A model generated the notes under the pieces. It ran no database searches. It was not told the origin of the DNA and worked only from the letters and a program-made list of their open reading frames with translations. Below, piece after piece: positions 1 to 64,000 of a stretch of DNA of 64,000 bases (positions are counted from its first letter, which is position 1; each line of letters opens with the position of its first letter). Source of the DNA: Diplonema papillatum (taxonomy: Eukaryota; Euglenozoa; Diplonemea; Diplonemida; Diplonemidae); the NCBI GenBank assembly GCA_030068145.1, contig JAPJBO010001013.1:1-64000 (forward strand), read 5' to 3'. A program made the position numbers and the translations under genes.

Positions 1-344
1 TTAACCCCTTACGGACGGAGGGGGGGGGGGGTTAATTTTGGGAAAATGTACTTTTTCGGGAACTTCGGGCCGCAGTCAAAAATGGGTCGCAAACGGAGAG
101 AATGGGGGCCTAGGGGTGCATTTTAATGATTTCGCAGCCGATCTTTCAAATGCGCACCTCAGAAATGAACGCGTACACATGCAGAGTGACACAGGAGACA
201 CATGGTCACAGGAGACACCTGGTCGGAAAAACCAGCACAAAATATCCGAACAACACCTAGAATTGTTGTCCAAAAATAACCGAAAAACCCCTACAAACAA
301 AAATATTCAGGCCAAAACACAATTGATGAACAGAACTACTAAAA

Positions 345-1494
345 ATGGTGAAGAAGAGTGTGCGCTTTGCCGAAGACATGTCGGAGGAGCCAGACACCTC
401 CTCCGCGTCGGACACAAGTGAATCGGATGATTCCTTGAACCCGGAAGAGCTTCAGGTGATGACGATGATGCTGGTACGCACAACGCGGACATTGGCTCTA
501 TTTCGATAACTACTACACCAGTGTCCCCTTGATGAACCGTCTTTTTCGTTGGGGCTTCACGCATGCGGAACGGTCAGATCCAACCGGAAGGGGCTTCCAG
601 TCTTGCACCAAGTAGAGAAGAAATGGTAATCGTGGGAAAAGAGGACGCAAGAGCAAAGAACAAAAGGCGAAAGAGCCTCAGCCAGGGGACGTCTTTTTTC
701 GTCAGGCAGGGAACGTGACCTACGTCGAGTGGCACGACAAGCGCCCTGTGAAAATGCTGTCCACGCTTCCTGTTGGGGAAACCACTACCACAGTGGAGCG
801 CAAAATCTCCAACAAGGAGACACGCAAGGTGGAGAAGCCGGATATCGTCAGCTCGTACAACACGTACATGGGCGGCGTCGACCTGGGCGATCAGCTCATG
901 GCGAGTTGCGGGCGACTCATGAAGGGCCGGCGTTGGTACCTCAAACTTTTTTTCTACTTAGTCGAGGTCTCCACTGTGAATGCCTACATCGTGTGGAAAA
1001 TGCTGAGCACTGACAAGAAAGGAAGAACACCTTCACTTCCCGATTTCAAGCGCAAGCTGGTGATGGAGCTCCTTTCCGCCGAAAAGGACTGCCCAACAGA
1101 GTGCTCTACAGAGACGGGACCCCCTTCCAAAAAAACGATACCGCCACCCTCACCTTCGCCCCAATCTGCTCGCAAGACAGAAAAGCAGAAGCACGGCGTT
1201 GATCACAGGTTGAACGGGCTATTTCACAACCTCGTCAAGCTGGATCAGCAGCGACGGTGCATATGCCACGTGCAGCGCAAAGGTGCGCTTTACAAATGCG
1301 AGCAGTGTGATGTCCCTCTTTGCCCTGTGCCGTGTTTCGGAAGGTACCACACCATGGCGCAACATCTCTTCGATGACCCAACCATGCAAGGCACCGTTGA
1401 CCGTTTGAAGGACCCCAACGGCCGGCACTTCAAGAGAGGGAGGGATCGTACACTGTCGGCTGGCCACAGAATCAGCAAAGTTGCAAAGAAGTAG
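345..1494 (+). pseudogene. piggyBac transposase remnant (DDE_Tnp_1_7 type)
   Basis: Three pieces remain. From the ATG at 345 runs a short acidic and Ser-rich N-terminus (about 345-470) of the kind seen in piggyBac transposases. A large deletion near 470-480 removes the middle of the protein, including the first catalytic Asp, and changes the frame. From about 480 to 1494 the C-terminal half is open in one frame apart from a TAG at 613-615. It keeps the second Asp in a FDNYYTS motif (505), the third and fourth in MGGVDLGDQ, and a Cys/His-rich C-terminal finger (about 1255-1355). This half aligns by eye along its length with the intact transposase at 23220-25784, but is clearly diverged, so it belongs to a different piggyBac lineage. 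No active enzyme can be made from it. Confidence 0.88.
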
Positions 1495-1649
1495 TGGAAT
1501 CAGAGACCCTTTCTTCCCGTCGCTGCACCAAATCAAATGATCATCTCTTCGCATGCCCGTTTTTCCTTGTCCGCCTTTGAGCTTTCACCCCCGTCTTTTG
1601 CTACTGTCCCATGCTGGCTGGGTCCCAGGTTTCGCGGTGGCATCTGTTC

Positions 1650-1965
1650 GTCACTCGGGCAACAGTTTTGTCAGATGAAGGGCGCATTTGAAAGATCTGT
1701 GACGTATCTTTCCAAAGAAGCAAACATCGACCACTTTGACCAACATGCACTGGCTGGGTGTGGCTTGGGTCCCTGGCACGTGCCAGAGCTTGGGTTCTGT
1801 AATGGGCACAGGCAAGAACTCGAAAACCCCCAATTTCTGGCCAGCCCCCAAGTTTTGCAGTGGCATCCGCTTGGCAGCTCGGGCAGCAGTTTTGTCCGAT
1901 GAAGGGTGCATTTGAAAGATTTGTGACGTATCTTTCCAAAGAAGCAAACATGGATCACTTTCGTT
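1650..1965. repeat. Direct duplication in piggyBac-1 3' subterminal region
   Basis: About 80 bp around 1659-1742 recur at about 1883-1965 (offset about 224 bp) with a few substitutions. Both contain the words TTTGTC, GATGAAGGG, GCATTTGAAAGAT and CTTTCCAAAGAAGCAAAC. A related stretch in inverted orientation lies near the left end (about 115-165). Subterminal repeats like this often bind the transposase. That role here is inferred. Confidence 0.7.
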
Positions 1966-2047
1966 GTGTCTTCATAGGCGAGATGATCTCCGCAACCTTT
2001 TTTGATTTTTCGACATATATATATGTCTCCCGTCCGTAAGGGGTTAA

Positions 2048-2810
2048 TTAAAATTGGCACTCGCATGTGTGCAAGGTCAGCCACCTACTATCATTGGTTT
2101 GTCACAGTCGGGAATTCCGTCCAGACCTTGGACCGAAGGGTGGGTCCGTCCGTCGGGCAACAATCCATCGACTGATTGCGTGGACCATTAGCACACACAA
2201 AAGCAAAAGTGGACGTTCTTGAGGTTCTTGTACGAAATCTTGCTCTCATTTCGCCTTGTAGACCCCTGTGTCCCGCCAAACCAACACATATGTTTGTTCC
2301 TGCACCGGTCCCAGCTTGCGATCATGGACTGTGAGCAGGGCTTATGTAAATGTCAACCTGCCCCGATTCTTTTCTCCTGAGATGTGTCTTTTGGCTTGGC
2401 TAATCAACCTGTGAGGCAATACTAATATGCCTGGCCGCGGACGCCTTCAATAAGCTGACAGCCAAGGAGGATGAGCAGGTTGATGTGCGGCAGTGTGAAG
2501 CGACCATCGAGCAGTGTGATATTAACTTACTTACGAACTTTCACTCTAATCAAGATCGTCCCACCTACTATTTTCTAAGAAGCATTCATGTGCTTTGTTC
2601 CTCTTTTCCCCCTTTGAAACGTCCTGCCCACTCCTTACCGGAAAACAAGTATGCATTGTAAACAACTACGCACTTTTTCCTTCGTGTTCTTGCAGGAGGT
2701 CCGCAACAAGCGGATAGATCCCGTGGCACCAAGCCAACTGCACAAAACCACGAAGCCCGCAAAGTGATGCTGATGTGGACTTGGCGACCCAAATATGGCA
2801 AGTTGGGGGA
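2048..2810. other. Intergenic region with a possible exon fragment
   Basis: No recognised gene. One + strand frame is open from about 2405 to 2662. Its part at 2427-2520 reads like real protein (charged, with ...TAKEDEQVDVRQCEATIEQCD), but it has no start codon, no recognised family and no clear splice sites. It may be a fragment of a host gene or chance. Confidence 0.3.
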
Positions 2811-3085
2811 AAAAATCGGCAAAAATGGCCCAAAATGGCCCAAAATGGCCAAAAATGGAAATATCGGCAAAAAATGGCCCAAATGGCCAAAATCTGGAAA
2901 AATCGGCAAAAATGGCCCAAAATGGCCAAATTGTGGAAAAATCGGCAAAAATGGCCAAAAACTGGAAAAATCGGCAAGAATGGCCCAACATGGCCAAAAT
3001 CTGGAATATCGGCAAAAATGGCCCAAAATGGCCAAAAACTGGAAAAATCGGCAAAAATGGCCCAAAATGGCCAAAAACTGGAAAA
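2811..3085. repeat. Minisatellite, AAAATGGCC-rich
   Basis: Irregular tandem array built from the words AAAATGGCC, AAAATCTGG and AAAATCGGCA in varying order. All six frames are largely open, so the apparent Lys/Trp/Pro and Phe/Gly/Pro proteins here are artefacts of the repeat. Confidence 0.9.
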
Positions 3086-3569
3086 ATTGAAAATTTTGAA
3101 AATTTTGCTAAAAAGTTGCTAAGTACATTTTCAGGGCAAAAAACAAATTTGTTAGGTTTGGTACCTCTAAGGAAATAAACGAATTGTTTGGTACCTCTAA
3201 GGAAGATCACCCCCCTTTTTTTTTTAGCCGCTTGACCCGCGATACATCGACAAAAGAGAAGTAATAAAATAGTAACAAATCTCTCTTCTCTCGTGATCAT
3301 CGATCCCTGCAGTCTGCGAGGTCCATTTCTTTCGACAAACCATCTACTCACGAGCTTTCAACAACAACAACAACAACAACGACGACAACTGCGCATTTCT
3401 TCTGCTTTTTTCAACGAGGGGAGAAACAAATACACATGACCGTGGAATGGTGTTTCACATCATATAGCATGCGACACTCCATAGCGAGCTATCGCTGCCA
3501 TCTGTCACTAAACCAGATCCGCCTGCGCTTCAGTGTGTATTTCGTGTCGAGTTACAGTACGATTTTTAG
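3086..3569. other. Intergenic, short repeats only
   Basis: TTTGGTACCTCTAAGGAA occurs twice (about 3157 and 3187). A (CAA)n microsatellite lies at about 3358-3380. No gene was recognised. Confidence 0.6.
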
Positions 3570-3745
3570 CCCACGTGCAATGTGTGAGGAACCCAAGTAG
3601 GTCCTTCTGATCATGGTCATTTGACAATTTGCTACCTGAAACCGCGGCCAGGATTCGGGTTCAGGGCAGTGCGGCCAACGAAAGCTCTAATTTCCCTTTC
3701 TACTTTCTCCTACCCTCGCGGTGTACGGTTTCCTCCTTCGTGGTT
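3570..3745 (+). repeat. Dispersed repeat family A, copy 1
   Basis: About 170 bp shared with 37190-37365 and 59190-59352. It begins near GTGTGAGGAA, passes through TAGG(A/T)CCTTCTGATCA and ends with CTCGCGGTGTACGGTTTCC. The flanks differ between copies, as expected of an interspersed element. No coding potential and no terminal repeats were seen. Confidence 0.75.
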
Positions 3746-4130
3746 TACAACTGGCGGCCTCAGTCCCTATGGGGGGTGTGGAGGGGTACTCCACCATGAT
3801 TGTTCTTCAATCGCTCAACGATTGAGCTGAATTGTAGCACAGCCATTAATGACATGTGTTGAAGCGAAGTGGGTATGGTGCTAAGTTTCCGCAGTAAAAA
3901 TGCTTTGTAAACACGAAAGAAAACGCTGGCAGCGTGTTTGGAAGGAGATTGGCCTACCGATCATCTTCACTCACTATCAATCACTAGCAGGCAAATCTTC
4001 CCCCGGCACGTACAAACAAAACACACGCCTGTTCTTTTTCGGGACCGCCCAATCGGCGCAGAGGCGGCGGCAGAGGTTAAATACCTCCCCTCCCGCGCTC
4101 TGCAACTAAGATTTTCCTCCCGCGGTGTGG
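3746..4130. other. Intergenic, nothing recognised
   Basis: Short ORFs only, with no family resemblance. Small GC-skewed stretches and no repeat that I could match elsewhere in the window. Confidence 0.5.
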
Positions 4131-4345
4131 GGCGGATTGCCACCGTAGAGAAGACAAGTCAGTGCTGCCTAGCAAGTCGCAGTCACAATCAGGGCGGGGA
4201 CGTTTTTTAGCTGATTGCTCAGACACGGTCGCCTTATGTGTCCGTGGCTTAAAGGACCGAAACACGGCGCAGACGGGACCAGTGCGCTGTTGAGCGAATA
4301 CCCATTCCAAGTACGTTCTTGCAATCCCCCTCCCGCTCTGTGGGG
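4131..4345 (+). repeat. Dispersed repeat family C, copy 1 (internally deleted)
   Basis: Matches 7605-7918 but lacks the middle: it jumps from GATTGCTCAGACACGGT straight to the segment around GTGTCCGTGGCTTAAAGGACC. Other copies lie near 13160, at 42892-43160, 49297-49630 (minus) and 59520-59790. Confidence 0.75.
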
Positions 4346-4690
4346 CGGTTCCTAACTTTAAAAAAGACGTGGGTAGCGTGTTCTGGGGTTGATCAGAATT
4401 CCTAACCTGACATGACACAGGGTAAAATACAAGAGTGGGAAAACGAAACAAACGGCAAGCACACACAAAACGAAGCGCCTGTCTTTTTAGTACTATACAA
4501 TCTTGCGGGCTGCCTTTCAATGTATTGTGCAGGCTAAAAACTGTAAATCGAGGCAAAGTGGGCCGCACGTGGGAGATGCAGATTGCAGTTTACTGAGGGA
4601 ATTGGTACAGCGGATTGTTCAACTTGCTTGATAACAAATCGTCAGCAGGCCGCAGTTAGTGATAAAGGATAAAACAAGGGGTTCATATTT
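4346..4690. other. Intergenic, nothing recognised
   Basis: No ORF with family resemblance and no matched repeat was seen. Confidence 0.5.
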
Positions 4691-4978
4691 TACATAAGCG
4701 CCAGCTTGGAAGGAAATGCTCGACGATGCTGCCAGACAAAGAACCGAAGGATCTCAAGTGCTGTAACTACCGAACCACGTCGTTGAACGGAGGTCACGCG
4801 GGTCGACCCCTACACGACAAATCACACAAACACAACAGGTCAAAGTCCTGAGTGAGAAAACAACACACGGATGGTGCAAGCGAAGAACAAATCAGATTGT
4901 GCTAGCATTGTATTGGCTCCGCTACCTCTATATTTCCTCCCTTCCATTCGGAGTTAAAGCAGCTACGTCAAGTATTTA
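4691..4978 (+). repeat. Dispersed repeat family B, copy 1
   Basis: About 290 bp starting TACATAAGCGCCAGCTTGGA and ending GCAGCTACGTCAAGTATTT. Other copies lie at 7216-7535, 8957-9248, 37731-38070, 49919-49997 (5' part only), 56013-56234 and a 3' tail at 7919-7977. The ends are sharply shared but there are no inverted repeats, A-tail or target duplications that I can see. A SINE or MITE-like element is possible. Confidence 0.8.
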
Positions 4979-5156
4979 TTCCGTCTATCCGAGCTCTTGG
5001 TTGACCACGCAGCGGGAGCATCAACGTCACAAAATTCTTCACGTTGCCGCGGGGAGCTCGTGGCGGGCTCATAGGTTGCCTGTAATCGTGCGTTGTCTAG
5101 GTGCGCCGGGATCTACACACCGCCCACGCTTTGCGGCTGGTCGGAAGACAGAGTGG

Positions 5157-6176
5157 ATGCTGTGCATATTGGAGACGATCTGCGCCCGCGACCGTTGGAA
5201 CAATGCCTTGCCCGAGTACCCTCAAGATGTGCCCTTCTTTCGGTGGAAGCTGAAGTTTCCCATCAAGGCGCTAGCCGCCGCCGTAGGCCGTGCAATTGCC
5301 AAGAAGAAGAGAGCCCGCGACGCGTCAAGACGGTGCTCCCCCACGAAACGGGCTCGGGTTGTGTCAACACCGACGCCGTCACCCAGAAAGAACTCGCTTT
5401 CAAGTACTACGTCTTCAAGACGTGCGAATGCAGCTCGTGTTCAAAATGCCCCAGAAAGAACTCGCTTTCAAAGTACTACGTCTTCAAGACGTGCGAATGC
5501 AGTTTGTGTTCAAAATGCCCCCGAAAGAACTCGCTTTCATTCACAGTTCGTGTTCAAAATTTCCCCAGAAAGAACTCGCTTTCAAAGTACTACGAAGACG
5601 AATAGGTCGGTACGGTACGGCTGCCGCACGGACGAGCTCTGGAACTCAGCCTTCACAGTTATCCAAAATGCCGGAGCAAAAAAGCTTCGCATCCGTTCAA
5701 CACAGACCCGCCGATTGGGGCTGCAAAACAGACAACAAGCAATCGAACATCACCCGAGGACACTGGACCCACGTAATCTAGCTAAGGCGAACCTTTGGCA
5801 GAGATATTATTTTTCCACCAACACTGCAACACTGCAGCTCGCGTACAAACTGCGCGAGAGTCTCTTCCCAGCCCGATATTCCGAAAGCACCCACGACACT
5901 TTTGGAAGGTTTGTGTGTTATCATGTCCACCTGCGGGAGGTCACGTCTCTTCCGCCACCCAGTCGGGTCCGGCCGCAAAAAGCTGGAGTTACTCAGCTTT
6001 TTAACTCCTCCAGTTTTCGAGTGGCTGAAACCAGTATGTTCTGTGTACACCACCAACTTTCCCAACTGAACAGGGCTTACGCTCCACGTGTGGAACGTGT
6101 GGATTTCCACACGTTGATTCTTTTTGGATTTTGTTCCCCCACGTGTGGATCCACAGGTACCACATGTGGATTTTGA
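5157..6176 (+). CDS. Hypothetical ORF with basic region and 70-bp repeats
   Basis: The frame is open from within repeat B to 6176; the first ATG outside that repeat is at 5157. The first about 75 codons look like protein and contain a strongly basic, nuclear-localisation-like stretch (KKKRARDASRR, then PTKRARVV). After that the frame crosses a tandem DNA repeat (5384-5600), giving repeats of Arg/Ser/Thr-rich peptide, and finally a palindrome-rich stretch (from 6075) that is unlikely to be coding. I recognise no domain. The 5' part may be an exon of a real gene, and the rest probably a chance read-through. Confidence 0.25.
   Translation: MLCILETICARDRWNNALPEYPQDVPFFRWKLKFPIKALAAAVGRAIAKKKRARDASRRCSPTKRARVVSTPTPSPRKNSLSSTTSSRRANAARVQNAPERTRFQSTTSSRRANAVCVQNAPERTRFHSQFVFKISPERTRFQSTTKTNRSVRYGCRTDELWNSAFTVIQNAGAKKLRIRSTQTRRLGLQNRQQAIEHHPRTLDPRNLAKANLWQRYYFSTNTATLQLAYKLRESLFPARYSESTHDTFGRFVCYHVHLREVTSLPPPSRVRPQKAGVTQLFNSSSFRVAETSMFCVHHQLSQLNRAYAPRVERVDFHTLILFGFCSPTCGSTGTTCGF
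5384..5600. repeat. Tandem repeat, unit about 70 bp
   Basis: AGAAAGAACTCGCTTTCA recurs at about 5385, 5453, 5523 and 5577 (spacings near 68, 70 and 54). Each is followed by AGTACTACGTCTTCAAGACG in the complete units. The last unit has an internal deletion. Confidence 0.85.
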
Positions 6177-6260
6177 TTTATTGGTCCACATGCAGGGGCA
6201 CTAGCGGTCAGCCAGGTGTCGCCAAGTCAGTAGCGACACTATTTCTTTTGCCGTCGCACA
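6075..6260. repeat. Palindromic word cluster (CCACACGT/ACGTGTGG)
   Basis: The 8-bp word ACGTGTGG and its complement occur repeatedly, including a stem-loop CGTGTGGATTTCCACACG at about 6096. It is followed by tracts with TGTGGATCCACAGGTACC. A related cluster lies at 37141-37440, and a cluster with the same layout but a different word lies at 56273-56720. Confidence 0.65.
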
Positions 6261-6489
6261 TGAGGGGAAAGGTTTTTTTTCCCCTCGAACCTTAAGCGCC
6301 CACACGTGGACCACACGTATTTTCTCTGAGGCCGAAAACGGAGCGTAAGCCCTGCAACTGAAGCCAATTCCGTCGACGTAGCCGGGGATGTTTCAAAGCC
6401 AGGTCAGTTCTCCTGACGCAAGTTCGGGGGTAAGGAGGGTTTTGGCGCAGAAAACAAAAGTTTTCGCGAGAAGCAGAAGAAGTTATTTT

Positions 6490-6625
6490 TTTTGCATAAG
6501 CACCTGTAGGAAATACTTGAGGAGGCTGCCAGCTGCAAAAGATCAAAGGAGGTAAATGTGCTGTAGCCCACACGAAACACAGGTGAATCTGGGTTCAGTG
6601 GCGGGCGTAAGCGTTCAACAAAAAA
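6490..6625 (+). repeat. Dispersed repeat family D, copy 1
   Basis: About 130 bp shared with 37593-37730 and, reversed, with about 42085-42128. It contains GATCAAAGGAGGTAAATGTG and GTGGCGGGCGTAAGCGTTCA. At 37.7 kb it runs directly into family B, suggesting D and B are parts of one composite. Confidence 0.7.
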
Positions 6626-7215
6626 GACCCACTTTGTAGTTGTATTGTTTCTCCCCCTCTAGCCTCCTTCGAAGTAAGCACAAGGCAGCCCCTCGAGTAT
6701 TTTTGTGCTTTAATGTAGATTCAGGCAGCAGGTTAACCTGAACGCATGTAGGTTAAATCCCCATCCCACCAACGAAACCACCGACCTGACAACACCATCT
6801 GGACCTGTTGCCGGCCCAACGGAAGCAGTTGGACCGCGTCGAGAACTAGTCCACCTTCTTCAGCAACCAAGCCATTGTTACAAGCAGCAACCAAAAGCAA
6901 GCGAAGGGAGGGGTCGAATAACAACAGTTATTTGACACACGTCTGGTTGTCTAACTAACCACTATTTGATCCTGCCACATTGTTCGGCTACCCGGAACTT
7001 TTTTTAGCATTCGACAAATCGAACAATCACACAGGTGTTGTTATTCGACACCCCCCCCTTTACCAACACGCTTACACGTACCTTAACGCCTATCGAAGTA
7101 CTCAAGAAAGAAAGAAACGCGGACCGAGGGCCTGTACCCCGACGACACGATCACGAAGCTGCAGGTGATTCCGCCTACCGTCAGCGGGCAGCTAGCAGGT
7201 TCCGACCATTTGTTT
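6626..7215. other. Intergenic, nothing recognised
   Basis: Only short ORFs without family resemblance. ATTCGACA occurs near 7010 and 7045. No RNA gene or repeat could be supported. Confidence 0.5.
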
Positions 7216-7535
7216 TACATAAGCGACAGCTTGGAAGGAAATGCTCGACGAAGCTGCCAGCCAAAGAACCGAAGGCATTCCAAGTGCTGTAGCTACCGAA
7301 CCACGTGTTGAACCGACGTGGGGTCATGCGGGTCTACCACCTACACGACAAGACACACAAACACAGTCCAAGGTCCTGAGCGAAAACAACCACACGGTGG
7401 TGTAAGCGAAGAACAAACCAGATTGCGTTTGCATTGTTTGCCCCACGGTGGTGTAAGCGAAGAACAAAACAGATTGCGTTTGTATTGTTTGCCCCACCAC
7501 CTCTATATTTCCTCCCTTCCATTCGGGGTTTTTTT
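7216..7535 (+). repeat. Dispersed repeat family B, copy 2
   Basis: As copy 1, but with an internal tandem duplication of about 58 bp (GGTGGTGTAAGCGAAGAACA at about 7396 and 7448). It ends in a T-run after CCATTCGGGG instead of the usual 3' segment. Confidence 0.8.
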
Positions 7536-7604
7536 TCCGTTGGTACTTCAAGCATTGGCGCTGCACACGGCAACCCCATGTCCACTGTGCTCTGCGGAGT
7601 TTAC

Positions 7605-7977
7605 TTCGCAGATTGCCACCGTAAAAAGAAGACAAATCTGTGCTGCCTAGCGAGTCGCAGTCACAATCCCCTGAGTTTTTTAACTGCTTGCTCAGACACG
7701 GTTGTAGGGGCCTTCTCCCCGTGACGGATTCGCCTGTGCTCTAGTAGCACGGGTGATCCTGGCTGTGACGAGCTACGAACAGCCGCCTGACAAACCAGAC
7801 TCACACCGCAGTCCTGTCTGCAGACACTCAGGTTCCGCGCTGGTGATGGTCCGTCTAATGTGTCCGTGGCTTAAAGGACCGAAACACGGCGCAGACGGGA
7901 CCAGTGCGGTGTTGAGCAATCCACCTCTACATTTCCTCCCTTCCATTCGGGGTCGAAGCAGCTACGTCGAGTATTTT
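7605..7977 (+). repeat. Family C copy 2 joined to a family B tail
   Basis: The fullest family C copy runs from GCAGATTGCCACCGTAAAAA to GTGTTGAGCA (7605-7918). It is followed immediately by the 3' 58 bp of family B (7919-7977, ending GCTACGTCGAGTATTTT). The junction shows these families recombining or inserting into each other. Confidence 0.75.
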
Positions 7978-8956
7978 CAAAAGGGGAACCTAGTGTACTG
8001 CAACAGGTGGCGTGGTGTCTGGCATCATTTCGTTCAACAGGATGTGCCCACCGGAGTGCATCTACGTAGCTACGTTGAGCCGGCTGACCCCTCTGCTGGC
8101 AGTCTGTACTGGATAGCAGCAGACAATTCGGTGCGCTTCCAGGAGAGAAGGGAGGACTAACTCATACGTGGTGTGCTTACCACAAGGAGTATTTACACAC
8201 CCACACGCCCGCAAATACAACCCGATACGAACGGATGGTGCGAGCTTCCCAATAGCGGCGAGAAACGCCGGCCGTTTGGCGTCATTCAACTCAACAACCG
8301 AAGAAAGACCGACCGAACGCGCGTTTTCGGTTGCGTTTTCCCTCTTCCCCTTCTCTCTGCTCTTTCGGCATAGAGAGAGCAAGACACCTCTATGGCACCA
8401 TGTAGTCCAGAAAATCCATGGTATCGAAAGAAACCCCAAAACACCGTCACGAAAAAGGCATGAAAAGACGCTGAACAAAGTAAATATTGTTGTCGACAAC
8501 GAAAGCAAAAGAACAAACCAAAAAAAAAAAAAAAAAAAAACGGGATCGTCGGAAACACAAAAAAAACACACATTATTTTTGAACGCACAAACAAACAAAA
8601 GGTCGGAAGACACCAATCTGCACGCCCATTCGGGATCGTCGGAAACACAAAAAAGAACCTGCTTTCGTATGAAGTACGAGGGGTGGCTGCCAGTTCTGTA
8701 TGTATTGTGCTGGAATCGACGTTGCTGGATGGATACGGGCGGCGCGTATGCCATATCGTGTTAGCGCGCCGCGCTGTCGCCTCATTTTTGTACGCCTCGG
8801 GGCGCTGTCTGTGACAGTGGCGAGGGCTGCAAGAAAGCGACGACTTCCTGTCACTGCAGCAGATCTGGTTGCGCTGCAGAGGTCCGCCGGTCTCGGTGTA
8901 GACACAGCTTCAGGAGGAAGAATTGCGGGGGGCCCTCGTGTCGGAGATTATTTTTT
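7978..8956. other. Intergenic with poly-A tract
   Basis: No recognised gene. A poly-A run lies at about 8519-8540. GGGATCGTCGGAAACACAAA occurs at about 8542 and 8632, next to it. The poly-A and duplicated flank could mark an old retroposed insertion, but no coding body is left. Confidence 0.45.
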
Positions 8957-9248
8957 TACATAAGCGCCAGCTTGAAAGGAAATGCTCGACGATGCTGCCC
9001 GACAAAGAACAGAAGGGATCCCAAGTGCTGTAACTACCGAACCACGTGTTGAACGGACGTGAGGTCATGCGGGTCTACCCCTACACGACAAATCACACAA
9101 ACACAACAGGTCAAAAAATCCTGAGTGAGAAAACAACACACGGTGGTGTAAGCGAAGAACAAATCAGATTGTGTTTGTATTGTATTTGCCCCTTACCTCT
9201 ATATTTCCCCCCTTCCATTCGGAGTCGAAGCAGCTACGTCGAGTATTT
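8957..9248 (+). repeat. Dispersed repeat family B, copy 3
   Basis: Near full length, from TACATAAGCGCCAGCTTGAA to CAGCTACGTCGAGTATTT. Differs from copy 1 by scattered substitutions and small indels. Confidence 0.8.
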
Positions 9249-9540
9249 CTCTCGCTTGGGAATCCCACACAAACCACACGTACATCTGGATCTCGCGCGT
9301 AAGTTCAGCAAAGAAGACCGCGCAGAACAATGAAAGCACGGGCGCTGCGCGAAGGTCACCCCGGAGACACTCGATTTTGGACCACCTTTCACGCCATATC
9401 TAACATGACCCAGGCTGTCGTTGTTGCAAACGGCACCGCCGGTGCCTTGCTTTATGACAGGGCCGCGGCTCGCACCGCGCCTGCCGTAGTAGTACGGGGC
9501 AGTAGAGGGGCTTATTCTCCGAAGGGGGTCCCTGCACTCT

Positions 9541-9858
9541 AGCTCTCTCTCTCTCTCTCTCTCTCGGGAAAGGCCAACGCGGTAGTGGTGACCACGAGAA
9601 CACATACGGTGGGGAGATGCCCTGGGACTGCGAAGGCGTGACTACACCCTGTGACTTGTTTTGATGTGTTCTCTCTCTCTCTCTCTCGGAATTGTCAGCG
9701 CGGTAGCGATTACAGCGAGAACACATATAGGTGGGAGGGGAGAGGCCCTGGGACTGCTAACGCGTGACAACCCCGCCCCTGTTCCCCAGGGAGCCACCCC
9801 GAAACTAGCCTGCCCACCTGACGGTGGAGGCCCACACCCTTTGATTTGTTTTATGTGT

Positions 9859-9891
<33 letters not shown>

Positions 9892-9905
9892 TTCTCTCTC
9901 ATGCT
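9541..9905. repeat. CT microsatellites inside a diverged tandem repeat
   Basis: (CT)n tracts lie at about 9541-9564, 9670-9688 and 9859-9900. The first two are followed by related sequence (CGCGGTAG, GAGAACACATA, GCCCTGGGACTGC), and the last two are preceded by the word TTTGTTTT(A/G)TGTGTTCTCT or close to it. The microsatellite is therefore part of a larger unit repeated about three times. Confidence 0.75.
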
Positions 9906-10059
9906 TATACTGAGGGGACATTTCCGGAACAACGACATGTGAAGCTAGATGCATCCAACCAAAAGATGCTCGTACAGGAAACCAGCCCTGCTCCACACGG
10001 TATTCGCGTGTCCGCGGAAATAAGCCTCTTTTACAGTCGGTCGCATTACAAACTTGGCT

Positions 10060-10345
10060 AGCCGTAGTTAAGTGTAAATACCCACTTCTCTCTTGCTACC
10101 CGCTTCACAGCCTCGATGGTCAACCGGAGACTCTAAAAACACCGAACCTCTAAACCACAATAAACGCTAGTAAATTACTGCATTATTTTTACCAAACATG
10201 AACTGTAGGAGGAAGCTCGTCGCCGCAAACCGTGGCGTTTTTACTCGCGTCCTGAATCCAGCTTCACGTGAAAACGATCAGGCACTGCGCTCAACGAAAA
10301 CAACTCTCTCTTCCCATCATCATCATCATTAGTTTTGTATCAGCC
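10060..10345 (+). repeat. Dispersed repeat family E, copy 1
   Basis: The first half (GCTAGCCGTAGTTAA to AACCACAATAAACGCT) matches 38787-38915. The second half (ACATGAA to the CATCATCATCATTAG run) matches 38330-38620, so the two halves are in the opposite order at 38 kb, as in a tandem or circularly permuted repeat. This copy has about four ATC units where the 38-kb copy has about forty. Confidence 0.7.
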
Positions 10346-10804
10346 GCGGTTTGTGGCTTGTCTTGTTTTATAGTGCAAGACCTTAAGTACGGAAATGTCC
10401 TCTCAGTTCTCTAAGCCTTGCAGCTCGTCGGCTGCAGGTCTTTTTCTCCCTGACCTCCGGCCAAAGGCTAAAAAGACGTGGACAGCATGTCTTAGTGCCG
10501 GTCAGAGAAGGACCTCACGGTTGTGCCTAGAGCTGCAAGCGAACGAACAGCGAATTGCCGCTTGCGATATGAACGTCGCTCAGGACCTGACGCTAAGAGA
10601 ACCCATTCATGAACGGTCACACGGAGACCCTAAACCCCCGGAATCTCAAGCGAGTTTTAACTCTATCTCCATAAAAAGTATTCAACAAATTAACCCGATC
10701 TGAAGTTGTTTTGTTTCTCAACCCCCCCCCGCACCTCTTCAACTATGAGCCAATTCACCTATCCCCCCTGAAAGCGACCGAGAGCTCGATCACGGCGAAT
10801 CCAC
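10346..10804. other. Intergenic with an unrecognised 102-codon ORF
   Basis: An ORF starts at ATG 10395 and ends at 10703. It resembles no family. Its end (GAACCCATTC ... CGGAGAC ... CCCGGAATCTCAAGCGA) resembles sequence just upstream of the ferredoxin array (17235-17295), so it is probably a dispersed repeat and not a gene. Confidence 0.35.
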
Positions 10805-11420
10805 TCGATTCCGTGGTCATCGATGCAGATTATTTGCATACTAACTTCGGAATCCATGGCGATTACATTTCGATCGCGCTGCGATGCAGATCGTCGCCAC
10901 AGATTATTTTCATTCTAACCCAAGCATGACACATCACGTCGCCTCTTAAGCTCGTCTTGACCGTCGCGCTCAGGCGCGCGCTTGGTGCCTCGCGTTCAGG
11001 TGCATCGGTTGCGCGTCGATAGTTGCTTCCTTACGGCGGCGCTTCGTGTCGTCAGATTGATCGTCGCGCTCAGGCGCGCGCTTGGTGCCTCGCTTCCCCT
11101 TCGATTGCTCGTTCAGGTGCATCGGTTGCGCGTCGATAGTTGCTTCCTTACGGCGGCGCTTCGTGTCGTCAGATTGATCGTCGCGCTCAGGCGCGCGCTT
11201 GGTGCCTCGCTTCTCCTTCGTTTGCTCGTCGAGCTTCATCGTCGATTGTAGGTTTGGGTTAGAATGAAAATCATCTGTAGCGAGAATCTGCATCGCCGGC
11301 GGCGTGGTTATCTCTTCGCACGTGATGTGTCATGCTTGTGCGAAGAGATAACCGCGCCGCCGGCGATGCAGATTATCACCACAGATTCTTTGCATTCGAA
11401 CCCAAAACTACAAGGCTCGA
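10805..11420. repeat. Fold-back element with long inverted arms and a tandem core
   Basis: Two arms of about 70 bp (about 11255-11325 and 11340-11410) are inverted copies with few mismatches; the innermost 30 bp, around TTATCTCTTCGCAC, are nearly perfect, with a loop of about 15 bp. Left of them a unit of about 120 bp containing GATCGTCGCGCTCAGGCGCG is repeated. Further GATGCAGAT... words occur at 10823 and 10882. A second copy, without the long hairpin, lies at 18910-19135 next to the ferredoxin array. Confidence 0.75.
10970..11293 (-). CDS. Basic repeat ORF inside fold-back element
   Basis: On the minus strand a 107-codon ORF encodes two copies of a 40-residue, highly charged repeat containing KRGTKRAPERDDQSDDTKRR, which resembles a bipartite nuclear localisation signal. 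The related copy at 18910-19135 keeps KRGTKRAPERDDQ on the same strand. The preserved reading frame hints that the repeat came from, or is, a coding sequence. No domain is recognised, and the ORF could be accidental in GC-rich repeated DNA. Confidence 0.25.
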   Translation of the reverse strand: MQILATDDFHSNPNLQSTMKLDEQTKEKRGTKRAPERDDQSDDTKRRRKEATIDAQPMHLNEQSKGKRGTKRAPERDDQSDDTKRRRKEATIDAQPMHLNARHQARA

Positions 11421-11514
11421 CACCGTTCGATCGGGCAGGGGGGTGAAATGGCTCAAACTAACGTCCGCTTCGAGAGAAGCACGGGGCGGCCCCCCGGCCC
11501 CTCCGCGGGGGTTT

Positions 11515-11845
11515 TCAAGGGGAACCAGAAAGAAGAAGAAGAAAAAGAAAAAAGAAAAAGAAAAAAGCCGCTCCTGGTCCAGGAACGTGACGGTCAACCA
11601 CAGCTTGCAAAGCTTGAGTCGGAGGCAGTACAGTGCCACAACCCCGTCCGCTCTGCCCTGCGGCTGACCGTCTCGACGAGCTTGTGTTCAGCGCGAGCGC
11701 CAAGCCCCAAGGTGCGCCACGCCTTGATGCTTAGGTTGGGAAATCGGTAGCCACTTGACCCGTAGGCCCGTGGCTCTGCAGTACCGCCGAACAAGTGAAG
11801 CTTGGCTCCCGTGTAGCAGACTTTCCCTGGTACCTCAAGGGGAAC
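11515..11845 (-). repeat. Dispersed repeat family H, copy 1
   Basis: About 290 bp plus a purine-rich (GAA/A)n run at one end. Shared with 30828-31230, 34735-35012 and partly 12595-12690. Read on the minus strand, it starts at GGTACC and ends in a pyrimidine-rich tract, which would be SINE-like. One minus-strand frame (...YTGAKLHVFGGTAEPRA...) is preserved between copies, so the repeat may derive from a coding sequence. Confidence 0.75.
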
Positions 11846-12594
11846 CAGAAAAAAAAAAAAAAAAGAAACGCTAAACACGGCCACAAAACAAGCATAGCCA
11901 GCACCTGACAACCCTCCAGGTGGTTCCGGGTCCCTTCTCCATTTCACTCCATTCTTCTGTGGCTGGGACTCCTTCCCCGGTGTATTCTCCGTTTTCGGAA
12001 GTGTGTTGGTTTCAACCTCTTTCGAGCATGTGGTATGTCAGTCATACTCAATCTAATCGGCATCCCTCTTCTTGAATCGCGAACGATCCCTTCCGTGGAA
12101 TGTGAACACCGCCATTGAGATTCTCAAGGCGAGGTCATGCCAGATTAGTTAGCCATGTCACTGGATTCTATATGCAAACAACCTGTCATCCACCGCACCG
12201 CAAAACCCAGTATTTGTCTTCAGCCCTCGCATAGAATGGCAGCAGGCATAAGAGAGGCACTACGCCGGTCAAATGAAGGCAGCCACGTTTGCGATGCAGC
12301 GCCGTTGAGGATCGGCCCGAGGGTAAAAGCTTCAGTTTTCTGCGGTTTCGAGTTTGCTACGTTCTCCTATTCCTGGCTCAGGGTAGTCGAAGGCCTGATA
12401 ATCACACTAATGCAACAATTTTACTTCCTGGCCGAGGAAGCGTCCGTCGGTGCCCGAACGGAGAGAGCAACCCTGCAGCATATCGCTGCCAGCCGCAGAT
12501 GGCTGCAGCGGTCGTTTCATTCAATCTGGCCTGACCATGATCGGAGATCGCAACGTTTTTTTGCCAGCGTCAGACCAAAAAAAAAAAATTACCA
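11846..12594. other. Intergenic, nothing recognised
   Basis: Contains a poly-A run (about 11851-11864) and the first part of a 178-codon ORF (from ATG 12155) that resembles nothing I know. No repeats were matched here. Confidence 0.4.
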
Positions 12595-13235
12595 CTTGAC
12601 CCGTAGGCCCGTGGCTCTGCAGTACCGCCGAACACGCAAAGCTTGGCTCCCGTGTAGACGGCTTTCCCTGGTACCTGAAGCACGTCAATAACTCTTCCGG
12701 TAATACGTAATGAACGGTCGGGCAGATGGCGCAAAGCCGGTTCATCCCCTTCCTTCCACTGTAGGCGACAGTGATGGACCTCAGAGACCGTAGGGTGGAG
12801 TGACGTTCGCCGCCCAGAGGACACCTGAGCCACAAAAATGCTTGGACCGGCTTGAGGGCAGCCTTCAAGCAAGTGCCAACGAATTTGTGGGGGGCATTTG
12901 AATTGCTGCTGGGGTCTCTACCTGCCCCTGCAAGCATACGTACTACAACAGGGAATGAGCCGTCGCCGTGCTCGGTTGAGGGACCTCAATTTGCCGAGCA
13001 AACCTCGAAGAAGAAAAGTCAGGCACCGGGAACTTCCTGACGAGCACGCAACCCCGGTGAACATAGCCATTAGTCGGAGTTTAGCGTCGAAGCTCCCTGG
13101 CTTTTCACGCCGAAGCAAAAATACCACCGGGCACCCACCGCTGACACTGGGGTTCCAATGTGCGTGGCTTACAGGATCGAAGCACTGTGCAGATAGGACA
13201 CGGTGCGATATTGAACACATATCCGTTAAGAACTA
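12595..13235. repeat. Family H fragments and a family C fragment
   Basis: 12595-12690 matches one end of family H. 13005-13130 (AGAAGAAAAGTCAGGCAC through GGAGTTTAGCGTCGAA) matches the sequence following H at 31130-31230. 13159-13230 matches the last part of family C in diverged form. Between them 12700-13000 shows nothing recognised. Confidence 0.6.
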
Positions 13236-14372
13236 TCCCCCCGAAGCCCCGATGGAGTGAGACGCCTACACACTCTTCCGCGCCCTCTTCCCGGCACACG
13301 GCGGGTTTGGAAGCTTCAAAACCGCAAACTACTCTCAAAACAAAGCAGAGACGATGTCCTTGGGCGGGCATCAGCCAGGGAGGGATCTCCGATGCCACGG
13401 AAACCACTAGTACCTTCCCTCTCGTTCGATGAATACCATGCGACGCTGTGCCGAGAGACGCTCGAAAGCTTCCAGCAGATCATTGATACCACAGGAACCA
13501 AGGCGGCAGCGGACGTCGATATCGGAGAGAGTAGCTGGACGGCCGTGCGAAGGGAATGGGAAGCCTTAGTCCGACGGTATGACCTCGAACAACAACCGAC
13601 CATCTCGTCGTAAGATAGAAGAGTCTTCTTCTCCGTGCTGATAAGGATGAATAGTTGCCCAGACTTCTTGAGTTTGTGCAGCACACGATCGCGGAAGTCG
13701 GAAAACCCGACGCATCCTGAAGCAGCTTGCACAAGGTTATTACCCCGTCGCTAACCCGAGGAAAACTTGCACCCTAAAACACCGCTTATCCACCCCCTCG
13801 CTTCGAGATTCTTTGTTTTGGAAGGATCCCCTTTTTTTAGGGGCAGCAGTCAGTTGTGAGACTGACAGGTGAGCAGCGTCACCTCCCCTAGCGAGCTCTC
13901 GGATCAAGCTGCGTCTGATGCAGCTGTTGTATGGATCGCCTACATACACTCAGCCGCGCGTGCCTTCATTGCGAAGGTTACTGCTGCGGCCTTCTGGGTG
14001 GCAGCTGTGGCAGGTCAAGTAGCGAGATCTGAGGCCCTGTGATGGCTGAGTGCACACCTAAGCAGGGCTGCATCCTTGTGTTGTAGCCGTGTTGTGTATT
14101 AGGCTTCGTGGGGGCCTGGTCAACCACCTGATCACTGTAGGGCACAAACCTTTCTCGACAGTAATTGGACAGTCGGGATTGCCGGGGGCGGGTCTCCATG
14201 AAGAAGAGAATTGTAAAGCAAGACCTGCCCCCTGCGCCTGCTGTCTCCGGCTGCTTCGGCAGACGACACATACTACTACTACTTCTAGGAAAGGATCCCC
14301 TGATTTTAGTTTCAGGCACCGGCCCGAGACCAAAAATCCGCGCACCCTCCCCTGATTCCACACAGGAATTAC
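13236..14372. other. Intergenic with a weak ORF
   Basis: The frame ending at the stop near 13613 (last about 75 codons, from 13392) looks mildly protein-like (FDEYHATLCRETLESFQQII...), but has no recognised family. The rest holds a few words shared with 19.8 and 41.27 kb (CACATACTACTACTAC). Confidence 0.35.
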
Positions 14373-15149
14373 TTGGGCGCGCTGCCACCGGGATCCACCG
14401 CCCCTCCGCCGGCGAGGCGGAAGCCCCCTGCGAAACCCGCCAGAGCCGCGAAAGACCTGCACGCGTGGCGCGGCCTCACGATCGCCCGCTCGTTCATGCC
14501 CCCGCACTCTTCGTGGGCGAGGGTTCCGCCGGCGCAGCTCCCGGCGGCCCTGCTGCCGGGGCGGACCCCCCCCGCAGCAGCGGACACCGTGGTGCACCGC
14601 TTTTGGACCGTCCCGAAGCGTGCCGCGACCCCCCGCGGCCGCGCCAAGTTTCCCTCCGTGACGCCCGAAGGGGCGCGCGCCGTGTCCAACCAGCTAGTCG
14701 GCAGCCGCAGGCGCCGGTGCGAAGCTCCGGATGTGCTGCCGCATGGCGGGCGTCCCCAAGCCTTCGCGGCGAACTACCACAAGTACCGCGAGGCGGCGGA
14801 GCCGCCGTCGAAGGTACAGGCAGTCATTCCTATAGAATACAGCTCTGTCGACGAGCAGCTGAGGGCCGACCTGTTGGAAGCTTTGCGGGGGTCGGCGGCT
14901 GCGTGCCGAGTGTACGGTGTGGGGCTGACCATCCGCCGGGTGCGTCTCACGGATGCCGACGTCGTGGCACTGATGTTCCCGGAAGGGCCGCCGCGGCGGC
15001 CGCGGTGTGTCGTGCTCCGCAGCACGCTCGGCGGGGGGTACCTCGAGCACGCCGCCGGCGCAGCGGGCTGCTACGCGGCGGTGATCGAAAAGGCGGAGCT
15101 GACGTCCCGCCAGGGGGACCTGCCGCCGTGCGGCTTGGTGCCGACCTAA
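14373..15149 (+). CDS. GC-rich hypothetical protein, copy 1
   Basis: A frame of strongly GC-rich DNA stays open from before 14373 to a TAA at 15147-15149. The first ATG in it is at 14496, but coding-like sequence extends upstream, so an unseen 5' exon is possible. The product is Pro/Ala/Arg-rich at first. It then has a more globular stretch (about 14760-15140) containing YGVGLTIRRVRLTDADVVAL and CVVLRSTLGGGYLEHAAGAA. No known domain is recognised. A degenerate second copy 750 bp downstream keeps this same globular part in the same frame, which argues that it is real coding sequence. Base composition is unlike the neighbouring DNA. Confidence 0.45.
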   Translation: MGALPPGSTAPPPARRKPPAKPARAAKDLHAWRGLTIARSFMPPHSSWARVPPAQLPAALLPGRTPPAAADTVVHRFWTVPKRAATPRGRAKFPSVTPEGARAVSNQLVGSRRRRCEAPDVLPHGGRPQAFAANYHKYREAAEPPSKVQAVIPIEYSSVDEQLRADLLEALRGSAAACRVYGVGLTIRRVRLTDADVVALMFPEGPPRRPRCVVLRSTLGGGYLEHAAGAAGCYAAVIEKAELTSRQGDLPPCGLVPT

Positions 15150-16110
15150 GCCGGTCCATCGCTTTCTCCTGAAACTGCACCGGTGCACCACGATTCGTAT
15201 GCTATGCAGCCAGTACACGCACTACGTGGATGGCAGTGTGGTATGCAATCAGCACTATCCACTAGAGGCGTAGTCCTACGAGTACGTGTGTACGGTGTGT
15301 GGTATGCTATCAGCAGCCACTAGCACTGCACACCACGACGTAGGTGCTCCACGGCCCATCTCTTTCTCCTGGAACTGCATCGAATTGCCTGCCGTTGATC
15401 ACGGCAGCCACTACACACACTACGTAGATGGTATGTGGTATGCTATCAGCACTTTCCACTAGCAGCGTAGTCCTACGAGTACATGTGCACGGTGTATGCC
15501 ATCGGCAGCCACTAGCACTACACCCGCACGGCGGGCGTCGCCAAGCCTTCGCGGCGAACTACCACAAGCACCGCCGCGAGGCGGCGGAGAAGCCGTCGAA
15601 GGAACGGGCGTCGTCATCCCGATCCGATACAGCTCGGGCCGACGAGCAGCTGAGGGTCGACCTGTTGGAAGCTTTGCGGGGGTCGGCGGCGGCGCGCCGA
15701 GTGTACGGTGTCGGGCTGACCACCCGCCGGGCGCGACTCACGGATGCGGACGTCACGGCGCTGATGTTCCCGGAAGGGCGGCCTCGGCGGCCGCGGTGTG
15801 TCGTGCTCCGCAGCACGCTCGGCGGGGGGTACGCGGCGGTGCGGCGGTGATCGAAAAGGCGGAGCCGAAGTCCCGCCAGGGGGACCTGCCGCCGTGCGAC
15901 GTGAGTGCCGACCATCGCTTTCTTCTGGAACTGCATCAAATTGTCTGCCGTTGATCACAGTGCACCGGGTTCGTGTGCTATGCAGCCACTACACATACTA
16001 CGTGGATGGTATGTGATATGCTATCACGCACCCACTAGGACTATCCATAGCCCTACGAGTACATGTGTACGGTGTGTGGTATGCTATCGCAGTCACTAGC
16101 ACTACACCAC
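15150..16110. repeat. Tandem repeat around the GC-rich gene (unit about 240 bp)
   Basis: Sequence after the first gene copy (TCGCTTTCTCCTGAAACTGC through the CACTAGCACT words) recurs at about 15355-15530 and again after the second gene copy (about 15913-16110). Words CTACGTGGATGG, GTAGTCCTACGAGTAC and GTGTGGTATGCTATCAGCA recur. Related short pieces occur near 16310, 17030 and 17090. Confidence 0.7.
15521..15850 (+). pseudogene. GC-rich hypothetical protein, decayed copy 2
   Basis: Duplicate of the 14738-15110 segment of the gene at 14373. It preserves the FAANYHK start, the LLEALRGSAAA and VYGVGLTTRRARLTDADV segments and the LRSTLGGGY stretch. A deletion of about 25 bp after GGGY causes a frameshift and an early TGA at 15848-15850. 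The 5' half of the gene is absent. Confidence 0.55.
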
Positions 16111-17336
16111 AACGTTCAGGCTTGGGCTCTGCCCTGTTCACTCGCCGTTACTAGGAGCTTCGCTGTTGCTTTCTTTTCCTGCGCTGAGTGATATGCTCAG
16201 CGCGTATATCTCCAACAGCTGAGGTCGGTGGGAGGTTCAATCGAACGACCTGTTTTTCAATCCATGCCTTTGAAGTGTGAACCTCTACGTGCACCACTGA
16301 TTTTCAGGCGCATCTCTATTCCCTGGAGCTGCGTAGAATTGCCCGGAGCTGAATCATCAGGAGGGGAAGGACCAGCGGACCTGCCGGCAGCCGCTGGAAA
16401 TCAAACCAAGTTGATAACGTGCCGCCCGCAGTCATCGCAACGCCAGCAACCCCGCACTGCTAGCCATCGCGCGTTTACTCAGAGTGACTCCGAACGCATG
16501 TCATTCCAAGTTGAAGAATGGGCCGGTGAAGTCCACTGCCAACGTAGCTCCTCTTCTGGTTCTAGCTAACACCCTGAGGAAACGTCGGAGCGAACTACCT
16601 CCTCGATCGTTCGATGGTCTTGTCAAGCCCATTGACTCACGTCAGTCCGGGCCGTATCGAGTCACATCAGATTTGCACCGAGTCATCAGATCGAATTTGT
16701 ATCAAGCTACGGTGCATGTATTCGGGTACTTGATATCGAGCCTTTAGATACAATCAGTGGTGCATGCAATCTGCATGAACATCGCCTGGCGGGCAACCTT
16801 CTCTCTGCATTGCGATCGGAACTCTAGCTGATCGGCCTTGTATAATGCCGTGATGACTGCTCGTGCGATGGACCTTGCATACTAACCCGCAGCTCTCCCG
16901 TCAGCTTGGTCTACGGGGCCTCACGCTGGATGACCTGCTGCCGCTGTTCCGTCCCTCTTCTCCTCTTGCGATGCACGGAAGCGAGTGGCGGCGGGCACTG
17001 GATGGCTGACAGCCAAGCTCCATCTTATCTCTCTTGGAACTGCATCATAGTGAACGGAGGTCCACCACGGTCCATCAGGTCCATCCCTATCCTGTAGTTG
17101 CATAGAATTGCCTGGAGCAGAGGCCGCAGAAGTATGCAAACCGGCAAGGAAGGGAGAGTCGCAAAAGCGACCGCGCGAAGACGATGATTCGAATGAGAAC
17201 CCTCATATCACCTCCGAGTACGTGTTAGCTTTAGAACCCATTCGACGACGACAGTCACCCGGAGACTCTAAAATCCCGGATTCCCAAGCGAACTGTAATT
17301 TTAAAAAGGGAGGCTTCGGCTGCGGGCGCGTGGAAG
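16111..17336. other. Intergenic, repeats only
   Basis: Short ORFs with no recognised product. The motif GGA(A/G)CTGC(A/G)TAGAATTGCC and relatives recur near 16325, 17032 and 17092, linking it to the 15-kb repeat. The last 130 bp before the ferredoxin start resemble 10560-10680. Confidence 0.45.
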
Positions 17337-17693
17337 ATGTTCCGGCAGTCCGCGAGGCGGCTGTTCCGATCCGTGAAGATGCAGGTGTTCCGAGAAGAGG
17401 AGCAGTGGACGGTGGAGGCGCCCGTCGGCGGGCAGCTGCACGACGCGTTTTTGAACGACGAAGTCGACGTCGAGTGCGCCTGCTTCGGCAAAGCCCGGTG
17501 CACGACTTGCCACGTGTACGTGCCGAGCGGTATTCTGGGTTCCCTCCCCGACCCGACCGAGGCCGAGCTCGACGCGTTGGACACCGCAGTCGACCGAAAA
17601 GACAACTCCCGCCTGGCCTGCTGCCTCCTCGTGGCTGACGAAATGGCTGACCAGACCTTTCACCTGCCTTCCGACTACAAACCGGAATGGTAG
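17337..17693 (+). CDS. Mitochondrial-type [2Fe-2S] ferredoxin (adrenodoxin family)
   Basis: 118 residues, no intron. The N-terminus (MFRQSARRLFRSVK) is short, Arg/Ser-rich and lacks acidic residues, as in a mitochondrial presequence. The cluster ligands are Cys49, Cys55, Cys58 and Cys95, giving C-x5-C-x2-C-x36-C, the adrenodoxin spacing; the loop reads CFGKARCTTCHVYV. Acidic helix residues after it (DPTEAELDALD) match the region that contacts the reductase and cytochrome P450 in this family. Expected role: one-electron carrier from NADPH-ferredoxin reductase, for Fe-S cluster assembly or P450 reactions in mitochondria. It heads a tandem array of shortened copies and is the only one with the normal N-terminal beta region (QWTVEAPVGGQLHDAFLND). 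Confidence 0.85.
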   Translation: MFRQSARRLFRSVKMQVFREEEQWTVEAPVGGQLHDAFLNDEVDVECACFGKARCTTCHVYVPSGILGSLPDPTEAELDALDTAVDRKDNSRLACCLLVADEMADQTFHLPSDYKPEW

Positions 17694-17715
17694 TAGCGCC
17701 AGCCATCTTGCGACG

Positions 17716-17991
17716 ATGCAGAGAAGAGGAGCAGTGGACGGTGGAGGCGCCCGGCAGCCAGTCGACGTCGAGTGCGCCTGCTTCGGCAAGGCCCGGTGCA
17801 CGACTTGCCACGTGTACGTGCCGAGCGGTATCCTGAGTTCCCTCCCCGACCCGACCGAGGCCGAGCTCGACGCGTTGGACACCGCAGTCGACCGAAAAGA
17901 CAACTCCCGCCTGGCCTGCTGCCTCCTCGTGGCTGACGAAATGGCTGACCAGACCTTTCACCTGCCTTCCGACTACAAACCGGAATGGTAG
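17716..17991 (+). CDS. Ferredoxin copy 2, shortened N-terminus
   Basis: 91 residues. Relative to copy 1, a 7-bp deletion after ATGCAG shifts the frame, and a second deletion of about 30 bp brings it back exactly at VDVECACF. The N-terminus becomes MQRRGAVDGGGARQP, replacing the presequence and the first beta strands, while all four cluster cysteines and the C-terminus are unchanged. The protein lacks part of the normal fold, so function is doubtful. Preservation of the frame over the cluster region may reflect recent origin as much as selection. Confidence 0.55.
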   Translation: MQRRGAVDGGGARQPVDVECACFGKARCTTCHVYVPSGILSSLPDPTEAELDALDTAVDRKDNSRLACCLLVADEMADQTFHLPSDYKPEW

Positions 17992-18013
17992 TAGCGCCAG
18001 CCATCTTGCGACG

Positions 18014-18289
18014 ATGCAGAGAAGAGGAGCAGTGGACGGTGGAGGCGCCCGGCAGCCAGTCGACGTCGAGTGCGCCTGCTTCGGCAAGGCCCGGTGCACG
18101 ACTTGCCACGTGTACGTGCCGAGCGGTATCCTGAGTTCCCTCCCCGACCCGACCGAGGCCGAGCTCGACGCGTTGGACACCGCAGTCGACCGAAAAGACA
18201 ACTCCCGCCTGGCCTGCTGCCTCCTCGTGGCTGACGAAATGGCTGACCAGACCTTTCACCTGCCTTCCGACTACAAACCGGAATGGTAG
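18014..18289 (+). CDS. Ferredoxin copy 3, shortened N-terminus
   Basis: Encodes the same 91 residues as copy 2, with the same altered N-terminus and intact C-x5-C-x2-C-x36-C ligand set. The DNA is identical to copy 2 as far as I can compare, showing a very recent duplication or gene conversion. The same doubt about folding and function applies. Confidence 0.55.
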   Translation: MQRRGAVDGGGARQPVDVECACFGKARCTTCHVYVPSGILSSLPDPTEAELDALDTAVDRKDNSRLACCLLVADEMADQTFHLPSDYKPEW

Positions 18290-18311
18290 TAGCGCCAGCC
18301 ATCTTGCGACG

Positions 18312-18577
18312 ATGCAGAGAAGAGGAGCAGTGGACGGTGGAGGCGCCCGGCAGCCAGTCGACGTCGAGTGCGCCTGCTTCGGCAAGGCCCGGTGCACGAC
18401 TTGCCACGTGTACGTGCCGAGCGGTATCCTGAGTTCCCTCCCCGACCCGACCGAGGCCGAGCTCGACGCGCTGGACACCGAAAGGACAACTCCCGCCTGG
18501 CCTGCTGCCTCCTCGTGGCTGACGAAATGGCTGACCAGACCTTTCACCTGCCTTCCGACTACAAACCGGAATGGTAG
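18312..18577 (+). pseudogene. Ferredoxin copy 4, frameshifted
   Basis: As copies 2 and 3 up to LDALDT, then a 10-bp deletion shifts the frame, so the fourth cluster cysteine is lost. The original frame resumes only in another phase. One of the two tandem TAG triplets at the old stop is also lost. The shifted frame reads on into copy 5. Confidence 0.75.
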
Positions 18578-18597
18578 CGCCAGCCATCTTGCGACGA

Positions 18598-18838
18598 TGC
18601 AGAGAAGAGGAGCAGTGAACGGTGGAGGCGCCCGTCAGCAAGTCGACGTCGAGTGCGCCTGCTTCGGCAAGGCCCGGTGCACGACTTGCCACGTGTACGT
18701 GCCGAGCGGTATCCTGAGTTCCCTCCCCGACCCGACCGAGGCCGAGCTCGACGCGCTGGACACCGAAAGGACAACTCCCGCCTGGCCTGCTGCCTCCTCG
18801 TGGCTGACGAAATGGCTGACCAGACCAACCGGAATGGT
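18598..18838 (+). pseudogene. Ferredoxin copy 5, two deletions
   Basis: Carries the same 10-bp deletion as copy 4, plus a deletion of about 23 bp removing the FHLPSDY codons near the end. It cannot give a complete cluster-binding protein. Confidence 0.75.
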
Positions 18839-18856
18839 AACGCCAGCCATCTTGCG

Positions 18857-18905
18857 ACGATGCAGAAGAGGAGCGGTGGACGGTGAAGCGTTCCCCGTCC
18901 CCTCC
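18857..18905 (+). pseudogene. Ferredoxin copy 6, stub
   Basis: Only the first about 45 bp of the unit remain (ATGCAGAAGAGGAGC...), then the array ends in unrelated sequence. Confidence 0.6.
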
Positions 18906-18909
18906 TGAT

Positions 18910-19135
18910 CGATCGTGATTGTTTGAGTTAGAATGCAAATAATCTGTGGCGATAATCTGCATATAGTCGGCGGCGCGGTTATCTCTTCACACGTGATGTG
19001 TCATGCTTTCACCTATTTAGCTCGTCTTGATCGTCGCGCTCAGGCGCGCGCTTGGTGCCCCGCTTCTCCTTCGATGGCTCGTCCGGGTTCATCGGTTGCG
19101 CGTCGATAGTTGCTTGGACGGACGAGTCCGAGAAG
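18910..19135. repeat. Fold-back family, second copy
   Basis: Shares GGTTATCTCTTCACACGTGA, GATGTGTCATGCTT and the GATCGTCGCGCTCAGGCGCG unit with 10805-11420. Here only one arm is present, so no long hairpin forms. It directly abuts the end of the ferredoxin array. Confidence 0.7.
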
Positions 19136-19337
19136 AGAAACAATGAACGGTCAAAAAGCGAACGTCGGCAAGCAACTGCGGGCATCCCTGGTTCACCGTC
19201 GTTTAGAGCTCTTTCTCTTTCGTGTGCACAACACCACATGCAGTGCCCACTTGAGACGCGGGAAGCGCAGCACAATATCGCGACGACGCGCCCCTGGGAG
19301 CTTGCCGCCGCCGCGTCAGGGAGAGATATGACGTTGA

Positions 19338-19527
19338 GTGAAGTTCCACGGCATACCAGCCGTTTAGCCTTATCTCCGTGGAATGGATGTTGATGCGCAT
19401 GAAGCCATGCTCACCAAATGATGACTGCAGAGCCTGGGCACACGACGAGAACCGCTGGTTTTTGTGAAGGTGAACGTGTGTGCAATCAATATCTCTTGGT
19501 CAGGTTGACTCGCAAAAGAAAAGCGAA
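19338..19527 (+). promoter_or_regulatory. Leader region of the secreted-repeat gene family (relic copy)
   Basis: Contains CATACCAGCCG, GAATGGATGTTGATGCGCAT and CTCGCAAAAGAAA. These line up with the regions upstream of the genes at 27657 and 60117. The shared block is probably promoter plus 5' UTR. Confidence 0.5.
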
Positions 19528-19690
19528 ATGAAAATGAACGCCATGACAAGCGTCGTGGTTGGCCGCTCTGCTCGTTGTCGCGCAGGTGTGTTTGAGAACA
19601 TTGTTAGTCAAATTCCATTGTCTCAGAAGCCGGGAGGCATTTCACATGCATTTTTGAGTCCGCGCCATGAGTACTTTTTACAGTCCATTG
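19528..19690 (+). pseudogene. Secreted-repeat protein relic (signal exon and part of intron)
   Basis: The signal exon of the family is present (ATGAAAATGAACGCCATGAC...), but a 2-bp loss in the GTCGTCTGG stretch frameshifts it. The following GTGTGTT donor and the first part of the intron, up to AGAAGCCGGGAGG, are still recognisable. After about 19660 the match ends. No repeat array or C-terminal domain follows. Confidence 0.7.
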
Positions 19691-20080
19691 CCGACGCTCT
19701 CTCGTAGCTGCAAGCTTCGTTGCATTGGCTTTGCCCGGGCAAACTTGCTGGCTTGTTAGTTAAAGGGGGGTGTCGAATACTAAAAAAGGGTAGCCGAACA
19801 TCAAATAGTGGTAGGGTTCGGCAAGCAGACGACACATACTACTACTAGCGGGTCAGCATCACCCCTCCCGAGGCCACTTTCCTGCACTTCACGGTCTTCA
19901 GGACCATCTTGCTGATGGAACGCCAAAAACTCAATACGTGACCATCCCCTCATGTCGAATTGGGTGGGGGTTATTCCCTGACGTTCCGAGCTTCTAAAGA
20001 ACGTCGTTCATCTGAGCTTCGAATTCCTGTGACATGAATACAAGAAAACGGGTACCCGTAGCTCTCTCAGGCCCTCTGCA
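19691..20080. other. Intergenic, nothing recognised
   Basis: Only a short word (CACATACTACTACTA near 19833) shared with 14.26 and 41.27 kb. Confidence 0.5.
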
Positions 20081-20284
20081 ATGACCCGCAAATTCGAATG
20101 CTTTGATTGTTTCCGCAAGAGACGCGCAAAACCAGCGGCAGGGAGTGGAGACGAGGGGTTGCAACGAAGGGGAAGCGCGAAGCGACCAGCCCGGACGGGC
20201 CAACAAGACGCAAGACCAGGCGACCAAGAGAAGGAGGGGGACGCGACCCAGAGACCCGGGCTAAGTAGCTTGAAACTAGTGTGA
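20081..20284 (+). CDS. Small basic Cys-containing ORF
   Basis: 67 residues from ATG, starting MTRKFECFDCFRKRRAKP, so with a C-x2-C pair in a basic context, then Gly/Arg/Gln-rich. The stop overlaps the start of the next ORF (TGATGG). This could be the 5' part of the same gene with a frameshift or intron between, or a small zinc-knuckle protein. No family is recognised. Confidence 0.3.
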   Translation: MTRKFECFDCFRKRRAKPAAGSGDEGLQRRGSAKRPARTGQQDARPGDQEKEGDATQRPGLSSLKLV

Positions 20285-21480
20285 TGGACCTTTCTTCGGA
20301 GGCTCACGCACTCAAAGATAGACTTATACGCAAGAGACCCGCAAAACCACTCATTGAGAACCCCTGGGCCAAGAGCGAGGAAGAGATGGCGGTGACGTTC
20401 ATAGAACTCGCCGTTGACTTTGAAGTCGAATCCGGAATGGACCTGCCGCGACGCGGACAGAAGGCGGTTGGGCCGGAAGACGCAGAGGACGGAGAGGAGG
20501 ATGCAGGCCAGAAAGGGGAAGCGCATGGAGGAGCTGCGCTCGCGGGAAAAATGAGGACGCTGTTGGGGATGCTCAAGACGCTCCAAGGAACCCACGATGG
20601 GGAGCTTTTGCCGGCAAGAAAGAAATCAATAGGTTGGCTTCGGCGGCTCGGCGCGTCAGGACGGTGGACGGAGGGTCTGGAGAGGCGCTGTATCCTGGGC
20701 AGAGATACCCTGCAAGCGCTGCGAGGGCTCGAGGTGTCGGCAGGAGAGTACACGAAGGCAGAACACGGAAAGGTACAAGCAGAGCGCAGGGAAGACGGGG
20801 AGAGACTAGGAAAATTCGATTTCAAAAAGTGGTACCCATCGGACGAGGAAAGGGGGCGACGGGCCCAGAAGTGGTTCACCTTAGCGGAACAGGAGAATCA
20901 GGCGGGACGAGGAGGGAGGAGCTCGAAGAGGAACACCGCCCAGGGCAAGGAAGTGTCACGAGGTGCGCCGGAGGCAGAGGGCGCGAACCAGGATACGAAG
21001 GCGGAACAGCGCGCACGAGGACGACCGGCTCTGAAGAGGCCCGCGCCGCAAGCGGCGCGGGCAGCACGGAGTGCCAAGCAACGTAAGAAGGAAGACGAGG
21101 AGAACCAGACAGCACAGCAGGACGCCCGAGCTGAGGCGGCCGACGGACCACAGAGGCGAAAGGCAGAACAGGAAAGGCAGGCGCTGTCGGTACGAGAAGC
21201 GGCAATCGCGGATAAGGCAACGAGTACAGAGCAGCCGTCGCGCAGAAAAGCAGTAAAGCGACCCGCGTCTCAGGGTAAAGGGGCTGGACAGTGCGTACAG
21301 TTCCAGTTGGGTGCGCGCTGCTCCTCTCATCCTTTTTCAACGGCGCCGCTGTCTATCAGGGGAGATGATTCCCATCAAGGCCCCAACAACCCTGCCCAAC
21401 TCAGTCCGAGGGGTAGTGCACATCGACCAAACCTCCCCAGTTTTCGATCTCGCAATTTTTCACGCAAAACCCCCCTATAA
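20284..21480 (+). CDS. Charged, low-complexity protein, possibly retroelement-derived
   Basis: 398 residues from ATG 20284. The opening part (about residues 35-60) reads TFIELAVDFEVESGMDLP. Phrases of this kind occur, to my recollection, after the RNase H region of some protist LINE-like retrotransposon polyproteins, but I cannot verify that here. A stretch with KWYPSDEERGRRAQKWF follows, then a long Lys/Arg/Glu/Gln/Ala-rich tail with RGRPALKRPAPQ (AT-hook-like). No reverse transcriptase motif is present in the neighbourhood. If it is retroelement-derived, it is only the 3' end. Confidence 0.4.
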   Translation: MDLSSEAHALKDRLIRKRPAKPLIENPWAKSEEEMAVTFIELAVDFEVESGMDLPRRGQKAVGPEDAEDGEEDAGQKGEAHGGAALAGKMRTLLGMLKTLQGTHDGELLPARKKSIGWLRRLGASGRWTEGLERRCILGRDTLQALRGLEVSAGEYTKAEHGKVQAERREDGERLGKFDFKKWYPSDEERGRRAQKWFTLAEQENQAGRGGRSSKRNTAQGKEVSRGAPEAEGANQDTKAEQRARGRPALKRPAPQAARAARSAKQRKKEDEENQTAQQDARAEAADGPQRRKAEQERQALSVREAAIADKATSTEQPSRRKAVKRPASQGKGAGQCVQFQLGARCSSHPFSTAPLSIRGDDSHQGPNNPAQLSPRGSAHRPNLPSFRSRNFSRKTPL

Positions 21481-21529
21481 ATCACTGTTTTGGACTGAAA
21501 AACACCTGAATTCACTTGTAATTTTTACT

Positions 21530-21760
21530 AGTGCACTAGTAAAATTTACAAGTGCACTAGTAAAATTTACTAGTCACGGTTGGCAGATAATCACGATTAT
21601 TACCTATTATTAGATTTCCGAAATCCGCCCCAAATTATTAGATTTTATTAGAAATTATTAGATATTATTACCTGGTTCCTGAAATTATTAGATATTATTA
21701 CCTGGTTCCTGAAATTATTAGATATTATTACCAGGTAATAATCCATTGTTACCTGACTTT
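21530..21760. repeat. AT-rich word array, left arm
   Basis: Iterations of ATTATTAGA, AATTATTAG and ATTATTACCTGG, after three ACTAGTGCACTAGT-type words at 21528-21575. It pairs in inverted orientation with 22766-22944. Confidence 0.75.
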
Positions 21761-22765
21761 CCCATGCATTCTCACAGCAAAAGTGCCCCTAGGAGTGGAA
21801 GGTGATCGTCACGTTGGGTGTTCGTGCGGTCAAACCATTCCTTTCACCCCGTTCGCAATTCCGTTTGTTGCTAAGTCGAAATGGAAGGATGCCAAAAGAG
21901 GTAGGAGAGGTTTGAGGCAAGATCCTGGCAGAGGACGATGATGTGACACGTGGGGTATGCGACCTCTACCCGCCAGAACCCGTATTCTTAGGGCAGAATG
22001 GGGGTCTAACTTCATCTGGGAAACCTTCTTTTGAGCACGAATCCCGTTCGCTGGGCATACAGTCCGTTGCATGTGGCCTTTGATGATCGGCATTCGCTGG
22101 AACCCGACCGAAGCAGACAATAAGATCCCGTGTCATTTCACGTTCATCTGCACGCGGAATGTACGGCCTGCTTGTGATCTTCTGCCGGTTCTTCGGACTG
22201 TCTTCTGCAAGCACCATAGTCACGTCCTGCCTTTTTCACCGCGGCTTACCCACAACCGCTTTGATGAAGCGCTGGGACTTGCGGTGATTAAGTACATTAT
22301 GGGGCGACATTAATACAATACCATTGCTTAAAAACACCTTGGCGTCACCGCTTGGCTTGCACTGCCAGGCCACCCAGTCTCTTGCCTGGCATGGATTCTG
22401 GTGTTGTTTTCGTGTTTCTTCTTCTTTGCGTTCGTCGCCATTGAGCATCGTCCGGGACCGTGATGTTTTCTGGGCGGGCGCCGGGTTTTCGCTCACAAAC
22501 TCGCAGATTTTGAACTCGCATGTGAGTTTTGGGCTGAGTGCATAATCTGAGATTGGAGGAACAATCTGCAGATCTTCACCGAAAGCTGGATCTGAGATTT
22601 TCACCGAGAGCTAAATCAGATATTTTCACTGAGTACAAGTCTGAGATTTGGGTGTAGCTACTTTGATTTCTGGGTTCCCTCCATTTTCGCGGCTTCATTG
22701 CCAAGATCCTAGTCCGACTGAGTAGTCTTTCCGGAACCTCCCACTTCCTGGGGACTCTCTACAGG
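21761..22765. other. Interior of AT-armed element; no transposase
   Basis: No ORF with family resemblance. 21945-22045 (GGGGTATGCGACC ... CAGAACCCGTATTCT) matches, inverted, 48095-48195. 22545-22655 has short tandem words (TCTGAGATT, TTTTCACCGAGAGCT). Confidence 0.45.
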
Positions 22766-22944
22766 CGATTATTAGATTATTAGAAATTATTAGATTTTAT
22801 TAGAAATTATTAGAAATTATTAGAAATTGTTACCAGGTAATAATAATTATTAGAAATTATTAGAAATTATTAGTTATTACCCATTATTAGATCTAATAAT
22901 ACGTAATAATCAGGCTAATAATATCTAATAAAATCTAATCGAAT
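22766..22944. repeat. AT-rich word array, right arm
   Basis: Iterated AATTATTAGA and GTTACCAGGTAATAATA words, inverted relative to 21590-21760. piggyBac element 2 begins at 22945, in or at the end of this arm. Confidence 0.75.
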
Positions 22945-23219
22945 CTAACCCAACTCCGACCAACCGGACATATATGTCCGGTTTAATCTGGATTTTTCTG
23001 TAGGGGTGCTCAGGAGGCGCCAAAAAATTCTCAAAAATATGGAATTCACCCATTTCGAGCAAATCTTTTCATTGCCGCCCTCGAATGTCAAAAATTCGTC
23101 AGCAATGACGATTGAAACCAGGTGGCGAGATTGGGGAAACCCCCGGAAAACCGGCTTTTTCAATGCCTTGTCATCAACAGTCGAAACAATCCAGGAACTT
23201 GGGCAGTGAAAAGTACAAA

Positions 23220-25784
23220 ATGTCTGGAAGGAAGCGGGCGGCCACGGATATGGAGAGTGTGGGGTCGACAGAAGAAGAGGACAACGAGGAAGCAGAAGAG
23301 GTGGAAGAGGAAGAGGACGAGGAAGAAGAAGAGGATGAAGAAGAGGAAGAGGATGACGATGACGACAACAACAGGTCGGGAAGGACAGTGCGCGAACAAG
23401 TGCATCATCTCGACGCCACCGCGCTTGGGCGGGTGACAGTGGTCGACTCTTGCGGGAACTGGGACAGGCAACGGTCGCGACGTGAGTTCGGCGGTATCCG
23501 GGGTGTGACACTGCAGCTGCGTGACGAGCAGAGCGGGGTGGAGTGCGGGTACATCGCACTCATGCGAGCGATGGAGGGAAGTTTTGCGATGCCATCGGCA
23601 TTGAACATTCTCAGCTTCGCCCGCGAACATTTCGACGTGCGTTGCAGGAGTGTGGCACGCTTACCGGAGCTGGACACTTATCAGGTATCGAGCTTCTGCC
23701 TCCAACACGGTATCGGATTCCAGCCCAATCCGGAGACAGTGTACACAGCGCTGTACAACTGGGCCGTGCTGAGAGGAACCGGCTCAGTCGAGCGAGGCGA
23801 AGACCGACCCCACCCGGCCAACGTCGTGTTCCTGGCCAACCCGCGGGTTCAGAGCGGTGATCTCGGCCACTTTATGAACATTTTTTTTGGCGAGCCACCA
23901 AAAGAACAGGCGCCGAAGTCCTCCGCAAAGCCTGCACCGAAGCGCCCCGGCCGGCCACCAAAAGAACAGGCGCCGAAGCCCTCCGCAAAGCCTGCACCGA
24001 AGCGCCCCGGCCGACCACGAAAAGGACCGGCACAGAAGCCCCCCGCAAACCCAGCACCGCGAGGCCGCCCACCGAATACTGAGAGCGCTGCGGTCAAGGC
24101 AGCAGGTGCAGCGATCAAGTCCTTGTCGTGGAGCAGCAAAGTCGAGCCCAACCTCGAATTCCCTTTCAACGCCAAGAAGACCGGACCGAATCCGTCCTAC
24201 GACCTTGATGAGGATTCCTCCCCCACTGACATCTTCAGATGCATGTTCACCGACCTGGTGGTCACCCAGATCATTGGGCACATGAGTGTGTATGCTGCAG
24301 GGAAAGAGGGTATCTCGTACGAAGCACCCGATATTGCGGAATTTCTTCGCTGGTGTGCTGTCACATACGCGATGGGGTTGTCCGTGAAACAGGATCTCTA
24401 CTCGTACTGGTCCGTGGACCCTATCGAACAATGCGCGTTTTTTTCTGAAACCATGTCCAGGAAAAGGTGGCACGATATTCACAGGACGCTGCACTTCACA
24501 GACCCCCTCAGTGGAAAGAAGGAACACCCGGACCGACTCATCAAGATAAGAGATATTTTCCAGCTTGTGTCTCTCCAATGGCGGGATGTCTATGCTCCCG
24601 ATAAAGAACTTAGCTTTGATGAGTCGATCATCAAGTACAAAGGTCGTGTCAGCTTCAAGCAATACATGCCCATGAAACGGCATCGATTCGGTTTGAAGTG
24701 TTTTGTTCTGGCTGAGTCACAGACTGGTTACACATTGGTATCGTCAGTGTATACCGGTAAGATTGACACGGATACTAACCCTGGCCCCGTGAACGTTGGT
24801 GAGCGTGAACTTCTTGCAGCTGCGGCTCTGTATGCATACTCAGGAAGGCACATGTACATGGACAACTACTACACAAGCATTCCCCTCATGCTAAAATTAT
24901 ACACCTTGGGATTCCACGCGGCCGGAACTGTCCGCAAAAATCGGAACGGGATCCCACTTTTTAGCAAGTCCCAAAAGAAGCGCGGCCGCCCATCCCAAGC
25001 GGATAAGGCTGCGGCCCCGAAACGCGGCCATTGCCAGTATCGCCAAAGTTCGCCGATCACGTTCTTGGAGTGGGTTGACAAGCGTGAAGTCCGCATGTTG
25101 TCAACACTCCCCATTGGAACAACAATGACCGAGCTTGAGCGTCGCTGCAAGGGGGGAAAGCGGTTGAAGGTCAGTAAGCCAGACATCGTGGTTGCTTACA
25201 ACAAACACATGGGGGGGGTAGATCGCTGCGACCAGTACCTTGCCCGGGCGACACGATTCATGCAGGGCAAACGATGGTATATGAAAGTCTTCTTTTATTT
25301 GCTCGAAGTGTCTGCGTTGAACAGTTTTATCTTGTACAAGCGTCTTGGTAAGAATCGCGGGTCCTTACCCTTCAAGGACTTCAGAAAAGAGCTCATCCGC
25401 GGGTTACTTGCTGACAACCGCAGTACTGAGGACTTCAGCCCCGGAACGCGCACACCTCGGGCTAGCGACCACCCGTCGCGCCTGGATGGCAAGTTCCATG
25501 CCATTCTGGAAACAGACACCCGCGTTGCGTGCAAATGCCATGTTCGTTTGGTCAAGACGAAATATGTCTGCAAAACATGTGGCGTGGCTCTGTGTCCCGC
25601 TCCGTGTTTTACCCGGTTTCACACCCTCAAGAACCACCATTACTACGAGCCGGAAACTCCTGGGACCCAGCGCTTGAAGAAACGAGGCGGCCGCCCTTGC
25701 AAGCAGGGGCGCCCTCCCACACTCAAAGGAGTGCGTCTGACGTATACCGAGTCTACTGATGAAAGTGACTGCAGTGGCCAGTAG
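23220..25784 (+). CDS. piggyBac transposase with AT-hook repeats and an extra N-terminal domain
   Basis: 854 residues from MSGRKRAA at 23220; an upstream in-frame ATG at 23163 is possible. Order: acidic tract (about residues 15-43); a globular segment (about 80-220) with ECGYIAL (Cys109) and GHFMNIFF (His217) that is not part of typical piggyBac transposases; a duplicated 22-residue Lys/Pro-rich segment with KRPGRP(P/R)K and RGRPP (about 225-285); the DDE_Tnp_1_7 catalytic core; and a C-terminal Cys/His finger (CKCH...CKTCGVALCPAPCFTRFH). The catalytic Asp set is complete: D467 (SFDES), D548 (YMDNYYTS), and D668 and D671 (GGVDRCDQ). A further RGRPS motif lies near residue 590 and GRP motifs follow the finger. 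It cuts and pastes at TTAA. The usual length is about 550-650 residues, so the excess lies in the N-terminal half. Confidence 0.92.
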   Translation: MSGRKRAATDMESVGSTEEEDNEEAEEVEEEEDEEEEEDEEEEEDDDDDNNRSGRTVREQVHHLDATALGRVTVVDSCGNWDRQRSRREFGGIRGVTLQLRDEQSGVECGYIALMRAMEGSFAMPSALNILSFAREHFDVRCRSVARLPELDTYQVSSFCLQHGIGFQPNPETVYTALYNWAVLRGTGSVERGEDRPHPANVVFLANPRVQSGDLGHFMNIFFGEPPKEQAPKSSAKPAPKRPGRPPKEQAPKPSAKPAPKRPGRPRKGPAQKPPANPAPRGRPPNTESAAVKAAGAAIKSLSWSSKVEPNLEFPFNAKKTGPNPSYDLDEDSSPTDIFRCMFTDLVVTQIIGHMSVYAAGKEGISYEAPDIAEFLRWCAVTYAMGLSVKQDLYSYWSVDPIEQCAFFSETMSRKRWHDIHRTLHFTDPLSGKKEHPDRLIKIRDIFQLVSLQWRDVYAPDKELSFDESIIKYKGRVSFKQYMPMKRHRFGLKCFVLAESQTGYTLVSSVYTGKIDTDTNPGPVNVGERELLAAAALYAYSGRHMYMDNYYTSIPLMLKLYTLGFHAAGTVRKNRNGIPLFSKSQKKRGRPSQADKAAAPKRGHCQYRQSSPITFLEWVDKREVRMLSTLPIGTTMTELERRCKGGKRLKVSKPDIVVAYNKHMGGVDRCDQYLARATRFMQGKRWYMKVFFYLLEVSALNSFILYKRLGKNRGSLPFKDFRKELIRGLLADNRSTEDFSPGTRTPRASDHPSRLDGKFHAILETDTRVACKCHVRLVKTKYVCKTCGVALCPAPCFTRFHTLKNHHYYEPETPGTQRLKKRGGRPCKQGRPPTLKGVRLTYTESTDESDCSGQ

Positions 25785-26202
25785 TTGCGTGAACTGCCCA
25801 CCTGCCCCGTACCTCAATTTCCTGCGTCTTGCCCGTTATCTCGCCATCACTCCAACCCCCTACCCCCGGAACGCACGCAAAATGACGTCTGCCGCCTTTC
25901 TTCTTCTCTTTTGCTCAAGCCCAACCTAAGAAGGAAATCTAAAACACGCGAGAAAACAAAAGATCAAGGTTGCGGTGAAACGTTGTCGACGAATTAGAGA
26001 CGGTCATAAGCGAGAAGACGATGACAGACTAGTGCAACATCATGTCAAAATTTCGCCTTCCAAGGGCGGCAATGGAAAGATATGCTTCGAAATCGCAAAA
26101 TTCCAGCCCCAGAATGCCCAAAAGAGCGAAGGCACTCTATAAAAATGAAAAATAGGAAAAAGTGGAAATTAACCTGTAGGTGCTTGGTCGGAGTTGGGTT
26201 AA
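25785..26202. other. piggyBac-2 3' untranslated and subterminal region
   Basis: No further ORF. The sequence becomes A-rich toward the right terminal repeat (GAAAAATAGGAAAAAGTGG). Confidence 0.6.
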
Positions 26203-27135
26203 ACTGGATATGCAGCAACAATCTGTGACGATAGACTGCACAAGCCGCTGCAGACTACCTCTTTGCACGCGTCGTGTCATGCTTCGGTCGCTTCTTGCCC
26301 CGCGTACTGTTTGTCTACGGTGCGCGCTTCACGTCCGCTGTTGTCTGACGAGCCCGAGGAATCACCAGACGATTCGGCGCACTTCCTTTTCTCCCTCGCG
26401 GGTAGTGACCCGCGCCGAGGTCTCGATTCCTCCATGTTCCTTGCCTTAGGAGTGAACCAACACTTTGCAACTTACAACTTGCGGAAGGGACAGAATCCAC
26501 CGCAACTACGACGTCACCCCGCAAACCCGCAAAACCCGCCAATCCGGGTACCTGGGGTAGTGTATGCGTATTTGGCCTCCGTTGCTGGCGAATATTTCCA
26601 TCGTAAACTGCAAGAGTGGTCCCAATCTGGAAAAGCCGACGGGAAAAAAAAGAAAATAAATGGCACTACGCCTCCCAGGCCCCGGCAGAGGTGGCCAATG
26701 TGCAATCCGAGGGCCAGCATTGTCGTGAAGATACGTCGCATCGCGTTGCGTTGAGGCCCATTCCTGAGTGAGGATGCAAAAAGCCGTTATCGGTCCAAAT
26801 TTAGAAAATGGGCCGGAGACGAAGCTAATGCCCTGGCCCAATAGAAAATGAAAAATGTCCGCGACTCCCTTGTAGCAGCGGTGTGTGGATGAAACAGGTG
26901 AGACTGCCGACAGCGCTGTGAGTCTGGTACGATGGTCGGGCGGTGACAGCTCGTTGGGAGTTGGCGTCTACATCGTCTTCACCTATCTCCACAAGTGGGG
27001 TGTCCTCCGTGGGGGTCTCGCACCGAGGGATCGTTACTGGAGAGCAAGCTTCTACTCTTATGTCCCACACGACTTCTGTTCTGCTGAGTTTGCCTCAGGA
27101 CAGAACTGCCAGCAAGTCAGGCCGCGCTGACAGCT
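26203..27135. other. Intergenic, nothing firm
   Basis: 26210-26300 distantly resembles the fold-back family (GCAGCAACAATCTGTGACGA, GTCATGCTTCGG). ORFs of up to 163 codons (26263-26754) have no recognisable product. Confidence 0.4.
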
Positions 27136-27336
27136 TCTGCCCTATCAGCTTTTGACGGTAGTGTAGTGGACTACCGTGGCTGTAACGGGTAACGGGGAAT
27201 TAGGGTTCGATTCCGGAGAGGGAGCCTGAAAAACGGCTACCACGTCTAAGGATGGCAGCAGGTACGCAAACTGCCCAATAGCAACACTGCTGAGGCAGCG
27301 AAGAGAAATTGTTGCGATCGGGCCCGAAAAATGAGA
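27136..27336 (+). rRNA. 18S rRNA fragment (pseudogene piece)
   Basis: About 200 bp match the conserved 5' domain of eukaryotic small-subunit rRNA: TCTGCCCTATCAGCTTT, then ACGGGTAACGGGGAATTAGG, GTTCGATTCCGGAGAGGGAG, CCTGAAAAACGGCTACCAC and GGCAGCAGG. Several universally conserved positions are changed (AAAAACGG for AGAAACGG, GGTACGCAAACTGC for GGCGCGCAAATTAC). No other rRNA sequence flanks it. It is therefore a stray fragment and not part of a working rDNA unit. Confidence 0.85.
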
Positions 27337-27394
27337 ATCCACATAAGTGGGCAGGGCGAGGATTACTATCAGAAGAATTGTCGAGCGGTCCTCC

Positions 27395-27656
27395 AAGCGA
27401 AGTTCCACTTCGTATCAGCCACTACGCTTTACCTGCCGACACCGCGTCCGGAAAATGGACATTATATTGATGCGCATCGCATTAAGTCAAGCCTCACGCG
27501 ACCTCATATCAACGGAGAAAAAATAGTGCTGCATTACGTGAAAGTGAATGTGCCCCACTTAATAATGTCTCCTGGTTAGGTGTACTCGCAAAGGAAAACC
27601 AGCGCAAGGGTCAGCAACTAACAACAAGTTTCGCATCGTCGCACGTGAAGAGCGAT
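27395..27656 (+). promoter_or_regulatory. Leader region of secreted-repeat gene 1
   Basis: This block aligns with 59880-60116 and in part with 19338-19527. Shared words are AGTTCCAC, TATCAGCC, GCTTTACCTGCCG, TTGATGCGCAT and, just before the ATG, TTTCGCATCGTCGCACGTG. Conservation upstream of three paralogs suggests promoter and 5' UTR. Confidence 0.5.
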
Positions 27657-30391
27657 ATGCAAATGAACGCCATGGCAAGCGTCGTCTGGTTGGCCGCTCT
27701 GATCGCTGTCGCGCAGGTGTGTTGAAAACAAAATATTAGTCAGTACGTGCCCGAGCCCAGCCCCAGAAGCTGGGAGGTAATAAGGCGAGGGTCACCCGCT
27801 TTTTGGGTGCCCGCTACTAGTGGCTTGACAAGCACAAAAATTTCGGCCCGATTTGATTCAATCCCTTTTCGCAGGCAACCGCGGCGCCAGACGCAGCTGC
27901 ATCCGAATCAGGGCGGACGGGAGTACCGATGCCATCCACTACGTCAATGCCCCCTACACACACACCACTCTCAACATCCCCTCGAACAGACGCATCTTCT
28001 GCTCCTGCGGGGCCCTCAGTATCTCCGCAAACGATGGCCCCAATGCCACCAATGCCATCAAACCCACCACTCTCAGCATCCCCTCGAACAGACATAACTT
28101 CTGCTCCCGCAGGTCCCTCAGTATCTCCGCGAACGATGGTCCCAATGCCACCACACCCACCACTTTCAGCATCCCCTCGAACAGACGCATCTTCTGCTCC
28201 TGCGGGGCCCTCAGTATCTCCGCGAACGATGGCCCCAATGCCACCAATGCCATCAAACCCACCACTCTCAGCATCCCCTCGAACGGACGCAACCTCTGCT
28301 CCCTCAGGTCCCTCAGTAGCCCCAATGCCACCAATGCCATCGCACCCACCACTCTCAGCAGCCCCTCGAACAGACGCATCTTCTGCACCCGCAGGTCCCT
28401 CAGTATCTCCGCGAACGATGGCCCCAAAGCCACCAATGCCATCGCACCCACCACTCTCAGCATCCCCTAGAACGGACGCGTCCTTTGCTCCCTCAGGTCC
28501 CTCAGTAGTCCCAATGCCAATGCCATCGCACCCACCACTTTCAGCATCCCCTCGAACGGACGCATCCTTTGCTCCCTCAGGTCCCTCAGTAGTCCCAATG
28601 CCACCAATGCCATCGCACCCACCACTTTCAGCATCCCCTCGAACGGACGCATCCTTTGCTCCCTCAGGTCCCTCAGTAGTCCCAATGCCAATGCCATCGC
28701 ACCCACCACTCTCAGCATCCCCTCGAACGGACGCATCCTTTGCTCCCTTGCCATCGCACCCACCACTCTCAGCATCCCCTCGAACGGACGCATCCTTTGC
28801 TCCCTCAGGTCCCTCAGTAGCCCCAATGCCACCAATGCCATCGCACCCATCCTTTGCTCCCTCAGGTCCCTCAGTAGTCCCAATGCCACCAATGCCATCG
28901 CACCCATCCTTTGCTCCCTCAGGTCCCTCAGTAGTCCCAATGCCACCAATGCCATCGCACCCACCACTCTCAGCATCCCCTCGAACGGACGCATCCTTTG
29001 CTCCCTCAGGTCCCTCAGTAGCCCCAATGCCACCAATGCCATCGCACCCATCCTTTGCTCCCTCAGGTCCCTCAGTAGTCCCAATGCCACCAATGCCATC
29101 GCACCCACCACTCTCAGCATCCCCTCGAACGGACGCATCCTTTGCTCCCTCAGGTCCCTCAGTAGCCCCAATGCCACCAATGCCATCGCACCCATCCTTT
29201 GCTCCCTCAGGTCCCTCAGTAGTCCCAATGCCACCAATGCCATCGCACCCACCACTCTCAGCATCCCCTCGAACGGACGCATCCTTTGCTCCCTCAGGTC
29301 CCTCAGTAGCCCCAATGCCACCAATGCCATCGCACCCATCCTTTGCTCCCTCAGGTCCCTCAGTAGTCCCAATGCCACCAATGCCATCGCACCCACCACT
29401 CTCAGCATCCCCTCGAACGGACGCATCCTTTGCTCCCTCAGGTCCCTCAGTAGCCCCAATGCCACCAATGCCATCGCACCCATCCTTTGCTCCCTCAGGT
29501 CCCTCAGTAGTCCCAATGCCACCAATGCCATCGCACCCACCACTCTCAGCATCCCCTCGAACGGACGCATCCTTTGCTCCCTCAGGTCCCTCAGTAGCCC
29601 CAATGCCACCAATGCCATCGCACCCATCCTTTGCTCCCTCAGGTCCCTCAGTAGTCCCAATGCCACCAATGCCATCGCACCCACCACTCTCAGCATCCCC
29701 TCGAACGGACGCATCCTTTGCTCCCTCAGGTCCCTCAGTAGCCCCAATGCCACCAATGCCATCGCACCCATCCTTTGCTCCCTCAGGTCCCTCAGTAGTC
29801 CCAATGCCACCAATGCCATCGCACCCACCACTCTCAGCATCCCCTCGAACGGACGCATCCTTTGCTCCCTCAGGTCCCTCAGTAGCCCCAATGCCACCAA
29901 TGCCATCGCACCCATCCTTTGCTCCCTCAGGTCCCTCAGTAGTCCCAATGCCAATGCCATCGCACCCACCACTCTCAGCATCCCCTCGAACGGACGCATC
30001 CTTTGCTCCCACAGTGTCTCCGCGGACGCCACCTAATTCGGCTGAACATTGTTATGATTTGATAATCGCCCCGTTTTGCCCTTCCGGATTCGAGCTTGCA
30101 GCGGACGACAAGCTGAACGCGTGCCGACAAGTACTGTGCGACACGAAGATGACGTTTGGAGTCGAAGTCAGCGGGAAAAACGCGAGGATGAAGTTGGAAG
30201 ACAACGAAGATGGTTGCCGCCTTGTCCCAACGGCTGCTGTGGTACCGAATGTTGTTTGCATACCACACGCATTTGCACCTGCTGCCAAGCAGAAAGATGG
30301 AGGAAGTAGACCCAGCAGCATGCTGCTCATTATCGCCATATTTGCGTTGCTGGTCGCTTTGATTGTCGGCATTGGGAGTGCCTGCGTATGA
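27657..30391 (+). CDS. Secreted proline-rich repeat protein 1 with Cys-rich domain and C-terminal membrane segment
   Basis: Two exons, 27657-27716 and 27875-30391. The 158-bp phase-0 intron starts GTGTGTTG and ends TTTTCGCAG. 858 residues. Exon 1 is a signal peptide of 20 codons (MQMNAMASVVWLAALIAVAQ), with cleavage likely a few residues into exon 2. Residues about 40-735 are Pro/Ser/Ala/Met-rich repeats (PLSASPRTDAS, APSGPSV, PMPPMPSHP), the 3' part arranged in 48-residue units. Then comes a domain of about 75 residues with six cysteines (from EHCYDLI to VVCIPHAF), shared with gene 2. Last is a hydrophobic segment (about 835-858) with no cytoplasmic tail, so either a membrane anchor or a GPI-type signal. 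Expected at the surface or in the wall as a mucin- or extensin-like protein. No catalytic motif is present. Confidence 0.8.
28960..29990 (+). repeat. 144-bp coding minisatellite in gene 1
   Basis: CAGCATCCCCTCGAACGGAC recurs with a period of exactly 144 bp (28971, 29115, 29259 and on) for about seven units that look nearly identical. Upstream, 27990-28960 holds shorter and more diverged relatives. The unit is a multiple of three, so copy-number change keeps the frame. Confidence 0.9.
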
Positions 30392-30827
30392 CAATTTGTC
30401 TTCTTCTTTTAGCATGCAGTTCTTCTTTTAGCACGCAGGTTTAGATTTGGATTCCAATTGTATTCCACCTGAACCCGTTTAGCATTTCCACTTCAGAGAA
30501 GAACACAAGTGTTCCATTTATGTATAATTATTCACTGCAGGGGACGGATGGTCGCAAGAAGAAGAGCGAACTCTTGAAACTGATCAAGGCAGGGATTCCC
30601 AGTACTGCATATTCCACTTATCCACTCGCAGCATACTATTTGGTGGTCCTCCCGTAAGGAATTTCCAGTACTGCCTCAATGTTTACACTTATCCACGCAT
30701 AGCATAGTATGCGGTGGTCCTCCCGTAGCATGTCCAAGCGTACTGGATCACTGTCATGTGCACACTTGTCATTACAGCTCGGCTACTAGAGGCCCCAACC
30801 AGTTGGAGCTTGTCTCCCCAGCAGCCT
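30392..30827. other. 3' flank of gene 1
   Basis: TTCTTCTTTTAGCA(T/C)GCAG is repeated at about 30402 and 30421. A duplication of about 70 bp follows (TTCCAGTACTGC at 30597 and 30663; GGTGGTCCTCCCGTA at 30642 and 30713). No gene was seen. Confidence 0.5.
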
Positions 30828-31230
30828 AGAAAGAAGAAGAAAAAGGCCGCACCTGGTCCAGGAACGTGACGGTCAACCACAGCTTGCAAAGCTTGAGTCA
30901 GAGGCAGCACAGTGCCACAACCCCGTCCGCTCTGCCCTGCGGCTGACCGTCTCGACGAGCTTGTGTTCAGCGCGAGCGCCAAGCCCCAAGGTGCGCCAAG
31001 CCTTGATGCTTTAGTTTGGGAAATCGGTAGCCACTTGACCGGTGGGCCCGTGGCTCTGCAGTACCGCCGATCACGTGAAGCTTGGCTCCCGTGTAGCACG
31101 CTTTCCCTGGTACCTTCCCCAGCAACCTAAAAAAAGAAAAGTCAGGCACGCAACCCCGGTGGACATAGCCAAGAGTCGGAGTTAAGCGTCGAAACTCTCG
31201 GGCATTTACCGCCGCAGCAGAACGACCACA
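30828..31230 (-). repeat. Dispersed repeat family H, copy 3, with trailing segment
   Basis: Full H unit (30828-31110) with a (GAA)n-rich start, plus the trailing segment (AAAAGTCAGGCACGCAACCC through GGAGTTAAGCGTCGAA) also found at 13015-13130. Confidence 0.75.
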
Positions 31231-31516
31231 CCCTACCCAATCCCACACACCCCCTAACGCGTTAGGGGGTCTCACAGCGTTTCACAACAGAGTGCATGAC
31301 GGAGCACCCGAAACGAGCAGCGCCTTTTCACTGTTTTCAAACCCCTTCAACTCTCCCTACTCAAGCCTCTGCGGTCTACCGGAGACCTTTAAATACCGAC
31401 AGGGGATTTGTGTACGTTGCAGATTTAGACCAACGGTATAAATCTTCAAACCGGGGTTGACCGGCAATGTTTTTCCTGTGTGGCTAAAATCACTATTTTC
31501 TATAATATAGGTGGAG
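31231..31516. other. Intergenic, nothing recognised
   Basis: Contains GTTGCAGATTTAGACCAACG (31418), related to the hairpin at 41352. GTTAGGGGGT is an accidental short palindrome. No gene was seen. Confidence 0.45.
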
Positions 31517-32786
31517 ACGATGCCAAAAAGGGGGGGGGGGGGGGGGGTTTGGGCAGATGTTTTCTGGTATAGTCAGATACTGGGCATGTGGGGTATAGGA
31601 CCCATACCCCCCCAGAAACCATGTTTTCGGGCCGATTTTGGGGTTCAATGCCCTCGGAGAACCTTTTTCTGAGCGCAAAACTCAGTTGTTGTGGACTTTG
31701 AGGCCCCAGGTAGGGTTACGACTGCACAATGGCTACGGCGGCAGCACCCATCCAGAACAGGAACTTAACTCTGTTCTCAGAATGCGTGACTCGTAAATGC
31801 GTTTCGTTCGAAGAATTGGCTCAAAAATTTGCAAGGCAAGACGCACACGAAGTACGATAGGTCACAGGGCTCCATGCGGAGACACTTTAGAGCGACGAGA
31901 GCCTTTCTGATGAAAGCTGCAGGAGTTGACCCGATTGCGCCCGGGGTCTCTGTACAGAGGGCGACCGACAAAGGTGACCCATGAGGCAGCAGGCATTCGA
32001 CGATCTCGTGGAGGCAACCACCGACGTCGTGGGTCACGGAAACACTGTCGTGCACAAGACGTTCGTCGCACAAATCCTTCTAGCACAGGCTGGTGGACGA
32101 AGAAGGCCAACTAACGGCAAAGGTGTCGTACACCACGTACCGCCAGCTACGTGGTGCCCGGTTCGAACACCTGGCCGGACGTGTGCGACACCTGCAGAAG
32201 GGAACACGATTAACCATCGCCTTCGTGAGGTTACCAGCAGCAAACTCACTTCTTTCGATCCGACAAGCCGATTTCTGCCAATAAAAGTTGCCAATACTGC
32301 CAGAAGAACCTGGGGTCAGCTTTTTTAACAACCAGGGGCCTCGCCTCCTTGATGATTGATTTGCGTTGGACGACAGGTGACTCGATCCAACTTGGGGAAC
32401 TGTTTTAGCTGGTGTACAGTGGGTTTCACACTGGATTTGCGGGTGTCACACTGGATTCCGCACTGGATTTTTGGATGTCAGTGGATTTCACGCTGGATTT
32501 GCGGGTGTGGCACACTGGATCTAGCAGGTGTGCCCACGCCCGACACTTTGGCCGCACAGTTAACACCCCCACACGATGCTGGAGTGCACCGTGCGGGGCC
32601 TCGAAACCCACAGAAACAGAGTTTTGCGCTCAGAAAAAGGTTCTCCGAGGGCATTTGGCCCCAAAACCGGCCCGAAAAAATGGTTTCTGGGGGGATATGG
32701 GTCCCATACCCCACATGCCCAGTATCTTACTATGCCATAAAACATCTGCCCAAACCCCCCCCCCCCCCCCCCTTTTGGCATCGTAC
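31517..32786. mobile_element. Non-autonomous inverted-repeat element with 18-G ends
   Basis: Arms of about 190 bp (31517-31707 and 32595-32786) are inverted copies of each other. Each begins at its outer end GATGCCAAAA, followed by a run of 18 G, then GGGCAGATGTTTT(C/A)TGG and GGGCATGTGGGGTAT. The 887-bp interior has no transposase; its only sizeable ORFs (up to 115 codons) are unrecognised, and 32425-32530 is a small tandem array of CTGGATTTGCGGGTGT words. Long arms and no gene suggest a MITE or Mutator-like derivative. Relatives of one arm lie at 21880-22090 and 48030-48195. Confidence 0.7.
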
Positions 32787-32790
32787 CATA

Positions 32791-33722
32791 TATTTTCCTC
32801 GGGGAAATAACTCTCCCGAGCCGGGAGGCGAGGGAGAAAAAAACCACTGAGGGGGAAAAAATGGCCCGAGGGCCACTGTCCCGGTATTTCCCCGAGGGAT
32901 GGTATTTTTTTACCGGCTGGCGGACTTTTATTCCCGAGTAGTAGTAAGAATGACGGCTGCCTGTTTCATCCGTTGGTCGCGCCTTGCCGGCATCAACAGA
33001 CGCCTCCATGAAGCCCTGAATGTCGTCAGGAGAGAAGGTGTTCGCGGTCTTCTTCTTGTGGCCAGTTTGCCACTTTTTCAGCAGGATCGGGATCTTGGGA
33101 ACTCGTTGCGAAGATTGATGTTCCACTCCGATGCAAGGCAGCTGGTCAGCATTGACTGGTACGACCACAAGGTGCTGGCCGCAAACCCATCCTCTTTCTT
33201 GTTTTCTGAAGTATCCCATCAAGTCCTTCTCCGTGGGGCGACGGGTCCTCTTTCCATTCTTGAATCTCCGGATCCCACAGTGCGCAAGGAAGCTGTCAAA
33301 CACCCATGTGTAGCGCTCCTTGCTAGCCTCCGGCAACAGCTCTTTGAAGGGTTCTGGAAACTCGCTTCGTGCTCGCTTCGGCATTTTGTTGTTTTTTTCG
33401 TCCTGAAGATGGGTTTTAGGGGTGGTTCTGCCTGGGGTTTCTCCTCCCAGGGTCTCATGCTATTGTACTTAGTCAGATTTAGAGTTCCAGGGAAAAAAAT
33501 TCCCTTATTTCCCTGCATCCTTGCTGTACGAGGAACGAAACGTCCGCCAGCCGGTAAAAATATATATTTTCCTCGGGGAAATAACAGGGCTTTTTTCCCC
33601 CGAAGTGGTTTTTTCTCCCGAGCCGGGAGGCGAGGGAGAAAAAACCACTGAGGGGGAAAAAATGGCCCGAGGGATGTTTTTCTCCCGAGCCGGGAGGCGA
33701 GGGAGAAAAACATCCCGAGGGC
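32791..33722 (-). mobile_element. Inverted-repeat element A carrying tyrosine-recombinase 5' half
   Basis: The core inverted repeat TTTACCGGCTGGCGGAC (about 32910-32926) returns inverted at 33541-33558. On both sides, moving outward, come the words CCTCGGGGAAATA, CCCGAGCCGGGAGGCGAGGG and CCACTGAGGGGGAAAAAA. The arms therefore extend well beyond the core and end near 32791 and 33722. The interior holds a minus-strand ORF start (33384) and its upstream region. The right arm also serves as the left arm of element B. Confidence 0.6.
32945..33384 (-). pseudogene. Crypton-like tyrosine recombinase, N-terminal part
   Basis: From the ATG at 33384 downward, about 146 codons read as the DNA-binding N-terminal half of a Crypton-type tyrosine recombinase: LLPEASKERYTWVFDSFLAH, TEKDLMGYFRKQ, then LLKKWQTGHKKKTANTFSPD. 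The pattern (helical core-binding domain, then a Lys-rich linker before the catalytic domain) is the family's. The frame then runs into the terminal repeat arm near 32945, so the catalytic domain with its Arg/His/Tyr residues is missing. Function is lost. The identification rests on pattern memory. Confidence 0.6.
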
Positions 33723-34465
33723 CACTGCCCCAGTATTTCCCCGAGGAATGGTATTTTTTTACCGGCTGGCGGACTTTTATTCCCGAGAACGCGTGCTGTT
33801 CATGACCTGGCTCGTGATGCGCTTCGCTGTGCTACCTTGAACGTGTTTCTGTGCTGTGTATGTCAGGGTGAACGGTGAAGAAATCGAAATAAGTGCATAG
33901 TTCTGTTAGAAGAAAATGATGACGTTCTTCAAATGATAGCATTCAGCGGAGAAGACAAACAGGCTCAGCAGAGCGGAAGCTCACTATTCTTATCGTTCTT
34001 GACCTCGACAACAATTCTTACAGTCACATTGACATCATTCTTGTTCTCGCTCACTTCTTTTGTAGACTTATTTGTGTCAGACACAGAGGGCTCGCTTTTG
34101 ACAGTGGTTTGCGTGGGGGCCTGAGCAACAACTGCACCCTGTGTTGGATGAATCATGTTTGCCATTGCGGTAACCGAGCGGTCTGTCTGGTCGATGTACC
34201 TTGCCGCGGTCTTTTCACACTTCCATCCAAAGTGTGTTTTCAACTGTTCCACAGATTTGTTGTTTTTTTTTCGTCCTGAAGATAGGTTTTAGTGGTGGTT
34301 CTGCTTGGGTTTGCTCCTCCCAGGGTCTCCTGCTATTGTACTTAGTCAGATTTTGAGTTCCAGGGAAAAAAATTCCCTTATTTCCCTGGTAGGGAAATAA
34401 CGGACCTTATTTCCCTGCAACTTTGCTGTACGAGGGAAGAAAAGTCCGCCAGCCGGTAAAAAGTA
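33640..34465 (-). mobile_element. Inverted-repeat element B carrying tyrosine-recombinase 3' end
   Basis: Bounded by TTTACCGGCTGGCGGACTTT (33758) and its inverse AAAGTCCGCCAGCCGGTAAA (34441). 34253-34390 is a near copy of 33385-33510, the region upstream of the ORF in element A (GTCAGATTT(A/T)GAGTTCCAGG). Element B thus has the same 5' region, but internal sequence has been deleted so that it joins directly to the recombinase C-terminus. Confidence 0.6.
33965..34252 (-). pseudogene. Crypton-like tyrosine recombinase, C-terminal part
   Basis: 95 codons on the minus strand begin LKTHFGWKCEKTAARYIDQT, which resembles the last conserved block of tyrosine recombinases, with the catalytic Tyr in ARYID. 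A Ser/Thr/Val-rich tail follows. The rest of the catalytic domain is absent. Its order relative to the N-terminal part at 33384 is wrong for a single minus-strand gene, so these are two separate deletion derivatives. Confidence 0.6.
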
Positions 34466-34734
34466 TTTTTCACAAGATTCGTGCATATCGCCAAGACTTG
34501 TGGAGCTGGAGCTGGGCAAGGAGCTCTTGACACGACGCTTTGTCGGAATCCACACTTGCTTTTGTCACCTATTGTGCAGTTTTTTGCCACAGGAGTGCAC
34601 CAGCAGTTGGCGGGAAACTTTTACTTTTTGGCGGGAAATCGTACTTTTTGGCGGGACGTAAAGTAACTTTATTTCCCGCAAACCGTTTTTTACCGTCCCG
34701 GGAACTATGGATCGATACATCGGGAGGAGGAAGA

Positions 34735-35012
34735 AGAAGAAAAATAAAAAACGAAAAAGAAAAACGCCGCACCTGGTCCAGGAACGTGACGGTCAACCAC
34801 AGCTTGCAAAGCATGAGTCGGAGGCAGCACAGTGCCACAACCCCGTCCGCTCTGCCCTGCGGCTGACCGTCTCGACGAGTTTGTGTTTCAGCGCGAGCGC
34901 CAAGCCCCGGTGCGCCAAGCCTTGATGCTTTAGCCACTCCCGTGGTTCTGCAGCACCGCCGAACACGTGAAGCTTGGCTTCCGTGTAGCAGGCTTTCCCT
35001 CTGGTACCATGA
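34735..35012 (-). repeat. Dispersed repeat family H, copy 4
   Basis: Same unit as 11515-11845 with an A-rich start (34725-34765) and a deletion in the middle (after GCCTTGATGCTTTAG). The inverted-repeat element at 35021 begins just after its end. Confidence 0.75.
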
Positions 35013-35020
35013 CCGGGGTC

Positions 35021-35908
35021 CGCTCGTGGCTCGGGGTTGCAAACCCCCCCTCGGGCCTCCCTCGGGACTAAAACCGACACCTCGACAAAATAAACGGAAA
35101 TTATCTTGCCGAATAAATGATTTTATTGGGAAAACTAAATTCCCGAGGGTGGAAACAAAACATCGTTGCTTGGACGGCGTGAAATTTTGATAAGTCGCGG
35201 GGAGTTGATGTGGTGTTAGTTTGCAACGCGAGTGCTCGGCCGCTTGCACATGCACAGCAGGCGATCAGCAGATGAACTCAGACAGCTGGAATCCAGTGTG
35301 CTCAGGCAGACCCACAGATGTTCTTGCAACGAGACTCAAGCACACTGAATCGGTACAAGTTTTCTACGCACTTGGACCTGGAATTCAGCATGGGTGAGTT
35401 CGCTGGCGGTGAACTTCATCTGACACTTACTGGGCTGGAGCGTTCACGGGAGGGGTTTTCTTCACAGGCCTTTGAGCACCGAGGATGAGACACCAATGAA
35501 TTCGGCTCAAAACGAGCTCAAAACACGAAAAAAAATTTTGCGAGGGGTCTCCCCTACAGATTTCTCTGTATAACCCCCACGCAAAAATAAACGTTTATTT
35601 TTTTCGCGATACAAAATAAATTTCGTTTATTTTTTTCACCTGAAAATGGCTGGCGGCACAAAATAAATGCTGCCACACGAAATAAATTCCAAAAATAAAC
35701 TCGTTTATTTTTCCGGCCTGTGTAAACACAATGGAATCCTGCCAAAAATAAACGAAATTTATCGTCACGCTCCGCAAGCAATTTCCACCAGAGAGGGAAT
35801 TTATTTTTCCCAATAAATGCTTATTATTCGGCCGAATAAATATCGTTTATTTCACCGAGGGGTCGTTTTTAGTCCCGAGGGAGGGTTTTCAACCCCGAGC
35901 CCCGAGCG
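35021..35908. mobile_element. Non-autonomous element with about 120-bp inverted arms and AATAAA arrays
   Basis: The left arm from CGCTCGTGGCTCGGGGTTG (35021) is mirrored by the right arm ending at 35908. Both contain CCTCCCTCGGGACTAAAA, AAATAAACG and TTTATTGGGAAAA, allowing for small indels. AATAAAC words continue inward from the right arm (35585-35760), often as palindromes around AAACGTTTATTT. The interior (35145-35540) has no transposase. No target duplication is evident. Confidence 0.7.
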
Positions 35909-37140
35909 AAAAGTAAGAACACGTCTTTGTAACTGATAGCACTAACGCAAGGGAATGTTGAGTGACTTGAATTTTTCTTTGAACCAACCACACCCTGAAG
36001 GCTGTGTGAAGTTCTCTAATCGACTTTCGTGGTGTATCAACTCCCTCAGTGAAACTGCGATATTTACACTGGCGCTGGATGGGCAGACCCATGTGATACA
36101 AGCTGCGGAGGTGTGTCAGCTCCGCCCCGAGCCACCGAAACGAAAGCGCCGGCCAAAGCGCCTCAGAACCACCCCCCACAAACGGCCAATCTGCAAACCC
36201 CTGGAACCTCTGAACTGATACCCTGCTTCTATCAGCAAATAACGCTAGAAAAAAAAGCGCAGCTACCCATTGGTTCTACCGTACCTTATTACGTGCTTGA
36301 AGCTACCACATGGAATGTGAGATGCTCTAGGACTAGGGTCACCCATACCACAGAGCACAGTAGATTACCCGGCACACACACAGTGGATCTCGCGAAGGCG
36401 CTCGAAGTCTCCGTACAACTGCTTCGACGCGGATTTGATTAGCGCCGAAGACGTCGAAAAGCACAAAATGTACGACAACAGCCCCCAGAAGGTGGTTGAC
36501 AATCCGACCTTCACGCGGCCAATGTAATTCCGCCAGTTGGCGCTGGGCCCGCTGGCCGTGGCGGGTTTACAAGGCGAGTTGCTTGCCGGATGGATGCGGG
36601 CAAGCATTGCCGCACTGTGGCTGGTCTTTGTAAGGGCTGCCTTGATGTAACTTTGATCAAACTCGCACTAAGCTGAAACTATCGTAGGCTATCACAGGAA
36701 TTTATGGTGGCACGACGACACGGTACGATCAAAGAGGTAGTCACCTAGTGACTAATGCAGGCCATCGCTACAGATATTCTGCATTTTAATGTCAACAATT
36801 ACTCTATCAGCAGTCTATCAGCAGTCTATCAGCAGTCTATCAGCAGTTTATCGGAAGTCTATCGGCGGGGGTTGGATCTATCCCGATAGCCAGTTTTCTG
36901 CTCGAAGGGTTGTGGGTAGAAGTAGTTCCAATAAATAGTTTTCAACCAAACACATGCGGCGTGAGCTCGCTTGCCTCGCATGCACAAGCCAAACGTCCAG
37001 GCACCGCCATTCAAAGAAAATAAGCAATCACAGCGGATGCCCCCTTCAGCTGCGCGTGTCTCTGCTGGCTCTGAGCTTCTTCGCTCCTGCTTTCGCGGAA
37101 GAACGAAGCTCACGCCCAGCTTCTGCACTCATGCAAGCGC
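35909..37140. other. Possible exon fragment and spacer
   Basis: The + strand frame ending at 36442 has a protein-like stretch (about 36195-36440: ELIPCFYQQITLEKKAQL...), with no recognised family. 36803-36866 is a tandem of TCTATCAGCAG (about five units). A frame near 37070 has a signal-peptide-like LLALSFFAPAFA. Nothing firm could be called. Confidence 0.35.
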
Positions 37141-37440
37141 ACGGACGTGTGGATTTCCACACGTTAAGTGTTTCGGGATTTTTTTCTTAGCCACACGCGA
37201 CGTGTGAGGAAGCTGAACCGCCTGAGTAGGACCTTCTGATCAGGATCATTTGCCAATTTGCCACCTGACACCACGTCCAGGATTTGGGCTCAGGGTAGTG
37301 CGGTCAACGAAATCTCTCGTTTCCCTTTTCTACTTTCTCCTACTCTCGCGGTGTACGGTTTCCCACGTGTGCTTCCACGTGTGGACCTACAGGTAGGTCC
37401 ACATGCAGGGGAGTCTAGGCCCGGTCGGTCTGACAAGTCG
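37141..37440. repeat. Palindrome words and family A copy 2
   Basis: ACGTGTGGATTTCCACACGT (37146) is a stem-loop like that at 6096. Family A copy 2 follows (37190-37365), then CACGTGTGGACC and AGGTAGGTCCACATGCAGGG, resembling 6150-6200. Confidence 0.65.
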
Positions 37441-37592
37441 CCAAGGCCGCACAGCCAAGTGTCGGCGACACTTGGCGGTAGTGAGCGTAAGCCCTGGTCA
37501 ACAGCGAGCTGCCACACCGAATGGGCGTAGTATACCTGCACCAGCGTTGCGATGATCTGCCAGCATGATGGCAAAGTCTCTTTTTTTCTTTT

Positions 37593-38070
37593 TTTGTATA
37601 AGCACCTGCTTTGTAGGAAATGCTTGAGGGTCTCGGAGACTGCCAGTCGCGATAGATCAAAGGAGGTAAATGTGCTGTAGCCACACGAAACACAGGTAAA
37701 TCTGGGTTTAGTGGCGGGCGTAAGCGTTCAACAAGCGCTAGCTTGGAAGGAAATGCTCGACGATGCTGCCAGACAAAGAACAGAAGGGATTCCCAAGTGC
37801 TGCAACTACCGAACCACGTGTTGAACGGACGTGAGGTTATGCGGATCTACCCCTACACGACTAAGCACACAAACACAACGGGTCAAAGTCCTGAGTGAGA
37901 AAACAACACACGGATGGTGTAAGCGAAGAACAAGATTGTGTTTGCATTGTATTTGCCCCTCTACCTCTATAGCGAAGAACAAATCAGATTGTGTTTGCAT
38001 TGTATTTGCCCCTCTACCTTTATATGTCCTCCCTTCCATTCCGAGTCAAAGCAGCTACGTCGAGTATTTT
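37593..38070 (+). repeat. Family D copy 2 joined to family B copy 4
   Basis: D (37593-37730) runs without a break into B (37731-38070). B contains a tandem duplication of about 50 bp (AGCGAAGAACAA at 37921 and 37972; TGCATTGTATTTGCCCCTCT twice). Confidence 0.75.
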
Positions 38071-38329
38071 CGTGTATCACAAACCGGATCGCCCCTTGGA
38101 TTCTAGTTTTCCAGGCGCCGAGCCGTTGCATAAGAGTCTGCGACATAACAAGACATGCTTCCCCTCCTTTTTTTTTTGTCGTATAAGATCTTAGAAGATT
38201 AATACTATTCCGACGAGAACGAACACTTGCACAAAGGTTATTACCCCGTAGCTCCCGAGAAAAACACAGTAATTTACCCCTCGCTTGTAGTGCGCACAAG
38301 CAAAAGACAGCGCCGAACTAAATTTTTCT
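38071..38329. other. Intergenic, nothing recognised
   Basis: A short match to 13740 (TTATTACCCCGT). No gene was seen. Confidence 0.45.
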
Positions 38330-38915
<586 letters not shown>

Positions 38916-39364
38916 TTTCCCTCGCGAACCGAAGTCACCTACGTATACAGAGGTACGATCTCCCCCCAGGGCTTTTGTTAATTCAAAAAATCCTTCTCCG
39001 ACCAAAAGAAGTGGCTAGTTTCCCAGTTTGCGCTTCGCAGTTAGCGAAGCAGAAACAGCAGTCACTTTGCCAGCCCATTGACCTGGACACTTTCTTCCTG
39101 ACCCATGTCCAATTGCTGCTGACACGGAAACCTTCTCCACTTCGGCCTTCCATGTTCTCCATTGAATACTCGCTACTACAACCAAGATCTGCACTCATCC
39201 ACCCTCCATCGAGGCTCGCGCCAACGACTTCGCGGCGTGGACCACGCACTCCTACGCACGCCTGGCTTTGTGATACCAGTACGCACAACATCCATTTTCG
39301 GGACCGGTGCATTTCCTGAAGCTCAGAGGTACAGACGCGTGCTTCCTGAGGGAGTTTGCACTGG
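38916..39364. other. Intergenic, nothing firm
   Basis: A minus-strand 136-codon ORF (38983-39393) looks composition-driven. No recognised product. Confidence 0.4.
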
Positions 39365-39620
39365 GTAGTGTATGGTGGTTGTGTGTACCCCACGAGTATG
39401 TGTAGCGGTAGATACCACCAGCTGCTACCTGCTCAGCATCCCTGATACCTACGAGGCTACCACAGCATACCACGATACCACGATAGGTGCTAGTGGATGG
39501 TGGGTTGTGTGTACACATCCACAATTATGGTGTAGCGGTGGATACCACCAGCTGCTACCTACTCAGCATCCCTGATACCTACGAGGTGATGATACCGAGG
39601 TGCTGTGGATACCACCACAT
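39365..39620. repeat. Tandem duplication, about 130 bp unit
   Basis: GATACCACCAGCTGCTACCT and CAGCATCCCTGATACCTACG occur at about 39411 and 39541, each preceded by GTGTAGCGGT and followed by CACGATAG words. Confidence 0.8.
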
Positions 39621-40515
39621 ACACCTACACCACGATAGGGGAGTGGGAGGTGCCTCACCAAACTTTTCGGGAGGCTCCTCAACTGGTCTTGGTCTCCTGC
39701 TTACTAATGCTGATGATGTTGTGCACGATCGGAAGTTCTACCACGTCATCCTCTCTCTGCATCGTCCTCGAGTCTCCTCGCCAGCTCGGTTTGGGCTTAC
39801 GACAACACCAGTGGACTCGACAAAGTGCTGCTAGCACTTCCGAATACTGTGCCCGCACCCAGTCATACGGGTTGGTCATTTTTGCGCACGAAGGACAAAA
39901 GTGAAACAGACCGAAGCCACCGGAAGACGGGGGAACAAACATACAAAGGGTATCCTTGGGAACTATCATGGAACCAGAATGGCTTGGACGGTGACCCCAT
40001 CCCCTGCACGTCCATCCCACCCCCTCCCCAAACATTAAACTAAGATTTTCCTCTACAGCACCAGAAAGCCGAAAAGCATCCATCGTCAAGAAAGTTGTCG
40101 ACAACGAAAAGAAAAAAAGCGGAATCGAAAATGGAGCATGAACGCTGCATTCCCGCGAAGAAGATTTGATGCTAGCGTCAAACTTACATGAGAGGCAAGA
40201 TTTTTCCTGAACACGAAACTAAGATCCCCCCCCCAAGAATCTCTTTTCCTCTCCAGCCTTGAGCAATACATTGCTTTCGACAGTGAAGGCGCCCTTCACC
40301 CTCAGCAGGCTTGCCCTGAACTTCTGTTTCGTCCTCCACATACATACACGCAAGCAAAGCATTCTTGCGTACTTGTTCGCTCAGAAAGTAGCTGCCTGCC
40401 TTTTTGCAAAGAAAGTGCAAGCAACAATATAACACCCGCAAATTCGCAAACCCGCATCGCTTCGAATGTACGAAGGAACACAACGCTTTGATCAAGGCTT
40501 TGGTTGAACTAAAAC
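39621..40515. other. Intergenic, nothing recognised
   Basis: No gene or matched repeat beyond short words (GCTAGCGTCAAACTTACATG near 40170, like 38655). ORFs are short and unfamiliar. Confidence 0.45.
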
Positions 40516-41180
40516 TTTTTTTGCTTGCATTCTTATGTGCTTGTGGAGCAGAAGCTCACGCCCAGCCTTCTACGGGCTCGAACACCGCCCCTTCCTCCCT
40601 CCTCCTTCGTTTCCCTCAAGGTCTGGCCTCTCTCCTGCCGGATCACATGCCCGTGCTCCACATGAAAGTCTCTCTAGCTCGAAACCCGAACAACAGCGAA
40701 TATCAAAGAACTCACGTAAAAGGGCGGGCCCGAACGTGGCCCAATGACATATTCGTAGCCAGCTGCGCCGCGCTTTTTTCGGAGAGCATCCATGGGCCAT
40801 GGGGTGCCCCTATAGTAGAACACGATGCATGAAAATGAGGCTCATACTGTAGGGAATAGTTGACTAGTCTTGAGTTTGTGTCTAACCACGATCGTGGGAG
40901 TCGGGGGAACTTCACATGCGAGAAAAAGCGCGGAATTCATGCATCTTTTCTCCAGATGGGACTAGCAGGTCGAAGCCCATATTCCAAGCCCTTCTGCACT
41001 ATGACAGCACGCAGGACGGAAATCCACCTTCTGGTCTCTGTTTGCTGCTCAGCATGCCGTGGCGTGTGAGGCTGGGTTGGCGTGAGAGAAGGTGCAGTAG
41101 GGGCGGTCTGACAAGGTCCTGTTGACCCCAACTGCAGAACCCAAGGGATTAGTTTATTGCGTTTTCCCGACGATTTCTTT
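40516..41180 (+). repeat. Segmental duplication K, copy 1
   Basis: About 660 bp are directly repeated at 58481-59175 with roughly nine in ten bases identical by eye and several indels. The 5' end contains a frame for a hydrophobic segment followed by GAEAHAQPSTGSNTAPSS, also present in copy 2. Here the open frame from ATG 40404 lacks a good start for it, so this copy is probably non-functional. Confidence 0.8.
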
Positions 41181-41275
41181 TCCCCGGTAAACGGGACCGG
41201 TGTGGAAGTCCCTCGTTTGTTTGTAAAGATTGCTCCGTCCTTCTCCCTGACTTGTTCCCGGAGTAGGATGGCACA

Positions 41276-41325
<50 letters not shown>
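41276..41325. repeat. (CTA)n microsatellite
   Basis: About 16 units of ACT/CTA between GGCACATA and CCACCCCGG. The flanking word CACATACTACTAC is shared with 14.26 and 19.83 kb. Confidence 0.9.
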
Positions 41326-41330
<5 letters not shown>

Positions 41331-41351
41331 CCGGTTTGCAACCCCGGTTTG

Positions 41352-41382
41352 CAGATTTAGACCGTTTGGTCTAAATCTGCAA
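41352..41382. repeat. Perfect hairpin
   Basis: CAGATTTAGACC, a GTTT loop, then GGTCTAAATCTG: a 12-bp stem with a 4-base loop. A one-armed relative, inverted, lies at 31418-31450 and shares the neighbouring AACCCCGGTTTG. Confidence 0.8.
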
Positions 41383-42891
41383 CGCAAAAGGCAAAACTCC
41401 AGCGCCCCCGGCGATGGGCTGACCCATGTGACACAAGCCGCGGTTACTTTTGGACAAGAATCCCGAAATAAAAGGGTTTTTAACTACAGGAGTTTCTGGT
41501 GAAAAACTTTTGATGCTCGTAAGGCCAGAGACACGGAGGCCACAGGACCCACAGGTGGGGTCTACAGCAAGGTGGCGAAGCACCAGCACGCCCACGAAGG
41601 TCGCATACCAGGATTACAGGCCATTACAAAAACCTCGGTTCAACGTGGGAAAAAAATCTTTCCGGCCACGCTGCAGACTTTGTGACCATGATTTTCCCGA
41701 TTTTCGGGGATTAGAATAACCCCGCTGCTCCCTTTTCGACAAAATACCCAGAACGATGCGAAAGAAACGTTTTTGCCCAACTTTCTCTCTTTTTTTTCCC
41801 GCCCTCGCTTTCGGTTCTTTTTTTTTTCTTTTTTTCCCCCGCACCCGCTGTTTCACACATCAGCCTAACTTCCGGCAAACGGGACCCAAGGGCAACGATG
41901 CAAACGTTGCGGCGGGGGCCTCGTCCCAGCGCACTGAGCGCTGTGTTCGCCTCGCCGCCTCGTACTGCGGGAACACGTCCCCGCCCCAGTTCACGCTATC
42001 CCCGATCGCAGCACGCGGAAAGCTCGCCTCCTCCCCTCCAGCAAAGTGCGGCTGGGGCGCCAGCCCCTTTGAGATTTCGCAACTGGCGGTCTCCTCAAGT
42101 ATTTCCTACGAAGCAGGTGCTTATACCAAATAAAAAAATCGAGATTTCCGACGATGCAACGATGGTTAGGCTGATGTGTACCGTCTTTATTTCTCCCCTC
42201 CCGCTCCGCCAAAAAGCCGTGATGCAGTTTAACACCAAAAACCGCAGCTGCAAAGACCACCCAGCAGACGAACTAACAGGTTCCAGCCATACCCACACCC
42301 CAGCCCGCCTTTACCGTCGACCGGAGCATAAATACACGGATCCTTGAAACTCTAAGCAGTCTAAAACAGCGTGTTCGGTAAAATGCATTGATGGCTGGAA
42401 CTAGAAATTGGTAGTTGAAGCGAAGCGGAAAGTCTTCGGAGTCTGCTTCCACGGCCAGGTGGACTGGAGGCTGCGCTGCTTGCGTCTCAGTGCGCACGTT
42501 GAACTCAGCATCCAGGTTTGGTGGGCCTACAAACGCCAAATGCCAACCACCATCGGGTAGACTAGTTTGACACTTGCTCTATTTACAGGAAGCCCCTTGT
42601 TTCCGGCCCATTTGTCCCTTTGCTGCTCCCAGCTCATCCTCTTCCTCTCTTGGTTTGTTCCGACACACGGGCATCCCTGGGCCACTCTTGTACGCGCGCA
42701 CAACGACACAGCTGCAGTTCTACTTGAGACATATCACCGCGGTGAAAAATCACAGGGGGTTAGTCCCTCAGGTCTCATGAGGCACAAAATTTTGACCCTG
42801 TATGGTACTGAGGGCGAGTGAAAGGCGAGTGAAGACGAGTCTGGGTGTGGCGTGACTCGCCCGCCACCTATGCGGTCCCCCCGGATTGTGT
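41383..42891. other. Intergenic with an inverted family D piece
   Basis: 42085-42128 is part of family D reversed (CTCAAGTATTTCCTAC, GCAGGTGCTTATAC). 42585-42620 (TACAGGAAGCCCCTTGTTTC) recurs at 59464. No gene was recognised. Confidence 0.45.
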
Positions 42892-43160
42892 TGTGATTGC
42901 TCAGACACGGTTGTAGGGGCCTCTCCCCGTGACGGATTCTCCTGTGCTCTGGTAGCACGGGTGGTCCTGGCTGTGACGACGAATAGCCGCCTGACAAACC
43001 AGACTCACAGTGTCTGCAGACACTCAGGTTCTGCGCTGATGATGGTCCGCAGCAGCTATGCGTCTGTGGCTTAAAGAACCGAAACACAGACGGGACCAGT
43101 GCGGTGTTGAGCACATATCCATTTGAAGCTTGTTCTTGCAATCCCCCCCGGATTGCGTGT
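42892..43160 (+). repeat. Dispersed repeat family C, copy 4
   Basis: Matches 7680-7918 plus the GTTCTTGCAATCCCCC end seen at 4316. It lies just upstream of the leader of secreted-repeat gene 2, as copy 6 does at gene 3. Confidence 0.75.
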
Positions 43161-43244
43161 TTCAGACCCGAAAAAGGAGAACCCATGCGCAAGAAAAATA
43201 AGAACGAACCTGGACATATGACGAGAAAAGCAGCTTATTTTTTC

Positions 43245-44588
43245 GTCTAGATGTATATTCAACAAACTTCCTCCCCGTCTAGATGTATATTCAACAAACT
43301 TCCTCCCCGTCTAGATGTATATTCAACAAACTTCCTCCCCGTCTAGATGTATATTCAACAAACTTCCTCCCCGTCTAGATGTATATTCAACAAACTTCCT
43401 CCCCGTCTAGATGTATATTCAACAAACTTCCTCCCCGTCTAGATGTATATTCAACAAACTTCCTCCCCGTCTAGATGTATATTCAACAAACTTCCTCCCC
43501 GTCTAGATGTATATTCAACAAACTTCCTCCCCGTCTAGATGTATATTCAACAAACTTCCTCCCCGTCTAGATGTATATTCAACAAACTTCCTCCCCGTCT
43601 AGATGTATATTCAACAAACTTCCTCCCCGTCTAGATGTATATTCAACAAACTTCCTCCCCGTCTAGATGTATATTCAACAAACTTCCTCCCCGTCTAGAT
43701 GTATATTCAACAAACTTCCTCCCCGTCTAGATGTATATTCAACAAACTTCCTCCCCGTCTAGATGTATATTCAACAAACTTCCTCCCCGTCTAGATGTAT
43801 ATTCAACAAACTTCCTCCCCGTCTAGATGTATATTCAACAAACTTCCTCCCCGTCTAGATGTATATTCAACAAACTTCCTCCCCGTCTAGATGTATATTC
43901 AACAAACTTCCTCCCCGTCTAGATGTATATTCAACAAACTTCCTCCCCGTCTAGATGTATATTCAACAAACTTCCTCCCCGTCTAGATGTATATTCAACA
44001 AACTTCCTCCCCGTCTAGATGTATATTCAACAAACTTCCTCCCCGTCTAGATGTATATTCAACAAACTTCCTCCCCGTCTAGATGTATATTCAACAAACT
44101 TCCTCCCCGTCTAGATGTATATTCAACAAACTTCCTCCCCGTCTAGATGTATATTCAACAAACTTCCTCCCCGTCTAGATGTATATTCAACAAACTTCCT
44201 CCCCGTCTAGATGTATATTCAACAAACTTCCTCCCCGTCTAGATGTATATTCAACAAACTTCCTCCCCGTCTAGATGTATATTCAACAAACTTCCTCCCC
44301 GTCTAGATGTATATTCAACAAACTTCCTCCCCGTCTAGATGTATATTCAACAAACTTCCTCCCCGTCTAGATGTATATTCAACAAACTTCCTCCCCGTCT
44401 AGATGTATATTCAACAAACTTCCTCCCCGTCTAGATGTATATTCAACAAACTTCCTCCCCGTCTAGATGTATATTCAACAAACTTCCTCCCCGTCTAGAT
44501 GTATATTCAACAAACTTCCTCCCCGTCTAGATGTATATTCAACAAACTTCCTCCCCGTCTAGATGTATATTCAACAAACTTCCTCCCG
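43245..44588 (+). repeat. 32-bp minisatellite in the leader of secreted-repeat gene 2
   Basis: GTCTAGATGTATATTCAACA recurs with a period of exactly 32 bp from 43245 to 44557, about 42 units with no difference I can see. A single related unit, GTCTAGGCGGATGTATTCAA, sits at the equivalent place upstream of gene 3 (about 60021), between the same flanks (GAACCTGGA...ATATGAC before and GATTAGGT after). The array is therefore an expansion of one leader segment. It ends 60 bp before the start codon. Confidence 0.95.
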
Positions 44589-44648
44589 ATTAGGTAAGTT
44601 CGAAAGAAACGCAGCACAAGGGCCAGCTGCTCGCACGGGGAGAGCGAA

Positions 44649-47600
44649 ATGCAAATGAACGCCATGTCAAGCGTCGTCTGGTTGGCCGCTCTGCTTGCTG
44701 TCGCGCAGGTGTGTTGACAGAATTGTTAGTCAGTACAGGATGAAGCCAGCCTCAGAAGCTGGGAGGTACAAAGTGAATGTCTCCCGTTTTTTTGCGGTCC
44801 ACACTACCAGTGACTTGACGAACGCAAGAATTGAGAATTTGGGCCCAATTAATCAAACCGTTTTCGCAGGCAACCGCGGCACCAGACGTAGCTGCTTCCG
44901 GGCCAGGGCGGACGGGAGTACCGATGGCATCCGCTACATCAGTGCCTTCATCAACTCGACCGCACGGAACTTCTGCTCCAGTTCCGCTAACAACTGCGAC
45001 CCCGATGACATCCCCTACATCAGTGCCTGTAGCAACTCGACCGCACGGTACTTATGTTCCCTCGATGACATCAGTGCCTACTTATGGTCCCTCAATGACA
45101 TCAGTGCCTGCATCCTCCAGAACCCCATTGCCAGGGTCCGGAACTCCTGCTCCGCCTCGACCGACCGGAACTCCTGCTCCGCCTCTACCGACCGGAACTC
45201 CTGCTCCGCCGACCGGAACTCCTGCTCCGCCTCGACCGACCGGAACTCCTGCTCCGCCGACCGGAACTCCTGCTCCGCCGACCGGAACTCCTGTTCCGCC
45301 GACCGGAACTCCTGCTCCGCCGACCGGAACTCCTGCTCCGCCGACCGGAACTCCTGCTCCGCCGACCGGAACTCCTGCTCCGCCGACCGGAACTCCTGCT
45401 CCGCCGACCGGAACTCCTGTTCCGCCGACCGGAACTCCTGCTCCGCCGACCGGAACTCCTGCTCCGCCGACCGGAACTCCTGCTCCGCCGACCGGAACTC
45501 CTGCTCCGCCGACCGGAACTCCTGCTCCGCCGACCGGAACTCCTGCTCCGCCGACCGGAACTCCTGCTCCGCCGACCGGAACTCCTGCTCCGCCGACCGG
45601 AACTCCTGCTCCGCCGACCGGAACTCCTGCTCCGCCGACCGGAACTCCTGCTCCGCCGACCGGAACTCCTGCTCCGCCGACCGGAACTCCTGCTCCGCCG
45701 ACCGGAACTCCTGCTCCGCCGACCGGAACTCCTGCTCCGCCGACCGGAACTCCTGCTCCGCCGACCGGAACTCCTGCTCCGCCGACCGGAACTCCTGCTC
45801 CGCCGACCGGAACTCCTGCTCCGCCGACCGGAACTCCTGCTCCGCCGACCGGAACTCCTGCTCCGCCGACCGGAACTCCTGCTCCGCCGACCGGAACTCC
45901 TGCTCCGCCGACCGGAACTCCTGCTCCGCCGACCGGAACTCCTGCTCCGCCGACCGGAACTCCTGCTCCGCCGACCGGAACTCCTGCTCCGCCGACCGGA
46001 ACTCCTGCTCCGCCGACCGGAACTCCTGCTCCGCCGACCGGAACTCCTGCTCCGCCGACCGGAACTCCTGCTCCGCCGACCGGAACTCCTGCTCCGCCGA
46101 CCGGAACTCCTGCTCCGCCGACCGGAACTCCTGCTCCGCCGACCGGAACTCCTGCTCCGCCGACCGGAACTCCTGCTCCGCCGACCGGAACTCCTGCTCC
46201 GCCGACCGGAACTCCTGCTCCGCCGACCGGAACTCCTGCTCCGCCGACCGGAACTCCTGCTCCGCCGACCGGAACTCCTGCTCCGCCGACCGGAACTCCT
46301 GCTCCGCCGACCGGAACTCCTGCTCCGCCGACCGGAACTCCTGCTCCGCCGACCGGAACTCCTGCTCCGCCGACCGGAACTCCTGCTCCGCCGACCGGAA
46401 CTCCTGCTCCGCCGACCGGAACTCCTGCTCCGCCGACCGGAACTCCTGCTCCGCCGACCGGAACTCCTGCTCCGCCGACCGGAACTCCTGCTCCGCCGAC
46501 CGGAACTCCTGCTCCGCCGACCGGAACTCCTGCTCCGCCGACCGGAACTCCTGCTCCGCCGACCGGAACTCCTGCTCCGCCTCGACCGACCGGAACTCCT
46601 GCTCCGCCGACCGGAACTCCTGCTCCGCCGACCGGAACTCCTGCTCCGCCGACCGGAACTCCTGCTCCGCCGACCGGAACTCCTGCTCCGCCGACCGGAA
46701 CTCCTGCTCCGCCGACCGGAACTCCTGCTCCGCCGACCGGAACTCCTGCTCCGCCGACCGGAACTCCTGCTCCGCCGACCGGAACTCCTGCTCCGCCGAC
46801 CGGAACTCCTGCTCCGCCGACCGGAACTCCTGCTCCGCCGACCGGAACTCCTGCTCCGCCGACCGGAACTCCTGTTCCGCCGACCGGAACTCCTGCTCCG
46901 CCGACCGGAACTCCTGCTCCGCCGACCGGAACTCCTGCTCCGCCGACCGGAACTCCTGCTCCGCCGACCGGAACTCCTGCTCCGCCGACCGGAACTCCTG
47001 CTCCGCCGACCGGAACTCCTGCTCCGCCGACCGGAACTCCTGTTCCGCCGACCGGAACTCCTGCTCCGCCGACCGGAACTCCTGTTCCGCCTCGACCGAC
47101 CGGAACTCCTGCTCCGCCTCGACCGACCGGAACTCCTGCTCCGCCTCTACCGACCGGAACTCCTGTTCCGCCTCTACCGACCGGAACTCCTGCTCCGCCT
47201 CGACCGACCGGAACTCCTGCTCCGCCGACCGGAACTCCTGTTCCGCTTCGACCGACCGGAACTCCTGCTGCCCCCCCAAATCCGGCAGACCATTGCTCTT
47301 CTTTAATAGTCGCCTCGTCTTGCCCATCCGGATACGATCTCGCAATGAATGACAAGCTTTACGCGTGCGAACAAATTATGTGCTCCAAGATGCCGCCTGG
47401 GGACGCTGCAAGCGGGAGTGACGCACGAATGAAGTTTGAAAACAACGGCAATGGCTGCAGCCTTGTTCCGACGACTGTGGTGCTGTCGAAGGTTATTTGT
47501 ATACCGCACGCATTTGCGCCGGCAGCCAATGATGATGAAGGAAGTGGGTCTAACCACTTGCTGCTCCTTATCGCCATCATTGTGCTGGTGGCCACATCGG

Positions 47601-47761
47601 TTGTCGGCATTGGGAGTGCCTGCGCGTGCGTATGCCAGCTTTTTTCGAGACTGGAGGTCCTATGCACATGCTATGTGAATAGCCTCTGTTCGAGCCAACC
47701 TCACTTTCCCAACCAAAACTACGCATTTCTTTCAACAATTATGAAAGTGTACTGTTTTTAG
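44649..47761 (+). CDS. Secreted proline-rich repeat protein 2 (PPTGTPA array)
   Basis: Exons 44649-44708 and 44870-47761 flank a 161-bp phase-0 intron (GTGTGTTG to TTTTCGCAG). 983 residues. Exon 1 encodes the family signal peptide (MQMNAMSSVVWLAALLAVAQ). Residues about 40-115 are Thr/Ser/Pro-rich (TSVP...). About 119-819 consist of some 100 copies of PPTGTPA, with occasional PPRPTGTPA, PPLPTGTPV and PTGTPV variants. The six-cysteine domain (about 827-900, from DHCSSLI to VICIPHAF) and a membrane segment (about 915-942) follow. Unlike gene 1 there is a tail of about 40 residues rich in Cys and aromatics. A rigid, Thr-rich, probably O-glycosylated stalk at the cell surface or wall is the likely role. 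Confidence 0.8.
45165..47265 (+). repeat. 21-bp coding minisatellite in gene 2
   Basis: The unit CCGACCGGAACTCCTGCTCCG is a 21-mer encoding seven residues; it varies mainly as GCT/GTT and by insertion of CT(C/A)GA or CTACCGA-type codons. All six frames are free of stops, which creates false ORFs on both strands. Confidence 0.95.
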
Positions 47762-48884
47762 ACCAGATAATAGTGCGGATGTTGTGATCCAGACCCCGGT
47801 AGAAAGTCGGTAAGAAGTCGCCAAAAACCCGGCAAGAAGCCGGCAGAAACCCGGCAGACCTCAGGGTGGGGTCCATTTTTTATTTTTACTTTTCTTCCAG
47901 GAACTCTCAGAACTACTCTGGGTTTCGAGGAGCATCCCAGGTGGCTTACAGTATTGGCTCCCCTCTCCCCGGGCCCAAGGCAAGAAGGTGGGACTTCAGC
48001 ACCTCCGATTGTACAAAGAGAGGAACATGAGACGATGCCAAAAGGGGGAGGGCTTTCGGCAGAAATATTCTGGCAAGTACGATGCTGTGCATGTGGGGTG
48101 TGCGACATCTGAGGCGAAACCGGGTTCCATGCTCAGAAGAAGGGTAAGGGCCCCCCACTCAGCCTGAGAATACGGGTTCTGGAGGGTATATCATCACAAT
48201 ATCCCGCGGCGTTGACAGTTTGTGTCACTATACCCCAAACCCATTATTGGTCGAGAAATGTTTGATGCGACATTATTCCTGACTTTTTGGAGAATGGATT
48301 CGGACGTTTTTGGGTCAGATCGTCGGCGACGTCAGCGACACAGAAGTTTCTGTGAACAGGCGAGGTGCGGCCATAACTGACTCTTTTGTCAGCCTCAACC
48401 GATGTTTCGACAACACGCATTCCCGTGTCACGTGGTTTCTGTTGACCTGCGGGCCGGCAGCTCTATAAAGGGGAGGCTCCTGGACCCCGAAAGCTGCGAA
48501 GAGGGCCCCATTCGGTCCATTCCGGTTGCAGTGGGCGCGAGGGGACGAGACACCCGAGCCTGCGACGATGTTTCAGGAGTGTGCTCGCAGTTTGAGAAGC
48601 TGACGGAGATGACGACCGATGATGTCGATGTGGCAAGGAAGAGCGCTCGTGTGATGAGCGCGTTCACCGCCACTCGATAAAACGCGTCACCGATCCTTTT
48701 CCAGAAGCTGTCCAGCGGGGGCACTCCCAGCACGTGTAGTTTCGGATTCGGCGACAAGTACCCGAACAAGGGTCAGTCAGGGAGTGAGAGATGCTTGCGG
48801 GCCAAGCTCTTCTACGACGAGCAAGCAGGGAGATGCAAGCTGCCAAAAATAAAAAAACGGACACCCCCCCGGGTCGAGCTAATT
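47762..48884. other. Repeat-derived spacer and an uncertain ORF
   Basis: 47775-47900 is a copy of element J (CCGG words, inverted relative to 51.7 kb). 48030-48195 resembles an arm of the 18-G element and, inverted, 21945-22045. The + strand ORF 48402-48680 (92 codons) and its minus-strand shadow (48428-48769) both look mildly protein-like, and I cannot decide between them. CTATAAAGGGG at 48465 is TATA-box-like. Confidence 0.35.
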
Positions 48885-49030
48885 TATTCCTGGGTGAGCT
48901 TTTTTTCGGGCTTTTTTTCCGACTAATTTGTTCCGGGAAGTGAAAATTTATTCCGGGAAGGGAAAATTCGTTCCGGGAAGTGAAGATTTATTCCGGGAAG
49001 TGAAAATTTGTTCCGCAGTCAGCTTTTGAG
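48885..49030. repeat. TTTATTCCGGGAAG word array, part 1
   Basis: Five to six iterations of (A/G)A(T/A)TTRTTCCGGGAAGTGAA at spacings of about 20 bp, preceded by GAGCTAATTTATTCC. The same words return at 49640-49920, giving a 0.7-kb interior between arrays. Confidence 0.75.
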
Positions 49031-49296
49031 ACATTTTTGAGAGCAGACTTTTGCTTGTATCGAAAGACTGCTGAGCAACCGTGACCAGTGGAATAATTGC
49101 ATTAACTGGGACAATGTTGCACCGCCGTCACCGTCGTTGTTGCACTGGAAACCCAACAAATCTCGAACAATTCTCGGCCGGCAAAGTGTCATGGGCAGGG
49201 TCCGAAGGCCGACGCCCGCTCACTTTGCCACCCCTATGCATTTTGGGAGGGGAAGAAAGAAAGAGACAGAGAGAGACGAGTTAGACTGCATGCTTG

Positions 49297-49630
49297 GAAT
49301 GGGTATGTGCTCAATACCGTACTGGTCCTGTCTGCGCCGTGTTTCGGTCCTTAAAGCCACGGACCCATCAGGCGGACCATCATCAGCGTGGAACCTGAGT
49401 GTCTGCAGACAGGACTGCGGTGTGAGTCTGGTTTGTCAGGCGGCTGTTCGTAGCTCGTCACAGCCAGGACCACCCGTGCTAGCACAGGCGAATCCGTCAC
49501 GGGGAGAAGGCCCCTACAACCGTGTCTGAGCAATCAGTTAAAAAACTCAGGGCACTCGCCCTGATTGTGACTGCGACTCGCTAGGCAGCACTGATTTGTC
49601 TTCTTTTTACGGTGGCAATCTGCGGGGGGG
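49297..49630 (-). repeat. Dispersed repeat family C, copy 5 (inverted)
   Basis: Near full-length reverse complement of the 7605-7918 type, including the GGGCGAGTGCCC inverted segment absent from copy 2. It lies between the two TTTATTCCGGG arrays and ends at a run of 16 G. Confidence 0.8.
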
Positions 49631-49639
49631 GGGGGGGGG

Positions 49640-49997
49640 TGCTAATTTATTCCGGTGGCTTTTTCCCCGACTATTCTTGTGTTAACAATGCCTTGTTGGT
49701 ACTAAAAATTAGTAGTTGGCAGCGTACTACATGAAACTTACCAAAGCAGGCGAGTTCCGCTAGTGCGCACAAACAAAACTTGTTCCGGGAACTGAAGATT
49801 TATTCCGGGAAGTGAAAATTTGTTCCGGGGTGGGCTTTTTTTCTGACTAATTTGTTCCGGGAACTGAAACTCTAAACCACAATAAACGCTTGAAAATTTG
49901 TTCCTCGGTGAGTTTTTTTACATAAGCGCCAGCTTGAAAGAAAATGCTCGACGATGCTGCCCGACAAAGAACAGAAGGGATCCAAAGTGCTGTAACT
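49640..49997. repeat. TTTATTCCGGGAAG word array, part 2, with family E and B fragments
   Basis: Same words and orientation as part 1. A family E scrap (AACTCTAAACCACAATAAAC) sits at 49867. The 5' end of family B (49919-49997) follows. Confidence 0.7.
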
Positions 49998-50199
49998 ATT
50001 GCAGAGAATGCAACGGTCTCTGTTGGGCGATATCATGGCATTTTAACCCATTTTGTACCACTTTCTCCCCACCTGCCGCATTTTGGACTGCACATTCTTC
50101 AGCCTGAACTGAAAATACCACAGTGGGACAATGAGCCTCAGAATGAAATAATGAGCCTCAGAGCGGGATAATGAGGCCTGAAGCGAGTGGCAAAAAATG

Positions 50200-50290
50200 A
50201 TGTCCCCATTGGTATGATCCACCCTGGAGTTTTTCCGGGTTTGTGCCGGGTTTGTACCGGGGGGGGGAGGTCCGGGTTTTTTATTTTTGT
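50200..50290 (+). repeat. Element J, copy 2
   Basis: TTTTTCCGGGTTTGTGCCGG followed by a G-run and TTTTTATTTTTGTCTCCC. Matches 51705-51870 and, inverted, 47775-47900. Confidence 0.65.
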
Positions 50291-51704
50291 CTCCCCAGCA
50301 CCCGTGGAGATTTCAGGCTTCGCGGTGGATTTTGCCACGTTTCATGATCGTCTGGTGCTCGTCGGGGTTTGTCCCGATCTTTGCGGTCCCTCGCCCTTCT
50401 GTTATGTTCAGCCTATGGGCTTCGGTATCGTGAATATTTTGTCGGTTTTGAGGCCCCTTCTGTAGCTTGGAAAACGGAAAGAGAAGCAGCATCTCCATCG
50501 GATCAGAACGAGGGACAGAAGTTCCCCATCGGAACAGAAGTCGGCAACAAGCGGTTCGGACGGGCGGGTTCCCCGCCCATCAAGTACAACCGGTTTTCCC
50601 TCGCCTAGAAGGTGCTGTCGGATGGCTTAAGATGGCCTGAGCAGACTGCTACCTTTGGTTCCGCATCCTTTCAAACTGTGGCTGACCAAGCCGCTGTTTG
50701 AGCTCTGCAGGGGTTTTGATGCACTCCAAAATGCAGGTACCAACAACCCCGGCTGCTGGGAGGAATGGCTACCGAGCATGGGTGCGTGGCGTTCGTGGAC
50801 GCGCAACAAGCGTCACGCAATTAGCAGAGACAGGTCATCACTCGTTCTGCAGTGGGGTTAGCATTAGCTCAATGTGTCGGGAGCAGTAGTTGTCGACTGA
50901 AAAGTAAGCACGTACCGCGGATGCAGAACATCGATGCAGAACATCGATGCAGACAATGAGTGCCGCCAATGCGGGCATTCGAGGCCGTTCTGCGAGCAGG
51001 CAAGATGGCAAGCGAGAGAGCGTGCCGTACCTCAGGCAGGTCGCTCGAAAACGGGGACCCGAAATGGAAGATTCACCCCCAGGAACAATACCCAGCGGAC
51101 TGGAAGCGCAGGCAGGTCCGGATGGAAGCATGGGGAAGAGACAGAGGAGCGGAGAAACGGGGCCGCACCAGTGGCAGACCCGGACGTTGGGGTTAAACAA
51201 TTGAAGAAGAAGTGTAAAGACGAGGAAACACCGACTCGGGCATACCGGCCGAGAACAGCCAATCATGGAACCCAGGGCACAAGGGAGGCTACGGCGCGGT
51301 GGTGAAGTAACGCTCGCTCGCTAGCATCCGGCAAGAGCCAGCATGACACACGAATTTGGAAATGATGCTTCATTTGGAAACAGCGAGGGCAGAGGGTTAA
51401 TCTGCTTGTACTAGGCTCCTCGGTTCCCGTAGTATCGGGGGAGTTTGAGGCAATTGCTGGCTGGTGGTCGGTTGTAGTCCGTTGCGTCAAGCACAACCGG
51501 GCTAGCCCTCTGGAGGCTTTGGAAAATAGTGGTTCCTGTCTGTCAGAGATGTGCATTCAGCGCTGCAATGGCAAAGCATTCCGGGTACCTTCTGCGGTGG
51601 ACCTACACTTTCGGTGCCGCCTTACATATTAATTGGTGTTGGTTTTTACTCGACAGGACCCTGGTGCAGTCGGTTTAGCTTGATTGCAGCGATCACCTGC
51701 CATA
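50291..51704. other. Spacer with unrecognised ORFs
   Basis: 50934-51305 is an ORF of 123 codons with ECRQCGHSRPFCEQ (C-x2-C near the start) and a basic, Arg-rich remainder. Two other frames there are also open. ATCGATGCAGA is repeated near 50930 and 50941. No family is recognised. Confidence 0.35.
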
Positions 51705-51870
51705 ACCTGAAGGGGTGGTGCAAAATAAAAAATCGGACCCCCCTTGAGTTTTTCCGGGTTTGTGCCGGGTTTGCACCGGGTTTGCACCGGGTTTGCACCG
51801 GGCATATGGATCACACCACCCATGGGAAAAAATTTCTTATCATGCAGGGTCAAAACCTTGTGTCTTTTTA
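51705..51870 (+). repeat. Element J, copy 3, with TTTGCACCGGG tandem
   Basis: The 12-bp unit GTTTGCACCGGG is repeated about four times (51765-51802), flanked by CGGACCCCCCTTGAGTTTTT and ATATGGATCACACCACCCAT. The copies at 47.8 and 50.2 kb have the same flanks and differ in unit number and unit sequence. Confidence 0.75.
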
Positions 51871-52239
51871 AAACGCTCCCGCGGAGCCGATGGACCCCAA
51901 AGAACATTTCCGGAGTTGGGGCTTGCACTGATAAACGAAGCAACGGACGATCAGCATCAACTGATCAAAGGTGATGGAAATGATAAGGCAAAAGTTTCTT
52001 GTTCTTCGCGTGTACAGGGTATAAACCTCTCTTTTTTTTTTCGTTGGCTTCGTTTTCTCTTTCATGTGCAACCGTTGTTCCGGAAATGTTCCCGTCAGTA
52101 CAGATGTACTATTAAAAAAAAACAGTGTTTATATATGAGTCTGGGGCTCGGGGCCACCCCGAGCGCGAAAAAAAAAAAATTGACTTAATTTTGGGCTGGG
52201 GGTTGGGGTAGGGCCGGGTCACTACCAACCGGGATCAGC
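51871..52239. other. Intergenic, nothing recognised
   Basis: A T-run (52030) and A-runs (52114, 52168). GGGGCTCGGGGCCACCCCGA (52143) resembles the ends of the 35021 element. No gene was seen. Confidence 0.4.
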
Positions 52240-52530
52240 GGGGGTGAGGGACGAAGCCATGGCGAAGCCATGGCGAAGCCATGGCGAAGTCATGGCGAAA
52301 GCCATGGCGAAGCCATGGGGGCAGGAAGAGTAAAACGGAGGCGGGGAAAGAGGAGGCAGGAGGGCCAGGGGCGGAGGGCCAAAGGGGGTGGTGGGAGGCG
52401 AGACGTTGACTACCAAGTCTAATTAAATTTGGATTCAAAATTGAACGTTGACTACCAATTCTAATCAAATTCAGAATCCGAAATTGGATGTTGACTACCA
52501 ATTCTAATTAAATTTGGATTCAAAATTGAA
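52240..52530. repeat. Two small tandem arrays upstream of hAT gene
   Basis: 52255-52315 repeats GCGAAGCCATG about six times. 52405-52530 repeats a unit of about 42 bp (GTTGACTACCAA(T/G)TCTAAT...) three times. A single relative of the latter (GTTGACAATTCTAATTAATT) lies at 55279, beyond the hAT gene in the same orientation. Confidence 0.85.
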
Positions 52531-52583
52531 CTTGAAAGGCGCATGAGAGCGTGACTGGTCACAAGGAGTGTTGGCAGCGGTTC

Positions 52584-54667
52584 ATGGAGAGCATGAGAGC
52601 GGAAATCGGAGGGAAGAAAAGTGCCGACGGTGATCCTGTCAATGACATAACAGGCGTTGTTGATAGAATTATGAATCCTCAGCACTTCGTTCATCGTGTG
52701 AATGATCTGGTCTACATCATTCGCAGTCATCGTTCTCTCGACGACTTCTCCTCTCTCGCTGAACATGAAGCTCAAAGCTGCGAGCCAATCCGCCAATCCA
52801 TGAGGCACCGGGATACTCTGACATCGGCTACGACACGCAACATACTGTTACGCAGCCTTTTCGCCCTCTCGAAAGAGCGCGTGTTGCGTAAGGTCAAGGG
52901 AAGCAGCTTTTTGTCCCTCATGACCGACGAGTCCCAGGACCGCGCGAAAAACGCCAATTTCGGCTTTTTCGTCAAATTGCTGACCGAGGACCACACCCCG
53001 GAGGAGGTGTTTTGGGAAATACGTCCGATAAAGTGTGCTCCAACCGGGCGTAATATTGCCAAAAGACGTTTGCGGGGCTGAACTTGTTCCCATCTTGCGT
53101 GGGGGTTAGTACCGACGGCTGCGCTGCCATGAGCGGCCTGTATGAGGGCGCCTGTTCGCATGTGCGTCGCTTCATGTGCCCTTTTATAATTTGGGTATGG
53201 TGTTTGGCGCACCTTTTCAACCTCGCATGTGTGAGTGCCGGAGACGACATTCCTGTGGTTGTTTCCTGTTTCTCGTTCGTTAAAAATGTGTTTGTCTACT
53301 TTCGGCGCGGAAGGGGGGACACACAGGCCAAGGTGCGTGCATTCAAAGAAGCCGAAGAGGATGTCAGGCGCATGCATGAGGTCGCGGATAACTTTTTCTT
53401 TTTCCGCTCTCTCGAGTTGGTGGAAGTGGGAGACACTCGTTGGGTGTCACATTTTCGAGCTGCATCCACACTCGTGACCACGCTGAAGACATGCATGCAC
53501 GCCGTGTTTTCCTTGTCTTGTCACGGTGAAGGGAACGCGAAAGAGCAGGCACAGGCATTGCGCACTCAACTTAATAATTCGGTTCTCGTTGCATTGTTTC
53601 TTCTTTCAGTTGCATCTCCTATCCTGTCACGCTTCAGTGCCCAGTTGCAACGTGCGGACTTGTGCTGGGCAGAGGTTGGGTACCTAAAGGGGTTCTATGT
53701 GAACGAGCTCAAGACCCTAATGGATAGCCCAACAAAGTTTCCTGAGTACAGCTCCTGCCATTTGCAAATCAACTGGGCGAAGCCTGCCGACTGGGGAACA
53801 CCATCCGTCACACACGAGTTTGTGGAGCAGTTTCACATGCAAATAGGAAAAACGTTCATCGACTCTCTTATCAAGGCAGTGGACAAGAGGCTGAGCGGGT
53901 TGCCGGTCCTGCAGGGCCTTGGGGTATTTGACCCCCGTGGTCGCCACTTCAAGCGGGCTTTTCAAGACGTTTCCCTTCATGGAACGACACCGGAAGTTGT
54001 TGCCCGCATCCAACCGGGAAGCCTAGAGGCGCTCGAGGGAATGCTCGAAGCTGCCCTGGACCACTTCGGGACCGAAAAAACAATGGCCGTTGAAAACGCT
54101 GCAGGAACGGTGGCTGAAACCGAGACCCCCGCGTTTTTTGACGAGGGTACGATAAGCGACACCCGCACGGAGTTTCCTTCTGCCCTTGTGGAGTTTGCTC
54201 GAATACAGGCAAGTGCCCCCAAGACTTCGTTCACAGAATACTGCAAGGAATTCCTGAACAACCAGGCATTGCGATTACAGTACCCCCACACTACCCGCCT
54301 ACTTCGCATTGCCCTTGTGTTGCCCCTCGGAACAGCATCTGTTGAACGCTTGTTTTCAAAGGTCAAGCTCCTCCGAACCTACCTTCGGAACAGGCTTGCA
54401 AACAAAACTGTCCGCATGTGCCTGTTTGTGTCTTACAACGTCCCGAAGATCACAGAGGAGTTCCTCGATTTGCTTCTGAGGGAGTACCTTGCGACTCCTC
54501 CAAGGCCCGAAGGTAACGAGAGCGAAGAGGACGATGACAATATTTCGTACACCAATGTGCGAAGAACACGACTGCAATTTGCGAAGATTTCGGTCTACTT
54601 CGAAGCGGCGAAGGCCATTCTGGCTTGGAGATCGCGCAGGGAGCAGAATCCTGTGTCTTTGGTCTAG
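52584..54667 (+). pseudogene. hAT transposase, one frameshift, truncated N-terminus
   Basis: The frame from 52536 reads HESVTGHKEC just before the first ATG (52584), which resembles the end of a BED or TTF zinc finger; its first part is replaced by the 42-bp repeat or lies in an unseen exon. The RNase H-like core has MTDES (Asp at 52926), GVSTDGCAAMSG (Asp at 53113) and TRW. The C-terminal hAT dimerisation domain contains TASVERLFSKVKLLRTYLRN, with the catalytic Glu at 54344. Near 53070-53080 the frame changes by one base: the first part ends at a TGA while the continuation (FAGLNLFPSC) is in another phase. With that exception the roughly 690 codons look well preserved, so inactivation is recent, unless splicing or a sequencing error explains it. 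Confidence 0.85.
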
Positions 54668-54902
54668 TCTTTCGGCCTACCTCTTTTTCCAAGCGGACCA
54701 AGCGCCCCCCCAGCGACCCTTGATCGTCGTTGCTTCCTTTTCTACACCGTCATCCCTTCTTTCCAGTGTCGTTCACTCCAAGCTGGGCGGTCAGAGGTAG
54801 CATGACGACAGAAGCTCACAGCATGCTATCAGAAGTAGCAGTACTAGAGGCAGTAAATACAGCCTTTGTTACGCTCATCCCGAAGGGAGAGAAGCTCTGA
54901 GG
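54668..54902. other. 3' flank of hAT gene
   Basis: No gene. AGCATGCTATCAGAAGTAGC is the only noticeable word. Confidence 0.5.
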
Positions 54903-55268
54903 TTGGGCTGGTATGTTGGACTGGGCTGGGCTGGGTTATTGGGCTGGGCTGGGCTGGGCTGGGCTGAGCTGGTATGTTGGACTGGGCTGGGCTGGTTATT
55001 GGGCTGGGCTGGGCTGAGTTGTTGGGCTGGGCTGGGCTGGGCTGAGCTGGGCTGGGCTGGGCTGGGCTGGGCTGAGTTGTTGGGCTGGGCTGGGCTGGGC
55101 TGGGCTGGTTATGTTGGACTGGGCTGGGCTGGGTTATTGGGCTGGAGTTGTTGGCTGGGCTGGGCTGGGCTGAGTTGCTGGGCTGGGCTGGGCTGGGCTG
55201 AGTTGTTGGGCTGGGCTGGGCTGGGCTATTGGGCTGGAGTTGTTGGGCTGGGCTGGGCTGGGCTGGCA
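54903..55268. repeat. (GGGCT)n minisatellite
   Basis: Runs of TGGGC/GGGCT broken by GAGTTGTTGG, TTATTGGGCTGG and GTATGTTGGACT. Frames on both strands are open and not coding. Confidence 0.9.
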
Positions 55269-56012
55269 CGGTGCCTGTTGACAATTCTAATTAATTTTGG
55301 ATCCGGGACAGGACCCCGAGGGGAAAAAGGACTTTTCTTCAGAGGAGCAAAAGCTATATAAATCCCTGAAAAAAAATTTGGAAAAAAAAAAAAAATTGCT
55401 CAACTTCCTCAAAAATTACTGCAGAGTTTGTTCCAAAATTTTAAAATTCAAAAAACCCATTTTTTTTCCGGAATTTTTTTTTTGGCCATTTCCAAAAAGA
55501 CACAAGGTTCTGACCCTACATGTTATCGGTAAGGTTCCGATAAGTCGACTTCAGTGTGTCCCGTACGGTTATCGTCCTCTATAAATTAAAAAAACTACAT
55601 AAATTAGGAGCCAGACGGTCAATACCCTTGTTGGGAGACTTTCTCGCTGGTCCACGTAGCAGACCGCTTTTGCCGAATTTCTGCTCACGTTCTGCTCCGA
55701 TGAAGAGAATCATGAAAAATGGACCCAGGAAGCAACCGGCGAACATTCCACCCCACGTTCACACACAGTGGCTCTTGCGCCGACGCCCGAAATCGCCGTA
55801 CAACAGCTTCGAAGAGAATATGCTGATCCAAGCTGCCGACGACGTCGAGAAGCTCGAAATGAGCGACAACCGCTATCAGGAGGCTGCTGGAAGTCAACCC
55901 CCGAAGGCAGTGTAATGCTGCTAGTGTCAGGTGAGGTTCCTCGGCCTAGTGGATTTGCAAGACGAGTCCGGAGCTCGTCTTGCTTCGTTCGCCTGCGCGC
56001 TGGACTCGACAA
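55269..56012. other. Intergenic, nothing firm
   Basis: AAAGACACAAGGTTCTGACC (55495) is the inverse of a word at 51845-51870. A + strand ORF at 55556-55915 (119 codons) has a mildly protein-like end (PYNSFEENMLIQAADDVEKL), but no family is recognised. Confidence 0.35.
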
Positions 56013-56234
56013 AAGCTGCTAGACAAAGAACCGAAGGGATTCCCAAGTGCTGCAACTACCGAACCACGTTCCCTTACACGACAACTCACACAAACACAAC
56101 ATGGGCAAGAAAACAACACACGGTGGCGCAGTAGCGAAACACAATCAGGTTGTCTTTGTATTGTATTTGCCCCTCTATCCGTCTATATTTCTTCCTTTCC
56201 ATTTGAAGTCAAAGCAGCTACGTCGAGTAGTTTC
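56013..56234 (+). repeat. Dispersed repeat family B, copy 6
   Basis: Starts within the unit at GCTGCTAGACAAAGAACCGA and has a deletion of about 25 bp in the middle. It ends GCTACGTCGAGTAGTTT. Confidence 0.75.
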
Positions 56235-56403
56235 AACCAAGCATATGTGTGGGCGCTCCCCACGCAGGCCTTACGTTCAGCATGCTGAACGTACTGATTT
56301 CAGCACGTTAATTTTCTTAGTTTGTTTTTGTACACATGCTGAATCAGTACGTGTACATGTGCTGAAATCAGTGCGTTATCAGCACGTACTATCTTTTCTG
56401 CAG

Positions 56404-56530
56404 ATTCATCTGGGGAATCAACCGCAGTACCGGGGATTCCGGTCGGCAGATTCTGCTGTTGCTTACCACCGCGACACTGGAGGGTTGAGGCCGGAGAGGA
56501 GGCAGAGGCAAAGACATGCAACACTGGCAG
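56404..56530 (+). CDS. Putative internal exon, copy a
   Basis: 127 bp between an acceptor-like TTTTCTGCAG and a donor-like GTGAGC. One frame reads IHLGNQPQYRGFRSADSAVA... and is open throughout; another (SSGESTAVPG...) is open almost to the end. It compares with copy b at 56732: lengths are 127 and 130 bp, so the same phase, and the only indel is three bases. That is what selection on coding sequence would leave. The product is unknown, and no neighbouring exons were identified. Confidence 0.35.
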
Positions 56531-56731
56531 GTGAGCCCCCTATGCTCTATTTCATTTTTGCCTGACCCCAGGCCTTACGTTCAGCATGCTGAACGTACTG
56601 ATTTCAGCACGTTAATTTTCTTAGTTTCTAATAAAACAAAACTACGCATTTCTTTTTGTACACATGCTGAATCAGTACGTGTACATGTGCTGAAATCAGT
56701 ACGTTATCAGCACGTACTACCTTTTCTGCAG

Positions 56732-56861
56732 ATTCATCTGGGGAATCAACCGCAGTACCAGGGATTCCGGTCAACGGCAGATCCTGCTGTTGCTTACCAC
56801 CGCGACACTGGAGGGTTGAGGCCGGAGAGGAGGCAGAGGCAAAGACATACAACGCTGGCAG
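56732..56861 (+). CDS. Putative internal exon, copy b
   Basis: 130 bp, duplicate of 56404-56530 with one in-frame 3-bp insertion (FRSTADP for FRSADS) and a few substitutions. Same acceptor- and donor-like borders. If both are used, the transcript would contain the exon twice without a frame change. Confidence 0.35.
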
Positions 56862-57045
56862 GTGAGCCTCCTATGCTCTATTTCATTTTTGCCTGACCCT
56901 ATGTACTGATTTTCAGTAGGTATTTAGCTCCAAGGCAAAAGAGCTGCGTACGCCCTGCTCGTGAAGTGGGGGAAAAATATACGAGCCGTGGTGCCATCCG
57001 AGGTAGTATATTTTTTCCCCTCTTGGCTTGTCTTGTGTAGGGCAG

Positions 57046-57537
57046 TCAGCCTTCACCAACGTCAACGTTTGAGTACCTTGTGTGGCTTATCAGCAGCTGG
57101 CTTGGAACCCAACCGTCCGTCGCAGTCAGCCTGCGCAATGCACTTCCACTTGTTCGTCCAGATCGAAGGCCAACTTTACTCCACTGCATCTCCGCTGAGC
57201 GCCGCTTGGGCCCGTGCTGGTGTGAAAAACAATTTTCTATTTTTGCGATAAGCACTGTGCCAGTTCTGGACTGTGTTCCGTGCCTCTTTCTTTTGAGATC
57301 GAAGTGCGCAAAAAGCAATTTCCGTTTGTATTCAGTAAACAACTGAGCATCGCAATCACGTAGTTTCGCGAGGTTTTCTGTTTCACTTTCTTCGGTTTCC
57401 TCTTCTTCATTCAAAGCATCCTCATGCCGGCTTCCTTCGTTCTCGGGATTGGGGGCAGGGGCCCGGGCTAACAGTACCAACGCAGAAACCATGAACCAAC
57501 ACACCCTGTCGGAGGATGTGGTCATGCATTTGCTCAA
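57046..57537 (-). CDS. Hypothetical acidic/basic protein
   Basis: 163 codons on the minus strand. An acidic patch (LNEEEETEESETENLAKLRD) is followed by a basic stretch (YKRKLLFAHFDLKRKRHG). Plausible as an exon of a nuclear protein, but no domain is recognised and no splice context is clear. Confidence 0.25.
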   Translation of the reverse strand: MSKCMTTSSDRVCWFMVSALVLLARAPAPNPENEGSRHEDALNEEEETEESETENLAKLRDCDAQLFTEYKRKLLFAHFDLKRKRHGTQSRTGTVLIAKIENCFSHQHGPKRRSAEMQWSKVGLRSGRTSGSALRRLTATDGWVPSQLLISHTRYSNVDVGEG

Positions 57538-58449
57538 TTTGTGTGCTCGTACTTTTTGGGAATGTGAGTAGTTCTGTTGGGACCGGTCGGCGCCTTTCCG
57601 TGCTCATACTCTTTTGAGGATTTTTGCGAACGTGCGTACTCTGCCGACCCTCCGCAACCCCCCTCGACCCTCCGCCGATCCACAACCTTCCGCCGGCCTT
57701 CCCTCCCATGCACACCCGGAGCCCCTGGACACCTTGACACAATAATCCGGACACGAATTTATATATATATTTTTTTCACTAATGCAATAAGTCTTTGGGC
57801 AACAACCAGGAACACACTGGTAGGTGAGCAGCGACACCTCCCGAAAATGAGCCAAGGGCGAAGGACGTATCTGCGCTGCTGCGGCAGTTGCCCGGTGGCA
57901 ACCCCACACGCAGAACGCGGGGAAGGGGAACGTGTTTTCCCAACTACATTGCAGCCCCTCCACCGTAGCATCCGAGGAAGGTGCAAACATGGAAGGTGCT
58001 ACGGTAGCCATGCACGGGTCTTGGGCGCGTGCCTCGTGCAGGGATGGCGGTATTGGCGCCGGCATCCGCCGCTTCCCTTGTGGCGCTTTGGGTCGATGGT
58101 CGCAGCTTGCGTCTCGACTTCGGTGTCGCTTCGGGCGTCCCCGGGGGCGAAGGCCCGCGCTTCCGTCCCTTCTGCTGGTCGCTCGCGTTGTAGCACCCGG
58201 CGGTGGTGATGCCCCCGCTTGCAGCACTGTCCTGGCAGCCGACTCCGCACATCGGCATATCGTGCTGCAAGCACCCGTGGTGTGAGTTCCTGCAGCATTC
58301 GTCAATCATCGTGCACGTCCCGCCCACTGCGTCATCCTGTGCTTCTGCAATACTTCACAGCGAGGCCGTCCCCTGCCGCGTGGTGTGCCTCGGCAGCAGC
58401 GCGCTACCGACGCTTGCCGACGCTTGCACTCTTCGCATTTCACTTTGTG
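57538..58449. other. Overlapping ORFs, none recognised
   Basis: Three minus-strand frames and two plus-strand frames are open across 57930-58310, probably because of composition. One minus frame has RPRGRPKRHR (AT-hook-like), and another has ECCRNSHHGCLQHDMPMC, a Cys/His cluster. No choice can be supported. Confidence 0.3.
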
Positions 58450-58755
58450 ATGTCCCGTGCACACTCTCTTGGTGGACTTGTTTTGCTTGCATTCTTATGT
58501 GCTCGTGGAGCAGAAGCTCACGCCCAGCCTTCTACGGGCTCGAACACCGCCCCTTCCTCCCTACTCCTTCGTTTCCCTCACGTGTTCCACATGGAAGTCT
58601 CTCTAGCTCGAAACCCAAACAACAGCGAACATCAAAGAACTCACGTAAGTCTCTCTAGCTCGAAACCCAAACAACAGCGAACATCAAAGAACTCACGTAA
58701 AATAAATAACGCTAGTAAAAGGGCGGGCCCGAACGTGGCCCAACGACATATCTAG
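58450..58755 (+). CDS. Small secreted protein candidate
   Basis: 101 codons starting MSRAHSLGGLVLLAFLCARG, a good signal peptide with likely cleavage near AEAHA. The rest is Ser/Pro/Asn-rich, without a recognised domain, and includes a 17-residue tandem duplicate produced by a DNA duplication of about 52 bp (58595-58700). The related copy at 40516 keeps the hydrophobic segment and the AHAQPSTGSNTAPSS stretch but has no matching start. An intron after RFPH (GTGTTCC) is conceivable. Confidence 0.35.
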   Translation: MSRAHSLGGLVLLAFLCARGAEAHAQPSTGSNTAPSSLLLRFPHVFHMEVSLARNPNNSEHQRTHVSLSSSKPKQQRTSKNSRKINNASKRAGPNVAQRHI

Positions 58756-59175
58756 CTCTCTCTCTCCCTGTAGCCAGCCGCCGCGCTTTTCTTGGAAAGC
58801 ATCCATGGGCCAGCCCCTATAATAGAACACGCATCATTTTCTTGAAAATGATGCTCAACTGTAGGGAATAGTCGACTATGTCTTGAGTTTGTGCTAACCA
58901 CGATTGTGGGAGTCGGGGGTTAACATGCGAGAAAAAGCGCGGAATTCATGCACCTTTTCTCCAGATGGGACTCGCAGGTCGAAGCCCACATTCCAAACCC
59001 TTCTGCACTATGACAGCATGCACACCTTCTGGTCTCTGTTTGCTTCAGCATGTCGTGGCGTGTGGGAGGCTGGGTTCGTGTGAGAGAAGGTGCAGTAGGG
59101 GCGGTCTGACAAGGTCCTGGCGATCCCAACTGCAGAACCCAGGGGATTAGTTTATTGCGTTTTTCCGACGATTTG
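58481..59175 (+). repeat. Segmental duplication K, copy 2
   Basis: Direct repeat of 40516-41180, including GTTGACTAG/GTCGACTA, GAGAAAAAGCGCGGAATTCA and GTAGGGGCGGTCTGACAAGG. Small deletions and one local tandem duplication separate the copies. Confidence 0.8.
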
Positions 59176-59189
59176 GTTTATTTTATTTT

Positions 59190-59352
59190 TAGCCGTGTGA
59201 GGAAACTGAACCGCCCAAGTAGGACCTTCTGATCATGATCATTTGCCAAATTTTCCACCTGAAACCACGTCCAGGATTTGGGCTTGCGGTCAACGAAAAC
59301 TCTAGTTTCCCTTTTCTACTTTCTCCTACTCTCGCGGTGTACGGTTTCCCCC
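59190..59352 (+). repeat. Dispersed repeat family A, copy 3
   Basis: Same unit as 3570-3745 and 37190-37365, with a deletion of about 12 bp after GATTTGGGCT. Confidence 0.75.
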
Positions 59353-59519
59353 GTATACAAGCTTACTCCGACCACTGCACCCTCTGCCGACACTCGCTAG
59401 CCGTCGACGCTCATGACGGCAGCCCTCCTCCTGAAAAACCGCAGCTGCAAAGACCATCCCGTTACAGGAAGCCCCTTGTTTCCGGCCCTTTGTCCCTTTG
59501 CTTCGCCTAACTCGTCCTC

Positions 59520-59790
59520 AGACACTCAGGTTTCGCGCTGATCCGCAACCAGATTGCTGAGACACGGTTGTAGGGGCCGCTCCCCGTGACAGATTCGCCT
59601 CTGCTCTGGTAGCACGGGTGTGACGAGCTACGAACAGCCGCCTGACAAACTAGACTCACACCGCTGTGTGTGCCTGCAGGCACTCAGGTTCTGCGCTGAT
59701 AGTGGTCCGCAACAGCTATGCGTCCGTGGGTTACAGAACCGATCATATATCCATTCCAAGCATGTTCTTGCAATCCCCCCGGATTGTGGT
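59520..59790 (+). repeat. Dispersed repeat family C, copy 6
   Basis: Diverged and internally rearranged copy (GCTGAGACACGGTTGTAGGG through GGTTACAGAACCG). It ends at the CTTGCAATCCCCCCGGATTG border shared with copy 4, then continues with TTTCAGACCCGAA as there. Confidence 0.7.
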
Positions 59791-59879
59791 TTTCAGACCC
59801 GAACAAGGAGAACCCATTTGCAGGGGAAGGTGATGAGGTGAGCATGGTCTCTGGCTTGATTCATCCGAAGATCCGTCAA

Positions 59880-60116
59880 GTGAAATGCCACTGCATACCA
59901 GCCGCTAGTAGCTTTACCTGCCGGCGCCGCAGTCTAGAGAATGGATGTTGATGCGCATGACGTCATGCCTCAAGAAAGAACGAACCTGGAGATATGACAA
60001 GCAACGCAGCTTCTTTTTTGTCTAGGCGGATGTATTCAACAAAATTCCTCCTGATTAGGTCAGTTCCAAATAAAATCAGCTGCTCAAGTTTCGCATCGTC
60101 GCACGTGGAGAGCGAA
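59880..60116 (+). promoter_or_regulatory. Leader region of secreted-repeat gene 3
   Basis: Aligns with 27395-27656 and in part with 43200-43245 plus 44589-44648. It holds one copy of the unit that is expanded 42-fold upstream of gene 2 (about 60021-60052). Together with the repeat C copy before it, the layout matches gene 2. Confidence 0.5.
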
Positions 60117-63100
60117 ATGCATATGAACGCCATGCCAAGCGTCGTCTGGTTGACCGCTCTGATCGCTGTAGCGCAGGTGTGTTGAACAAGATTGTTAGTC
60201 AGTACATGCCGGAGCCAAGCCTCAGAAGCTGGGAGGTAAAAAGGCGCGGGGGTCACCCGCTTTTTGGGTCTCCGCTACTGGTGGCTTGACAAGCACAAAA
60301 AATGAGAATTTGGGCCCGATTTGACTCAACCCCTTTTCGCAGGCAACCACGGCGCAAGAGGCAGCTGCATCCGAATCAGGGCGGACGGGAGTACCGGTGC
60401 CATCCACTACGTCAATGCCCCAAACACACACACCACTCTCATCATCCCCTCGAACAGACGCATCTTCTGCTCCTGCGAGGCCCTCAGTATCTCCGCGAAC
60501 GATGGCCCCAATGCCACCAATGCCATCGCACCCACCACTCTCAGCATCGCCTAGAACAGACGCATCTTCTGCTCCCGTAGGTCCCTCAGTATCTCCGCGA
60601 ACGATGGACCCAATGCCACCAATGATGCCATCGCACGCACCACTTTCAGCATCCCCTCGAACAGACGCATCTTCTGCTCCTGCGGGACCCTCAGTATCTC
60701 CGCGAACGATGGCACCACTCTCAGCATCGCCTAGAACAGACGCATCTTTTGCTCCCGTAGGTCCCTCAGTATCTCCGCGAACGATGGACCCAATGCCACC
60801 AATGATGCCATCGCACGCACCACTTTCAGCATCCCCTCGAACAGACGCATCTTCTGCTCCTGCGGGGCCCTCAGTATCTCCGCGAACGATGGCCCCAATG
60901 CCACCAATGCCATCGCAACCACCACTTTCAGCATCCCCTCGAACAGACGCATCTTCTGCTCCCGTAGGTCCCTCAGTATCTCCGCGAACGATGGCCCCAA
61001 TGCCACCAATGCCATCGCAACCACCACTGTCAGCATCCCCTCGAACAGACGCATCTTCTGCTCCTGCGGGGCCCTCAGTATCTCCGCGAACGATGGCCCC
61101 AATGCCACCAATGCCATCGCAACCACCACTGTCAGCATCCCCTCGAACAGACGCATCTTCTGCTCCTGCGGGTCCCTCAGTATCTCCGCGAACGATGGCC
61201 CCAATGCCACCAATGCCATCGCACCCACCACTCTCAGCATCCCCTCGAACAGACGCATCTTCTGCTCCTGCGGGGCCCTCAGTATCTCCGCGAACGATGG
61301 CCCCAATGCCACCAATGCCATCGCAACCACCACTGTCAGCATCCCCTCGAACAGACGCATCTTCTGCTCCTGCGGGGCCCTCAGTATCTCCGCGAACGAT
61401 GGCCCCAACGGCACCAATGCCATCGCACCCACCACTCTCAGCATCCCCTCGAACAGACGCATCTTCTGCTCCTGCGGGGCCCTCAGTATCTCCGCGAACG
61501 ATGGCCCCAATGCCACCAATGCCATCGCAACCACCACTGTCAGCATCCCCTCGAACAGACGCATCTTCTGCTCCTGCGGGGCCCTCAGTATCTCCGCGAA
61601 CGATGGCCCCAATGCCACCAATGCCATCGCAACCACCACTTTCAGCATCCCCTCGAACAGACGCATCTTCTGCTCCTGCGGGGCCCTCAGTATCTCCGCG
61701 AACGATGGCCCCAATGCCACCAATGCCATCGCACGCACCACTTTCAGCATCCCCTCGAACAGACGCATCTTCTGCTCCTGCGGGGCCCTCAGTATCTCCG
61801 CGAACGATAGACTCAATGCCACCAATGATGCCATCGCACGCACCACTTTCAGCATCCCCTCGAACAGACGCATCTTCTGCTCCTGCGGGGCCCTCAGTAT
61901 CTCCGCGAACGATGGCCCCAATGCCACCAATGCCATCGCACCCACCACTGTCAGCATCCCCTCGAACAGACGCATCTTCTGCTCCTGCGGGGCCCTCAGT
62001 ATCTCCGCGAACGATGGCCCCAATGCCACCAATGCCATCGCACCCACCACTTTCAGCATCCCCTCGAACAGACGCATCTTCTGCTCCTGCGGGGCCCTCA
62101 GTATCTCCGCGAACGATGGCCCCAATGCCACCAATGCCATCGCACCCACCACTTTCAGCATCCCCTCGAACAGACGCATCTTCTGCTCCTGCGGGGCCCT
62201 CAGTATCTCCGCGAACGATGGACCCAATGCCACCAATGCCATCGCAACCACCACTGTCAGCATCCCCTCGAACAGACGCATCTTCTGCTCCCGTAGGTCC
62301 CTCAGTATCTCCGCGAACGATGGCCCCAACGGCACCAATGCCATCGCACCCACCACTCTCAGCATCCCCTCGAACAGACGCATCTTCTGCTCCTGCGGGG
62401 CCCTCAGTATCTCCGCGAACGATGGCCCCAATGCCACCAATGCCATCGCAACCACCACTGTCAGCATCCCCACGAACAGACGCATCTTCTGCTCCCGTAG
62501 GTCCCTCAGTATCTCCGCGAACGATGGCCCCAACGGCACCAATGCCATCGCAACCACCACTGTCAGCATCCCCTCGAACAGACGCATCTTCTGCTCCTGC
62601 GGGGCCCTCAGTATCTCCGCGAACGATGGCCCCAATGCCACCAATGCCATCGCACGCACCACTTTCAGCATCCCCTCGAACAGACGCATCTTCTGCTCCT
62701 GCGGGGCCCTCAGTATCTCCGCGAACGATGGCCCCAATGCCACCAATGCCATCGCACGCACCACTTTCAGCATCCCCTCGAACAGACGCATCTTCTGCTC
62801 CTGCGGGGCCCTCAGTATCTCCGCGAACGATAGACTCAATGCCACCAATGATGCCATCGCACGCACCACTTTCAGCATCCCCTCGAACAGACGCATCTTC
62901 TGCTCCTGCGGGGCCCTCAGTATCTCCGCGAACGATGGCCCCAATGCCACCAATGCCATCGCAACCACCACTTTCAGCATCCCCTCGAACAGACGCATCT
63001 TCTGCTCCTGCGGGGCCCTCAGTATCTCCGCGAACGATGGCCCCAATGCCACCAATGCCATCGCACCCACCACTGTCAGCATCCCCTCGAACAGACGCAT

Positions 63101-64000
63101 CTTCTGCTCCTGCGGGGCCCTCAGTATCTCCGCGAACGATGGCCCCAATGCCACCAATGCCATCGCAACCACCACTGTCAGCATCCCCTCGAACAGACGC
63201 ATCTTCTGCTCCTGCGGGGCCCTCAGTATCTCCGCGAACGATGGCCCCAATGCCACCAATGCCATCGCACCCACCACTGTCAGCATCGCCTAGAACAGAC
63301 GCATCTTCTGCTCCCGTAGGTCCCTCAGTATCTCCGCGAACGATAGACTCAATGCCACCAATGATGCCATCGCACGCACCACTTTCAGCATCCCCTCGAA
63401 CAGACGCATCTTCTGCTCCTGCGGGGCCCTCAGTATCTCCGCGAACGATGGCCCCAATGCCACCAATGCCATCGCAACCACCACTGTCAGCATCCCCTCG
63501 AACAGACGCATCTTCTGCTCCCGTAGGTCCCTCAGTATCTCCGCGAACGATGGCCCCAATGCCACCAATGATGCCATCGCACGCACCACTTTCAGCATCC
63601 CCTCGAACAGACGCATCTTCTGCTCCTGCGGGGCCCTCAGTATCTCCGCGAACGATGGCCCCAACGGCACCAATGCCATCGCAACCACCACTGTCAGCAT
63701 CCCCTCGAACAGACGCATCTTCTGCTCCCGTAGGTCCCTCAGTATCTCCGCGAACGATGGCCCCAATGCCACCAATGATGCCATCGCACGCACCACTTTC
63801 AGCATCCCCTCGAACAGACGCATCTTCTGCTCCTGCGGGGCCCTCAGTATCTCCGCGAACGATGGCCCCAATGCCACCAATGCCATCGCAACCACCACTG
63901 TCAGCATCCCCTCGAACAGACGCATCTTCTGCTCCTGCGGGGCCCTCAGTATCTCCGCGAACGATGGACTCAATGCCACCAATGATGCCATCGCACGCAC
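60117..64000 (+). CDS. Secreted proline-rich repeat protein 3 (3' end outside window)
   Basis: Exon 1 60117-60176 encodes the family signal peptide (MHMNAMPSVVWLTALIAVAQ). The phase-0 intron 60177-60342 starts GTGTGTTG and ends TTTTCGCAG. Exon 2 is open from 60343 to the window edge, 1219 codons. After a linker (ATTAQEAAASESGRTGVPVP) it consists of a 33-residue repeat, with 34-residue variants carrying an extra Met: PPLSASPRTDASSAPAGPSV, then SPRTMAPMPPMPSQ. This is the same repeat language as gene 1 but a different higher-order unit. The Cys-rich domain and membrane segment expected from paralogs would lie beyond 64000. The longer minus-strand ORFs here are shadows of the repeat. Confidence 0.75.

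Follow-up and report, generated by a model that had tools for sequence, protein, structure and literature searches.

The window, the whole 64,000-nucleotide stretch of Diplonema (Paradiplonema) papillatum contig JAPJBO010001013.1 that was analyzed, contains three genes (genes 1 to 3, starting at 27657, 44649, and 60117) that are alike in their upstream sequence, their signal exon of 20 codons, and the phase-0 GT-AG intron behind it, together with a relic of the same exon. By sequence, the gene layout begins with the signal exon and continues with a core of about 700 to 2300 residues rich in Pro/Ser or Pro/Thr, followed by a six-Cys domain and a hydrophobic C terminus. The features are as follows.

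19528..19585, + strand, relic: exon-1 copy and then the intron start, with a frameshifting 2-bp deletion inside exon 1
27579, + strand, gene 1 candidate spliced-leader acceptor (TTAG), implying a 77-nt 5' UTR
27657..27716, + strand, gene 1 exon 1, encoding the signal peptide MQMNAMASVVWLAALIAVAQ with an A-Q-A cleavage motif recognized by eye
27717..27874, + strand, predicted gene 1 intron, phase 0, GT-AG, 158 bp, conserved less than exon 1
27875..30391, + strand, gene 1 exon 2 to the stop (whole product 858 aa)
27959..30014, + strand, gene 1 repeat core of PLSASPRTDAS/PMPPMPS units, 17/17 anchor spacings multiples of 3
30050..30259, + strand, gene 1 six-Cys domain, first to last Cys (from the translation and profile comparison)
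30320..30388, + strand, gene 1 C-terminal hydrophobic stretch of 23 aa up to the stop, putative GPI signal or membrane helix
43244..44587, + strand, 42 perfect 32-bp repeats immediately 5' of the gene 2 acceptor, each unit with a pyrimidine tract and AG
44593, + strand, gene 2 candidate spliced-leader acceptor (TTAG), implying a 55-nt 5' UTR
44649..44708, + strand, gene 2 exon 1 (signal peptide)
44709..44869, + strand, predicted gene 2 intron, phase 0, GT-AG, 161 bp
44870..47761, + strand, gene 2 exon 2 to the stop (whole product 983 aa)
45161..47246, + strand, gene 2 repeat core, (PPTGTPA)n with PPRPTGTPA variants (TRF: 97 copies of 21 bp)
47294..47500, + strand, gene 2 six-Cys domain, first to last Cys (from the translation and profile comparison)
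47558..47632, + strand, gene 2 hydrophobic stretch, then an additional Cys-rich tail of 42 residues
60058, + strand, gene 3 candidate spliced-leader acceptor (TTAG), implying a 58-nt 5' UTR
60117..60176, + strand, gene 3 exon 1 (signal peptide)
60177..60342, + strand, predicted gene 3 intron, phase 0, GT-AG, 166 bp
60343..64000, + strand, gene 3 exon 2 with a 102/105-bp repeat core, extending beyond the window to contig position ~73,950

All four exon-1 copies of the preliminary description were recovered at their positions, with phase-0 joining in genes 1 to 3. Between genes 1 and 2, identity was 95.0% in exon 1, 78.3% in the intron, and 42.8% in the 200 bp 3' of the stop. When the 300 bp from the gene 1 start were searched against the whole genome at the DNA level, all four candidates were matches and all lay on this contig, so that the search yielded no other paralogue carrying this signal exon. 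No exon 2 was seen behind the relic. The genome holds 584 exact copies of a diplonemid spliced-leader 29-mer, and in the available part of the published genome description (PMC10161547) spliced leaders and GT-AG introns are normal for this organism and 5' UTRs measure ~70 bp.

Gene 3 is a pseudogene. Its frame runs on past the window as far as contig position 67321 (2346 aa) and ends inside a 938-bp insert, a dispersed element at contig positions 67239-68176; 3' of the insert the array restarts and terminates in a frameshifted six-Cys domain from contig position 74037. The gene 3 end is present again at C539. Of the 16 differences from the sequence at 71350-78347, 14 fall in the array, whose units differ, and the other 2 in the 4.3 kb that begins with the domain. 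Left of the dispersed element, which is partly missing at C539, unrelated low-complexity sequence replaces the array. Since the laboratory strain is reported as haploid (PMC10161547, available part), this copy is probably the same locus assembled twice, although it may be a true recombinant copy.

The cores of the three genes are rich in proline, combined with serine in gene 1 (P 31%, S 20%) and in gene 3 before the insert (P 27%, S 21%) and with threonine in gene 2 (P 41%, T 27%); no N-glycosylation sequon occurs in any of the three. Gene 2 had been credited with about 100 PPTGTPA units, a figure borne out by the 99 GGAACTCCTG anchors counted, which are spaced by 21 bp (88 cases) or 27 bp (10 cases). 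We do not claim that the cores of genes 1 and 2 descend from one ancestor, the local score of 27 being matched by 4/500 base shuffles and 20/500 codon shuffles. Because shared ancestry of these cores is not demonstrable at that level, turnover of one core is not distinguished from capture of a new one, and either may account for the difference between them.

Long open reading frames are little proof of coding here, because the repeats open long frames on the opposite strand too (1258 aa at 60222-63998). Better evidence comes from the anchor spacings, which are all multiples of 3 in gene 1 (17), gene 2 (98), and gene 3 before the insert (66). In the domain region of genes 1 and 2, dN/dS was 0.26/0.53 by NG86 and 0.30/0.37 by YN00, while the N-terminal comparison of genes 1 and 3 gave 0.083/0.035, a ratio above 1 with few changes; given the YN00 value and this last ratio, purifying selection is weak or unproved.

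These data bear on a rival reading in which the cluster is what is left of decaying genes, hardly expressed and set among transposons, with minisatellite arrays that are open only because their unit happens to be open. Gene 3 and the relic are indeed broken, the genes lie among transposase frames and dispersed repeats, the units give long frames on both strands, and dN/dS is not far below 1. However, the spacings found are multiples of 3 throughout despite several unit lengths, exon 1 is conserved more than the intron, and genes 1 and 2 have kept all six Cys of the domain at 57% protein identity (chance probability about 0.03). We regard this reading as unlikely.

Counted from the translations, the six Cys common to genes 1 and 2 are spaced C-x8-C-x14-C-x4-C-x24/25-C-x13-C, and they are followed in both genes by the hydrophobic end, as the preliminary description had held. 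It had also named no family for this domain, and we found none either: there was no Pfam match and no match among PDB sequences, and with the C-terminal region as query no Pfam family passed its cut-off. Elicitins likewise have six Cys, a C3-x4-C4 step, and a GC-x-L-V-P-T stretch, with a Cys spacing otherwise different from that of the window domain. Membership in that family (PF00964), suggested by the Cys spacing, was rejected, with no Pfam match even at E 10 and none in PDB. AlphaFold predictions of the two window domain sequences alone were too poor to interpret (mean pLDDT 51). In the prokaryote and virus collections, where a three-row domain profile reaches close relatives only, 118 and 95 pattern matches were obtained and none was confirmed.

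Within this genome the proposed domain search did find many relatives, although it also showed that the domain is not peculiar to the trio. A query with the C154 domain gave 150 scored matches out of 239 candidates, and a family of such domains lies between LVIVD propellers in a giant ORF; the giant LVIVD-propeller ORFs reach 8224 aa. Comparison of a profile of the three locus domains (that of gene 3 lies just past the window) with one of 21 giant-ORF domains scored 42.1 (E 4.7e-8), against a maximum of 21.9 among 100 Cys-kept shuffles. An HMM built solely from giant LVIVD-propeller ORFs, with no locus sequences, and scored on contig ORFs of at least 60 aa ranked the three locus domains 1st to 3rd (E 4.5e-7 for gene 3, 9.1e-7 for gene 2, and 1.6e-4 for gene 1), the next ORF having E 0.039. 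Outside the trio, 38 of the 42 matches of the gene 2 domain query fell on contigs also found by the C154 query, with individually weak E values of 0.007 to 4.2. Genes 1 and 2 have the C[PD]-x(10-14)-C-x4-C...C...C spacing of this family as well as its profile similarity. On these likenesses, the six-Cys domain is assigned to a large unnamed family of this genome whose members sit mostly inside giant LVIVD-propeller ORFs.

Small disulfide-rich domains may also come to resemble each other by convergence, in which case the trio would be a private family. Single pairwise scores are weak (E 0.004-1.1), and Cys-kept shuffles reached the giant-ORF HMM score for C242 (4/199), the third domain of C24 (3/197), and C1405 (12/199). 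The domains of genes 1 and 2, on the other hand, were beaten by 0/200 and 0/199 shuffles, no shuffle reached the profile-profile score, C242 as a query matched the gene 1 domain reciprocally (E 0.0017), and the gene 2 query led back to the giant-ORF contigs, so that convergence appears highly unlikely.

Comparison of genes 1 and 3 with gene 2 bears out the claim that conserved ends enclose replaceable cores, and looser versions of the plan occur at unrelated loci. C1405 carries 24 PVE units of the PPVEAPMT type followed by a related domain and a membrane helix; its domain has four of the six Cys, and its putative link to the six-Cys family runs mainly through its likeness to C24. C186 and C54 have N-V-T/N-G-T (sequon) repeats and a helix resembling the one in C1405 but lack the six-Cys domain.

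We estimate a probability of roughly 60% that genes 1 and 2, and gene 3 before its breakage, encode mucin-like cell-surface glycoproteins whose stalks diversify between kept ends. As in mucins, their sequences combine a signal peptide, Pro/Ser/Thr-rich tandem repeats, and a C-terminal anchor (signal and anchor judged by eye). The mRNA would receive the spliced leader just upstream of each gene, and the signal peptide would be cleaved near A-Q-A, at the exon junction. The core would form an extended, outward-facing stalk, probably O-glycosylated to judge from its composition, with the six-Cys domain folded by disulfides next to the membrane and the hydrophobic end acting as a GPI signal or a single helix. 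Cores would diversify as their in-frame tandem arrays gain and lose copies and are seeded afresh with new units; selection that appears weak would maintain both ends. The six-Cys domain would then be one branch of an unnamed module family, also placed between LVIVD propellers in giant secreted-type proteins.

Proteins with Pro/Thr/Ser repeats are often matrix proteins, and the products, instead of being stable surface proteins, could be secreted to build an extracellular matrix, a mucilage, or a feeding apparatus. The lack of a cytoplasmic tail in the gene 1 product fits that possibility. We find it decidedly unlikely, as the hydrophobic C-terminal end is retained in genes 1 and 2 and a membrane-helix-like stretch follows the domain in C24, C242, C199, and C1405, with a basic tail in C242. 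For the favored surface glycoproteins, the likely role would be in the cell coat or in contact with prey or substrate.

Variable surface antigens had been among the suggested analogies. No switching or variant store was seen, and in place of many variants there are four signal-exon copies at one locus, two of them in intact genes; antigenic variation thus finds no support, in a marine flagellate that the available part of PMC10161547 describes as a free-living predator. The closest parallels in layout are the MASP and TcMUC families of Trypanosoma cruzi, a spliced-leader organism of the same phylum, in which conserved ends likewise surround a variable core. To our knowledge, MASP has no six-Cys domain. 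The genes described here differ further in their three copies, the intron after the signal exon, and the free-living host. The large MASP family, specific to T. cruzi, has a conserved N-terminal signal and a conserved C-terminal region, the latter perhaps serving as a signal for GPI addition (PMC4897614, available part). Bodonin of Bodo saltans is a repetitive surface-type protein of a free-living euglenozoan, like those proposed for the window; it is rich in Ser/Thr/Asn, predicted to be glycosylated, and speculated to serve attachment to prey (PMC4728078, available part). Canonical bodonin, however, averages seven transmembrane helices plus an intracellular domain according to the same text, an architecture not seen in genes 1 and 2, which have one hydrophobic C-terminal stretch (by eye) and the six-Cys domain. 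The LVIVD-repeat propeller proteins (PF08309) share the six-Cys family, located between propellers, whereas the window genes have repeat stalks and no propeller was seen in their translations.

In the literature on the organism itself, the words LVIVD, propeller, lectin, mucin, and cysteine do not occur in the main text of PMC10161547, nor do propeller, cysteine-rich, and mucin in the available part of PMC12697944, which reports a cell-membrane cluster enriched in signal peptides and GPI signals. Among the literature matches listed, no title or abstract dealt with a repeat-based surface coat of diplonemids. It is about an even bet that diplonemids own an undescribed extracellular six-Cys module, mixed freely with such different partners as Pro-rich stalks of several unrelated repeat types, three-in-a-row Cys domains, and LVIVD propellers in ORFs of up to 8224 aa.

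Diplonemids are sister to the kinetoplastids, and it is kinetoplastid coats that define the biology of trypanosomes. If the six-Cys module is surface-exposed, it would point to a main coat or prey-capture toolkit that belongs to this lineage itself, one built from a single disulfide module and fast-changing tandem arrays, and a free-living parallel of the kinetoplastid surface families. Gene replacement is feasible in P. papillatum (PMC10161547, available part), and the module, together with genes that have like ends and different stalks, offers a direct route to tag and test its coat. It would also allow asking whether the arrangement of conserved ends around a replaceable core predates parasitism.

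Genes 1, 2, and 3 (starting at 27657, 44649, and 60117) lie on contig C1013, with 78,347 bases (the window being bases 1-64000), in the 271-Mb assembly searched (published genome size for Diplonema papillatum, about 280 Mb [PMC10161547]) and combine a conserved signal exon and C-terminal block with differing in-frame repeat arrays, while their six-Cys domain is common to giant open reading frames (ORFs) elsewhere in the genome. The shared signal exon and phase-0 intron of the preliminary description were recovered, as exon 1 occurs in three copies of 60 bp, each followed by a predicted GT-AG intron (158, 161, and 166 bp in genes 1, 2, and 3). Between genes 1 and 2, identity is 95.0% in exon 1, 78.3% in the intron, 88.9% at the start of exon 2 (54 bp), and 74.5% in the domain region, and drops to 42.8% over 200 bp past the stop. 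The relic, an exon 1 copy at 19528, is missing 2 bp.

Features of the contig within and around these genes
23109-25781 and 616-1491, piggyBac-type transposase frames (PF13843), long and partial
17462-18826, 298-bp unit, 4.7 copies, 98% alike, containing a stretch similar to 2Fe-2S ferredoxin (PF00111)
27042-27298, 18S rRNA fragment (cmscan, 147-153 bits)
38468-38587, forty perfect CAT triplets
41276-41326, 17 perfect TAC triplets
43244-44587, array of a 32-bp unit, 42 perfect copies, adjoining the gene 2 acceptor upstream
52536-54664, pair of overlapping open frames, of which the first has no family in a Pfam search and the second a hAT dimerisation domain (PF05699)
67239-68176, 938-bp element inside gene 3 (inverted ends, CAGTGTGGCTCCTG; target duplication, 7 bp)

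The repeat cores differ in unit length, as had been proposed: gene 2 advances in steps of 21 and 27 bp, versus longer steps in gene 1 (57, 84, 87, 93, 102, 141, 144, and 201 bp) and in gene 3 ahead of the insert (102, 105, and 75 bp), all of them multiples of 3. Open frames alone are weak coding evidence here, because the arrays also carry an antisense frame of 1258 aa. Distinct variants among the 53 units of 102 bp in gene 3 include 8 synonymous and 9 nonsynonymous changes and 0 stops (possible changes: 92, 206, and 8), an apparent mild excess of silent change by raw counts. The frame of gene 3 terminates at contig position 67321, within the 938-bp element, for which the 40 scored candidates of the genome search (best 40 of 1003) were copies at 94 to 100%, with at least 81 matches listed. 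Downstream, the array picks up again, followed by a six-Cys domain disrupted by frameshifts. Given the element in the frame and the frameshifted domain, gene 3 is a pseudogene.

The six-Cys domain matched no named family, as had been suspected, with nothing above the Pfam threshold and a sole match among PDB sequences (a chlorophyll-binding protein, E 0.22; none with a profile) that was taken as chance. Within the genome, all 10 candidates found with the gene 1 domain matched, namely, the three locus domains, a second copy of the gene 3 end on contig C539, and six weak places. The Cys pattern was present by eye in C242 (E 0.004), C199, C154, and two places on C24, and the C480 place has one stop. 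The C154 domain as a query gave 150 scored matches among 239 candidates on 14 contigs, a figure that is not a gene count, since some contigs appear to repeat one another. The open frames that contain these matches reach 8224 aa; those on C853, C278, C595, and C687 (6196 to 8224 aa) contain many six-Cys domains each. The C853 ORF opens, over the 5 kb read, with a signal-like peptide and then interleaves its six-Cys domains with Pro-rich linkers and propellers of the LVIVD type (PF08309, E 3.5e-9). With the gene 2 domain, 46 matches were obtained at E up to 10, four being the trio and the C539 copy, and 38 of the other 42 fell on contigs also found with the C154 query.

Profiles of the six-Cys domain, as advised in the preliminary description, linked the locus to the giant ORFs. 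Profile-profile comparison of the three locus domains with 21 giant-ORF domains scored 42.1 (E 4.7e-8, probability 94.9), a value reached by 0/100 column shuffles keeping the Cys columns (maximum 21.9) and 0/100 full shuffles (maximum 17.0). An HMM built from the 21 giant-ORF domains, with no sequence from the locus, ranked genes 3, 2, and 1 top among the ORFs of the contig (E 4.5e-7, 9.1e-7, and 1.6e-4; next, 0.039). Single-sequence shuffles with the Cys kept never reached the real HMM score for gene 1 (0/200), gene 2 (0/199), the first and second C24 domains (0/200 each), or C199 (0/199), and did so for C242 (4/199), the third C24 domain (3/197), and C1405 (12/199). The putative family assignment of these last three rests on other links: C242 matches gene 1 (E 0.0017), the third C24 domain shares an ORF with the first and second, and C1405 matches the third C24 domain at E 2.2e-10 including the helix (0.098 at genome scale with the helix excluded). 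C242 also carries repeated C-G-M-Q-V-V-S-S-A-C modules, with nothing above the Pfam threshold, ahead of its six-Cys domain and membrane helix.

Other cores precede similar ends. C1405 has 24 PVE units of the PPVEAPMT type, then a related domain in which four Cys of six are present, then a membrane-helix-like stretch; 125 aa of it recur on C1835 and C1951, and its helix block is common to C186, C2393, C2728, and C54 (E 1.9e-7 to 4.7e-7). On C186, N-V-T-T-P-D and N-G-T-A-P repeats stand ahead of the helix, with no six-Cys domain before it, and C54 is a shorter version. The idea of same ends around different cores is supported in a looser form at these loci: in the C-terminal parts compared, blocks are reused after at least four repeat types, but no one block is common to all, the domain family being common to genes 1 to 3 and C1405 and the helix to C1405, C186, and C54. 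Because C1405 lost the second and last Cys together, our guess is that these two might form a pair. The long N-V-T/N-G-T sequon arrays at C186:34001-35500, followed by a helix resembling that of C1405, make its product a candidate densely N-glycosylated surface protein.

Exact copies of the diplonemid spliced-leader 29-mer numbered 310 forward and 274 reverse in the assembly (backward control, 0 and 0). A divergent 18S pointed to a euglenozoan and this spliced leader to a diplonemid, probably D. papillatum. Candidate acceptors in pyrimidine-rich surroundings lie 77, 55, 58, and 24 nt upstream of the ATG in genes 1, 2, and 3 and the relic, with a published 5' UTR size of ~70 bp (PMC10161547); the choice is putative, other AGs being closer to the ATG. 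Since every 32-bp unit contains a pyrimidine tract and AG, the array could supply many additional acceptors upstream of gene 2. One diverged copy of the unit also lies upstream of gene 3. Regarding the neighboring features, the 18S rRNA fragment agrees with published reports of rRNA pieces scattered in this genome; over 169 bases, it shows 98% identity to copies recurring elsewhere at 7.63-kb steps. The ferredoxin-like array is a repeated partial gene, similar to the repeat-bounded genes of PMC10161547, in whose transposon passage (section 8) piggyBac is unnamed.

We propose that the mRNAs would receive a spliced leader, the signal peptide would be cleaved at A-Q-A, and the product would reach the cell surface with the repeat core as a glycosylated stalk and the Cys in disulfides. 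The repeats would point outwards, placing the six-Cys domain between stalk and membrane, so that a base or cap is more likely than a tip adhesin. Gene 1 stops directly behind its hydrophobic stretch, the position expected of a GPI signal; gene 2 extends 42 residues beyond. Signal peptide and GPI predictions are enriched in a P. papillatum cell-membrane cluster (PMC12697944).

Constant ends with a variable core are a known kind, as in MASP, for which conserved terminal regions are described (PMC4897614). As far as searched, three things are new: the six-Cys module and the several architectures in which it occurs, this plan in free-living organisms sister to the kinetoplastids, and how large the LVIVD proteins carrying the module are. 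The openly available literature matches listed contained no description of this. Bodonin of the free-living Bodo saltans, for which prey attachment has been speculated (PMC4728078), is a parallel in function only. Since P. papillatum is described as predatory (PMC10161547), the likeliest role would be in the cell coat or in prey contact.
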